A stretch of DNA of 64,000 nucleotides from contig CAIIXF020000001.1 in assembly GCA_903813345.2 (NCBI GenBank), positions 61,087,885-61,151,884 on the forward strand. Direction: 5' to 3'. Positions 1 through 64,000 of the stretch are shown here, piece after piece. The stretch is from Owenia fusiformis (lineage: Eukaryota > Annelida > Polychaeta > Sabellida > Oweniidae). The notes below the pieces were generated by a model. It was given only the letters and a program-made list of their open reading frames with translations. It searched no databases and was not told the DNA's origin. The stretch's first letter is position 1, and every line of letters starts with the position of its first letter. A program made the translations under genes and the position numbers.

Positions 1-430
1 ATGCTATTCTTTATTAGTCTACTGTCATTTTACGATGTTCATGTAACACGGTACGAGTGCAAAGAATTGGTTAGCACAGCACACAGGAAAATAGTAAATA
101 CACTCTCTCCACACTAATCCTTAACATACCTCAACATTAGAACTGTCTATACAAAAAGGCAAAACAATACGTTAGCAAAATGATGTACTAGTTAGTAAGA
201 GCTGCATTTTTATGAAGTCATTTGTTGAGAATGTGATAGCCATCTGTATCATGGTTTAACAATTCTGTGAAATCAACTGTGGTAAAAATTAGTACAATTG
301 AATTCTGGGATGGGTATAATATATTTTTGAAAAATAAGATAAAAATGCGACCACAATGCAGCACTGCTTTAGTATGTTAATATGCTCGACAGTAACTTGA
401 ATATGCACGATGCTAATATCTGAATATTCC
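1..430. other. sequence downstream of the MAK-like kinase
   Basis: AT-rich sequence beyond the last coding exon of the minus-strand kinase, probably its 3' UTR or a final intron. If the exon at 435-567 is spliced rather than ended by its in-frame TAA, a short last exon would have to lie here or beyond the window edge; I could not find a convincing one. Confidence 0.4.
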
Positions 431-3400
431 TTACTTTGCAGCCCAGTCTGTTCTACCATGCACAGGGACCTGTGCAGCACCTATAGTTGGTCTCATACCA
501 GCTGAGTTCTTATTTAAGGCTAAAGGTGCTGGTTGTGCACGCTTCCAACTCCCTGCATTCCCGTAGTCTGAAAGAGAACACATGATGATGCAGATATTCC
601 ACTCAGTATAACACAGCAATAGGAGTCAGGCTGGGGAAATAGCTGTTGGGGGAAAAGGCTGTTGGGGGAAAAGGCTGTTGGGGGGTGTGGGGCACAGAGA
701 CTTTTAATGCAAAATTGATTGGCTTAGAATTATAGTGATATGATCATAATTTCAGGAATTTATATTTGTGTTATCTCTGTAGATGAACACCCATTGGGCA
801 ATGACATAGGAACATAGGAGGGAACAGTGGCCAAAGCCAGACATACACACAGAATTGGGCAATGAGGATGAAGTGATGGTAAAACATGCAATTGCAGAGC
901 TATTTGGAAACCAACAAAGTCAGAGCCAAGCAAGCCAAATAATTAATAGAAATAGACAAGCACATAGCCCATTTCCAACATCAGTGTTTTTTCTTAATTA
1001 AAAAGCTTTCTCATTGTTTTTTCACGTTGGTTAAACTTTGTGTGCTCTGATTACCATGGCAACTTAAGTGAAGTGCATGTAACTTACTTGTGTTTTTGTT
1101 GCCTGAGCCCATAAATGATGGCACATAGCCCGTAGCATTGGTTGCATTGCTGTATGTGGATCCTATAACACACAAACAATATCATAAGGCTCATTCAATT
1201 AATTATCAAGATATAAGTTCACTGGGATATGTTTCATCTTCAAATTGGAAATATTCCTCATTGTCTTTCCTCCTAAAATTGACATTGACGGACATAATAA
1301 ATTAAAGTAATTCAGTCATTATCACAACAAACAAGAACACCCAATGTTTCTTCTCATTATCAAACTACATCAATACAATGGTATATTGCAGAAATAGGGG
1401 CATGTACTAACCTAATGCAGGTTTATTTAAGCCGCCAAAGCCAGGCTTGCTGAGATTGGAGTAATGTGACCCGGCTGCACTTCCCTTTTGACCACTGCTA
1501 ATCCCTGGGAGATACCTGGCCTTGTTCATGTAGTGCTGCTTGGCAGAAGAGGCTGTAGAACGCCCTGAGCCCACCCGACCAGCACCTATCTTGTTCAGTG
1601 AGGATTTATTCATACTCCTGGAACACATAAAGCAAATATACAGGGTCATCATTAAGTTCTGGGAATTGGTCTGCCATTTCAAGATTTCTCAACCATTTGA
1701 GTTGAAATTTTCAGCAGGTGTACATTGATTGTATAATTCTGAATTGACAGAAAATGTTTCATATACATATCTCTTCTGCAATTTATTTTATTGTAATTAT
1801 AAAAAAAAGTAAAAGTGGTCCGCGGGTCAGCAAATTTTGACTGATATTAATCTGAAAATTTCCTGCCAAATATATTCATCTTGCCTAGATGGTTGCTTCA
1901 AACTACTTGTACTAGAGGCAGAACAGTACTCTTGAAATCATTTATTCAGAAGTATTTTTAATTGCTGAGAGGATCCTTTCATTTATAATTTCCATTAGTC
2001 TGGAAGCAAATGCGTTGTTAACCTAGTCCATAAAGACGTGTTCCAAACCTCCCTTTGGTATCCCTTGAAGATTTGCTCAAGTCGTTGAAATCAGTTTCTT
2101 ATCGGAATCAAACTTATGACCTCTCATATGATGCTTTAGCACCCCAAATGTAGTGAAGCCCAATGGTGCTTCATCTGTTGAATATTGTATGGTGAATGTG
2201 GGGCAGTTACAACTTGTGTGAACCCTAATTCTTCAAGTGTAGTATGGGCAGTTTCAGGAATGGGAAGGAGCATAGCCATAATGGAGGATAACTCCCTGCT
2301 ATTTTGAGTCATGATTGTGACTTTGGGAGTCTGACGAATGATAAGAAAATAGAGCAAAGTACACTCGTATATCACAATATAGAAGTTACTTTAGAAACAA
2401 AAATTAGGAGTACATGTACATGTATTTGAAAATATAAAAATCACAGAAATATCATAATAATATGTCCACCTAATAGGGATTAATTAATCATACTTTTGAA
2501 TCAAGCAAAATTGGAATTCATTTTATTTTACTTGACACGCTAAGCCATTTGTCATGTTGCTATAGTAACAATAATTATCCATTGTGACATCAGATGACAA
2601 TGAGACTGTTTTATCTGACCCAAAATCACAATCCCCATTTACCTTAAAAATTTCAAGTAAATTGGTTGAAAAATAATGAAATGACAGATAAATTCCCAGA
2701 ACTTAGAGATCACCCTGTATATGTTTTTCAAATATACCAAAAAGTTTCAATATGGGTACCAATCCATTACTATTTTTTTCATAATGGAACTTTTAATAAC
2801 TTCAATGATCACTTATATTTATTTTCAAAGTACAATGTTAAGAAGAACCACATAATGTAATATACTCACCCAAACAGGTCATCGTCTTTCTGATCTTTCT
2901 TCTTCATTGCATGTTGTTTCTTATTCATGGAGGACCCAAAATCAAAATCCTCCCAGTCGTCCCAGCTTTCATTTCCCCACCGCCTGCGTCCACTCTTCTT
3001 TGCAGACACCTTAGTTGGAAATAGATTGTCATTCTGAAATATAACACCATGCTTCAGGTCCAACTCTTTAGAAAACATGATTGCTGAGATTGCCCAATAG
3101 GCAAATCGAAATCGTTTTCCAAGTTCATTATTTTCAAGAGTGAAAAAAGATTACCATTGGAGGTCATGCAATTATTTCTTCCAAATATTATCAGGTCATT
3201 GTTTTTTAAGGATTCTCTTCATGTACATGGGAAACTTGGTCAAATATAAAATTGTGTACAATAACTGTAACCATGTATTTAAGAGTGGGGATCAACAACT
3301 TGTTATAATGTACGAGGGAGTAAATTCTGAAATGAAAACCTGCATACCTTTTTATTGTTCTGTGTTACTGTATTGTTTGTTGATATAGATGGCAGTATAC

Positions 3401-6400
3401 TGTTTGTTTTCTTTTCCTCTAATGGACTTGGTTGTCTAATTGTTTGTTTTTGCTCTACGGGTGGTGGTCGTGGCTGCAATTGCTGCTTTTGGGCAGGGGG
3501 AGGTCTCGTCACCTGCTGTTGTTGCTGTTGCTGTTGTTGGGCTCCTAGATTCACCCCAACAGCGAAGTATGGATACCTAAGTGCCTGCAAATATAAAATG
3601 GGATTGGGTCACACACCTAGAGCTGACACTCAATCAGAAAAAAAAAAGATTTTCAACTATGAAATGTTTAATTAAGTCATCCAACTTTTCATGGTTTAAT
3701 AACCAGAATCATGCTTGTTCAAAGCATCTCATGCTAATTTGGGTGAAGTATAAATATGATATCAACCTCACTTTGAATAGCTACTACTATTTAGGGTAAC
3801 ACTGTGCCACTTCCCCATTGCCATTGTCCACCACTATCCATATTTGGGGCAAATGGTGTCTAAATATACAGTAAACCTGTATATTTGAACACCTCTCTCT
3901 CAAATCCCTACATCTTTCAATGTGAACATTCCATCTTCCAATCACTCACAAATTAAAAATCTAGAAATGACAACACCTGTTAATCTGAACACTTATAGCT
4001 GTTCCATTGGAGTTCAGATTAGATAAGTTTTACTATTATACAATGCACCAACCTGTACAGTGGTTGGACGTTTCTTGGGATCCCAATTCATCATGTCTTT
4101 CATAATAGTTATACCATCATTGCTAGCATTAGGGATGATTGACTTGAGGTTAGTTGGCACACACTGAGGCCAACGGAAGTTCATAGCAGCAGCCAGTTGG
4201 TGACCTTCAGGCCACTCAGCCTAAGAAGCACAAAAATAGATATATGATATTGATATAACGTATCAATCAGTGTTTAAATTTAAGAAATTTTATTCTACAA
4301 GATATCAGGAAAAATATTCATTCAATGTATTAATCAGGCTTTGGCAAAATACCAAGGCTTAAAGGCTTAACCACTAGAAATTGCATTTTATTTAAAGCTT
4401 GAACAATGAATTGTTCTAAGAAAAATACATCTCATGTTTTTAACATTGACTCATTAACATTGATATAGAAATAAATGCTTATTATACTAAGTGAACTGCT
4501 TGGGTATCAAAGCATTAAAGACCCACCTTTGTTGGTGTGCCAAGCACTGAACACACTTTAAATATTTCATCTATTTCACTACTGCCAGGAAATAAAGGTC
4601 GTAGAGTGTAGAGTTCCGCCATAATGGCCCCTGCTGCCCATATGTCAATGGGAGAGTTATATGAGGTTGATCGTAGGAGTACTTCTGGTGCCCGATACCT
4701 GCAAGGCATACAACAAATATAGTTTTCTGAGTAAAACCTCTGTACAGGGAACACTCTCCATACTGGCCAATTTTTTTTGTAGAGGTGTGTTCCTTACAGT
4801 TAGTTCTTTTGAAAGTTGTTCCTTGTAGAGAGGTGTTCTTTACAGAGAAGTGTTCCCTAGATTAGGTTTTACTGTACTTGTTCTAGTTGTTAAAGGCCTG
4901 GTTAATGAAATACTGATGTGATTCAATCCGTACAAGCTGAGGCAACGTTATCCCATTCTTCAGTTTAAAAATGATTTTTCATTGTATTTGAACATTTGGA
5001 AAGTGTTAATCACACAAGAGATCAATATATGAGAATCACTAACCATCTGGTAGAGACATAATCTGTATAGGGTGGTTGTGATCGAATCTCTCGCGCCAGA
5101 CCCATGTCAGCTATCTTCACGAGATCTGGTCCATTGCACAATATATTCTCAGGTTTCATATCCCGGTGGAAGAACCCTGCAAAAAAGTAATAATATAGAG
5201 AAATCAACACTCTATTGATGGCAACATATATCATCTTGTCAAATGTTGAAGTTACACAACATATTCAGTTGTTTCATTAAAAAATCTTTGTAATGAAGGA
5301 TTTTTGAGGTATTTCAAAGGCATAATATCATTGATTGTGAAGCTTTTTGTCAAAATGATTTGTAATGAACCAATTTAATCCGGCTATGTAACAAGTACCA
5401 AAGTCAGAAAGTACCATGCTTAGCTATACAGATTTTGACTGAATAATATGATGTTATTTTAATTTTCTTTAACTCAGATGACATATTAGTATTATCGGTC
5501 ATGGATCGTATTAGTTCCTTAAAACCTTCATATCATATTACAGTGCATAATCATGTAGATTAGAAGAATGTTAAAGGGGTTTTCTGAAGCATAAAGCTCC
5601 CTTAGAATTATTCAATTATATGGGAAGTTATATTTTAGTGTCACAGTAACATTTTGTATTGTACATTAATGACAAATGTTCCTGTATCACGTCAGCTTAG
5701 AGCTGATTAACTACTTTTACTAATGCTTTAAAGGAAATGGAATCATTGTAGAATGTAGAAGTGATTTCCTGAGGTATTTATTGATTATAACATCTACTAT
5801 TACTGGGTGTTGTATTGGATTAAACAGCAGCTGTAGAAGAAGGCTTTCATTTGCATGAGAACATTTCAGTTCATCTACCCAAGAGGGAGAATATCCTTAT
5901 CTTTACATGGAGATAAGTCCATATAAGAAATCTGGGGTATTTCCTCCCTTTCATAAACCCAATGCTACATCTCTATATTTCATTTAATGTTACATATTTT
6001 CACGTTATGGGGAGAAACAATTAAATTTATTTTTAACCTGGTAATGTTTGAAATATTATTTTGTATTTCCATAGATATCAATTGCATTTAAGCCCTTTCC
6101 GCTGATTTACCAGTTTTTATGACTTTTTGAATCTCCCACCATTGTCATTTGCAACTCAACCCTAAATTGCCCCGGGAGCGTTTTTAGTCCAGTGTAATTA
6201 AAACTCTGGGCATGCTCAGTAGTTCAGTCAAAATTTATTTTAATCATTTCTTAATTTTTCCAGCTTTAATCGATCAATAAACAAGTTTATGAACAATGAA
6301 ACATTTCAACTTTAGTTAATTACGATGCCTAGATAGACAATCAATGCCTAGACACCCAGGACTGCGGATAGGATAGTAAATATCCCGGCTGAAAGTGACA

Positions 6401-9400
6401 TTGAAACTGATGATGAATCGGATCTTTTGGAAGCTTTGTCATCATCAGAGTTAGAGGAATATTCTGACTCAAATTCTGATTCTGACTTTCTGAAAAAAAA
6501 TCGCTGGCGTTTCTAGTTATTATTTTTATTTTAACCCTTGTCAGTCTAATAACAGGACAGGGGGTATATCTTTTTATACTCTAAACAGATAATTCAATTT
6601 CCTTTCCAAAAATGTATAGTTTTTTTACTATGTTCTGACCAATATCAGAGTTATGATTTTTTAAAGATGACAATTGTCATTTTTCGCACATTTTTCAGGA
6701 TTAACTTCAGCAGAAAAGAGTTAATGTGTGAGCATTTTATAATTGAATAAGTTAATATATGATTATGTAATAACTTACCATGTTTATGCATAAATGCTAA
6801 GCCCTGCATTATCTGGTACATTATATTCCTAATCAGTGACTCTTGCATCAACTTATCCCTGGAAAATAACATCAACGTATTGACTATGATGTCAATCAAA
6901 ATTTAAGAATGAAATTCAGGGGGTAGAGTCATTCAATGCCATTCTAAGTAAGTATTGTGGTTTAAACAATCATTCGTCTCATTGGCTAGTGTATTACACT
7001 CTGACTGCGACTGAGAGGTTCATCACTCATTCAAAGAGTGTGGGACTAAGTTGACCACTCCTACAAAGGGTATGTTTGAAAACAAATTCCAATACATAAA
7101 GATTAATTAATAATGACAAACAAAATGTTGACAAATTGTCATTACAATGAATCAGTGACAAACAAATGGAACTGGACAACAAAAGGAGATCATCATCATA
7201 AACAAATATGATGACTACATAAACAAATATGATGACTACATAAACAAATATGATGACTACATAAACAAATACAAAGACCACTCTAAACCTTTGCTCAAAT
7301 TTCTCCCATCAATGATATACCCAACAAGATAACTTTCCTCTATGTCAATATTATATTTTCATCAGATCCCTGATAAGTTTTCTAATCAAATACCTATCTA
7401 TCCGTGAATGTGTATTTGCTAGGAGCAACACAGCCAGGTATTGATTCATACCTGTATAGCAATTCCACAAGGACAGTTATCATGAATTATTGAATGAAAT
7501 ACAGTAGGGGCAACAACATGAGTACTGAAACACAAACATTTCTTATTAATTCTATTGCACTGGTTTATCCTTTTGGTAATAAGAACAAGTTTTCTAATGA
7601 AATACCAAATAAGATAAGTATGTGTATAATGAATAACCTGGGGGCTACAGCTTTCAAAGATTACTCAAAGGAATCCAGTGAAACAAAAACATTTTTTCTA
7701 TAAATGATACTTTGATCACCATGTCTCCAAGGTAACAGAGGGGTAGACTTTTCAAGTGTTCCTAAGGCTAATCAGCTACAGGGCTGGTCAATCTAACGTA
7801 AATAAGTTATGGGCAGAATCAATACAAAACAAGTTGTATCCAAGGTAAAAATGGAGCCTGAAATGCTAAGTATTGTGTTCGCGAGACGGTCTTCTATGGT
7901 CAGTACACTACAGACCACATATAAATTGATAGATTATAACTTTACAATATTGTTGGAAATATAATTCATCAATGAGCACAAACTGACTCAAGACTTTAAT
8001 ATTCATTAAGCAAAAATTATTAATTAATGAATCAAGATCCAGCTTTCATATCCAGATATCATCAAATAACTAATACAAAAAGCAAATACATTGCTGATGC
8101 AAATCAGAGAGCAGATGGTGTATTTATACATGGACATAAACGAACAGTTCTCCATCTTATTGAATCTCAGTTCATTCAACTTACTTTACATATTAATTTA
8201 CAATTTATATATATGTCAATGAAACCATATGGATCAATAATATTTTAGTCCAATGCTTTACGAACAATTCAACATTACTATGACTACACATTGACAATAA
8301 ATATTACCACAACTACATATTGACTACAAATATTATGACTACCATACATGACTACTACGTACCTATCTTTCATCATTTGATATAAATTTTCTTTCATAAA
8401 TTCAAAGACGAAGTATAGATGGTCGTTTTCCCTGATCACTTCTTTTAGTTTGACTATATTTATGTGGTTCAGCTTTCGCAGAGACTGGAAGTAGAAAGAT
8501 GTTAGAAAATCACAAACATATTCATAAGTATTTTAAGCCACACTGTGTCTTTTAAGGTAGATCCGCATGTTGAGTACTTTCATGATTACAATTACCCGTA
8601 CCAAATGAAATGGATTACTTTTCAAGATTTTAATAGCGTTAGAATTATGACATTGCCCCAAAATCATTTTTTCAATTTTGTCTGAAACTGTGGAACTACC
8701 TCTAACCTCTATCACCAAAATCATGGCAGAGTACCTAAAATGGGCAATAACAGTTGAAGTGAAATGGGAGGCAATTCCCATCATGAATAACACCAATAGT
8801 AGAATTGGATTACATAATCATTGTCATAATAATAATACTCCTTATAATCATTGTCAACAAATGAAGGGAAAAGCCCATTAAATGAAACCCTACGTGATAA
8901 TCACAGGCAAACGTTACACTTAGGCACAATCAACTCCCTTTGTTCGGTTAAAAGAGCCTATCGACCTAATATTGACGTTTAACTCTAACTGATTGTTAAG
9001 TTTAAACTCTGATCCTGTATAACAATATTATCAAACATTTTGTGGCAACCATTGACTATTTACAAGTAATTTACTCGCTCTGACAACGCACTCTATTAAT
9101 GCACTTCAAAAGAAAGTAATTTTTTATTAAAACATATGCTGCACTGGAATATTGACACAATATAGAATTCTGACATGTTTGTTTGCTCTAAGCTTTATAA
9201 AGCTTCAATTTTTTTTATCAATACAGAGTTTGAATAACAGTAGTTTGAACGAAATCAACACAACGTGGTAATAAATCAATAGACCTATATGCTATTATCA
9301 CTTTCAACTTCCATCAATTGACGCAGTACATGTAATTAATCAATTAATCAGTTATCATGCCAATAAGAAATAAAACATAAATATTGCAATAAACAATACC

Positions 9401-10967
9401 CTGAATGAAGTTTTTTGTATTGTGTGATATCAATCAGTCAATCAGAAAACAACTTGGGGATAAATGTAACAATGATTTATTTATGTATGAAAACGATGCA
9501 TTAGAGACAATGCTCTTCCAGCAAGTATACTCTCTCTTTGCCATCTATAATTGTTGTTTCAGGGATAAATGATGTGTAACCTGGTAATTTAGGGATAGAA
9601 AAAATGTGAGAGTTGGCAATTCAGGGATATAAGTGGGTGAAGGGTGGTTATTCAGGGATAAAAGTGAGTGTGAGGTTGTAATTGATGGATAGCTAGAAAT
9701 ATGTACTGGGCTAGGTTGGTAATTCAGGAAAAGAATTGTGTTTCGGGTGGTAGTTTAAGGATGGGTGGTAATTCAGGAATACAAATGAGTGTAGGGTGGT
9801 AATTCAGGGATAAAAGTGAGTGTATGGTGATAGCTCAGGGATATAAGTGACTGAAGTGAGTGTAGGAGGTAATTCCAGAAGAGTACAGAGGAAGGTAATT
9901 CAGGGATTTCATTCCAGATTTATCACCTGAATTAATTTGCCAGATAAAAGGATATCAGTAAACCAATTTTACAATTATCTTTTCCAATTACATTTATGCA
10001 AATAATACATTGATGATATTGATAATAGTAATCTGCATGAATTTAGAATTTTTCAAAATGAGAAGATGAAAAACTAATTACAGCATTACAAAACAGTTTT
10101 CATTACTTAAGTGTTGCTGTACAATGCACTGGTATTCTTGATGTATTTATAACACTTCTTAATATCAGGGGTACCAATTAAATATATGAAATCATATAAA
10201 TCATCATTGAAAGCAAACATAAATTCACATTTTCCAACTGGACATAGCCATTAGTGGTAATAGAATTCTAGTTAAACATAAAAGATTAAATTAAATATGT
10301 TTATCTGAATAGCAAATGAAACAATTTGGATTTCAGGGTATAAAAGTATAAAATATGACATGTTACCTTAACTTCTCGTAGATTTAGGCACTCTTCCCAA
10401 GAATAATATTTCTTCTTCATTCTGAAATACAAATTCATTATGATCATTAGCACATTGAATAAAGATGCAATTAAGGGATTCTTTTAAGAACCAGATACTC
10501 AGTAAAAAGAATAAATATGTATTGAATTGTATAAACTTGAAAAATCAGTGATGTCACAAATACCCGATTTTGTTCCGGCTCATGGAAATAGGCTCTCAAG
10601 TTGAAACAAATGACACCTCTAGAAAAAATGTATTGACTGGGACAAAATTGTATTAGACTGGACTTAGTCAATTCTGTCAATTAAGTATTTTCCCTCAGAA
10701 TAAAATCTGTATTAAACTCTTACCGGTGATTAACCGTCTTGTATATTTCACATTGACATCCAGTTATTTTTGGGAATTTCTATTCTCTCCCTCATGTTTT
10801 CTGTTGGAACTAGAAAATATTTAATTTCTAATGACACAAAACTGCTTATGAGATGAAGATACTTACTTTTTTATGGCAACTTTTTCTCCCATATCGACTG
10901 TGGTCGCAAGCAGCACGCTGCCGTATGTACCATCTCCCAACTGTTTTGACACTTGGTAGCGATTCAT
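431..10967 (-). CDS. MAK: MAK/CILK1-type serine/threonine kinase
   Basis: Ciliary RCK-family protein kinase, about 549 aa if the in-frame TAA is the end. Coding exons in transcript order: 10867-10967, 10367-10421, 8363-8484, 6779-6858, 5044-5176, 4527-4698, 4053-4220, 3348-3584, 2870-3033, 1412-1617, 1088-1162, 431-567; phases join without a break. Visible motifs: glycine loop GDGTYGSV (11-18), VAIKK with catalytic Lys33, HRDMKPEN (123-130), activation motif TDY (157-159), YRAPE, and WDPKKRP closing the kinase lobe. The tail has a nine-glutamine run (293-301), a WDDWEDFDF stretch and an end GRTDWAAK, which resembles the GR-DW end of vertebrate MAK and ICK. The magnesium motif reads DMG instead of the DFG usual in this family. 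In other animals the family controls cilium length and intraflagellar transport. MAK and CILK1 cannot be separated here. A donor overlaps the stop (GCAAA|GTAAGG), so the end could be a few residues longer. Confidence 0.93.
3867..4036. mobile_element. pogo/Tigger-like MITE, copy 1
   Basis: Lies in the kinase intron between exons 4053-4220 and 3348-3584. Begins TACAGTAAACCTGT and ends with an inverted counterpart around AGATAAGTTTTACTA. The inner motif pair, aatctgaacac and gttcagatta, is the signature of a family repeated elsewhere in this window. The CAGTRAAACC ends and TA flanks resemble Tigger/pogo termini; family assignment is inference. Confidence 0.55.
4728..4876. mobile_element. pogo/Tigger-like MITE, related copy
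   Basis: Starts near GAGTAAAACCTCTGTACAG and ends near GATTAGGTTTTACTGTA, giving imperfect terminal inverted repeats. The interior repeats gagaggtgttc motifs. It sits immediately upstream (in transcript order) of kinase exon 4527-4698, about 30 bp from that exon's 3' splice site. Confidence 0.5.
6092..6720. mobile_element. degenerate piggyBac-like element
   Basis: Flanked on both sides by TTAA (6088-6091 and 6721-6724). The left end GCCCTTTCCGCTGA matches the inverted right end CTCTTTTCTGCTGA at 11 of 14 positions. At 6391-6519 (+) an open stretch encodes a Ser/Asp/Glu-rich peptide (for example [20 protein letters not shown]), like the acidic N-terminus of piggyBac transposases, before a stop. 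TTAA target sites are characteristic of piggyBac. No catalytic part remains. Located in the kinase intron between 5177 and 6778. Confidence 0.55.
7196..7270. repeat. 20-bp tandem repeat, about four copies
   Basis: Unit close to aaacaaatatgatgactacat repeated head to tail with almost no divergence, in the kinase intron between exons 6779-6858 and 8363-8484. It is far from either splice site. No function seen. Confidence 0.85.
9560..9920. repeat. degenerate about 33-bp tandem repeat
   Basis: Repeated phrases such as gggtggtaattcagggata and aaagtgagtgt alternate about ten times with substitutions and indels, in the kinase intron between 8484 and 10367. An old minisatellite; no coding signal. 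Confidence 0.7.
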
Positions 10968-10999
10968 TGTGATTTGGTTAAATGTTTATTGCAGTAGTT

Positions 11000-13560
11000 C
11001 TTGTAATAATATTTAATATCCAAAATATTCCTTTTAGTTTTGACTGTAAGTAAATTTGGAAGAACCAAAATCTGATCTTACATTATTAGTTCTTATATTA
11101 GTACATCCAGGTCTATCCATGTTTCTCATTTTGGTGTCATTATATTTGATTAAATTTCTTGTAGAGTTCCGCTTATATATTGTTATCCTGAAAGCATAAT
11201 TTTAAGATGATAATTATGGTACTACAATTGTCTAAAATGACACACACATGGAGTGATACAATTCTTCAGCACCTCTTGTCTGAAGTAGCTTAAAAATAAA
11301 TTCATTGACTGGATTGGTTCAAGAAGAAAGCAAGATAAAAGCGGGTAAAATGATGCAGAGCACATATTTGAAGGCCATAAGTACAAGCTCTTTTTTAATT
11401 GGGCAATAGTATATTTCATGATTCAATAGTTTTTTAAATTAGCAATTTGAATTATTTGATATCATATCATGAATTCATTTCAATATCCGAAATTTAGAGC
11501 TAGTCTAGACACAAAAAACAACTGATAATTTATCTCATAGATGATCAAAAGTTTCAATTTTCAGCGAGAGTCATCAATCCCACCCTGACAAAGACTCACA
11601 GCATTCAGCTCTGAATTGAATCTCCAATCAAATAACGACCAAATCATAAGTGTACTTTATATGGCCCCATCAATCATGTGAAACCTAGACCATAGAGGCC
11701 CTTAGGTTTACCATGTTGGTATGGATGTTGATATGGAATATGTATGACAACAACAGGCACCAGAGCAGATAGGTTAGCAGAATCGACTGAAATGAAAATA
11801 AACCCTCACTCCTTGACACAAGAGAGAGGTGTGGAATGAGGATGGGTGGGGTGAATGATCATTCGCAGTGTTGTCATTAACAGCCGGTCCACTGGTCATT
11901 ATCTGGTTACTTTTGATACGGACCAGTTGATTTTTTCACTAGGTATAGAAAAATAACATTGCAACTGGTCCGTAATATCATTTTGACCAGCAGGTTTCAG
12001 CCCCTTAGTGTCTACACTGATCATTCGGTCAATCACTTATGAGACCCACAAAAAACAATTCTACTTTCTGTGCCGGTGCCTGTGAATGTTTCCCTGGTTA
12101 TTAAACCAATACACTCATTTGAATATCATCAAGACGCTTCCCTTGTACTTGATATTCAGTATATTTTCATGTTTTCAATGTTGATAGGACAGGTTCTAAT
12201 TTTTCGAAAAAACTCTCGATTTAGACCTAAATTTCAATGAAACTGATAGTCGCAAAATTGTGTCCATGTGACTTTATGACATCTTCGATCTCTCTTCTAT
12301 GATTATTTAAAATAAAATTAAAGTAATCAAGACTGACAAAGCAAAGAACATCGGATAAACATTGACACCTTCATGTCATTTTACATGGAGATGACCGGCC
12401 GCCATCTTTGAAATTGAAAGAAACTTCATACAACTTTGAAAGTAATTTAACACCCTTTCTAGACGACCTGCAATTAAATGAGTTTGCGTCAGTGTGCATT
12501 GATACATATTTATTGTAAAAAACAACAATTCATGATAATCGATCAGTGATTCACATGAGAATGTGACTTTTTAGTGTAAAGAGTAACTCACCTCGTCCAT
12601 GTTTTGGAATGTTTTCCTCATTTGCATATTGGGAACCATGACGTCACATTTCTCCCACAATGCATTTCAATATTAGTTTGCACCTTGTTTTATAGATGTC
12701 AGGACCAGACAAATGTACCACTAAACGAAACGTGTGCATATTCAGGACAAGGAAAGAAAAATGACTCTTGAAACATACATGATCCCTACCTTTATTCAGT
12801 TTTAATTTAATAGTACAGATTGGAAAACATAACAGGCTTGAAGCCTCCAATCATCCTAAACCTGATGATGATACAGACAGTGTATATGTCTGTATATCTG
12901 TATATGGTTTAGGTGCATTCATCCGCCTCTGGGCCTTTATTTATATCTGAGATTTGTCAGTGACCCTATCAAAAGTCCGATAGTCTATATATGGTTTTAC
13001 TAATAAAAGTCATTATATACCATTATACCGTATGATCATCATTGTGATTCATCATCCTCATCATGTCATTTTAGTGATTTCGTCTAATTATCAGTTTATT
13101 TTGATAATCTGTTCATCAATATGTATTGAAATTACTGAACACACCCTTCTACAGTCTTTAACGAAGACAGCCAGATGGATGTGTTCAGTAATATTGAAAT
13201 GTAATGTCCAGATAAAATGTTTTGGAGGGAAGAGTATGGAGGTTAGATTGTGCATGAAATTATTGCTTTTGATATTCAGTTTGTTTTCATCTACCTTTGC
13301 AATAACATGTCTCTTTATCTTGCTGTGTTACAATGCAATGCAATGTATAATGCAGCTTCGATCTTTTGGTTGCACAGAACATTAGAGTATGCCCGAATAT
13401 GGGTTTCCAGACAAGCAAAGACATTTTGTTTTAATCCTTTTTAACTGGATGGTTCGGTCTGTTTCAAATTAAATGTGATAAACTGCATTCTTTTAAATCT
13501 TCAATTTGAAATTTTATTCCATAGTCATAATAAATACATTGTAAACACAAATATTGAGAA
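11000..13560. other. region upstream of the kinase; candidate promoter and 5' UTR
   Basis: No convincing coding exon. On the minus strand a YY1-type motif (CAAAGATGGCGGCC, 12397-12410) is in sense orientation for the kinase and may mark its transcription start, with a 5' UTR exon spliced to the exon holding the start codon. A separate ATGGACGAG followed by a GTGAGT donor (about 12588-12600, minus) could be an alternative 5' exon. Open frames at 12644-12850 and 13032-13444 show no family resemblance and are treated as chance. Confidence 0.4.
11866..12019. mobile_element. 154-bp hAT-type MITE with perfect 8-bp target duplication
   Basis: The 8-mer atcattcg occurs at 11858-11865 and 12020-12027, directly flanking ends that begin CAGTGTTG and finish CTACACTG. 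An 8-bp target duplication and short CAGTG/CACTG ends are typical of hAT elements. The interior holds inverted ggtccactggtc/gaccag motifs. Non-autonomous; the perfect duplication suggests fairly recent insertion. Confidence 0.8.
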
Positions 13561-13562
13561 CA

Positions 13563-16500
13563 TCAGTTAAACTTCTTCTGCTTTTGTTTAGTTCGTTTTA
13601 TATTTTTGGCAGATTGTTCATTTCCTGCAATTGTCCATGTGAATTGTTTCCAGTGGAAGTAACAGAGGAAGAGTAAGAAATGACCACAGGAGTATAGAGA
13701 GATGATGACTGGCCAGAGATCAGGGTAGCGGGCTGGAGGTCTTAGTGTTAGAGATACAATCCAGATGGCAGCACACCCCAACATGGACAACCAGAACTGA
13801 AACAACAAAAACAATGCAGAATCACAGAATGGGTCAAAAACATCCATATTTTTTATTTAGTGACATTTTTTCATAATGAATGAATTTTTAAAATATTTTT
13901 TGACAGAGATGCACAAATCACATTTGCATTGTATGTTTTGATATGAATGTGAAACAAAAAGTATCATGTGCTAGATGTTTGCAAAAAGCAATCCAGTTTT
14001 TATTTTAAGTCATTTTCCATTTCCAAAATATATTTTCCAAAATACAGATCATTCCAAAAAAAAGAAAATTGGACTTACAAATGTTTTGAGAACAATATTA
14101 TTTTTTCCATTTGCTGATGGTTTCTCAAGGAATGTTCCACAGTTGTATACTTGGGTTGTTGCTAGGTGATATAGTAACATTGTTGCTATGGTAGCTAGTA
14201 GTAGACCATCCTTTTGTAGCAGAGGTAGCATGCTGAAGTAAAGAATTCAAAGATTATTATCCACTTGTATACACAAGGATATCAATACTGAACAACAAAT
14301 GAGATATGGGTGTATTTGCAAAGCATGACAGATATCCTCATTTTGATTTTCTATGCTGTAATAAATACTGGGGTCATACTTAAATGCTATAAGTAGCACT
14401 GGGCACTTACAAAATTGTTGAAATGAACACTGGACACTTAAATTATGTTGAAATGAACACTGGACACTTAATTTAATGTTGAAATGAAAAACTGGGCACT
14501 TAATTGAATGTTGAAATGAACAATTACCAAAATGTTGAAATGAACACTGGGCACTTGAAATTCAAATTCAATTGAAATGAATGGTGTAATGAACACTGGT
14601 TAACTTACCTAAATGTTGTAATGTGCAGAAACCAGAGGCCAGTTACAGGATGATAGTGTAGGAGAGTACATACAGGCCTGTAATGAAAAGTACATCACTG
14701 TTTATAGTACATACAGGCCTGTAATGAAAAGTACATCACTGTTTATAGTACATACAGGCCTGTAATGAAATGTACATCACTGTTTATAGTACATACAGGC
14801 CTGTAATGAAATGTACATCACTGTTTATAGTACATACAGGCCTGTAATGAAAAGTACATCACTGTTTATAGTACATACAGGCCTGTAATGAATTGTACAT
14901 CACTGTTTATAGTACATACAGGCCTGTAATGAAAAGTACATCACTGTTTATAGTACATACAGGCCTGTAATGAAAAGTACATCACTGTTTATAGTACATA
15001 CAGGCCTGTAATGAAATGTACATCACTGTTTATAGTACATACAGGCCTGTAATGAAAAGTACATCACTGTTTATAGTACATACAGGCCTGTAATGAAAAG
15101 TACATCACTGTTTATAGTACATACAGGCCTGTAATGAAAAGTACATCACTGTTTATAGTACATACAGGCCTGTAATGAAATGTACATCACTGTTTATAGT
15201 ACATACAGGCCTGTAATGAAAAGTACATCACTGTTTATAGTACATACAGGCCTGTAATGAAATGTACATCACTGTTTATAGTACATACAGGCCTGTAATG
15301 AAAAGTACATCACTGTTTATAGTACATACAGGCCTGTAATGAAATGTACATCACTGTTTATAGTACATACAGGCCTGTAATGAAAAGTACATCACTGTTT
15401 ATAGTACATACAGGCCTGTAATGAAATGTACATCACTGTTTATAGTACATACAGGCCTGTAATGAAAAGTACATCACTGTTTATAGTACATACAGGCCTG
15501 TAATGAAAAGTACATCACTGTTTATAGTACATACAGGTCTGTAATGAAATGTACATCACTGTTTATAGTACATACAGGCCTGTAATGAAATGTACATCAC
15601 TGTTTATAGTACATACAGGCCTGTAATGAAAAGTACATCACTGTTTATAGTACATACAGGCCTGTAATGAAAAGTACATTACCACTTTTAGTACATACAT
15701 ATAACATACACATTATACACACAGGCCTACAATTACATAAATAAACAATGCATATATATCAAACACAAATATAGCATACTGGCAGTGGAAAGTGATGGCT
15801 ATTTATATATATTTTTTTCAATGCAATATGCAAATACGCTGTATTCCATATCAGTGTTTAGTCACTGACTATTCCTGTCGTACAAAAAAATCTGAGTTAA
15901 ATCGATGCACACACATCACTTACAAGTAATTTCAAGCTAACTGTCTACATAGGGTGTTATACTTACAGAGCTGCTATAAGGATGGACTTTTCATGGACTT
16001 GGAATGAAAACAGGAAAAATGTTAGGGACGAGTTCACCTGAAATATATAAAGTACATGTCCTTTAAGTGCTAATCTTATGCTAAAGTTATTAATCAGAGT
16101 AATCTTTAAACACTGTAAAATACATCATCATGTTCACCATCTTTAAAATAGTGTATCACTATATCAGTACAAGCAACCAATAGGGTATCTATGGTAACAG
16201 ATCCTCCTTCAAATTAACAAAACATGGCCAGGTTTCAAATTCTCAAGGAGTATTTCAGTTAAAAGGGGGTTGGGTAAAACACACAGTAAAATATTAAAAT
16301 GAGAACGGCCTCTTACCAACGCATATTTAAATGTACGTGTAGATGGTTTGACCAATAGATGGAGGCAGGAGGGCAGGAGAGCAACCACAGTTGTTCCCAG
16401 GCTGCAACAGTTAACACATGCAGTATAGCAGATAGGATGATGAAAAATTTATTTTAATAATTCCAAGTAAAATTGGTTATTGATTGTTGCCTTTTTAATA

Positions 16501-19500
16501 AATATGACATTGCTAATTACCTTCTTAAAAGTGTTAAAAACAATTGTATAATCCTTGATAGATGGATATAGAACCACTGAAATTATCTTTTCCACATGTG
16601 TCATTAATGGCTCAGTTCAAGTATTCTCTATTAAACCTATAGTTACACTCACCATAGGAATACAAGCTGCTGTTGATCGAGAAAGTTCTTCAGTTTAACT
16701 GCTACAGATATGCTACACCAGAAGTTGGCAACTTTGTCCTGCAATTGTAAACACATTGAGAACTATACACAACTTCATACAAAAATAATGAATTGCAGCA
16801 AAATACACAAGGATGAAAAAGCTTGGCAAAGGATCTCAAGAAATTGAGAAACATTTATTCATGTATTAATTCATTTATTATGTCATTTTACAAAACGTTT
16901 ATGTTGCCATGCATGCGACAACAATGACAATGACCTGATAAGCCTTGCAATCATAGTCCATAAAACTGGCTATTATTAATAAGCTTTGCATTTAAATATG
17001 TTCATTAGACAGGATTATTAAAACACCAACCTCAAATATTCCCCTGGCAAAGGGGAAGAGCCTATGAAGGACTTGGGATGCCTGGTTGATGTCAAAGATG
17101 AAAGGGAACCAACACAGCATGAAACTACAGATCACAACAACTCCAAGTTTGACAAGCTTGAAAAACCTAAAAAAGATATACAGCAGGATGGGAGGGGGAG
17201 CTATATACTAAACAAAGGATTTTATTCTTTGGGGAATTTTGGAACAAATATGTCAGCATTCAGTTGCTGAATAGAAATAAAAGTAAGATTATGAAAATCA
17301 ATAAATCAATATTGCCCCATGTTCTGTAAAAAGCTCATGAAATGTGAAAGCTATGATGGATATTTTTGTGAACTATAAATAAAAAAGCCTGCTCACCAAT
17401 TTTCCTTTTTACTTCTAAAGGCAGAGCCCAGCAGGTAGAAGAAGAATGGGGCAGCGTGATAGAGCTCCATCTGCTTATAGTTCAATGCAAAGCAGAACAT
17501 GATCGATCCCCAAAGGTCACGACCCTTGTCCAAAAAGTAAATGGCAAGGAGAGCAAAGCCCAGACTTACACAGTTGTATCTTACTCTCATTAAGGATAAT
17601 GACAGCATTTTGTGAAAGTTAATTAAAAAAAACGCACAATCAGAAATCTTATTACAATTCAAAGACTGCAATTTGAGTATTCTTCAACAGTAGTCTCATT
17701 TGGTAAAATTAAAAGCATATATATTACAATAAAGGATAGGTATCGATATGGAGAACTGAATTCAACAATGTTTTTCTCTTAAACCAATCATTGAAAACAT
17801 TCTGTAAAAAAACACGGTATTTTATGAAATGTTGACTGATTGACAACAATTTAATGCGAAAATTATTTAGAAATATTTTAAATAACTGTTTTTGTTAACA
17901 TTTTTGGGTTTTTAATGCAATTGTTTTTGCTCCTTTCTACCAATTCTTGAGAATGAAATAAAATGTCATTCTGAACCTTGTTGGAACAAAATAGCATATA
18001 CAACATATTTTTAGACCTCTCAATATTATAGTTATACAAAATTTCCTTTGTACAATTACAATATTGAGAGACCTAAACATGTTGTGTTTATGTCGTTTTG
18101 TTCCAATGAGGTTCGGAAAGATGTTTCATTTCACTCTGGAAACATGATACCAAGAACAAAACAAGTGTTAGATGTGTTTTCTAAAACAATATAGATGAAA
18201 GTATATATATATTTTTCAAATTATATGGTTACCATTCAAAAGATAACCATTAAATTGACGATGTGTTAAATTTTTAGATTTTTTTCATGAATGGTTATGA
18301 AAGTTTTCCATATCGATACCACTCCTCCATAGAGTTCCGAAAAATTCAGAGTTCGGAAAATACATGAATATTTATATTTATTCAGAAATGTTAATGAGTT
18401 CAGATTATCATTCTATTGCTCTTTTAAACACAAAGGATACTGAAAATGCCCATAGTCTATGAGAATAAGTCCAGGGTACAAGAGAAACACGCTGGCCTCT
18501 GCAAGCTGAAATAGGAAAAAATCATTCATTAAAAACAATATTTAGTCATTCTAAATCATTATAATTTGTTCAGTTTTCGAGGATCACCTGATCAAAGGTG
18601 AGAACAGCAACACTGCAACAAGCTTCAGTGGAACATGATGAGACAGAACCAATGGTGCCAGAGAAATAAACAGTGTACGTTTATAAAAACATCTGAATGC
18701 CAATATTGTAATTGTGTCAACCATGTTTTTTACCCTTAGTCATGAATCCTGCATTGTAATATTCACCTTTTTCACCTGTGTATCTGCAGAAACCTCATTA
18801 AACACGTAAGCTATGGCTGCAGGGATGTAGATCAAGACATCCACCACCAACACTGCAAAAGAAGGTGAACTCATTATACAGAACTCACTTTTGTATTCTA
18901 TACTCATCACTCACACTTAAGTATTTCAAATTATATAGGCCTACTGCACCAAAAAACATATACCAGTATTCTTACCTGAATATCTCATGAATAGTTTGTG
19001 GTCATAGCTTTCCATCCCATGAGATTTCAACAATTCCACCCAACTGCTGTTTACTCTGTTCGCCCTGAAGATAATATAACAAATATTGTGAGATAATTAC
19101 ATTATAATCTGAGATTACTGAATTCAACACTGTGAGAATCTCTAATCAATTTATTACGTACTAAGTGTTGCAATAACATAACCTAGAAAAATCGCAATGT
19201 AATAAATCCATCTCAATTTTTTTCTCTGTTTGCTCCAACACATGTTTCAAGCTAGAATCAACATGTAGTGGCGTCCCAGCTCAATGTATAGACACCCTAT
19301 GCCCATACAAATATCACACAACACTGTTCATCACATGTAAGTCACCACATGGACAGATAGACATAGAGATAGCATCTCTACATCATACACCTAGAACCTA
19401 ACACAGAATAAGCTCTATATACATATATATACAGTACTTACACCACTCCACACAGCCAACTATGGTATGCTGTTAAAGGAGGATAGTCCAGGCCCCAGTA

Positions 19501-22500
19501 CTGGAGGTCATTGTTCGTTCCATTCATGTACCTGGAAAAATCATGATACATACACATAAAATAACATGTGCAGTTTTTGTAAAAATCCATGGGCTTTCTA
19601 GAGTTTCTCTCATAAATCTGGATATTACAAACAATAACTATCGAACTATCAGTGCTAGACCTAAGTCATTGTAAGTAGTCTACCATATCCTTTGAAAGGA
19701 CCAACAGATTTCCCAAACATACGTAACCTTATGCGAAGTGATAGAACCTTACCGCATCAATGTCAAATCACTTTAGATAGGGTAATATACAATAATTAAA
19801 ATATAAGGAAGTGTTACCATTGAGAAACTGGTAGATTGTATGTTATCTCCATCCAATGTCTCTGTGCCTCATAGTCACCATACATGGGAGCCTTTCCTGC
19901 ACCTGCAAAACAAGTGACATTGCTTACAATAATGTACAAATGATGTACATGTACATCTATGGTACATTTATGTGTGACTGCGGCTTTGTAAATATATTTT
20001 ATGTCATATCATTTATGGTACAGTACAAATGATGTACATGTACATCTATGGTACATTTATGTGTGACTGCCGCTTTGTATATATATTTTATGTCATATCA
20101 TTTATGGTACAGTACAAATGATGTACATGTACATCTATGGTACATTTATGTGTGACTGCGGCTTTGTAAATATATTTTATGTCATATCATTTATGGTACA
20201 GTACAAATGATGTACATGTACATCTATGGTACATTTATGTGTGACTTCCGCTTTGTATATATATTTTATGTCATATCATTTATGGTACAGTACAAATGAT
20301 GTACATGTACATCTATGGTACATTTATGTGTGACTGCCGCTTTGTATATATATTTTATGTCATATCATTTATGGTACAGTACAAATGATGTACATGTACA
20401 TCTATGGTACATTTATGTGTGACTGCAGCTATGTATATATATTTTATGTCAAATCAAACGGGAACTTCACTTTCATAACCTGGTGAATATACAGCTAATA
20501 CACAGTCAGCACCATCTATCTAATATCTCACATAATAGAATTGTTTAATAACTGAATAATGAAGATTGATAGTGCTCACTGCGAGCAGGGACATATAAAA
20601 CCACAGCCAGCCACAGACGTCAAGTAAGTTGCTGGCGAAAGCTGGAGCATAGATTATAAAGAGGACTGGAAACAAGATGGCAATCTATTTCAAATCTGCC
20701 AACTCATGTTGGCCTATTTATCACTATTGACTCAGTTGTTCATCTAGTTTTACTTACCTTAGATGCTTAGTAATCTATTTAGTACATGTATAATATTGTT
20801 TCCAAATTTATTGTCATTTGCGATAATTAGAACTAAAAGTACTTTGAACAGGTCAGCTGCCATTTGCTTGGCCCAATCGTACCAGTCCACAAAAACAGTG
20901 AAATCATATTAAAAATACCAATTAAACTTTAAAATTGAGGCAGATGCGATACAAAGAGACTCTTTTAATACAGATACTGTAAAACGGGTATTGTTAGCGA
21001 GGGGTGATTCGCTATAGTTTCGCTAAAAATTCAATTTGCTAAAATAAACCGGGGTTAAAATAAACCGGGCGCTAAAATTTGCAAATTTGAAAAAGGTAAA
21101 TATTTTTAAATCGTATGTTTCTTTCAATATCTGAAGGATAAATAGCCATCCATCCAGCTTGGACCAATACCATGTGCGTTAGAAGTTTTACATTTTGATA
21201 ATTCCTCTGTCATGTCCGTTATTCGTTCTCCTGCCATAAATGATAAAATTTCTAATGCATTTCGCTAATTCGATTTTTTAAAGATTAATCTTCATTTCGC
21301 TAAAATTTCCCGCGCTAAAACCCCCTAAATCGAAAAATCGCTAAAATTTCCTGGTGTCAAAATTACCCGTTTTACAGTATACAGGTTACAGTCACCAAGA
21401 TGAGCTAATTTCAGGCGAGATTCAGGAAATAAAAAGGTAGGTCATTCTTGTTTCCAGTCCTCTTAAATAATCTATGCTCCGGCTTTCGCCAGAAACTTAC
21501 TTGACGTCCGTGCAGCCAGCACCATCTATCTAATATCTAATATAATAGAATGAATTCAGTCTAATATTGAATAATGAAGATTGATAGTGGTCACTTACTT
21601 CGGTCCAAAGCCTTCTCTATATTCCGGCTTTGAGGAGGAAGATTGAGCTGCCTTAGTATTATAAATATTGTAAATCATTGTGTCACACGCACAGTAAATA
21701 TGGCATAATAATATGAAATATACCTTTATGTATAGATTTGAAGAACATCAGCTCACATCCCCGTCTGAATCTATTGTTATATTTGATTTCTTTAAGCGAG
21801 AATAATTTCAAATGTTATTCACGTCCAGAACCGGAAGCCATTTTTAGCTACAGCGAGAAAATTTCACCATGTGTCAAACTCCGAAATGAAATTTTGAAAT
21901 ACAGTTGGGGACATAAATAAATGACAGGTGGATTTGCTGAAGTGAGGATTTCCCATGTTAAAAATAAGAGAATTTACAAGAGGCCATACATCAGTGGATG
22001 AGATTATACAAAATGTAAAATATAAAAATTTTAAGGGATATGTATCTAGACAATATTGGAAATTATGGGCTTTCAGACCACCATAATTAGGAAATGGTGA
22101 TCGAAAATCGACCTGTCATTTATTTTTGTCCCCAACTGTATCTAAATCCAGACAAGCAACGCTTCATCCTAAATATGATTAATATTCTTAAAAATATTTA
22201 TAAAATTTATTAAAAATGAGTTCTAGGTGCGTGTAGGTGCGTGTAGGTGCGTGTAGCACAGTACATACGAAATCAATGAAGTTTCGTCTAGCTGTAAGCT
22301 AGAGACTCGAGTAAGTGGTCACTGTGTATAAAACACATGTCTCTGCTCTGAACAAACAGGAGAACATTGAAGAGTGTTTCATCTGAAATTATGCTCATGA
22401 CCTAGATTCAGGCCTGTCAACTTGGGGACACCTAACATGAGTGACTTGCAAATGTTGAACACCTTTCTTCAAATTTTGGACACCTTGGTCCAAATCTGAA

Positions 22501-23074
22501 CATCTTGGCCACAATTTGAGCACCTTGTTTTCAATTTTATTGCATTTAATCAAATTTTGGACACCTCAATTTTTCGCGCTGGCTACGCTCGCGATATCGT
22601 CAACGGGGGGGGGGGGGGGGGGTAGGTACGAAAATTTCCAATTAACATGCGTGACACATACGGGATTCGCGTGACAAATCCGAACAAATTGGCGTTCGGT
22701 TTTTTCCGACGTTCGTATTTTTACCGTATCGTCAACATATTTTGAAAATTTTTCTACAGAAATATTTTTGCGTGACAATGACCAGGTAAAATGCGTATTT
22801 GCGTGACATTTTCTGTCACGCAAAAAAAACTGGCGTGACTTCAAATTCTTCAGCAAATGCGTGACAAATACGCAAATTGCGGGACAGTTGACAGGCCTGT
22901 AGATTATATTGAAAAAATTATTAAAAAAAAGTAAAAAAAGTAAAAACAAAAATTTTTCAAACAAGGTTTTCATATGTTTCACTCACCCGAGTAGGAATTC
23001 AATGAAACACTCCATCGGACGACCACGATAACTGATATCAGAACAAATAAGTATGGCAATAGAGCTCGATCCAT
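13563..23074 (-). CDS. ALG6: ALG6 alpha-1,3-glucosyltransferase
   Basis: Dolichyl-phosphate-glucose: Man9GlcNAc2-PP-dolichol glucosyltransferase, the multi-pass ER-membrane enzyme adding the first glucose to the N-glycan precursor. Fourteen exons: 22987-23074, 19818-19902, 19442-19531, 18976-19064, 18776-18852, 18441-18505, 17397-17579, 17031-17166, 16653-16738, 16317-16401, 15967-16037, 14609-14677, 14079-14232, 13563-13796. All phases join, giving about 503 aa against 507 in human. Diagnostic stretches include [75 protein letters not shown] and FQVHEKSIL. The conserved acidic GDYE after the first membrane segment is present. Exon 5 could end at 18776 (CAG|GTGAAA) or 18767 (AAG|GTGAAT), three residues apart. 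Exon 12 is preceded by 24 decoy acceptors in a minisatellite. The C-terminus is lysine-rich. Confidence 0.96.
14390..14600. repeat. degenerate repeat in ALG6 intron 12
   Basis: Variants of gttgaaatgaacactgggcactta recur about six times at 35-40 bp spacing, ending beside the 5' splice site of ALG6 exon 12. Indels make the copies uneven, so this array is older than its neighbour on the other side of the exon. Confidence 0.7.
14671..15680. repeat. 41-bp minisatellite, 25 copies, carrying ALG6 exon 12 acceptor
   Basis: Tacaggcctgtaatga starts recur at exactly 41-bp steps from 14671 to 15655, i.e. 25 copies, differing mainly at one or two bases (aaaag, aaatg, one acaggtctg). Read on the coding (minus) strand each unit contains cattacag|GCCTGTATGTAC: the 3' splice site plus the first 12 bases of ALG6 exon 12. 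Only the copy at 14677 runs on into the real exon. Use of an upstream copy would meet a TAA in the next copy. Confidence 0.95.
17739..18320. mobile_element. long foldback element in ALG6 intron 6
   Basis: Ends are inverted (ggtatcgatatgga and tccatatcgatacc). Nested inside is a longer imperfect palindrome centred near 18035, for example agacctctcaatatt against aatattgagagacct and gaaccttgttggaaca against tgttccaatgaggttc. No coding remains; a MITE of unknown superfamily. Confidence 0.65.
19936..20455. repeat. 89-bp minisatellite, six copies, near ALG6 exon 2 acceptor
   Basis: acaaatgatgtacatgtac recurs at 19936, 20025, 20114, 20203, 20292 and 20381. The unit also holds tatggtacatttatgtgtgact and a run of atatatttt. 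The array lies in ALG6 intron 1 and stops about 34 bp upstream (in transcript order) of the exon 2 acceptor at 19902; it does not contain that acceptor. Confidence 0.93.
20507..21596. mobile_element. nested repeat complex in ALG6 intron 1
   Basis: Three layers. (1) Outer direct repeats of about 75-85 bp at 20507-20580 and 21514-21596 (cagcaccatctatctaatat ... gaagattgatagtg). (2) Inside them inverted arms at 20617-20677 and 21446-21507 (acgtcaagtaagttgctggc against its complement). (3) Inside those a TA-flanked MITE at 20975-21379 with ends TACTGTAAAACGGGTA and ATTACCCGTTTTACAGTA. The interior repeats tttcgctaaaat motifs. No coding sequence. Confidence 0.7.
22409..22899. mobile_element. 491-bp inverted-repeat element in ALG6 intron 1
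   Basis: Perfect terminal inverted repeats CAGGCCTGTCAAC and GTTGACAGGCCTG, with tagatt directly repeated on both flanks (22403-22408 and 22900-22905). The interior has atttgg/acacc repeats, an 18-G run at 22605-22622 and several gcgtgaca motifs. The open frame across it on the minus strand shows no family resemblance. Superfamily uncertain (hAT-like ends, but six rather than eight matching flank bases). Confidence 0.7.
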
Positions 23075-24197
23075 GACTAAGTAAGAAGAATTAAGAAGAA
23101 ATATTCTAAATTGCCACGCATAGTGGGCGATAATTGAGTTTGGAATTTTCTTCACCTCTAATTTGAAGAGCTCTACAACCCTTGCAAATAAATTATACTT
23201 TAATGTTTCTTACATCTTTAATGCAATAGAGAATAGCAAATGTTTGGTGGTTCAATCATCTTGTCAAAAAAGTAATGGGATATTTTCATTGTATCAACCC
23301 TATCCAATGCAAAGAAAATCCAAATAATTTATAATAATAATTTACTAAGGGGCTCACTCTGCTGAGTCTGCTTCTTATATTTTTCTTATTGAATTTTAAA
23401 GAGGTATATTCATATTGGGTCAGAGATTGAGAACTTTTACAGAGATAATGACTTTTGTCACCATTTTGATGGTGAATTTTTGAGTTTTGAACTGATGGAA
23501 CATGAAGACAATTATATCAATGAATTCAAATAAAAAATGCATTATAATGAAACTAGTTATATCATAGAATTATAATTCTTTATTCTATTTACTAGACAAG
23601 TAATTAAGGATACAACAAATGTGCACAAATTAGAAAAATACAAAATAAAATTATTTGATTCAATCTACCACAGACCTCTTATCCACTAAATAAAACATTG
23701 TTTAGTTCATATCATATGATGGTACATATACATGTATATAACACAAGCCATATATCACCATCATTTTACACCATGTCTTTTTAATGAGTATTTTCTTGTA
23801 AGGTAAATAAGGCATGTGTTATAAAGCTATTATTGAAAGTACAGAAAATGTACAGTAGATTGAAAAAAGTGTTCAAAGGCTTTTATTTTGAGAAAAATGA
23901 TGGATGTACTTTTGTCTCATTTACTGTTAAATTAAATTTTATGAAGTGTAACCTGAATTTTATATCAATTTACATTGGAATATTACATGTATAAAAAAGC
24001 ATGTAAAATTGTATGCATTATATGAAGGAGGTACGAATTCTGGATACCTGCTTAGGAGGAGGATGTAAATAGACTTTTTTGTTTGTATTCATAAATACCA
24101 CAGTACCTATATTGTGCACTTTAACTGTAACTATTTAGAGTACACACATATTGAATCATACAGTGTTTTTAGAAAAATATTCAGATCTTTTACTAGT

Positions 24198-25793
24198 TTA
24201 ATTGATTGAAACAACACTTTTGACATAAGTGTTTGGCATCAATGCAACTAGCTTATCAGCTACTCTATTCACAATGGCATTAGCTTCTGTCTCTCTTTTT
24301 CTAAACTGGTGAATATCCAATGTCTTCAATTTTTTCAGTTTTTGAAGGCCCAAAAGAGATTCCTCGGTAGGAGAGAGGGTGCATCTGTATGCGCCACACA
24401 GGGACAGTTTCTCCAATGCTGGGAACAGAGCTATGACAGTTTCATATCCACCACTTGTTATCTTATCACAGTTATCCACTCTGAGTTCAATTAGTTGGCT
24501 GCCTACACTTCTCCCAAGTTTATGCAGTCCAAGATCGCAGCATCCTGTGCCAGGTATGTTGAGTATTTTAAGATGAGGTAAGGTGGAGATATATTCCACT
24601 CCTGTTATTGTAATTCTATAGCAGTTCTGTATGATCAGTACTTGGATTGTTTTCCTTGTGCAGATATGTTTCATATCTTCATCACACAACCGTATACTAT
24701 AGGACAGATCAATATGTTCAATATTAGGGATGATGTTCTTTTCTTCAATGCACTTAAACCAGCCATATGGTAACCCAGACCTTGTAATGACCAACTTTTT
24801 GAGATTTGGAGGGAGTAATTCAAAGTTCAATGCATCTATATTTGAATTTGTAAGCTCAAGTTCTTCTATGTTCGAACATCTTTCTTGTAGCTCTTTCAAC
24901 ATTGCATCTGACAGTGACATTTTTCTCCACTTTGTCCCAGCTGAAACAGAAATAATATTTCTGAGTAAGAATTGGATTCGAAACATGTTTCTGTATAAGA
25001 ACTACTGTATGAGCAGATGAGTAGTTGCCAGAGAGGGCTTGTCACAAGGATAGTCTTATAACATGTAAAAGTATACCTTGATATCATACTAATTGGTCTA
25101 CAAAATCCATTTGGTCAATAAAAGCCCAATCCAGCCCCAGGAATACAATAATGCACATTGTACAGTTTATATACTTACCAGCATCATAGAAGCCTCTGAT
25201 GTGGAGTGACAGAAGAATGTTTGAGAAGTGTCCCCTGATAACCTTCCACATCTTTGACAAGTTCAGTCGGTATGGTAACAGGTTCACATGTCTCCAGAGG
25301 CTGTTATCATTGGCAACTCTTCTCCAAGACCTACTTACTCTAAAAATAAAATTCAGTCCTAAAATAATCTGAAATAGTTGCCATATCACAATGTATTGTG
25401 AAGTTCATGGTCATAAAAAAGATTATTTTCTAATAAACATGTTCATAAAAATTAAAGATGTACATCATGCATCTCAAGGCATCTCTCACATCCAATAGCA
25501 CAGTTCACATGATACCAACCCTGCCACCCATCCCACTACTAATTCAATTTAGATATAGATCTATATTTTATGATGTAGTGCAACAAGATCCTTTAGACGA
25601 GTCTAACTGTGTTCAAAAATCCCTATTGATATTCTAAATTGTGATTGTATAAACATTTCGATGAGCTGCAAACAAGTGTATGGATATCTTACCTACACAC
25701 TGTACATAATTGTTTTATTGATAAATGCCTGAATATTTCAAGAATGATATTTTCTGGAAGCTCTGAAAACCCTGTTTTTACAAGGGCAGCCAT
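24198..25793 (-). CDS. FBXL12: FBXL12-like F-box/leucine-rich-repeat protein
   Basis: Likely substrate-recognition subunit of an SCF (SKP1-CUL1-F-box) ubiquitin ligase. Three exons, 25693-25793, 25179-25339 and 24198-24940, joining in phase to about 334 aa (human FBXL12 is 326). The N-terminal F-box is clear: ELPENIILEIFRHLSI, then SRSWRRVANDNSLWRHVNL and a MWKVIRGHF segment that matches the FBXL12 arrangement of WRHVDL plus MWHLLR. The third exon encodes leucine-rich repeats (ELELTNSNID, HIDLSYSIRLCDEDM, VLIIQNCYRITITGVEYIS, ELRVDNCDKIT). The start ATG sits inside a YY1-like AAAATGGCTGCC. Assignment to FBXL12 rather than another small FBXL rests on length and these motifs. Confidence 0.85.
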
Positions 25794-26127
25794 TTTGTCC
25801 AAACACACAAGTCACGTGATTTCTAGTGAAGTTCATATTTTAAAAGGGGTTTCAAATTTCTCTTTTACTTTTCAATATATCACATCTCTATTATCGTTTC
25901 TTTTTTAATAAAGTTTAATCATAAAATAAAATGATTCTACTCAATATTTCATTGACCAAATGTTTTATTTTGAAATTTTATAAAGATTCATCCAAGAGCA
26001 CTCTCGCCACACCCCTATACATGGACCGATCTGTCCTACATTCTGACTTGACCTCCTTTTAGTTTTGAATGAAATGTTTTAGCAGAATGCAGTTTTAGAG
26101 TAATTCCACAGTAAATCTACATCAGCT
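25794..26127. promoter_or_regulatory. shared head-to-head promoter, FBXL12-like / FAAH
   Basis: The start codons of the minus-strand F-box gene (25793) and plus-strand FAAH (26128) are only 334 bp apart, so both transcription starts should fall within or near this stretch. It has no obvious TATA box placed for either gene. A YY1-like motif spans the F-box start codon. A bidirectional promoter is inferred from geometry only. Confidence 0.6.
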
Positions 26128-29100
26128 ATGACTACACTGACAATATGGGACTGGGAGGTTGAGAAATATCCGCTGCAAGTAGGTGTGGGTGTCATTATTG
26201 GAGGATGGACTTTTGTAAAACTTGTCAACTATTTCTTGCAGAGGTCAAAACTTAAAAGTGCTAGAGTCAGAAAGAGGGCAGAGTGCAAACAGGCCAAACA
26301 AGTCTTGGAAGATCAAATTAAACAGGTACACATTGCATTTTATTGGCTCACACAGTGAGTCTATGGGATCCACCAGGCGTCCATCCGTCCATTGGTCTGT
26401 CCATCCGTTGGTCCGTTGGTCCGTCCGTCAACATTGGCCGCACAAATTAAAACTGCTATTCGGATTGTGTCATATCCACATTCATTTTGTGCATATCCAT
26501 AATGCCTATTTGACCTATCATCGCCATTTCCCAAGTTCGCCCGGTTTCCGAGAAATTGCTGATTTTGACGTCAAAAAGTCAAATTTTCTGTAAATACTAG
26601 ACACTTTGTTGAAGTTGAACTTTCAAATAATTTGTAGTAGTTGCTGTATATGCAACTTATGTCCTCTGTCGATGTCAAAGCTCTTGGAATTACAGTTTTT
26701 GGTGTTTACTATATAAAATTTGACAAAAATGGTAGAGGACTTGGTCATTTTCAGGAAACTTTCTCATGTATAAAGTCAATGGCAGGTTTTGTGATTGACG
26801 AGTTTCTCAAAGTTTGCCTTATACTTGAACATTTCTTGCAATGAATTACATCATTACTAGATTTAAGCATTCCCTACATATTTCTCAATATATGCCAGCA
26901 TCAAATTTTTACCGTTTTTGAGATATTTGACGTCAAAAAACAGTAAAAATAAGATATTTTTCAACTTCCTTCAATTTTTGGGAAAATCATCTATAAGTTG
27001 CCAGGAGTTCAAATCTGACATTAGCTTAAGGATTTGACCTTCAGTGACCAGCTTCGAAATGTCAAAAAGTTGATTTTTCAAATTGATTTTTGGATGTAAA
27101 TTTTGGTCAGCTTACTACTTTTTTCAAGGCCCGACTTCGTCGCTAACATGCTAAATATAAGAGTTAGCTGACGTTTGGGAGTCTGACTTACCTTCTAAAG
27201 GTTAGAACCCGAATCTTAATGAAACCATATCACCTTTGTTGCGTCGATGATGATGCATACACATAACAAAGGTGATATGGTTTCATTAAGATTCGGTTTC
27301 TAACCTTTAGAAGGTAAGTCAGACTCCCAAACGTCAGCTAACTCTTATATTTAGCATGTTAGCGACGAAGTCGGGCCTTGAAAAAGGTAGTAATCACAAA
27401 ATACCTTACTGAGCTCTGAATAAGTAAAATTTTCAAGGTCAAAGGTCAAAGGTCACACAACTATCCTATCTAAGTTTTTCAAAGTTCGAGACTACAAATC
27501 CAAATCAATATTTTTGTTTGAAAGTCAGGATATACATTCCTCTGAAGGTTCCAAACTGTGTGAGCACAGGACCGTGGGTCCTTTATTCAGTACTTGGGAG
27601 TTTTCATAAAGGCGGAGTGTCTTGAAAGCCCATGGTTCTATACCTGAGGTTCTATCTATATCTCTTGAAAGCCCATGGTTACCTGCACCTTAGAACTCAC
27701 TTTGTGAATTGGGATTTTTGGTCGTGTTGCCTAATTCTCAAATAAAAATTTCAAAACACATTTAAGTGATCAAGATCTTTTGGTTCGCTTTTATGAATTT
27801 ACAGTCGGGTCAGTCATTAATGATATTTTAGTCCTTTTCGCTAGAATATCAGCCCTTTTCGCATTTGTACAAAAATACAGGCACACACAGCACTGAACGA
27901 GTTGGAACCCTGAGAGCAAATCCTCCTTGTTAATTGCTTTGAACTGTGTAATCTACCATGATAATGTACAAAAAATATTCATAGAAAAGTGTGAAATAGA
28001 AAAATATGATCATTGGAAATTAAACTAAAAAAATAATCGTAATACAGATATACTTTAATCCCTTTTTAATGTGCTTCTTTCTTACAGAGAAATATCTCCA
28101 AAGAAGTTGTAGAAGAGATTACCAATCTAAGTTTGTCTGAACTACAAAGCAAACTAAAAGATGGCACTCTTGATGTCCTGGATGTTCTCCACGCTTATCA
28201 GGCAAAGGTAAACATTGGAATAATCACCTAAATATTTATAATATCATTAAGACCCAGGCTTGATCTGTTTGTTTGTTTGTTTGTTTATTTATTTGTTTGT
28301 TTTTTGTTTATTTATTAAACGGATTTACTTCAAATTTTCACAAATGTTACATGGTAAGAAGTTCTAGAGCTGATTAATTTTTCAGTGGCCATCTTGCATT
28401 TTGGAGGCCATCTTAGAAGTTTTTAGATAAATCTTGTCATCGCGATTCCAGGAAAACCACTTAATGGATTTACTTCAAATTTTACACATGTTACATGGTA
28501 AGAAGTTCTAGAGCTGATTAACTTTTCGGTGGCCATCTTGCATTCTGGTGGCCATCTTGGAAGTTTTTAGATAAATCTTGTCATCGCAATTCCAGGAAAA
28601 CCATTTGACAGATTTACCTTGAATTTTCACACATGTTACATGGTAAGAAGTTCTAGAGCTGATTAACATTTTGGTGGCCATCTTGCATTCTGGTGGCCAT
28701 CTTGGAAGTTTTAAGATAAATCTTGTCATCGCGATTCCAGGAAAACTACTTGACGGATTTACTTTGAATTTTCACACATGTTACATGGAAGGTAAAGAGT
28801 TCTAAAGCTGATTAACTTTTTGGTGGCCATCTTGCATTCTGGCGGCCATCTTGGAACTTTTTAGATAAATCTTGTCATCGCAATTCCGAAAAACCACTCA
28901 ACGGATTTACTTCAAATTTTCACCTAGTACATAGTTCATAATGATCTTTTAAATTATCTGTAATATTACAAATGTTGCCATTTGACAAGTCTTCATTTCA
29001 TTCAGGCTATTTTAAATGAAACATTTAGTATAACTTTAAATTGTGATTCTCAAATACTTTATATAGTAAAACTGTCTAATCTGAACACCATTGGAATCTA

Positions 29101-32100
29101 TGAAAAATTGAGAGCTGTTCAGATTAGAAAGGTGTTCAATTACACATGCTTCACTGTTTATTAAAAATTTAATCTACCCTAGTCTGAGTAATTTAATACA
29201 ATATAATAATGTTGGTTTTTTAATAAGTCTCTATTTGTTGTCAGGCCCTAGAGTGTGACGAGAAGACTAACTGTATTATAGAGCCATTTAAGGAGGCAGA
29301 GGTAAGATGCTATATTTGGGCATATTATGGGTAAGATGCTATATTTGGTTATATAATTCGCATGATGCTTCATTCGGACACAATGCAGTGGCGTAGCTAC
29401 GTGTACGCCAAGTACGCCCAGGTGTACTCTCAAATTTTAAGGAAAAATAAAATTTACCTGATTAATTGTGATGAAAAATATATATTTTACCAAGAGATAG
29501 AAACCGATAGGAGATCTATGAAGACTCGTGTTAATATATAAAAAAGTTCTGGATTATTTCATTCTCTTTGTTTTGAATCAGTTAGCAATGAAGTAACACG
29601 GTGGAGCCATAAATGGCAACAAGTTGCTCAAGGGAACATCCCAGCAACTCTTATGACACTATTCAACAGACCCCCCAGCCTCTTTACCCCGATGTCTACA
29701 CGTGTTTGGTCCAGCTGCTAACATTGCCAGTATCCACTTGCGTGGCTGAACGAAGCTTTAGCAGTTTGAAACGCATTAAGTCATACAGTACTTGCGTTCC
29801 ACAATGAACGAGGAAAGACTTTCTTCCTTTGCCATGATACCATATCCTTAGGGAACAGGATATAAACATTGATACTGTTATTGACATGTTCGCAAATGCA
29901 AAAAACAGAAAGATAGAATTTATTCTATAGAATCACGTACAGATTGTTAAGATCCGAAATGGAGTTGAGACGGTCGTGTAACTGTTCTTTTATTGTTAAT
30001 CATCTTATGAGCTAGATAAAAACAAACACAGAATATTTCATGGAGAATGACCACAAAAGCTTAAAACAATGAGCCTCATTCATACAGTTTTAGGTAGCCT
30101 TAAAAACAAAATCGCCTTGATAGACGGCTTCGATCGCCGATGGCATGATTATATAGAATCTGTCTATTTTGTTTCCCGAATATTATCTGTTAATACAGTT
30201 AATTCAATCCCTTTAAAAAGCTATGTCAAAATGATCAAACAATACATATTTCCTTCATTGAATTAAGAGTGTTTAGTGTGTCCCCTATCTTCTGAACACC
30301 CGGGATCTTCCTATTTTATGGAACCATCGTTTTGTTAATTTTGATAAAACCGGGAAATCATACGGGCGTACACTCGCAAAATGGCATGGATATGATACTA
30401 TACTTGAGCTTATAATCGGTAAGATGTTAAATTTAGGGATATAATTGGTTGCCGGCTGTAATTCTGCATATAATGGTTTTGACGCTATATTTGGGCATAT
30501 AATGAGTCGCTAATTTGGGGAATTCATATTGACAAATGTGAAATATGAATATTGTAAATGAAAAAGCATCAAAGAAATACACTTTACAGATATTTAATTG
30601 TTATGATATTTTAATTGCGTACCATCAATAGAAATAAAAAATCTTATTTATTAATTAATCTACTTTCCAGGAGTGGGCAGCATCTGTGAAAGAAAATGTT
30701 TCCAAGGATTCTCCACTGTTTGGGGTCCCAGTCTCATTGAAGGAGAACTATGGGGTAGAGGTGAGAAACTTATCAAGCAATTTTCTATTTTGTCTGATCT
30801 ATTTGTCTGTGCTTAGATATTGATAAAGAGAACTATTGGGTGGTTGGATATGTATGTATCACATAATCATTAAGAGTGTAATGAAAGTGTTTATAATATG
30901 AACAATACAACCTGCCTAATCTGAGTATCACCAGGACAGGCCAAAAGTGCTCAGTTTAGCAGGCATTCACATTTCAAGGTTTTTTAATATGTGAGTCCAA
31001 GTGAATAGGGGATATGAAAATTGGGACTAATTCACATTGAGACGTGTTCAAATTGAGAGGTGTTTGAACATACATGTTTCACTGTATTTGTGTTTTATTT
31101 GTAGGGTTATGACAGTGTTTATGGAATGTCAGTCCTAATTGGAAAGCCATCACATGAAGATAGTGTAATAGGCCAGGTAAGGGTTAAATGAGATAATATG
31201 CTCCAAGTTATTTTCAATGTTTATCTGTAATCCTGTATACTCTTTTATTCCATAGTTAGCATGATATTCATAGGATAACATGTGAAAATAAAAACGGTAT
31301 TTTTGTAATCAGTGGTAAAATATGATATTTTTGACAAATTTTCATTTAACCATAGCATACGACTTTTTAGCCATGACATACGACGCCGTATGCGATGGTT
31401 AATGGATTTTTGCTACTTCAGACTCAAAACGAGGCTTAATGTCAACATGGCCGAATCGTTTGGCAGATTCGAGTTAAATCATTTAATTTCGGACGATTCT
31501 GATGATTCAAATGATGAACACTCACAATCTTTGATAAGTGGACATTTACAAATCGGAGATAAAGACCCAGACGATCTGATAAGTGCACAGAGGAACAAAA
31601 ACACTGTCAAAAAGACTCGTTATGATATAAAAATCTTGGAAAATTTTTTGAAAGTGAGAGGAGAAAACAGAGACATAAAAGACATTGAACCAGATGCACT
31701 GAATACATTACTAAGTATCTTTTTCACGAATGTGACCAAGAAAGATGGTAATGAGTATGAACCAACTAGCCTTAGAAGTCTATTTGCAAGCATATCGAGG
31801 TATCTTCAAGAATCTGGCTACCCACATAATATTTTGGAAGATGCACAATTCAAGAAAACAAGAGACACTTTAAAATCAAAACAGAAACAATTAAAATGTA
31901 TTGGGAAAGGGAATCGACCTAATCGATCACGATCGCTTACTGAGGAAGAAGTTGAAAAACTATTCGAATCGATGGCATTTTCATTGGAAAATCCAGAATC
32001 ACTATCAAATCTTGTTTGGTGGAATAATTGTGTACATTTCGGAATTCGACCAGGGCATGAAAGTCGAAATATACATTGGGGGGACCTCAGGTTGAAAACT

Positions 32101-35100
32101 TCCAATGGCAAAGAATACGTTGAATTTAAAGAACGACAAACCAAAACGAGAACAGGCGAAACTCCACGCAATATCAGAACGGTCCCACCAAAGATGTTTG
32201 CTACGAGTGGAGATCCTAATGACCCCAGAGACCCAGTCTCTGCCTTCAAGAAATATCAGAACATGCGGCCTTGTTCTATGAACTATGATGATGCTCCCTT
32301 CTACTTGGGCATTCGCAGAGGCAAGGATGAAGTCCCAGTGGGATCATGGTATCTTACACAACCTATGGGAGAAAACACCCTCATGCAAATAATGAAGAAA
32401 TGTTGCACTAAAGGTAATTAAACAGTCTTAAATAATGAAATAAGTGTTTCCCAAGTATTTAATACAATGTTAATAGATATGTTCCTGTAGTTTTTACCAC
32501 ATAATTTTTTCTCAAAGTGTTCCAATCCACAAATTTGTCAAATCATGCCATTTTCATAATTTTTTCCCTTAAGCTCACAGAAATAAATTCATTTTGGCTA
32601 CTGTATTTTCAAATGCTGGGGAGATCACAAGTTCATATTATTTCTATTGCTTGTATGCAAACTTGGCAGATTTATGTTCATACATTGTTGACACCTTTTT
32701 CATGTATAATTCCAGCTGGTATTAGTGCAGACAATGTAAGCAATCATTCCAGCAGGAAAACTCTCGTGAAAACACTGAAGAAAGGTGGAGTTTCAGATAC
32801 TAATATACAACAGATGACGGGGCATAAAAACATACAGAGTATAACAAACTACCACGAACTGGACATTGAAGAACACAAGGATATAAGTCATACACTTAGT
32901 GCATACAAGCCAAATGGCAACAAGGAAAATCACAAAATAAATGAGGCTCAGTCATTGGAATGTGCTATATCAAGTATGTCTCAGTCTGGTAATCCCCTTC
33001 CAGCTATTTTCCAGAATAGTCATATATCTGGTGGGAACTTTAGCTTTAACATTACTCTTCCTTCATCTAGTACAGTTGAAAGTGTTTCAAAACATAAAAT
33101 ATTGAGAAGTGACTCATCACAGTCACGGTAACAAGGATTTTTGATATGTTATGTTTGAACATGACTATTGACTATAGACTGTTATATGACTGGTAAAATA
33201 TTGATAAGTGACTAATCACAGTCACAATTACAATGATTATTGGCCATGATATGTGAACATGACTATTGACTGTTGGCTTTTTAATTAGACTGTTGTCTAT
33301 TTACTGATCTATTTGTTTGTAAAATATTGTGTAAATATTGTTTGAAAGGCTAACTATTGTAATAAAAGTTTTAACTTGATATTTATGTATTGTTATTCCT
33401 TTTGATAATTAGAGGTGAAGAATATGACAAGTACTCTTTAACTATGGAATAAAAAGAACATCCTATGATTTACTCGTGATATGATTTTAATCCACTCATG
33501 GATATTGATATCTGCACTCTCTCGCTACGCTCGCTCGTGCAGATATCATATCCATTCGTGGATAAAAATCATATCACTCATAAATCATAGGATATCCTCT
33601 ATGTATCTAATATACCTACTGAAGTGTAGTGAGGGAGCATGTTGGATATCTTTGTATTTTCCTACTTTTGCTGAAGTTCTGGACATTCAACTGTCTCCAT
33701 TCTGTCCTGCTCCATTCAAAAATCAATTTTCACATGTATTCTAAATTAAAGAGAAATCAACAAATATGTTGTAGGTCCTGAGATCACAAGGTGCCATACC
33801 ATATGTCCGAACCAACGTACCACAGACCATGATATCGTAAGGCACAATTACATAATTGATAATTCCATGGCAAACAGATAATGTGTACATATGTATAGTC
33901 AAACACATTCCAAATGTAGATTGTAGGCCGGTTTTAAAGTTGCTAGCAACTCTCATTAAAATATCAAGTTACATCCACACTTTAACATGGCACAGATAGT
34001 CAGGATTATTGAGTTTGAGCATTAGACTACATTGCTAAATACTTGATTTTGATTGGCTAATCTTGAGGACTTTTAAATTTGAAAAATGTTATCAGTGTTT
34101 TTAAATGTCCTATCACAATCCAACAAAATGATGAAGTTGAAATCTAACTGCAGAATATGAACTTAAAAACATTGAGAGATACACATAACAAAATTGGAAC
34201 CAATACATCTTCTCAATCAATATGAAATGTGCGAAAATTGACAAGCTTTGTGAAAATATCGAAAATACAGTTATTTTGGCTGTTCCATTTGTCTGCCTCC
34301 TATTTATACCCCATGTCCATCTTTAAGACATTCAGATTAGCCTGTGTAAGTGGACGATTTTGATACTTCAAATCAGTTTTCCACTTGGGAGGTGTTCCAC
34401 TTACAGAGGTTTATTTTACTTAAGTTAATGGGAAACTAGACTTCGAAAAGTGATCTGATTATGGGGGTTCCACTTTAAAGAGAGGTGTTCTTGTTTACAA
34501 GTTTTATCCACACAGACATTGAACAATTTGTGCATATATAGAGTCATAAACACATTCCAAATGTAGATTGCTGACTGTCTCTAAGACATGCCAATAATGT
34601 ACTATTGCATTTTCTGATGAATTACAAATATCCTTTTTTATTCCCAGATGGGATTGTTCTAATCCTGTATTTGGAGCCACTAAGAATCCCCATGACACAA
34701 CAAGGACTCCTGGAGGGTCATCTGGTGGTGAATGTGCACTGCTCGCTGGTCAAGGATCAATTCTTGGGTTTGGTAGTGATATAGGTGGCAGTCTACGCAT
34801 CCCGTCTAACATGTGTGGGACGTACGGGTTCAAACCAACAGTTGGTAGACTTAGGTAAGCACTCTCATGAACAGTAAATGGCATGAATTGAAATTGATGT
34901 TATGTTGCCTTTTGATTGTATGGGTGGTATGTATGTTTGTTGAGGCTCTGTGATGTCACAATGCAAATGCCTCATCAGTATATCAGCAAAATTCTGTATA
35001 TTTTACTTCTGCATGCTTGACACATAGTTTATGCATCTGACTTTTCATATGTTGTGATTCCAGTGCAAAGGGAACACATGGATGCACAAAAGGACAGCAA

Positions 35101-38100
35101 ATAGGTATGTCTCTAATCCAGAATATACATCTACATGTGCATGGTGTATGGGGGATATTAATCAATGGGGGATCCAAAATTAATTATTACCATGTGTCTT
35201 TTTAAATGTGATAATATTAAGGACTTGAAGGAACGTCTGTGATACAGGTAATACATGTCCTCTATCCAGTATCAACCTTTAGTCTCGGTTTCATAGGATT
35301 ATTTGCTGGTTTCTTTCAGTGAGAGCTGCCTATGGACCTTTAGCTAGAGATGTAGATGGCTTAGTTACTGCTATGAAAGCCCTGCTTGTGCCACTGATGT
35401 TTAAACTAGACCCCACAGTCAACCCTCTACCTTTCAGGACTGAGGTATGTAACCTTATCTATTGCAGCATGTTGCTCAATTTTATTTTTTTCCATCAATA
35501 AATTTCATTGTCTTACCAATCATTAAAGCAGATATGAAATGGTATTTTTAACCTAAAGGAATCAATATAATTTTTTGATAGATGTATTTGGACATGTTTT
35601 CTCATCAGTAGTGTGAAAACTATTTCACTCTAACGATCGTTATAGCTGCTTAATAAGCAATATTCGAATTGGTTGTGACGTTATTGGCCCCCACGTGATC
35701 TCTCACTGGTCCCCACGTGGCCCGTTTTGGTCCATTAGATCACGACGTCATAATGCCAAAATGTTTTGTTATTTGTTTATACAACAATCCTATGGTTGCC
35801 GTGACGTTGTGATTACTATGGAACCAATAAACCAAATCTAATATTTTGTATATGACGTTACTAATCACGTGGGGGCCAATTTGATTTATCAGTTAGTTTT
35901 ATTTCGTTATCTATGACCGTTAGCGGTTATCTAACATTTACTTTACAATGGCTATCGCAAGAACTCTACGATGGGCTTACAATGGAAAAAACCGCATTCT
36001 TGTAGCTGCAAGTTGAGAAAAGCTATTTCAGTTGTCCTTTGAAGCAATAAATTTATAAAAGTACATATATATCAAATAACTACTAAACTGAAAATATATT
36101 TTCATATCAGGTGTTTGAAGATAATCGCAAGTTGAAAATTGGTTGGTATGACAATGATGGTTGGTTCACTCCACCCCCATGTATGCAAAGAGGAGTGGCC
36201 ATAGCTAAGGCTAAACTAGAGGCCATGGGACATACAGTAAGGAAACATCATTTTAAGTCAACCTAAAAAATGTAGCTCAGCCATGAACTTGAAGAAATCA
36301 TTTTAATGGCTCGACACAGTGCAATGTCCCTTATGTTGCATCGAGTTGAAGAAAATTTTAGACATTTATGTTTAATTATGATGTGCTCATCAAGTTAAAG
36401 GCAATAGTCAATTTACTTGCAGATAAGAGATTAGTATTGTAATGTACATTGACACAATTGATTTTTCGGCATTAAACATGTGTGTGTGTTGTACTTGAAT
36501 GAGTTTGGGACTCATGATCAATTGAAAAGCATCTTTATCTGATAAATGTGTTTGTTTACAGTTGGTACCATGGAAACCACCCAATGCAACGCTGGGGGCT
36601 GAACTCTATGTGAGAGCCATGTTCTCTGATAAATGTGAGACAATCAACGAAATGCTGTGAGTAATTACAGATAATCACAATGTAAACTTACAATTTAGGT
36701 TGTTGTGTTTTTATTATTGTTTTTTATTCTATTAGTTATTTCTTATTTTCTTTATGATAGATTCCATTAACTATACCACCTAAAGAAGTTTGGGAGGGAT
36801 ATAGAAAAGCTGTCTGTCCCTCTGTTCATGCATCCATTCGTCCATCCATCTGTCTGGGCAATTACTCAAATACCAGTTGACAGATTTGATTCCAATTTTA
36901 TAGGCGTATGCCTTATGGTGTAGGACCTCTGCTCAAGAAGGGATCTACAATATGGCCGTTAAATTCAAAATAGACACTATTTTTTGTAAAAATTAACTAA
37001 TTCAGAAATACTAGTTCACTGATTCAATTCAAATTTTATATGCTGTTCCCTAGGGACAAAGGTACTTTACCCAAGAAGACATTTTCAAAATGGCCACCAT
37101 TTTTTGCAAAAGAGCAATATCTTTGATAACCCAGATACTAATAGATGGATTTGGTTAAAATTTGATGCTTAGAAACAAAGGAGCTCTGCTCAAGAAAACA
37201 TCTTCAAGCTGATTGCCTCTGAAATTTAAAACGTCATTTTTCACTAAAAGCGTGGGCTTTCAAAAATAAAACGTAATATTTGATAACTCAACTTTTTTAT
37301 GCTGATGTCTACGGAACAAAGGAGATCTGCTTGAGAAGAAATTTTTAAGGTGACAGTTGAATTTCAATATGGCCACCAATTTTCAAAACTCAAATACCAG
37401 TAGATGGATTCAGTTCAAATTTTGTATTCTGATGCCTAGAGATAGAGGAGCTCTGCACAATTTATAGTGCAGAGTATTAGATATGATACCCTATATCCTA
37501 GGATATTCTCTCTATATTATGATATTATAGTTTGGTTAGGCAGAGAGTCAAAGAAAGATATAAATTGAAAATATTATAACATGTCATATAGAGACAACTA
37601 TGACTCTGTAAATATGTTATTTCTATATTACCTGGCCATAATTGCAGGAGGTATGACACATTAGATGTTTGCTTCATGATCCAGTACACGATGGCCAACA
37701 TCTACTGGCCATTACGTAGATTCCTAGTCTTCATACTACACTACCTTGTGAGTGGTTTACAGCTTTATTCTGCATTTAGAATGTACTGTAAACCTCATGA
37801 TTGAAACCATTTGTTCAAAATGAAGGGGTTTACCATGATGTTTACATGAGTGTACAAAGAACAAAGGGGTTTATTTAGATGTTGAGCTCTATCTGAGTTA
37901 TGCTTAATGGTTTCATTGAAAAGTAAAAGAAACTTGGTCCTCTGGCTTTTCACCTAAAGGAGCCCCTTTGTATGATGCTGGTGGACTTATTTCAAAGCTA
38001 TATGGTTTTTAGTGAGACATTCTAACAACTCTTTGGTTGGAGCTTTACAATAACTCTCTTGTTTATTTTAGTGTTTCCGTAGCAACTATATCTTTTAATT

Positions 38101-41100
38101 ATATTGTATTTAATGCATGTGTTTTTCACATACTAACAACGCATGATGGGTGACTACCTGCTGCTATATTTATATTGAATAACTGCTGTAACATTTAAAT
38201 GCATGATGAGCAACTAACTCTTGTTACACTTACAGTGTATGATGGGAGACTAACTCCTGTTACATTTACAATGCATGATGGGTGAAAACTAACTCCTGTT
38301 ACATTTACAATGCATGATGGGTGACTAACTCCTATTACATTTACAATGCATGATGGGTGACTAACTCCTGTTACATTTACAATGCATATTACTACATGCA
38401 GCTTGTGTTTCACCCAATATGCCTGCTCGTTGTTCTTTTAAGCCATTATGATGAAGTTGACAGCTGCTTTTGGACACCTTGGAAACTTGCCAACCTTGGC
38501 AAAACAGCTAGAAAACTTCTCGTCTTCCTTACTAAGTTCACTGTGAGTGCTTGTCTCTCCTAACATTATTTCTGCAATTTGTAACATTACTTAAACACTT
38601 TCTAATTCTGCTTCTGCAATTTTAAAAATCATTGAACTTATATTATTTCCACAATGTGTAATGACTTCTGTTTCTAGCATGGTTAGAGTTGACACACTAT
38701 GACACAACGTAAATAACATTGACATATTATTGTAATTACATGCGGACTGGTGAATTGATATTAGCACAGTTGAAATTCATTTAGAAATAAGAAAAAGCAA
38801 TGTTATTGGAGCTTTTCCAAATTGTACACCACTTGAGGAATCAAATACATTTTCGTAAATATTTCATTTAATTCTTGGTCTGATAGAACTTTTCAATTGT
38901 GAGATGTTTCTTAGAATTCATGGAAATCCCCTTGTTGCTGCAAACATAAAATATTCTTTTGTGATGTTTTGTAGATGCCGTCACTGTCTACAGGTCTGAA
39001 AGCTATAGCTGGCTGTGAGTAAGTACAGCTAAAAATGCCTCATGTAACATTTTAAAATAAGTGATTGAATTATTTTTGTCCCACAAGGGGGGTTCATTTG
39101 CTCCCCCTGAACTGATTTGACTGTACTTAAGTCACAGATTGGTTAAGACTTTTAAAAAGCTGTGATTTAGGTGAGTGAGTGAGACTTATGTTCTGTTTTC
39201 TTATTCCAGCTCTGCTTATGATTTCTGGAACCTTGCAGTTGCAGCTGAGGTGGGTAATATACAATTATAGCACAGAGTCAATATAAATACTCAATTGCAA
39301 TTGGTCAATAAGGGTTTAGTAATCATAACTTTTAGCATTTAAAAATCAGGCCCTGAAAACTATAGAAAGTATGTCATAATGATGATCAACATAACTAATA
39401 TAGGTTTGCCGTGTTGGGATATAATTTTAACAATTCACATTAACGGGGGTCAGTAAGATTTTTTATGAAGACTCAGTTTTCAAACTTAGTATTTTGTCCA
39501 GTTTCATCCAAGTTTATATATTCACATTTATTATGAAAATGCTTCTTCAGTTCATGTACAACACAAAATTATTGTAATTCTATAATTTATTGCTTACTAT
39601 TTTGAATACATTTACCCACTTTAAAGTGTCTTCCATTGTTTATTGTAGGATTATCGTAAGATGGTAATAGAAGACTGGCAGTCACATGACCTGGATGCTG
39701 TAATATCACCAGGATTTGGTTGCCCAGCAATACCATTAAAAACCCCTGCCCTCGCGACAAGTAAGTATGAAATCACACCCTCACTCTCATATGATAGTAA
39801 AGTCTGTCTAATCCCAGTGCCAAAAGTGATGGATTAAAAGGTGTTCATACTTTAAGGTTTTTAGCAACAGAGTCTATGACAGATTAAAAGTACTCTTCAA
39901 AATGAGAGGTGCTCAGATTAGAGAGGTTGGCAGATATGCAGGTCTTATTGTACATATGCATGTGTTTCCTGTGTGGATTTGTTTTACCTTTGAACTTAAG
40001 ATTCATCATTGTTATATAGCTGAGAGCCAACTAGAAAATTGATCAATGGCTTTTGCTTGATTAGCATTTGTCTTTACTCTTATCAATGATTGGTGTTGGA
40101 GAAATAAAAATGTCATCAGCAGATATAATAATAATGTTGTTATTTATTTTTAACTATTTAATAAAACCCCTTTCCAGGTGCAGTAAGCTATACCACTATA
40201 TTCAACGTGCTCAATTTCCCCGCTGGCTCACTTCCTGTCACGAAGGTGAATGCAGCGGACACTGCCAACATGAAGGACTACCCAACTATTGATCTTGCTC
40301 ATAAAACAGTGAAGAAGGTATGTGACTCTTATGTAGTATAGAATAAGATCAATGATAGGCCCTTATGGACCAGCTCACATATTCATGTATGATTTATTAA
40401 TTAAGTCATATTGAAAACATATTTAGGCTGGGGACTTTTGTGTACGGATGGGTTGTGCTGCCAACACACCCATGCAAAGCTTTGACAAAGTGCAGTGTTG
40501 CAAGCTAGGGGGGTCTGGGAGCATGCCCTCTGGAAAAAATGTGAAATTTAGACCCTCTCCATTACATTCTGAGCGTATAGAGAACCATATTTATAATCAT
40601 TATTCTACATAACAACTTTATTGTTTGTACTAACATTATTTTATGTATTCCCTAGCATTATTGTATATATTTAAAACATATGTATTTACGACACTATTGT
40701 TTGATTTGCAACATTATTATATGTATTTACAACAATGTTGTGTTTACAACACTTTGTATGTATTCCAGGGCATGGTTGGAGCAGAGGGCCTTTTGTCAAT
40801 GTGCAGTGTATAACTCTTGATTGTATGTATTTACAACATTATTGTATGTATTCCAGGGCATGGTTGGAGCAGAGGGCCTTCCTGTAAATGTGCAGTGTAT
40901 AACTCTTGATTGTATGTATTTACAACATTATTGTATGTATTCCAGGGCATGGTTGGAGCAGAGGGCCTTCCTGTAAATGTGCAGTGTATAACTCTTGATT
41001 GTATGTATTTACAACATTATTGTATGTATTCCAGGGCATGGTTGGAGCAGAGGGCCTTCCTGTCAATGTGCAGTGTATAACTATTGATTGTATGTATTTA

Positions 41101-41682
41101 CAACATTATTGTATGTATTCCAGGGCATGATTGGAGCAGAGGGCCTTCCTGTAAATGTGCAGTATATAACTCTTGATTGTATGTATTTACAACATTATTG
41201 TATGTATTCCAGGGCATGATTGGAGCAGAGGGCCTTCCTGTAAATTTGCAGTATATAACTCTTGATTGTATGTATTTACAACATTATTGTATGTATTCCA
41301 GAGCATGGTTGGAGCAGAGGGCCTTCTTGTAAATGTGCAGTGTATAACTCTTGATTGTATGTATTTACAACATTATTGTAAGTATTCCAGGGCATGGTTG
41401 GAGCAGAGGGCCTTCCTGTAAATGTGCAGTGTATAACTCTTGATTGTATGTATTTACAACATTATTGTATGTATTCCAGGGCATGGTTGGAGCAGAGGGC
41501 CTTCCTGTCAATGTGCAGTGTATAACTCTTGATTGTATGTATTTACAACATTATTGTATGTATTCCAGGGCATGGTTGGAGCAGAGGGCCTTCCTGTCAA
41601 TGTGCAGTGTATAACTCTACCTTGGCATGAGGAACAATGCTTAAGAGTGATGAAGGACCTTGAAACAGCTTTAAAAGCATAA
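26128..41682 (+). CDS. FAAH: fatty-acid amide hydrolase 1
   Basis: Membrane serine hydrolase of the amidase-signature family that cleaves anandamide and other fatty-acid amides. Exons: 26128-26325, 28088-28207, 29245-29301, 30671-30760, 31105-31176, 33775-33836, 34648-34854, 35064-35104, 35320-35444, 36111-36236, 36562-36656, then either 37648-37747 or 38443-38542, then 38975-39018, 39210-39249, 39649-39760, 40178-40317, 41569-41682. Each form is about 580 aa; human is 579. Residues 16-40 form an N-terminal membrane segment. The catalytic triad is intact: Lys149 in [10 protein letters not shown], Ser224 in TPGGSSGGE and Ser248 in [11 protein letters not shown], a constant +7 offset from rat 142/217/241. 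Start ATG gives the membrane anchor directly. Introns host a Crypton, a hAT remnant, hairpins and several minisatellites, including ten copies of the last acceptor. Confidence 0.97.
26345..27575. repeat. dispersed repeat block in FAAH intron 1
   Basis: Starts near ctcacacagtgagtctatggg, runs through a tccgtcc-rich stretch (26375-26435), then a long AT-rich body with ttttgacgtcaaaaa motifs, and ends near aactgtgtgagcacagg, which inverts the start. Similar tccatccgtcc starts occur at 36830 and 46275. A large perfect hairpin (27112-27393) is embedded in it. Superfamily unknown. Confidence 0.45.
27112..27393. repeat. near-perfect 129-bp inverted repeat with 24-nt loop
   Basis: Left arm 27112-27240 and right arm 27265-27393 are reverse complements with about two mismatches (t/c near the outer end, c/a in gttagaaccc against gttagaaacc). 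The loop is 27241-27264. In the FAAH pre-mRNA this would fold into a long double-stranded stem. There is no ORF or terminal signature of a known transposon. Confidence 0.95.
28320..28930. repeat. about 120-bp minisatellite, five copies, FAAH intron 2
   Basis: Repeats of a unit containing acatgttacatggtaagaag, gtggccatcttgcattctgg and ttgtcatcgcgattccagga. Copies differ by 5-10 percent. It starts about 110 bp downstream of the exon 2 donor, after a tttg/ttta microsatellite at 28268-28316. The gccatcttg motifs are YY1-like but serve no visible gene. Confidence 0.85.
29064..29160. mobile_element. pogo/Tigger-like MITE, short copy
   Basis: Begins TAGTAAAACTGTCTAATCTG and ends near ATGCTTCACTGTTTA with internal inverted aatctgaacacc / gttcagatta motifs. 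It is the clearest compact copy of the family, about 97 bp, lying just upstream of FAAH exon 3. Confidence 0.6.
29387..30400 (+). pseudogene. decayed hAT transposase (C-terminal dimerisation domain)
   Basis: Starts with cagtggcgtagctacgtg, a 5' end often seen in hAT elements of the ZMYM-associated group. At 29613-29807 an open frame contains [20 protein letters not shown], the hAT C-terminal dimerisation signature. Both sides of it are broken: the upstream frame ([18 protein letters not shown]) is one frame off, and a one-base change after KRIKSY shifts out of the frame that continues [12 protein letters not shown] subterminal gggcgtacactcg near 30363 may be the 3' end. The catalytic core is missing, so it cannot move itself. 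Situated between FAAH exons 3 and 4. Confidence 0.75.
30904..31087. mobile_element. pogo/Tigger-like MITE copy
   Basis: Starts near acaacctgcctaatctgag and ends at ggtgtttgaacatacatg followed by tttcactgta, in FAAH intron 4 and ending about 17 bp from the exon 5 acceptor. Same family as the copies at 29064 and 45741. Confidence 0.5.
31447..33131 (+). CDS. Crypton-type tyrosine recombinase (DUF3504 family)
   Basis: Transposon gene in FAAH intron 5, same strand as the host. Two exons, 31447-32413 and 32716-33131, with a GTAATT donor and TTCCAG acceptor; the join (aaa g|ct ggt) gives about 460 aa with no stop or frameshift. The start at 31447 has a good context (aacATGg); an upstream in-frame ATG at 31312 would add 45 residues of non-conserved sequence. 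Catalytic residues of a tyrosine recombinase are all visible: Arg in [17 protein letters not shown], HxxR in [10 protein letters not shown], His in MTGHKNIQS, and nucleophile Tyr in ITNYHEL. The N-terminus is Asp/Ser-rich ([12 protein letters not shown]), the C-terminal 80 residues are low complexity. Intact reading frame suggests recent activity. It could also be a domesticated gene; nothing in the window decides this. Confidence 0.88.
33460..33592. repeat. 133-bp foldback element
   Basis: Imperfect inverted arms (atcctatgatttactcgtga against tcactcataaatcataggat) separated by a ctctcgctacgctcgctc loop. Lies about 330 bp downstream of the Crypton stop in FAAH intron 5. Elements with this ctcgctacgctcgct centre are common short foldbacks; not linked to the Crypton by any shared ends. 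Confidence 0.8.
35630..35935. repeat. inverted-repeat insertion with CACGTG motifs, FAAH intron 9
   Basis: A 17-bp perfect inverted pair, attggcccccacgtgat (35683-35699) and atcacgtgggggccaat (35864-35880), flanks a segment with further tgacgtt and cacgtgg motifs. The base composition is less AT-rich than the surrounding intron. Probably a MITE; outer ends not resolved. Confidence 0.5.
36770..37480. repeat. dispersed repeat with ctctgctcaagaag units, FAAH intron 11
   Basis: Starts with catccattcgtccatccatc, then repeats a degenerate about 130-bp unit of the type aaatgg-tttgattcaaattttat-gcctaggga-aaaggagctctgctcaagaag-catcttcaa-atggccacc four to five times. The same opening phrase appears at 26380 and 46275. 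Confidence 0.55.
37648..37747 (+). CDS. FAAH: FAAH exon 12a (alternative)
   Basis: 100-nt exon bounded by gcag| and |gtgagt, entering after codon position 2 and leaving in phase 0. It completes the Leu codon begun in exon 36562-36656 and encodes [19 protein letters not shown] followed by [14 protein letters not shown], residues about 398-431. It shares 11 of 33 residues with the exon at 38443-38542. Confidence 0.9.
38135..38395. repeat. about 36-bp minisatellite between the two alternative FAAH exons
   Basis: Unit close to atgcatgatgggtgactaac + tcctgttacatttaca, five to six copies, the last three nearly identical. It ends about 48 bp before the acceptor of exon 38443-38542. Confidence 0.85.
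38443..38542 (+). CDS. FAAH: FAAH exon 12b (alternative)
   Basis: 100-nt exon, acceptor tgttcttttaag| and donor |gtgagt, same length and phases as exon 12a. It encodes [19 protein letters not shown] followed by [14 protein letters not shown]. The VD-C and K-LL-FL pattern is closer than exon 12a to what I recall of vertebrate FAAH. Joining both exons would break the reading frame, as would skipping both, so one or the other is expected per transcript. Confidence 0.88.
39794..39952. mobile_element. pogo/Tigger-like MITE copy
   Basis: From tagtaaagtctgtctaatcc to aggtcttattgta, with inner gaggtgctcagattagagag. Divergent copy of the same family, 34 bp after the donor of FAAH exon 39649-39760. 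Confidence 0.5.
40769..41627. repeat. 89-bp array, ten copies of the FAAH last-exon acceptor
   Basis: The string ttccag|GGCATGGTTGGAGCAG (with small variants) starts at 40769, 40857, 40946, 41035, 41124, 41213, 41302, 41391, 41480 and 41569: period 89 bp (88 for the first, which carries a frame-shifting deletion). Each unit holds the acceptor, about 52 nt of the exon and a 3' part with gtatgtatttacaacatt. Only the copy at 41569 continues into the real exon end. A transcript using an earlier copy meets a TAA in the next one. Confidence 0.95.
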
Positions 41683-44610
41683 ACATTCCAGACACATCAG
41701 ATACGCCATATGCACAGTATTTGACATTTATGATATATACACCATACACTCATATATAAAATGATATGATTCAAAATGTTTTAAAATGAGTAAATGGGAA
41801 ATTGCAATATGTGTGTTTATTAGCAGTGCTAGATAACAATTACAATGTATATAATGAGGGGAATGATATTTCTTCAAGACTGTATTGGACCAATAAAAAA
41901 CATAACATTGCAGTAGACTTCATAACAGTAAACCCTATTTAATTGGAGTATCTAATAGTACCTTACAAAAAGTGTCCAACTTTGGAGGTGTTCTCTGTAA
42001 TTTTCCACTTCTTTCCATCATTTTTCACTTCCTTTCATAATTTTCCTTTTCAATATTTTTCATTTCTTTCCATTATTCTTCACTTCCATAATTTTTTAAA
42101 TCTTTCCACATTTTCCACTTCTTTTTACAGAGATGGAAGACCAATCCATTCAATGGTGCTGTTTTATTTAAACCTCATGTTAATGTTTCATGTTATTTTA
42201 CAATAATTATAAAAAGTTAGAAAACATAAATTATATGTTATGTATAGTGTACTAAAATGTATATTCTTATCTAGTTCTGTGAGGTTTACATGTAAAAATG
42301 TAAAAATTATTGTTACAACGATTGTTCAAATGAGTAGATCCCGCAATATAAAAAAATTGTTTTTGTGTTATGTAATTCATGTGTTTGATTGATAAAAGGC
42401 TTTGCTGTGGACTATGTTTTTGTATAAGTGCACATAGAAGAACACAGGGCTCCTCCAAGGAGGGATTTCAGGCTCTTTCGTCAATTGCTCATCAAAATAT
42501 GTCAGTAATCAAAATACAATACAATAACATAGGACCCAGTATGTGTTTCATATGAAGATGTCAGGTTACAGCTCTGTACAATCCTCTACACAATTTTGAA
42601 GTTATATTTAAATATTTTTATATTCAAGTTGTATTTGTATATTAAGAACATATAATTTACTATTTACTTGATATATTAGTTAGGATTTTTACTCAATTGG
42701 ATTAATGCACAATATTGTTTTTTGATTTTATAAATCAATTTTACTTGATAAAATATATTTCTATAAATGAATATTTTCAATTTTGTTATATTTTGTTCTT
42801 AGTGTCAAATATATTTGTGAAAGGGAGAGTGTACAAGGAGACAGTTGTAGAAAGCATCATTTTAGGGAGCATGTGAATTTCATTTTTGTTATGCACTTTA
42901 TTTTAAACTTTATTTTTATATCTTTATTGATTTCCCTGCATGATATTTAGAAATCCGTTTTTAAATCCAAAAAACTAATGGATGTTGTGAGAATGTTAAC
43001 AGTTGGGGAAAACAAAATTAGATATTGATGTCACTTAAAAATTAACACTTCACTTACAAAAATCCACATTTTCCCACCTCTAATGAATTAACCCTTGCTC
43101 TTCCATAATTGTTGACAAAGAAGGCTGTTACAACTTTGGAATCTTATTGAAGTCTCATTTAATGGAGATTTGCATTAGTGACAATTAAGGATTTATATTT
43201 TGTTTTATTTGATGTATTTGAAATTCCGAATGACTTTTTAAGGTTTCTGAAAAATGTTCTTTAAAAGTAATTTTCTCTTTTAAGGATCACAATTTTAAGG
43301 TGCAAATCACATCTCACCAAGATCATCAAATTGTGCACTAATAGAGTTATAATCCAAATGTAAATAGGTGATAAATCAAAGCATTAAGTATCTTTTGTCA
43401 GCTTCTCCATATAAAGGAATGTAATATTACCCCAACCAAAACTACAACTGCCAACTAAACAAAGTTCGGACACTCATAACTTTTTTGTTACATAATATTC
43501 TTATTTGAAGTTATATACACTGATTAGAAAATTCCTAAAGATAAAACTGTTGAAATATCAGCCTTTAATAATAAAAACTCTTAGTTTTATAATAATTAGT
43601 TCAGGACTTATGTGACAACCCTCATATTTATGCGTTTATATTGCAAGTTCTCTACTGGATTCTTCCCAGACCATTACAGTTTTTATCTCGACTTATTAAT
43701 GGGTTAAACATGTAAAAGCTTGCATTCACCTTTAAGATAATATTACCTGTTTTGTACTTTCTTTTTGTGTAACAAAATGGGAATAGCACTTAAGGCCAGT
43801 GTTCTTAATTCCATCCATGTACAGTAAAATTATTAGAGCTTTGTTTTCAGAATTCCAGGTGTTATCTGTGCAATCTCAGATTACTAAAATAGGATTGCAC
43901 TACTAACTTAATAGGATTATTGAAATGTTTGGAACTACAGAAATTAATAGGGAAAACCTCTGGATCAATAGAAAATAATAGGTGATTTGTCAGAAAATCA
44001 AAAATTTGGCCAAAAATCAAGGTATTCGACCTAAGAACTCCCCATGAATTGGACCTAAGATTGTCAAAATTACAAAGTGATATTCTGTTGAGCATATACA
44101 AACAAGAGGTAGACTGGTTTGTTTACATTTGTTTTATGAGATGAACATGAAATTGTTTGTAAGAATAAGAATCGAGTGAAGCTGATCAATTCAGATTACA
44201 AGACATTCGGATGTACCTTTATATTTCCATTATTCAACTTGTTTATCCCACTGTGATTTATTACACAAAAACACTTCAGTGTTGCTTTTTGATCAGACCT
44301 TTGTATGTCTAACTTCTGGGCTTTTGAGTACAACGTGTTGTTTACTTTGCTTTCAGCTACTGTGAAAGAAGTTGACTTAGCTTTTAGTCATTCATTGATT
44401 TGGTAGAATGGCAATATACGTTAAGCCTGCCTGTTCCTAGGTAACAATCCATTGTTAGTGACTGTCAATAACTTAATCTTATTTTAGCGTTTCTCTATAT
44501 CCGGGAATCTAAGGAGAAAGTCTATGCTGCAGGATTAGTGTTATACATTAAATGGTGTAGGATTAATGATTATCTACCCTGGAGAGACACATTAGTAAGA
44601 CACAGACACA
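41683..44610. other. intergenic, FAAH 3' flank to Cys-rich gene
   Basis: Contains an AATAAA at 41892-41897 that could end the FAAH transcript, a SINE-body fragment (42425-42480) and otherwise AT-rich sequence. I see no coding exon; the 79-codon frame at 43862-44101 has no family features. Confidence 0.5.
42425..42480 (+). repeat. SINE-body fragment
   Basis: The phrase aagtgcacatagaagaacac followed by agggctcctccaaggaggga also occurs, inverted, at 51930-51985 next to a tRNA-like head. This copy lacks the head. Confidence 0.55.
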
Positions 44611-46767
44611 ATGTGTCGTTGGGGTTGTACAACAACTAATACAGTAAGCAACCAACTTGTGTATTTTTTTATACAGTGTTTATGTATATTTTATGTGCTC
44701 AAGATTTGAAGAAAATGGGAAATTTGGCATTTCAAGATTTTTATGCTTTGCTTTGTATTTGAAAGGGTGGAGCAATAAAATTATGTTGAAAATAATTTGA
44801 ATTATCTTACAATATTATCCAAACAAGTTCTTGACTTTCGACATACTATTCGACGTACCAATGGCCACCAATGATATATTTTTCTATTGATTATCTTTGT
44901 ATATTTATATGGTGTCTTAACATATGTATTTTACTTAAAATGTAATATTTTAGTTAACTTGTGACACAGAAATAAACTATTATTAAACTAAACTTTTATT
45001 TGGTCATTTTAAAATATATGAACTATTGAAAGCTAAGAGGTGTGCAATCAAATACATGAACTGTCAGTATTTTTCTAATACAGGATGTCACAGTTATAAC
45101 AAAATTCTCAATTTGATGAAACCTTAGCATGGCCTTTTCTGATGCATAATCAGTGATTTGAAATCAAATCTTTTTTTCATAAAGTGGAGTATATGAATCA
45201 GAATGTGACCTTTTTGAATATAAGTCTCATTGACATTTTGAAATATGTTTTGTCATATGATCCTTTGATCGGTTTGAACTATACATAAAGCCATTTGAAT
45301 TTGATATACATTTGTATGTTTCATCCCCATGGCAACGTAAAACATGAATTCATCTTCTATTCAATGTTGAAGGGATAATGACAACATTGTTGAAAATAGC
45401 TCCCATGGTACATCGCAATATACCAGTCTCTGTCATATAAATTGTCAGGCGGCAATTAGTCGAGAGAAACCCTGCATAATAACCATTTTATCCAATATTA
45501 AATGAGCCTTTCTATGTTATGCAATTCAGATTTCTCTTCAAGAAAACAACACTTCAATATTTATTTCTACGTGTGGGAAAGTGAACTTTGTTTCCATAAT
45601 TAATGAAATAATAATTTGTTTTACATAAATCCATATTTGATATGTATTAAAGGGGCTAGTATTCTACATAACAATGACCTGAATTTCTACCCAGATTAGA
45701 TGATGAGATTCTTTGAAGCATTCAAACTTAATTTAATGAACAGTGAAACCTGCATATCCAAACACCTCAATAATTCTACACAATGCTTTCTTCACTCCCA
45801 TTTTAATATTCCAAAGACATCCATATTAAAAAAACATGAAATTTGAGCATCACCTAATTGAAATACTTTTGGCCCATCCCAGAGGCATTTGGATTAGACA
45901 GGTCTTTATATGTTTATGTGGTTTCAGACATACATGTGCAAGTGGTGTCTTAATATTGTATGTGGTTTCAGAGGTACATGTGCAAGTGGTGTCTTAATAT
46001 TGTATGTGGTTTCAGAGGTACATGTGCAAGTGGTGTCTTAATATTGTATGTGGTTTCAGACATACATGTGCAAGTGGTGTGGAACCCGCTACTGCAGAGA
46101 GTGCCTGAGGGGAGACTTTGTGGGACACATGCAGGAATCAACCAAATGTAGAATGTGCAATCAGGTAAAAGTCTCGAACATAATTTACATATAAACTTGT
46201 GTACATCTGTATACAATGCAAATTTTCAAGAGAAAGCCAGTGTTAAATACAGCTAAGTGTCCCAACATATTTGGTTCTGTCCATCCGTCTATCCATTCTT
46301 CTGCCTGATAATCGCTTCAGAGAAACAGCTTCTTTATATCCTTCAAGACTTTACATGGAGGAAAACATATCATTTTTATTATTATTAAATGTTGTTTATG
46401 ATTGGAAAACAATTGTGGTAAGCAATATAACAATATGGAGTAATTTGCCTTACCATACCTAGTCCTTTAAAGAGAAAACATGACCCCAATGCTGTTTTGT
46501 TTTAATATTAGTTAATACTTCCTATGATACCTCACAATATGTGTTTCATGACAGTATAATAAACATTAATTTATTTTTCAGAGACGCTGCCAGGGTGCGC
46601 GTGTTGAGTATGTGGTGCCCCCTAAACCATCCCCCGAGGAAAAGGGTAAAGGGCGAGGAAGAAGTGCAAGTCCGTCAAAGTCCGCAAGATCTGTCTCCAA
46701 AAGTGCCAAGAAAACTACTGGAAAGAAAAGTGCAACAAAAAAGAAAGGAAAGAAGAAAAAGAAATAA
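44611..46767 (+). CDS. small cysteine-rich protein with lysine-rich tail
   Basis: Three exons, 44611-44643, 46060-46164 and 46582-46767, all joining in phase 0, about 107 aa. Nine cysteines fall at 2, 6, 15, 18, 23, 26, 41, 44 and 49 (motifs MCRWGC, CKWCGTRYCREC, KCRMCNQRRC), a spacing suited to two zinc sites. After RVEYVVPPKP comes a Ser/Lys tail ending KKKGKKKKK, suggesting a nucleic-acid-binding or nuclear protein. I do not recognise a named family. The first exon is the least certain: it is chosen because ATG in caca-ATG-t opens a frame that adds two cysteines and ends at a GTAAGC donor in the right phase. The second exon follows three decoy copies of its own acceptor. Confidence 0.75.
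45741..45910. mobile_element. pogo/Tigger-like MITE copy
   Basis: CAGTGAAACCTGCATATCC at the start and ggattagacaggtcttta at the end; it abuts the splice-site minisatellite that begins at about 45912. Confidence 0.5.
45912..46082. repeat. 44-bp array, four copies of an acceptor and exon start
   Basis: Exon-like starts (gtttcag|ACATACATGTGCAAG or gtttcag|AGGTACATGTGCAAG) at 45928, 45972, 46016 and 46060, period 44 bp. Only the last continues as exon 2 of the Cys-rich gene. Each of the first three units also carries gtatgt just before the next ggtttcag. Confidence 0.93.
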
Positions 46768-48062
46768 CAAATTAGAAGAATTCATTTGCATCTGTATATA
46801 TATTCACTAATCACATAGAAACATGCATTTGTGAAAGTAACAACACTGTCCGAAACAAACTTTTAAAGGAAGCGTAAATAATATATTTGCCTAGGATATT
46901 TACTTTGGACATTGTTTATTTATCACCCAATTTAAACAAATGTTTAACGATCAACAGGAGAGTTGTTGAAGGATTTTCATAAAACCAGTTGCACAATTGA
47001 CGTAACTGGTCAAATGTACACAACAATGGTGTGCGTTGTTGAGGCTGAGCTGATACAGTAGGCTTACAATATTTGTCATTGTCAAAATTTTGTCTATACA
47101 AGCAAAGTTCATTGTTTATAATAGCCCCTCAATAAGCTTTGTAGCTAATGTGCCAGTGTTTGTATTAAGCTAATGGACTAGAAAACGCATTAAAATGCAG
47201 TGCCATATGAATGTAAAATGTACATGTAAATGTTAAGCTCTGATCGATTGTAATGTCGGTCTCTGTGTTAGTCTCATTTTGACTTCAATATTGTCAAATA
47301 CTATAGTTTACCATGATCATAATTAAAGGAATTCGGGGCAATAGGGAAAAACAAAATATTGCTTCTGGGGCAAGATCAAATGACTTGGACATATTCTTTA
47401 CCCAACCTATTTTGTAATTTAACAATCAACACCAGCATATGAGTATTTACTCTTACATACCATATTAAGCCGATATCGGACAAATTCATAAAAATATTGT
47501 TTTGATCGATAAGATTATAAATCGATTATAAATCCGTAGTTGTGCTCTCGCAGGTCGCCGCGGAAATATTTCAATTATTTTAAATTTTGCCTTGGATTCA
47601 ATTTTAAAAATAATCTTCAAATGCTTACTATGATTTCTATTTGACATGTTTGAAGTGTTTTGACTTCCCTGATTCATTAATAAAAAGAACATTATCACCA
47701 ACCATTTACTCGTCTCCAAAATTCACTTCCGGTTCATCGTAATAAAGATGAGCTGAAAGTTGCCATGGACATCTTTCGATCTTCAGTCTAAATATTGCTT
47801 TTAAAGGTTAAATAGACAACTTTGAATGGACTTTCATGCATATTATAGTGTGAAAATAGAATCACCAAAGAAGGTTTTAAACCATGAAATCGACTCTAAA
47901 GCCAGAAGAAATTTCTTTTGAACCATTTTATTGGCTCTGAAGTGTGCCTTTTTAAAAGTAGACTAATTAAAATGAATGTCTAATTTTATTATATGTATTA
48001 AGTCAGTTTAAAATATTTTATAAAATACGATACAAATAACATTTTTGAACATAATCACTGTA

Positions 48063-48171
48063 TAGCCTTGCCCAAGTTTGTCTCTTTTACTTATCTCATC
48101 TCAATTTCTATTATGACAACAGTAATCTTTCAAGATGAGATAAGTAAAAAATACAGACTTGAGCAAGGCTA
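48063..48171. mobile_element. 109-bp foldback MITE
   Basis: Inverted arms of about 40 bp: tagccttgcccaagtttgtc and cttatctcatct against their complements agatgagataag and gacttgagcaaggcta, with a short aatttctattatgacaac loop. Flanked by AT-rich sequence; no coding. Confidence 0.8.
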
Positions 48172-48562
48172 ATCAATGTATTGAATTTGAAATGTATCAA
48201 TTTTATTCCATATCTCTATACGTGAAATGTAACTTTTGATACTTGGGATATTTATTTTGTCCAATGTACCTTTATATTTCCCCTCCATTCCTTTATAATA
48301 AAGGACTGACAATTTCGCACTTTCTCAAAGTGTGATAAAAATAGTAAGATTCTCACTCAGCCATTTGAAAGTGGACAGCCAATATAAATGTTCAATCATC
48401 TAAATACATACATTTATAATGTAAACATGAATAAACATAAATTAGTTATATTTTCATATGAATTTATTGTTTTGTTTCTTAACACATAACATTATTACTA
48501 TAATAACAAATATAAGTTGAGCGATTGACATAAAGCCTAGATGTGGACAAACAATATCAGGT

Positions 48563-48648
48563 GACAACATGATGAGAAACTGCAACAATTGCCTTGACGA
48601 TTATTGACAACATGATGAGAAACTGCAACAATTGCCTTGACGATTATT
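48563..48648. repeat. 43-bp tandem duplication
   Basis: Two identical copies of a unit beginning gacaacatgatgagaaactg and ending gccttgacgattatt. Recent, intergenic. Confidence 0.9.
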
Positions 48649-49074
48649 GACAACATATTTTAAACATTGAGACATTGGAACAACGTAAAAAACAAACAAA
48701 TGAAACAATGAGACAGAACTATTACACTGAGCCCATAGAAAGTATTGCTATACGTCAAAATTGATTAAATTGTCAAAAAGTTGATGTTCAGAGATATTGA
48801 CCTTTCATGACATATGTATTATTTACTTTAAAATATTTGGTTATACCAATTAAATTATGACAACAAAATAAATAATAAACAATATATAATAGTTGATGTG
48901 TAATTTTTGCACTTGAATGGTACTTCTATTCATTATTTATTATCCAATGAGATTCACTGAATCTGGCCACATGATGACTGATTGTGTACGTTTGCCTGCC
49001 AAATAGGAACCCAAACAGGATTGCTGTCATTTAGATCAGTGATGGTCCTTCCATTGACGATTTCTGCACCAAAT

Positions 49075-52000
49075 TCAAGATTCAATGACTTCAGATGGAT
49101 TGTCAGTCTTTGAATCAGCTTCAGGTGTTACTTCATTAGAGTCTTTTATGTTTTCAGGGTCCTTTTCTGCCATCTGAATATTTTTGATCTGCTTGGATTT
49201 AGCTGTAAATAGGGCAGACAAAAATGAAAGAATATTTTGAACTTCAGCAAGAATCATGTTATTACAATGTAATAAATATACGAGGGGTTATCATAAAGTT
49301 CTCATAATACCTCTGTAGCTTTTCATTTTTTAATCAACGGGGGCGAAAAGATCGAAATGCTTGAAATGGTTGAAATGTAAGAGAATTTTAAAACAGCTTA
49401 GGCGAATTGATTGAAATGTTTGAAAAGGCGAAACAGGCGAAAGCATGAAATAGTAATTTTATAATTAACCCTGCAACTTATTATGTTAAACAAAGTCGCC
49501 TTTTTGGAAATTTTCTTTTTACATATATTATTGTATTAAATAAAACATGATAAATAAAAATAAAAAAAAATGAAATAGTAATTTTATTTTTCGAGTCGTA
49601 TTGATTGAAATGATTGAAACTGTTGAAAAGTCCGGGCGAAATGCCTGAAACGAAAAATGGGCATGTTAGTTTTTCTTTTCAATCGTTTTGCCCGTTTCTA
49701 CATGAATTGGCCGTATGATTGAAATGCTTGAAAAGGCGACAGGCAAATCGATTGAAACGATTGCAATGCTCGAAATTATGCAAGCATTGAAACGTAGGAA
49801 AAGATGCAAGCATTGTAACAATTGAACTGATTGAAACAATTGAAACGAGTGAAAATTTATTTATAGTGTATACAGAGCTTAACCAAATAAGGAAATGTCA
49901 TATTTTTAATAACTTGAAACCACTATATGGGGAAGATATCTACAAATGCAAGTACCTTTTCTGGTATGATCTAGCAGTCTGGGACTTTAGTGTTTCCAGC
50001 CTTCAAACAGAAACTTTGAGGAATGCATTTAGAGAGCAGTGAGATCATAATAAGTGCTGTACATTCTGCATGCATGTAGATGTCTTCCAGGACCAATGGA
50101 CGTTTACATTCATTTGTTCAATGGGAAGAAAGGTGACATAAGTGTATACTCATAAATGGAAACTAATAAGAGAGGATGTCTTATCCGAACCCTTGATTTT
50201 TGGATCGTTAGATAGATAGAGAGGTAAGTGTATAATACAATATATGTGGAAATATAAATGAAAATTGTTTTGATTTGATTGTTTTACAGACATATTATGA
50301 GAACTTTATGATAACCTCTCGTATACAATGATGGAAACTCGTTTACATTATCTGATACATGTCACAATGATAAAGCTTTGCAAAGCATCATTTTATTGGT
50401 TCTAGTGCCATGCTCACCAAGTCACAAACTATTGCCATTTCCCATTGGTCAATGAGAGTGAAACATGTACATGTTGTGGCATCAATGGTGATTAGGTAAA
50501 CAGTTATATTCACACTCAACTGACACTTTCACTGCAGGACATTACACCAGTTACATTCTTACAACTGATTAGTCTGACAGCATATAAACAGTAAACACCT
50601 CAACTTTTATCATGGAGATAAAAAGAGTAGCTTACTATAGAATACTTTGTTCAAACCCCAGGAGTAGCAGCAAAACTATATCACATGGACAAACAAACGA
50701 GCAGTTCTGGCTAAAATGTTCCATGATGATTTCAACACTTACCAATTTCTTGCTCCCGCTTCTCTCTTTCCATCCTCTCCTCTTCTTGTTTTGTGTACTT
50801 TTTCTGCACCTCTGTAAAATATTAGAAATCAATGTGGTTGTTATGGGGAGGTAACATGATGTTTAGAGAGGCAATGGTTTGTTGGGGCCATGTGATGTTT
50901 GGCGATGTCAGGTGATGTTTGGTGGTTATGCAATGTTAAGTCATTTTGTTTGGGGAGGTCATTTGATGATCGATGAGGTCTTGTGATGTTTGCTGAGGTC
51001 ATGTGTTGTTAATTGAGGCCATATGATATTTGGTGAGGTAATGTGATGTCATGTGTTAATGTCATGGTAATGTGATACTTGATGAGGTCATGTGATGTAA
51101 GAATTATGCCGAACCACATGTCATTACTTTTTTAAAATATATTGCTTAACATTAAATTACAGATAAGTTGTCAAATATTTCTTAAAATATCTTATTACCA
51201 CCCAGCCCATACTAGTCCATTAAACTAAATTTCTACTTTACCTCCTAAATGTTTGCAGAACTTTTTATGTGTGAACCACTGCAGTTTTTGACACTCAGCA
51301 TTACAATAGTGGACCTGTAAAAATACAATAATGATCATACTATACAATGATAATACAATAATTGCCTTAGAAATGCAAAAGATGCCTTGCATAAAAAAAT
51401 ATGCAAAATCAAATACATACGTAAAACTGTGTTATACTAAATTCTTTCGATTGGTTGCCCAATTGAATTGAGTATGTAGGTATATGGAGAATAGGCTCCT
51501 GGAAGAGCCAACTGAGGGGGAATAGAGTTATCTGTGGGGGTCATGATGACATGGACACATGCAAGTTCTCTCAAAATTTGTAGCTTAGCCTCTAACAACT
51601 AAATTGCACATTGTACTTACATATTTACAGGCAGAACATTTCTTCTCCGCATGAGGCTCTCCGCATGTATCACAGGCTGTGTCTTCAGTAGGGGCATATT
51701 GCTGGCCATTCACAGCAGACATGAGGATACTGAATCCTGTAGGGTTACCTCCCTGCAAAAACAGAGCGACATCTTTTAAAGTTAGTGAGGAATATATTTC
51801 AAAAAGCAGTGGGTGATAACGCCTATTATTGTATTGTATTTTGTTTACCACCAATGAAGGTGAGCAATACCTCTTGGGTATGTCCCGTATATATACAGTC
51901 GTAATTTACGTAATTAACATAAAAGATAGACCCAGAAAACCCCTCCTTGAAGGAGCCCTGTGTTCTTTTATGTGCACTTATACATAGACATACAAGTACA

Positions 52001-55000
52001 CACCACAGCCTTTTGTACGAGTTGCGGACCACTCAGTAAAACACCCTGAAGTACTTCACGCAAACAAGCAAATTTAGTCTTGCCTGAACTGGGGATAGAA
52101 TCCGGGACCTATTGCGTAAGAGGTACCTGTTCTACCGCTGAGCTACACGGGTGGACATATTATAAATAATTTTTATGTTATATACTTATTTGATAATCAT
52201 GCCTCCTTTTTATCTGGTTCATTACATCAATTTTAATGCCTATGGCAACCAATTTTTGCACTTAGCAGTAGCCTTGGAAAACTGGTTGCCTATTGGGCTG
52301 AATGCCCTTCAATGTTAAATTGTTGCAATTATGTTTTTAAACTAATGCCTCAGTCACATTTGATCTACAGCAAATGTATGGCGGCAACAGCTTCCCAAAA
52401 TCGAGAGAAATGTGCAGCATAAAATATAGGGATGGGGGATATAGATTATACCGTTTTTGTGTAGCTGGGCTACCATAGAGCAAATGTAACTGCGGCTTTA
52501 GAATTCAAATTCAAGGTGTAATAAGGGTATTTTACAGATTTTTCAAGTTTGAGATTCACATTGACTCATGACATTATAAACATCCATGCTCTTGTACAAA
52601 TCTGGTTGCTCATAAAATGCTTCATGTCATTTACAGTAATATATGAACTTACCACAGGAACTGCTGCAAGGTTTCGCACCATTGTCTGAAGCAATTCTGA
52701 CTGAGTATATGGAAAATCCCGCATTGTTGATCTAATAAACTTTTCCATATACTCATTACACATATCTCCTTCCCGACAGCGTATTAAACTGAAAAATAAA
52801 AATAATAGCAGAATGAGTTTATATGAGGAGTTGTTAAATAATAGCAGAATGAGTTCATATGAGGAGTTGTGTTAAATAATAGCAGAATGAGTTCATATGA
52901 GGAGTTGTTTTAAATAATGGCAGAATGAGTTCATATGAGGAGTTGTTTTAAATAATAGCAGAATGAGTTCATATGAGGAGTTGTTTTAAATAATAGCAGA
53001 ATGAGTTCATATGAGGAGTTATTTTAAATAATAGCAGAATGAGTTCATATGAGGAGTTGTTTTAAATAATAGCAGAATGAGTTCATATGAGGAGTTGTTT
53101 TAAATAATAGCAGAATGAGTTCATATGAGGAGTTGTTTTAAATAATAGCAGAATGAGTTCATATGAGGAGTTATTTTAAATAATAGCAGAATGAGTTCAT
53201 ATGAGGAGTTGTTTTAAATAATAGCAGAATGAGTTCATATGAGGAGTTACTTTAAATAAAATGTACAAATTACATTTCAACAAACAAATATTTAAACCAA
53301 TTTGAATTTCAAGAACGGCTAATTTGACCCTGGTTGAATATTGTACAGAATTCGAAAGTGACACAATCAATATTCTATGACAAAGAAACAATATGTATAT
53401 ATAAAAAATTAATTGATTTAAACATAATTTACCTTTTAATCCAAGTATCCAGATTTGTATCTCCCCTTTCAGTTCTTGCCTTGTCACACTGTCGAATGAC
53501 GCATGCCAGATAATGGGACTTGATGGCCATCACATCATTGGTGTCAGCAGCCTTCATACTCTTTTCACACAAAAGGTCTAGCACTTTAGCAATCTTATAA
53601 GCCTCATCAAGTAGTACAGGGGTTTGCTTCAGGTATCTAGATATCTAATAAAAAGATGGGGAGAGAAATTTACTAATCTTTTATTCTTCATTAATCTACA
53701 TGTACGTCTATTTGCTTCTAGATTAGGATTTCATTTGAACAAACAACTACATTTTGTACAAGTTAACTGAAACCTTATATGATGAAACCATAATTGGATA
53801 TAATGAGAAAAGAAAAAGGCACTTTCAAAGCCATTGAATATCTAATCGCACAACTCTCCCTCTGACTACGAGAGATGACAATCTTCAAATGGAGCTCTTT
53901 AGGTCTTTGATCAGCCATTAGAGCAAGCTAAGTGGATTAATAAACTAATTCAGAGAGAATTGCTTACATGTACAGGATGCAGATTGGTGAATAGCATCAT
54001 CTTGTGAAGCAAAGGAGCTAAATGCGGTGGCAGGCGAGGCTCTTTATCAAGACCTGAACATCAGAAAAATGCAAATATAGATTATTATTCATTTTCAATA
54101 AACATATACTTAATACAATGTGAAATCTTCTCTAAGACAAATCAGAGAACAGTTTATGATATCACAATATAGAGACTATTTTCAGGAGTAATGTGCAATA
54201 TTCTCTTTATCCATGATATATTCAAAGTTCCAAACCTATCTAAATAAAAACCATAATATAGACAAGGCATTACCATGACAAAATGTCACCTGGTTGCAAT
54301 TTGTGAGGGTGACATACCTTGTATTCTAATGTTTTCAAAACTATTCCAAACCCTTTTTATAAACAACCACATACACAAGGCAATAAATTCAGATGACCTA
54401 CCTTGTATTTTAATGTATGGCTCAAGATAATCAATAGGGAAATAGTTGTTGATTGTTGCTACAACATGATGTTGACCTGTTAAATACAAATGTACATGAA
54501 ATTAATGATTATTAACTAAAATTTGGTATGGGTTATTCAAGAGACATCTAGAACAATGCATTGTGTTTATAATAACAACAGGAAGCCAATGATGAGCACA
54601 ATAGAATGATATAATTCTTCTACAAATGTTTTGACCTTGGATTGAATGCTATTATATAAGACATGTACTTAGGAACCTGTCTTAGATTCAACATTCTGTA
54701 TATGTTTGCCTTCCAATGACCTTGATTCAAACATTGTACATTTGACTATAATTTACTTCTATTCCATTCTATGTGAACAGACAGTACATAATTTCCTACC
54801 AGTAAAACCAGCCATCTGGGCAGCTGTTCTTCCAACTGAGTTCTTTGTTTTTGTGTCAGCTCCAGCTATCAATAGGGCCTTCACTACATCAGCATTGCCT
54901 GAAATATAGCAATCGACAATAGGACCTTCACTACATCAGCATTGCCTGAAATATAGCAATCAACATTAAGGCCTTCACTACATCAGCATTGCCTGAAATA

Positions 55001-58000
55001 TAGCAATCGACAATAGGACCTTCACTACATCAGCATTGCCTGAAATATAGCAATCAACATTAAGGCCTTCACTACACCAGCATTGCCTGAAATATAGCAA
55101 TCAACAATAGGGCCTTCACTACACCAGCATTGCCTGAAATATAGCAATCAACAATAGGGCCTTCACTACATCAGCATTGCCTGAAATATAGCAATCAACA
55201 ATAGGGCCTTCACTACACCAGCATTGCCTGAAATATAGCAATCAACAATAGGGCCTTCACTACACCAGCATTGCCTGAAATATAGCAATCAACATTAAGG
55301 CCTTCACTACATCAGCATTGCCTGAAATATAGCAATCAACAATAAGGCCTTCACTACATCAGCATTGCCTGAAATATAGCAATCGACAATAGGGCCTTCA
55401 CTACACCAGCATTGCCTGAAATATAGCAATCAACAATAGGGCCTTCACTACACCAGCATTGCCTGAAATATAGCAATCAACATTAAGGCCTTCACTACAT
55501 CAGCATTGCCTAAAATATAGCAATCAACAATAAGGCCTTCACTACATCAGCATTGCCTGAAATATAGCAATCAACAATAGGGCCTTCACTACACCAGCAT
55601 TGCCTGAAATATAGCAATCAACAATAGGGCCTTCACTACATCAGCATTGCCTGAAATATAGCAATCAACAATAGGGCCTTCACTACATCAGCATTGCCTG
55701 AAATATAGCAATCAACAATAGGGCCTTCACTACACCAGCATTGCCTGAAATATAGCAATCAACAATAGGGCCTTCACTACATCAGCATTGCCTGAAATAT
55801 AGCAATCAACAATAGGGCCTTCACTACACGAGCATTGCCTGAAATATAGCAATCAACAATAGGGCCTTCACTACATCAGCATTGCCTGAAATATAGCAAT
55901 CAACAATAGGGCCTTCACTACATCAGCATTGCCTGAAATATAGCAATCAACAATAGGGCCTTCACTACATCAGCATTGCCTGAAATATAGCAATCAACAA
56001 TAGGGCCTTCACTACACCAGCATTGCCTGAAATATAGCAATCAACAATAGGGCCTTCACTACACCAGCATTGCCTGAAATATAGCAATCAACAATAGGGC
56101 CTGCACTACATCAGCATTGCCTGAAATATAGCAATCAACAATAGGGCCTTCACTACACCAGCATTGCCTGAAATATAGCAATCAACAATAGGGCCTGCAC
56201 TACATCAGCATTGCCTGAAATATAGCAATCAACAATAGGGCCTTCACTACATCAGCATTGCCTGAAATATAGCAATCAACAATAGGGCCTTCACTACATC
56301 AGCTTTGCCTGAAATATAGCAATCAACAATAGGGCCTTCACTACACCAGCATTGCCTGAAATATAGCAATCAACAATAGGGCCTTCACTACATCAGCATT
56401 GCCTGAAATATAGCAATCAACAATAGGGCCTTCACTACATCAGCATTGCCTGAAATATAGCAATCAACAATAGGACCTTCACTACATCAGCATTGCCTAA
56501 AATATAGCAATCAACAATAAGGCCTTCACTACACCAGATTTGCCTGAAATATAGCAATCAACAATAGGGCCTTCACTACATCAGCATTGCCTGAAATATA
56601 GCAATCAACAATAGGACCTTCACTACATCAGCATTGCCTAAAATATAGCAATCAACATTAAGGCCTTCACTACACCAGATTTGCCTGAAATATAGCAATC
56701 AACAATAGGGCCTTCACTACATCAGCATTGCCTGAAATATAGCAATCAACAATAAGGCCTTCACTACACCAGCATTGCCTGAAATATAGCAATCAACAAT
56801 AGGGCCTTCACTACACCAGCATTGCCTGAAATATAGCAATCAACAATAAGGCCTTCACTACACCAGCATTGCCTGAAATATAGCAATCAACAATAGGGCC
56901 TTCACTACACCAGATTTGCCTGAAATATAGCAATCAACAATAGGGCCTTCACTACATCAGCATTGCCTGAAATATAGCAATCAACAATAGGGCCTTCACT
57001 ACACCAGATTTGCCTGAAATATAGCAATCAACAATAGGGCCTTCACTACATCAGCATTGCCTGAAATATAGCAATCAACAATAGGGCCTTCACTACACCA
57101 GATTTGCCTGAAATATAGCAATCAACAATAGGGCCTTCACTACATCAGCATTGCCTGAAATATAGCAATCAACAATAGGGCCTTCACTACACCAGATTTG
57201 CCTGAAATATAGCAATCAACAATAGGGCCTTCACTACATCAGCATTGCCTGAAATATAGCAATCAACAATAGGGCCTTCCCTACACCAACTTTGCCTGAA
57301 ATATAGCAATCAACAATAGGGCCTTCACTACACCAACTTTGCCTGAAATATAGCAATCAACAATAGGGCCTTCACTACATCAGCATTTCAAATATCATAA
57401 AACATGTCTAATCTGAATGCCTCTGGGACAAGCAGATCAACACATTTCAGGGTTTTGTAACATGAAAGTCAATGAGACATAACAAATTTAGGACAGAAAA
57501 AAGTGAAACATGTTTGAATTAAAGAGGTGTTTAGACATGATATGATTCTTTATTTCCTCCAATTTGGAGAGCAAATTAATACAAATTAATTAAATAACAA
57601 TATGTACATTAAATACAATATATGGCGAATTGAGTAAAGTAAGGTGACATTTGCTTACGATGTGAATTCCTAAACATAGCGTTGATCTGATTGGCACAAA
57701 AGTTTATAAATTCTTGTCACTTCGCAAAATCGTAATTTTGTAAAACATTTGTGCGACTACCCAATAAACATTCTACTAAGACATCATCATCAGAGTTTAG
57801 GATATTAATTGAGTCTTCAACAGGTAAAAGGTTAACAATCTTCAAAAAATGTATCTCTTGTTGCACTTAAAGATGAGAATTCTAAAATGAAGTGTTTGAC
57901 AATGTCGTTTGTTGTTTTGGTACAGGCTAGGCAGAATACTGTTCTTCTTCAGTAGAAAGTACAATAAGATATAATAATTGGGCATATTCCCATAATCTGG

Positions 58001-61000
58001 AGGGATCCAACAGGCTTCACAACAATAAAGCCGTTACTACGCCAGTAATTTACACAGAACAAACAACTTCTCTGGTGCTTTTGTATTCCTGGGAACTTTA
58101 AAATGATATTCAGATGTGTTTCTTTTCTGATTTACTCTACAAAGTGAAAGTGATGGTCTTAGGTATACAAGCATAAGAGCACTGTATAGAGCAATGTACA
58201 GTTTTCATACCTGAGAGAGCCCCAAATGTCAAAGTGCTGTATTGGTTGTCATGGTAGTTACTGTTGACATCAGCACCCTGGGACAACAGAAGTTCAACCA
58301 GGTCAAGGCGACCTTTGAATGCTGCATGTTGCAACATTGTCATGCCACTCTGAAAGTAAAATATAAAATCAACCAATCAGTGTTCAACAAAATATGTTCA
58401 ACTTCAGGAAATTTCCAGTTTCCATTACAGGCCCACACATGATGATAGAAGTGGAGTTAAATTAATGTGTGGCATTAGACATGGGCAGGCCTAAGAAGAT
58501 ATCTGGGGAATAGCAATGATCTTAATTTTGGCCTGGCACATTTTATTTGGAGATGCAAATTTGAATTGCAAGCAAAATAACACTGTTATGTTACTTCATT
58601 TTCAAAATTTCAATTGAAAAAATGTCTGAATCAATATTTTCTTCTGAAAATTTTGGTGAGGCTTGGCATTGCTCATGCTCAAATGCTTAGCCGTGGAAAT
58701 ATCATTTTTTGTATCTGAATTCACTTACCTCATCAATGCAATCAACCCGCACCTTGGGTTCTCCTAAGAGTCTCTTTACCTCAGATACATTTCCTGAAAC
58801 AGTAGACATGCAATAAAATGAATTATTGAAGTGCAGTAAAACCCACTAAAGAGCAATAAGACATTAATGGAGTTAAAAAGAAAAATATTTTCACTGGACA
58901 ACACTGGACTTTTTATTTGACTTCCTGGTTGGGCCTCACTGACAAGAGTTGAGATTGACCATCCTTAACTGATAGGGTCTGAAGTAGTGTTGTCGCGATT
59001 AATCGATACATCGCGATATACATCACCAAAGCTGATTCTGGCGATGCATCGATGTCTGAAACAAAACATCGATGTTTTTAAAAAAAATTAATTTGCTAAA
59101 AATCACCCTTTCTTATCTTATTTTGACGCAAATCGCTTACCTTTCTCATATCTTATTTCATTTTCCAATGTTTTCTGATATTCTTTCGCTTTAAAACTGT
59201 TTTAGCTAGTCGAAATGAACCATTAATCTAAAAAAATTACTTTAATTTCATTTCACCTTTACTAGAAGTCATCGGATGTACCCGATGTTCGGTATTTTAG
59301 TGCATTAGCGTTCGGTATTTCAGTTCACTTTTCTCGGACTTTTTCTCGATGTACATCGCGATGTGCATCGATGTTTACTACTGAAAATTGCCGATGCATC
59401 GATGTACGATTATGGCACATCGCGACAACACTAGTCTGAAGAAAGAATAAACATTTCAACTCTTTTTATCTCATCAGCATAAGATCATTTGACAATCTGT
59501 AGTTTTTTTAAATGGCTTTCCATTGAAATTAGATGAAAACACATGGATGGGAGTCAACATTCTTCAAAAACTTACAAGACTAATAAATAATATTACCAGG
59601 ATTGGAATCAGGAATTTGAAAAATGAAGTTACCTTTTTTATTTCCTGATTCTTGCCTTAATTAGCTCACTTCGGATAAAACTGTCTCTCACCAGTCGACA
59701 AAAAATAGTGAAATTTATGTTTAGTTTATAATTTAGGGTGATGGGTTACTATAAGACTCTTGCTTAATACAGCGGTATAAGATCCAGTCTCCAAGATGAG
59801 CTAATTAGGCGAGAATCTGGAAATAAAATAAAAATGGTTAACTTCATTTTTTGAATGCTTCGTGTTTCCAATCCTCAGCTTAGATTAATGTCTGAGTTTC
59901 GAAAGAATGTTGGCTCCATCCATGCAAAAATAGATAAAACTTATATCAATGATACAAATGTGGGGGTGTTTTGCCTTTTTCTTATTTCTGACATTTAGTG
60001 GCCTTTATTGATAGCAAAACTCCCCCACAAATGTTAGCCATTCAAAACCTTGTAGTTGGACAAAATGGTGCACAATTCCAAGAACTAGATATAAATGCTG
60101 AATAATTGCACTGTTTCCAGTAATCAATCATTAATTACATTGGGAAATTTTTTTTAAAAGAAAACAAGAGAATTGTAATTATGAAAATGCTGATGTAAGA
60201 CCTGATTTTCATCTTCAATTCATCAAGGTATGCAACTAAACCAAAATGATGGACAATAGGAAAAATTTCAAGACCAATGCTGAAAAAGGCAGATATGAAA
60301 CATCATTTCCAGTAATCAATCTCTCTGAAAAAAGGCAGATATGAAGTATCGTTTCCAGTAATCAATCTCTTTTACATTGGTAAAAGTGTTTTCTCAGAGA
60401 AAACAAGAGAATAGGTAAGGAAACTGCTGACTTAGTCCTGATTTTCATCTTCAATTCATCAAGGTATCCAACTACACAGTTTGGAATAGGTTTCAACTGT
60501 GAAAAAAGCAAACCGAACCCACATTTATGAGGGTAGACGGAATTATTGAGATGATAAAATTACTGTACCATGAAATAAATTCATGCATGCATATTTTTGT
60601 CTAGCAACACTGGGCAATGCCGGACCCTATCGGACAAAAGGCAGACCATCGAGCGAAGCCAGACAAGCCGCAATGTCCGATTGGTGTGTACTTGTATAGA
60701 TCTAGTGTTATTACATCCTCTGAACGCAGGGTTCCAGACATCATCCACAAAGTTCCTTCCTTCTTCCAAGAAGGAGTTACGAGTTCTGGAGGCATGTGTC
60801 CGGAGGATGTGTGTATTACGACTGGACTTACTTCCTGCGAAAGCTATTTGGATTTTGATAAGTTTCAAAATCTAACATGGCTCTCGAAGTGAGTAAGACT
60901 GGACAAGTTCCTTTGAACAATGACAATGAGTGTTATAAAGACAGTAATATGCCCGTTCTAACATAAATATAAAACAAATTGGAAAACAGAACAGGGTGGA

Positions 61001-61283
61001 AAACCTCCAACATAACCAAAACTTTCTGCTTGATTGAGGCTACTCTACTGTGGGCTATTGATTGAATTTTCACTGAAAATTTTAAAAGAAAAATGGAAGA
61101 TTATGGAAACACCAACTTTGACCAGCATTTTCATCCCACATTTGTGAGAATCTTAGGGAGATAATAATCCCCATGTGAAACAATCAAATGGTTTATACAT
61201 TTCTTCGTATTAAAACAATACAAACCCTCTTGAACTCTGTCGAAGAGCAACTTTTCGACATCGCTGCAGTCACCCGGCTTCAT
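49075..61283 (-). CDS. ANKMY2: ankyrin repeat and MYND domain protein 2
   Basis: Twelve exons: 61226-61283, 58729-58793, 58211-58349, 54800-54898, 54402-54476, 53968-54053, 53433-53644, 52653-52788, 51621-51752, 51242-51314, 50743-50811, 49075-49202; phases join to about 423 aa (human 441). Ankyrin repeats lie in residues about 15-120 ([51 protein letters not shown]). A conserved middle region includes [19 protein letters not shown] and TNLHPV. The MYND zinc finger is complete: Cys317, 320, 329, 332, 338, 342, His350, Cys354. The tail is charged, ending PSEVIES. Start [14 protein letters not shown] gives an N-terminus close in length to human. In vertebrates the protein supports trafficking of adenylyl cyclases to cilia and restrains Hedgehog signalling. 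Exon 4 has about 52 decoy acceptors upstream. Confidence 0.95.
49279..50323. mobile_element. 1.05-kb Tc1/mariner-type non-autonomous element
   Basis: Terminal inverted repeats of about 31 bp with one mismatch: TACGAGGGGTTATCATAAAG at the left, CTTTATGATAACCTCTCGTA at the right, both flanked by TA (49277-49278, 50324-50325). The interior 49325-49860 is rich in short attgaaa-type repeats (gattgaaatgcttgaaaagg variants). I found no transposase frame. Lies in ANKMY2 intron 11. Confidence 0.8.
50870..51110. repeat. degenerate gaggtcatgtgatgtt repeat
   Basis: About ten imperfect repeats of ggtcatgtgatgttt-type sequence at 22-28 bp spacing in ANKMY2 intron 10. Old and uneven; no coding. Confidence 0.65.
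51870..52155 (-). mobile_element. tRNA-derived SINE
   Basis: On the minus strand the head reads gtgtagctcagcggtagaac, a good RNA polymerase III A box, followed by a tRNA-like stem and a mutated B box ggattctatcccc. The body continues with cacataaaagaacacagggc and tccttcaaggagg, shared with the fragment at 42425. Acceptor-stem halves do not pair, so it is a SINE rather than a working tRNA gene. It sits in ANKMY2 intron 8. Confidence 0.7.
52798..53256. repeat. 36-40-bp minisatellite beside ANKMY2 exon 8 acceptor
   Basis: Twelve copies of aataatagcagaatgagttc + atatgaggagttgtttta. It starts about 10 bp upstream (transcript order) of the exon 8 acceptor at 52788. The acceptor itself is outside the unit. 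Confidence 0.93.
54865..57388. repeat. 47-bp minisatellite, about 53 copies, carrying ANKMY2 exon 4 acceptor
   Basis: Unit gaaatatagcaatcaacaat + agggccttcactacatcagc + attgcct, period 47 bp, over 2.5 kb. Point variants are shared between distant copies (catta for caata, ccagatttg for ccagcattg, ctgcac for cttcac). On the coding strand each unit reads tatatttcag|GCAATGCTGATG through about 30 nt of exon 4. Only the outermost copy (acceptor at 54898) continues into the real exon. An upstream copy would be read into a TAG in the next. Confidence 0.95.
57399..57548. mobile_element. pogo/Tigger-like MITE copy
   Basis: Runs from aaaacatgtctaatctgaat to gaggtgtttagacatgat, directly next to the start of the 47-bp satellite. 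Same family as those at 29064 and 45741, with a variant catgtcta core. Confidence 0.5.
57545..58010 (-). pseudogene. 3' remnant of a non-LTR retrotransposon
   Basis: Minus-strand translation gives [20 protein letters not shown], then [14 protein letters not shown] before a stop, followed in broken frames by a [12 protein letters not shown]-like stretch. Cys-x2-Cys with a following H-F-L-E and R-x-x-F is the pattern found at the end of ORF2 in several LINE clades. Stops and shifts show it is dead. It occupies ANKMY2 intron 3. Confidence 0.65.
58985..59433. mobile_element. 449-bp hAT MITE with perfect 8-bp target duplication
   Basis: Perfect 15-bp ends TAGTGTTGTCGCGAT and ATCGCGACAACACTA, with gtctgaag on both flanks (58977-58984, 59434-59441). 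Subterminal regions carry repeated atcgatgcatcgatg motifs that could fold or bind transposase. Lies in ANKMY2 intron 1; non-autonomous. Confidence 0.92.
59611..59862. mobile_element. foldback element sharing sequence with ALG6 intron 1
   Basis: Inverted arms: gaatttgaaaaatgaagtta ... ttaattagctca against tgagctaatta ... ttaacttcattttttgaatg. The right-arm phrase gatgagctaattaggcgaga reappears, slightly changed, at 21399-21440 within the ALG6 intron 1 complex. Non-coding. Confidence 0.7.
60590..60905. other. GC-richer open segment of unknown nature
   Basis: Within ANKMY2 intron 1 a roughly 300-bp stretch is clearly less AT-rich than its surroundings and is open in several frames on both strands (60581-60892). 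I recognise no family in any frame. At its 3' edge (+) aacATGGCTCTCGAA is followed by GTGAGT, which would suit a first coding exon, but no continuation was found. It may be a retropseudogene, a CpG-rich promoter or a transposon piece. Confidence 0.35.
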
Positions 61284-63205
61284 GTTTGTTGATCTTGTAG
61301 TAGTCTCATTAAATGTGAATATCGATCATTGATTTTTCTTGTAGACTATTTCAAATATATATATAGATTATATACACATTATATTTTTAGATCATGGCCA
61401 TACAACTCAATTAGATCATATTCCAGTTTCAACATCAAATACTGATTTACAGATAAAATTCTTCTTGAGACTATTCTTGACTATTTGAGACTATTTTGGA
61501 TGATTCCATTTATCTCAAGGGTACTTCAATTTTTATGCATTACAATTATACAGATTATGAATACTGTGTGTATCAATATTACTAAATTATAATATTTTCC
61601 TCCTACTAAATTATTTCTTAATGAGAATATATACCAAATGTTTAAAAGCAACCAGTAATTTAAGATACATTAATCGTGAACACCCCTTCTTTCAACCTTG
61701 TGTTGTTGATGGAGGCCGCCATATTGGAAGCAGGTTTCTCAAATCTTCAAATTTGAATGTTTTGTGTGTTTTCTAAGTGGCACATGCGAAATCAAGTGCA
61801 GTAACAACTGGTGAGTTTCTTTGTTAATAGTTCCATCGTATCAAATCGTTTTATTTCGATTTAGAGTTAAGCTGCATCAGAAACATTAGTTTCTGTTGCA
61901 AAAATTAGGTCTCAGTTCTGAGTCAAGACTCAGTGTCTCACTTTTGACTTCCTGGGCTTTCAAGAGAAGCTTTCACTTGGGAGCCCATGGTTAGTTGTAT
62001 CGTTTAAATACAAGTCTCCATGTCTTCATTATTTGCTTTCACCCCAAGATTCAATCCAACACGAAAAAGTACTGCAAAAGTGCAAATGCAATCTGTGCCA
62101 GGTTCGATTCGGTTTTGTTTTATTTTCATCGTCAGTATGTAAGACCAGTGTGCATTCTATGCGAAAGACTAGTGATCCAAATTAGTGGTCATTACAGACA
62201 AAGGTACAAGTTTGACCGCATATACCTGAATCAGATTCCCAGGGCACACCAGAATAGCCTGATAACTGTAAAGTCAGATACCGTTGTCACAAATGGCAGA
62301 CATAACCGTCGCTTCAATTAGATTTTCGTGAACTGTATGTTTAAAAGAGCACAAGATTCGAAAGTTAGAACTGTAAAAAGTAAGAATGTTTAAATTAACG
62401 GGTGTTTATTGTTATGAGAATCGGACTTCACTCGTGTCGTGTCTGACTATCAACTGCGTTTATTCCATAGATTGTGACGTAATACATTTGTACAATTATG
62501 ACGTAACATACAGCATCTAATAAACATAATAAGACATTATGACATTTATGGCGTACAATGTGATTTGGGGAAAAAATACATGGAAAAGAAGTTCAGTCTG
62601 CATTTTTTCAAAATGTAGTAGCACTTTTCACTACCATTCCTAGCATTAATCCAAATAAATGCCCTCTGCCCAGTGACTGAAACATCCAAGAAAAGGATGT
62701 ATATGCATCAAAATTGTTAAAACAACTTGTAATGTATTAGTTGATTAATGCCATTCATGAATAATGAACAAATACTTTTTGTAAGATTATTATAGAAATC
62801 ATGTCGTATAACAGCACCCATTTCAGTACAGTTAATTTCAATTACCTAAATGCGAGTAGGTAGTTACCAGTTTCACCACCAGATGGCTGATTCGGGTCAA
62901 TTAACATGGCAGGTATATAAGAAAGTTCCCTTTAGCTTGAATATTATCAATTTAAGTGGCTCAATTTTCATATAACCCTTATGTGTCTGATACTTATACT
63001 AATGAAAATATGTCCAGTAAAGCAAAATATTATCTGTCCACTCAAAGAAAAGATATTTCATTTTTTGTGATTTTATAGCATGGGGTCTATGGGAAATCTC
63101 CCCGAGCTAGAAGTCACATTTTCAAAGAAAATTAATTTTTCAAAGTTGATAAACACTTTTTAAAACCACATTTCTAGATGTAATTTTACATGTAGATTTC
63201 AAATA
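61284..63205. other. upstream of ANKMY2
   Basis: A YY1-type motif in sense for ANKMY2 (CCAATATGGCGGCC on the minus strand, 61714-61727) suggests transcription starts near 61730, with a 5' UTR. An ATG inside it opens a nine-codon frame to a possible donor, so a short upstream frame or alternative start is possible. The 108-codon plus-strand frame at 61995-62321 shows no family features. Nothing else recognised. Confidence 0.4.
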
Positions 63206-63211
63206 TGATAT

Positions 63212-64000
63212 TACTTTTTTTTTTAATTAAAAATATTTATTCTCTAAAATTAAAATCAAATACATAATAACACTAGACACTTTTAATAAGTGTATCAGCG
63301 TGAAAACATTTAAATATTAACCTGAGTCAAATGGAAATGAGAAAAAAGAACAATTTAAAAATATTTACTCAGTTAAATGAGAATAAAATTGATAACAATA
63401 TATAAAATCTACATATATGTTTGTCAGTAATTCAGTTCAGAATAGGTTGATGTCATATGAATTTTAAAATTCTTTTTAAAACAGTTAATGGAAGGTAATG
63501 TTTTCAAAGAAGTTGGCAGATTATTCCAAAGCTGAGCACCTGAATATTTTATTGAGTTTTGACCTATAATTGTTCTAAATTTTTTCATGTGAAGGCAATT
63601 TTGGAATCTTGTCTCATGTTCATGAAATATCAAATTTGGAGTAAAATAATTTTCAAATATGTCAAAAGGAAAGCCATCGGGTTTTGTTGTGTATTGATAA
63701 AGAAATTTTGCAACTTCAAGCTTATGTATGTCAAAAATATCTAGAAAATTGAGTTGTTTAAAAAGAGGTGGGCTATGTGCTAAAAAGTCAGAATTTGTGA
63801 TTATTCTCACTGCACGTTTTTGTAACAAAAGCAATTTATTCAAAAAGGTTTTACATGCATTACCCCATATGATGTTGCAATAGTTCAATTGTGATAATAT
63901 AAGTGAATTATAAATGGTAATCATGGTTTTTGTATTCAATTTATATTTAATCTTTCCCAGAATACCAATAATTTTAGATATTTTATGTATAACCTTATTT
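63212..64000 (-). mobile_element. non-LTR retrotransposon, 3' part of ORF2, partial
   Basis: At 63424-63939 (-) an open frame of 171 codons contains IYNSLILSQLNYCNIIWGNA, LLLLQKRAVRIITNSDF and SGAQLWNNLPTSLK, the standard sequence after the reverse-transcriptase core in Jockey/CR1/Rex-type LINEs. The same frame stays open beyond 63939 to the window end (ISKIIGILGKIKYKLNTKTM), so the element continues outside. The 3' UTR runs to an A-tail (a T-run near 63210-63222 on the plus strand). No stop in the visible frame, so it may be a young copy. Confidence 0.9.

Follow-up and report, generated by a model that had tools for sequence, protein, structure and literature searches.

Four genes in the 64,000-nucleotide stretch of Owenia fusiformis DNA analysed here (the window) carry tandem arrays across a splice junction, and these arrays are probably mirage-type minisatellites, i.e. 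junction-straddling tandem duplications that would be tolerated as splicing uses the copy adjoining the exon body. In four gene families sampled elsewhere in the same genome, straddling arrays touch approximately 1 exon in 12; this sample of genes suggests that junction-straddling arrays are common in the O. fusiformis genome.

Acceptor arrays in the window

Tandem arrays in the window were located with TRF, and copies were counted as acceptor copies in the assembled sequence, including the real one (Table 1). The initial annotation had described 3'-splice-site arrays in ALG6, FAAH, a Cys-rich gene, and ANKMY2, with 24, 9, 3, and about 52 decoys, respectively, the true exon always being the last copy. 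The TRF results and the acceptor-copy count confirm that all four arrays are real and give decoy numbers of 24, 9, 3, and 52. In each array the unit comprises, in order, an intron end, the AG, and an exon start, with the exon body present only past the last copy; this anatomy identifies the last copy as that of the real exon in all four cases, and in FAAH and ALG6 similarity to homologues continues through the junction. The unit contains 28 intron and 13 exon nucleotides in ALG6, 39 and 50 in FAAH, 23 and 21 in the Cys-rich gene, and 18 and 29 in ANKMY2. The gene name ANKMY2 is that of the initial annotation and is putative.

The predicted peptides support the FAAH, ALG6, and ankyrin identities. 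ALG6 aligns across the last copy to a solved homologue (6snh), and the alignment of FAAH to FAAH-1 (4hbp), a strong PDB match, spans the last-copy junction with no gap there; the score of FAAH against Pfam Amidase, 24.3 bits, is slightly under the 27-bit cut-off. The Cys-rich protein matched no Pfam family and an exon upstream of its array was not found, so the exon call in this gene comes from the open frame and site scores.

Table 1. Arrays and exons in the window, with positions numbered from its first letter
Feature	Position	Strand	Details
ALG6 intron array, not straddling	14397-14562	-	30 bp x 5.5; ~47 bp beyond donor (14609) of exon 14609-14677
ALG6 real exon, fed by last copy	14609-14677	-	First base 14677; 22 protein letters; joined peptide matches Pfam Alg6_Alg8 and Alg6 6snh
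ALG6 acceptor array	14665-15699	-	TRF 41 bp x 25.2; 25 copies (24 decoys + real)
ALG6 intron array, not straddling	19934-20456	-	89 bp x 5.9; end 32 bp from predicted acceptor 19902
FAAH penultimate exon, upstream of array	40178-40317	+	Homology alignment
FAAH acceptor array	40739-41618	+	TRF 89 bp x 9.9; 10 copies (9 decoys + real)
FAAH last coding exon, last copy to stop codon	41569-41682	+	First base 41569; alignment to FAAH-1 (4hbp)
Cys-rich gene acceptor array	45902-46080	+	TRF 44 bp x 4.0; 4 copies (3 decoys + real)
Cys-rich gene predicted real exon	46060-46164	+	First base 46060; open frame; site scores 9.5 (acceptor) and 8.7 (donor)
ANKMY2 intron array, not straddling	52800-53259	-	38 bp x 12.2; end 12 bp from predicted acceptor 52788
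ANKMY2 real exon	54800-54898	-	First base 54898; 33 protein letters; joined to upstream exon gives Pfam ankyrin families
ANKMY2 acceptor array	54870-57387	-	TRF 47 bp x 53.6; 53 copies (52 decoys + real)

The straddled junctions in the window itself are acceptors only. Three further arrays had been reported within about 50 bp of an acceptor; for two of these, in introns of ALG6 and ANKMY2, predicted acceptors lie at the distances given in Table 1, but the third (42000-42124) is only near an AG, its end being at most 6 bp from that at 42129-42130, where no exon is established. The 30-bp ALG6 intron array lies beyond an ALG6 donor and not at an acceptor.

Straddling arrays elsewhere in the genome

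The independent sample, taken from the same genome outside the window, comprises 301 exons of myosin, kinesin, HSP70, and CCT genes in 79 gene clusters; 12 large contigs (C1-C12) of the assembly account for 477.5 of its 498.3 Mb. Rows removed before counting were 11 of 92 for myosin (a tandem exon cluster on C9), 18 of 144 for kinesin (an array on C2, so that its one real exon is not among the 301), 2 of 39 for HSP70 (full-length single matches), and 3 of 60 for CCT (two long matches on C3 and one at the end of C222). The CCT loci on C222 and C8 were considered as haplotigs, an assignment that was dropped, there being no match of at least 150 bp among the fetched stretches.

Of the 301 exons, 17 are straddled by an array at the acceptor end and 10 at the donor end, one of the acceptors (L088) being later rejected on its site score of -0.8, and 18 of the 79 gene clusters have a straddling array with a unit of at least 25 bp; none straddles a junction among the 37 HSP70 exons. 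Clear decoy donors are present in 7 of the 10 donor arrays; the other three (L030, L166, and L174), which lack a decoy donor, were not counted among the clean donor cases. Units in the clean cases range from 28 to 259 bp. One acceptor (L009) was kept though weak (score 3.5), and three arrays were kept as straddling because of their array limits, i.e. L127, in which the last copy is uncertain (an indel; exon part measured as 0), L007, in which the first copy is uncertain (the exon part exceeds the unit), and L172, with an exon part measured as 1 nt. The straddled ends found elsewhere in the genome thus imply a phenomenon that is neither local nor confined to acceptors, and acceptor-only targeting was dropped as an explanation once the donor arrays were found.

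Placement of arrays relative to chance

It may be that a minisatellite-rich genome with random placement will have a few arrays on splice sites, and that the initial annotation happened on four of them. Consistent with this proposal, 12.5% of the window and 7.4% of the non-exon bases sampled lie within arrays, and the plain coverage profile of the sample has no peak at acceptor or donor junctions; array coverage is 5.6% at acceptors, down from ~8% in the intron, and 3.6% at donors, down from ~6%, with ~10% at 350-380 bp beyond donors. Intronic coverage near exons necessarily includes the straddling arrays, so a seed-placement simulation (20,000 runs) was added to the profile as a null for straddling. 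Among arrays with short units (10-24 bp), straddling is about as frequent as chance predicts (3 of 57, with 2.7 expected). By contrast, units of at least 40 bp straddle 13 acceptors compared with 4.0 expected, a number reached in none of the 20,000 simulations, and 6 donors, also with 4.0 expected (P = 0.20, not significant alone); these 13 and 6 include the weak acceptor of L009 and L166, respectively. For both junctions together, 19 of 27 such arrays straddle, with 8.1 expected, as do 15 of the 17 with at least 2.5 copies. Ordinary chance is thus an unlikely explanation. The excess depends on just eight non-straddling long-unit arrays in the sampled flanks, and would shrink given the denser long-unit arrays in random stretches (5 in 36 kb).

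Long-unit arrays are therefore over-represented on the junctions of the 301 exons, clearly at acceptors and perhaps at donors. The proposal that arrays favour acceptors holds in so far as there is an acceptor excess in an independent sample, but not in an acceptor-only form, given the straddled donors and a coverage profile with no junction peak. The acceptor to donor ratio is not significant, either as 17:10 (p = 0.25) or as 16:7 (p = 0.09), such that a preference for acceptors over donors is only suggestive.

Proposed origin and tolerance of the arrays

If the arrays are of the mirage type, a local tandem duplication would copy a segment straddling a splice junction, and the copies would then multiply and homogenise as in any minisatellite. 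The copy adjoining the exon body is, by sequence, the last at an acceptor and the first at a donor; the remaining copies would pass into the intron as decoys, most of which equal the real site in matrix score. Gene function is assumed to persist through exon definition, in which the spliceosome would pair the sites on either side of the real exon; mis-spliced transcripts would mostly shift frame or run into a stop, and would then probably be degraded. Exon-intron junctions may favour either the birth of arrays or their survival, and a filter probably retains units that have a whole 3' splice site.

Among 21 acceptor arrays, 18 have units with an intron part of 15-48 nt, compared with 10.0 expected from random cut points (range set post hoc), and only 2 of the 12 long units (at least 76 bp) extend more than 48 nt into the intron, compared with 6.3 expected (P about 0.01; interval set post hoc). 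An intron part of 15-48 nt is consistent with the last copy having to retain a branch point, pyrimidine tract, and AG. These lengths, and the excess of acceptors over random placement, are also as expected if duplication is linked to splicing or RNA and aimed at intron 3' ends, e.g. by copying from a splicing intermediate, with the copy ending close to the branch point, or via an R-loop at the junction. However, donors are straddled too, unlike in a lariat-stop model, the difference between acceptors and donors is not significant, and selection for a working last copy gives the same lower limit; we consider a duplication process of this type improbable. A broader and tentative proposal is that junctions, acceptors most of all, might be birth hotspots for long-unit minisatellites in the Owenia genome, with transcription- or splicing-coupled duplication of segments that run from the branch-point region into the exon, and with possibly thousands of genes having intact rows of decoys that the spliceosome must ignore.

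Comparison with amphioxus mirages and related systems

The "mirages" of amphioxus genes are a known class of junction-straddling minisatellites (PMC3087553), with the Adh case being credited there to Canestro 2002. According to the same account, both 5' and 3' junctions are affected, regular splicing is undisturbed, and BflGb6 has 3 and 6 copies in two haplotypes. The Owenia arrays share with mirages a unit that spans the junction, many units with splice signals, an authentic copy at the exon, occurrence at both acceptors and donors, and turnover among copies. Thus, in the window and the sample, intron, exon, and splice signal are all present in the unit and the authentic exon lies in the endmost copy, towards the exon body (with homology in FAAH and ALG6), both 5' and 3' junctions are affected (seven clear donor arrays in the sample), and the window arrays appear to turn over in concert among copies. 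Length polymorphism and somatic instability are also mirage traits; for three of the window arrays, no second haplotype was found. The Owenia arrays differ in having up to 53 copies, compared with the 3 and 6 in the BflGb6 haplotypes, in having been counted across 301 exons with long units concentrated on junctions, and in being described here at the sequence level. Mirages are known from cephalochordates and Owenia is an annelid, a difference of lineage rather than of structure. Amphioxus has 18-20 chromosomes, compared with the 12 large contigs of the assembly analysed here, which is indirect evidence of a different lineage.

Tandem repeats over splice sites are also described in lancelet PGBD5 (PMC3902484), a single gene with copies described as imperfect. 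In human duplicated genes, internal tandem repeats at exon-intron boundaries are reported to alter splicing; these cases differ in involving recent segmental-duplication paralogues, with novel introns arising via the repeats (PMC2812944). The model of Rogers, in which introns are gained via duplicated AG/GT proto-splice sites (as cited in PMC3087553), invokes the same raw material, i.e. duplicated splice signals, but the Owenia arrays are without a new intron, the decoys being absorbed into the old one. Among the titles and abstract openings found in a literature search, no further paper on junction minisatellites was recognised beyond those cited, and absence in print outside lancelets is not claimed.

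Mirages have previously been oddities of a few lancelet genes; if ~1 in 12 exons is affected in an unrelated animal, as in the four-family sample, they would be a common genomic state. They would then provide a natural test set for how the spliceosome chooses a single site from dozens of copies of equal strength. New introns and isoforms could arise from them, and they also lead to errors in gene models. A mutational process linked to gene structure is suggested by the surplus of long units at junctions.

Reading frame, splice-site strength, and copy divergence

The unit lengths of the four window arrays (41, 89, 44, and 47 bp) are, as previously pointed out, all 2 modulo 3; this does not extend to a general rule, since units with remainders of 0, 1, and 2 number 6, 5, and 7 among the acceptor rows outside the window (n = 18, with L088, later rejected, and the kinesin array on C2 included) and 3, 5, and 2 among the donor rows (n = 10). 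Similarly, the view that decoy use leads to an early stop is correct for the penultimate decoy of all four window arrays, where a stop is reached after 59-132 nt, but not in general, with 17 of 21 penultimate acceptor decoys having a stop and 4 reading in frame across the unit without one (among them L127, with its uncertain last copy).

Splice-site strength was assessed as a matrix score. Decoys average within 1.5 bits of the real site in most arrays (acceptors, 18 of 21; donors, 6 of 7), e.g. 11.3 compared with 11.8 in FAAH and 10.9 compared with 10.1 in ANKMY2; the real site outscores the mean decoy in L092, L127, L130, and L172, and the C2 kinesin site scores only 1.9. That most decoys retain strong sites might indicate that the arrays are selected regulators, in which expression is tuned by decoy acceptors that titrate away splicing factors or delay splicing; likewise, the 52 ANKMY2 decoys diverge by 1.0% in the intron part compared with 6.5% in the exon part. 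However, the reverse is observed for the decoys of ALG6 (3.6% in the intron part and 0.6% in the exon part) and of the C2 kinesin gene (11.4% and 1.7%), and arrays also occur in unrelated genes and at donors; a regulatory role is considered very unlikely.

The possibility that the arrays are artefacts of assembly arises because queries in or beside the ALG6, FAAH, and ANKMY2 arrays match this locus only and revealed no second haplotype; the scattered substitutions among copies, with 20 distinct types among the 53 in ANKMY2, and the recurrence of the pattern at many other loci render it highly improbable. Identity to the real copy is 87-98% for the ANKMY2 decoys and 88-100% for the ALG6 decoys, and the most divergent copy is the outermost in ALG6, in FAAH (54%, aligned without gaps), and in the Cys-rich gene (86%).

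Results

Tandem Repeats Finder recovered the arrays in ALG6, FAAH, the Cys-rich gene and ANKMY2 where the initial annotation had placed them. On reading the DNA and scoring it with splice-site matrices, trained on sampled exons from the same genome, the unit in all four comprises an intron end, the AG and an exon start, with the remainder of the exon present after the last copy only. Joined at the last copy, FAAH gives an alignment to FAAH-1 (4hbp) that crosses the junction ungapped, ALG6 aligns to Alg6 (6snh; Pfam match Alg6_Alg8), and ANKMY2 matches ankyrin repeats in Pfam; for the Cys-rich protein no matching family was found in Pfam. Decoy acceptors, i.e. copies other than the real splice site, are comparable in score to the real ones (means of 11.3 versus 11.8 in FAAH, 10.9 versus 10.1 in ANKMY2, 10.5 versus 11.1 in ALG6 and 9.6 versus 9.5 in the Cys-rich gene). 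Unit anatomy, the last-copy exon, homology across the junction and decoy scores together thus confirm the original observation. The ANKMY2 array has 20 copy types, including a run of alternating types (ACACACAC) close to its 5' end, and its decoys diverge by 6.5% in the exon part versus 1.0% in the intron part.

Positions of arrays and other features (window coordinates unless a contig, C2 or C9, is named)
Feature	Position	Strand	Copies	Unit or content
ALG6 array	14665-15699	-	25	28 nt intron + 13 nt exon
FAAH array	40739-41618	+	10	39 nt intron + 50 nt exon
Cys-rich gene array (predicted exon)	45902-46080	+	4	23 nt intron + 21 nt exon
ANKMY2 array	54870-57387	-	53	18 nt intron + 29 nt exon
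Kinesin gene array (L135, L063)	C2:23266359-23269174	-	18	159 bp; ~20-30 nt intron + ~130 nt exon
Myosin-head exon matches	C9:37986009-37994334	-		
ORFs within FAAH intron	31309-33131	+		370 and 208 aa
Short ORF	29613-29807	+		

The assembly (498,259,871 bases in 525 contigs; the large contigs C1-C12, 31.9-62.2 Mb each, sum to 477.5 Mb) was searched with four Pfam families, and the best candidates, not a complete set, gave 301 exons (81 myosin, 126 kinesin, 37 HSP70 and 57 CCT), each fetched with 400-430 bp of flank per side; random stretches totalling 36 kb served as additional background. Arrays with units of at least 10 bp straddle 17 acceptor and 10 donor ends, one of the former (locus L088) being rejected as not a real splice site. 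Refinement left 16 acceptor and 7 donor arrays with clear decoy sites. Decoys are mostly equal in strength to the real site, lying within 1.5 bits of its matrix score in 18/21 acceptor arrays (the C2 kinesin and window arrays included) and 6/7 donor arrays.

For the placement null, arrays were collapsed to one unit and seeds placed randomly, allowing only still-visible arrays (20,000 simulations). Units of 10-24 bp straddle 1 acceptor (1.3 expected) and 2 donors (1.3), those of 25-39 bp 3 acceptors (0.8) and 2 donors (0.8), and those of at least 40 bp 13 acceptors (4.0) and 6 donors (4.0); 13 acceptors were reached in none of the simulations, 6 donors in 20%. In this longest class, arrays of at least 2.5 copies (n=17) lie over an acceptor in 10 cases, a donor in 5 and neither in 2, and those with fewer copies (n=10) in 3, 1 and 6, respectively; by family the corresponding counts are 2, 0 and 1 for myosin, 8, 3 and 5 for kinesin and 3, 3 and 2 for CCT, with none at the 37 HSP70 exons. 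Long-unit arrays in the sample therefore exceed random expectation on junctions, against a background density that is poorly known because few non-straddling long-unit arrays were counted (8 in the sample, 5 in the 36 kb of random stretches and 4 in the 64-kb window). The plain array-coverage profile of the sample has no junction peak.

The small, independent sample supports a preference of arrays for splice junctions; that acceptors alone are targeted is not supported, donors being straddled too. The acceptor:donor ratio is 16:7 for clear decoy sites (p=0.09), 17:7 with the C2 kinesin array (p=0.06) and 21:7 with the four window arrays (p=0.013), the window having been selected for its acceptors. 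Bootstrapping the 79 gene clusters gives P(acceptor<=donor) = 0.03 for units of at least 40 bp, and a preference for acceptors over donors is only suggestive.

Unit lengths do not follow the 2 modulo 3 rule initially proposed, remainders 0/1/2 being mixed both at acceptors (6/5/11 of 22 rows, window and L088 included) and at donors (3/5/2 of 10). The expectation of an early stop holds for the penultimate decoy in 17/21 acceptor arrays (stop within 151 nt) and fails in the other 4 (loci L092, L127, L167 and L170), whose units are multiples of three and open, uncertainly so for L127.

At the C2 kinesin array, an extreme case outside the window, the acceptor has a low matrix score (1.9), and the decoys read there have an in-frame stop soon after KNKP. 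Their variants are mostly synonymous (6/8 sites versus 22% expected), as if the copies derived from the exon under selection or were in use themselves. Of 11 further arrays, five had no variant sites, L069 (3/3) and L049 (2/3) lean the same way, and ANKMY2 (1/10), FAAH (1/6), L170 (0/3) and L005 (2/6) look neutral.

Discussion

Minisatellites that straddle junctions in this manner have been named mirages, in amphioxus genes (PMC3087553); that paper cites Adh3 as an earlier case and for somatic instability, and PMC3902484 presents PGBD5 as a further case and mentions troponin C. The window arrays are real and of a known kind; the scale is new and so, probably, is the lineage, amphioxus having 18-20 chromosomes against the 12 large contigs here.

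Both junction types carry arrays, and the real copy is terminal. Arrays are probably born by tandem duplication and grow through unequal exchange; decoys would be tolerated via exon definition, and nonsense-mediated decay would clear most mis-spliced RNA.

Acceptor units include 15-48 nt of intron, an interval picked after inspecting the data, in 18/21 arrays (10.0 expected for random cut points), or 14/17 (versus 7.5) with the window left out. Selection would account for the lower limit, since the last copy, preceded by exon-derived DNA, would function only if the unit itself supplied a branch point, pyrimidine tract and AG. Among 12 units of at least 76 bp, 2 extend more than 48 nt into the intron versus 6.3 expected (P about 0.01); this upper limit, unexplained by selection, is the sole hint at a branch-point-linked mechanism.

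A kinesin gene (L094-L096, C6:40.7 Mb) and a CCT gene (L170-L172, C11:0.13-0.14 Mb) each carry three junction arrays, acceptors and donors among them, so arrays may be clustered in some genes. Some 160 bp of the repeat that lies at the L009 myosin exon recur inverted in L008 (1515-1672), ~5 kb away and 82-84% alike. On C9, among the matches listed, one myosin-head exon (profile positions about 18-84) occurs twelve times across 8 kb beside a muscle-myosin-like gene, in what looks like a large alternative-exon cluster. The two ORFs within the FAAH intron we take, by eye, to be a putative tyrosine-recombinase mobile element, and the short ORF is a candidate for the end of a hAT transposase, which it resembles in a motif.
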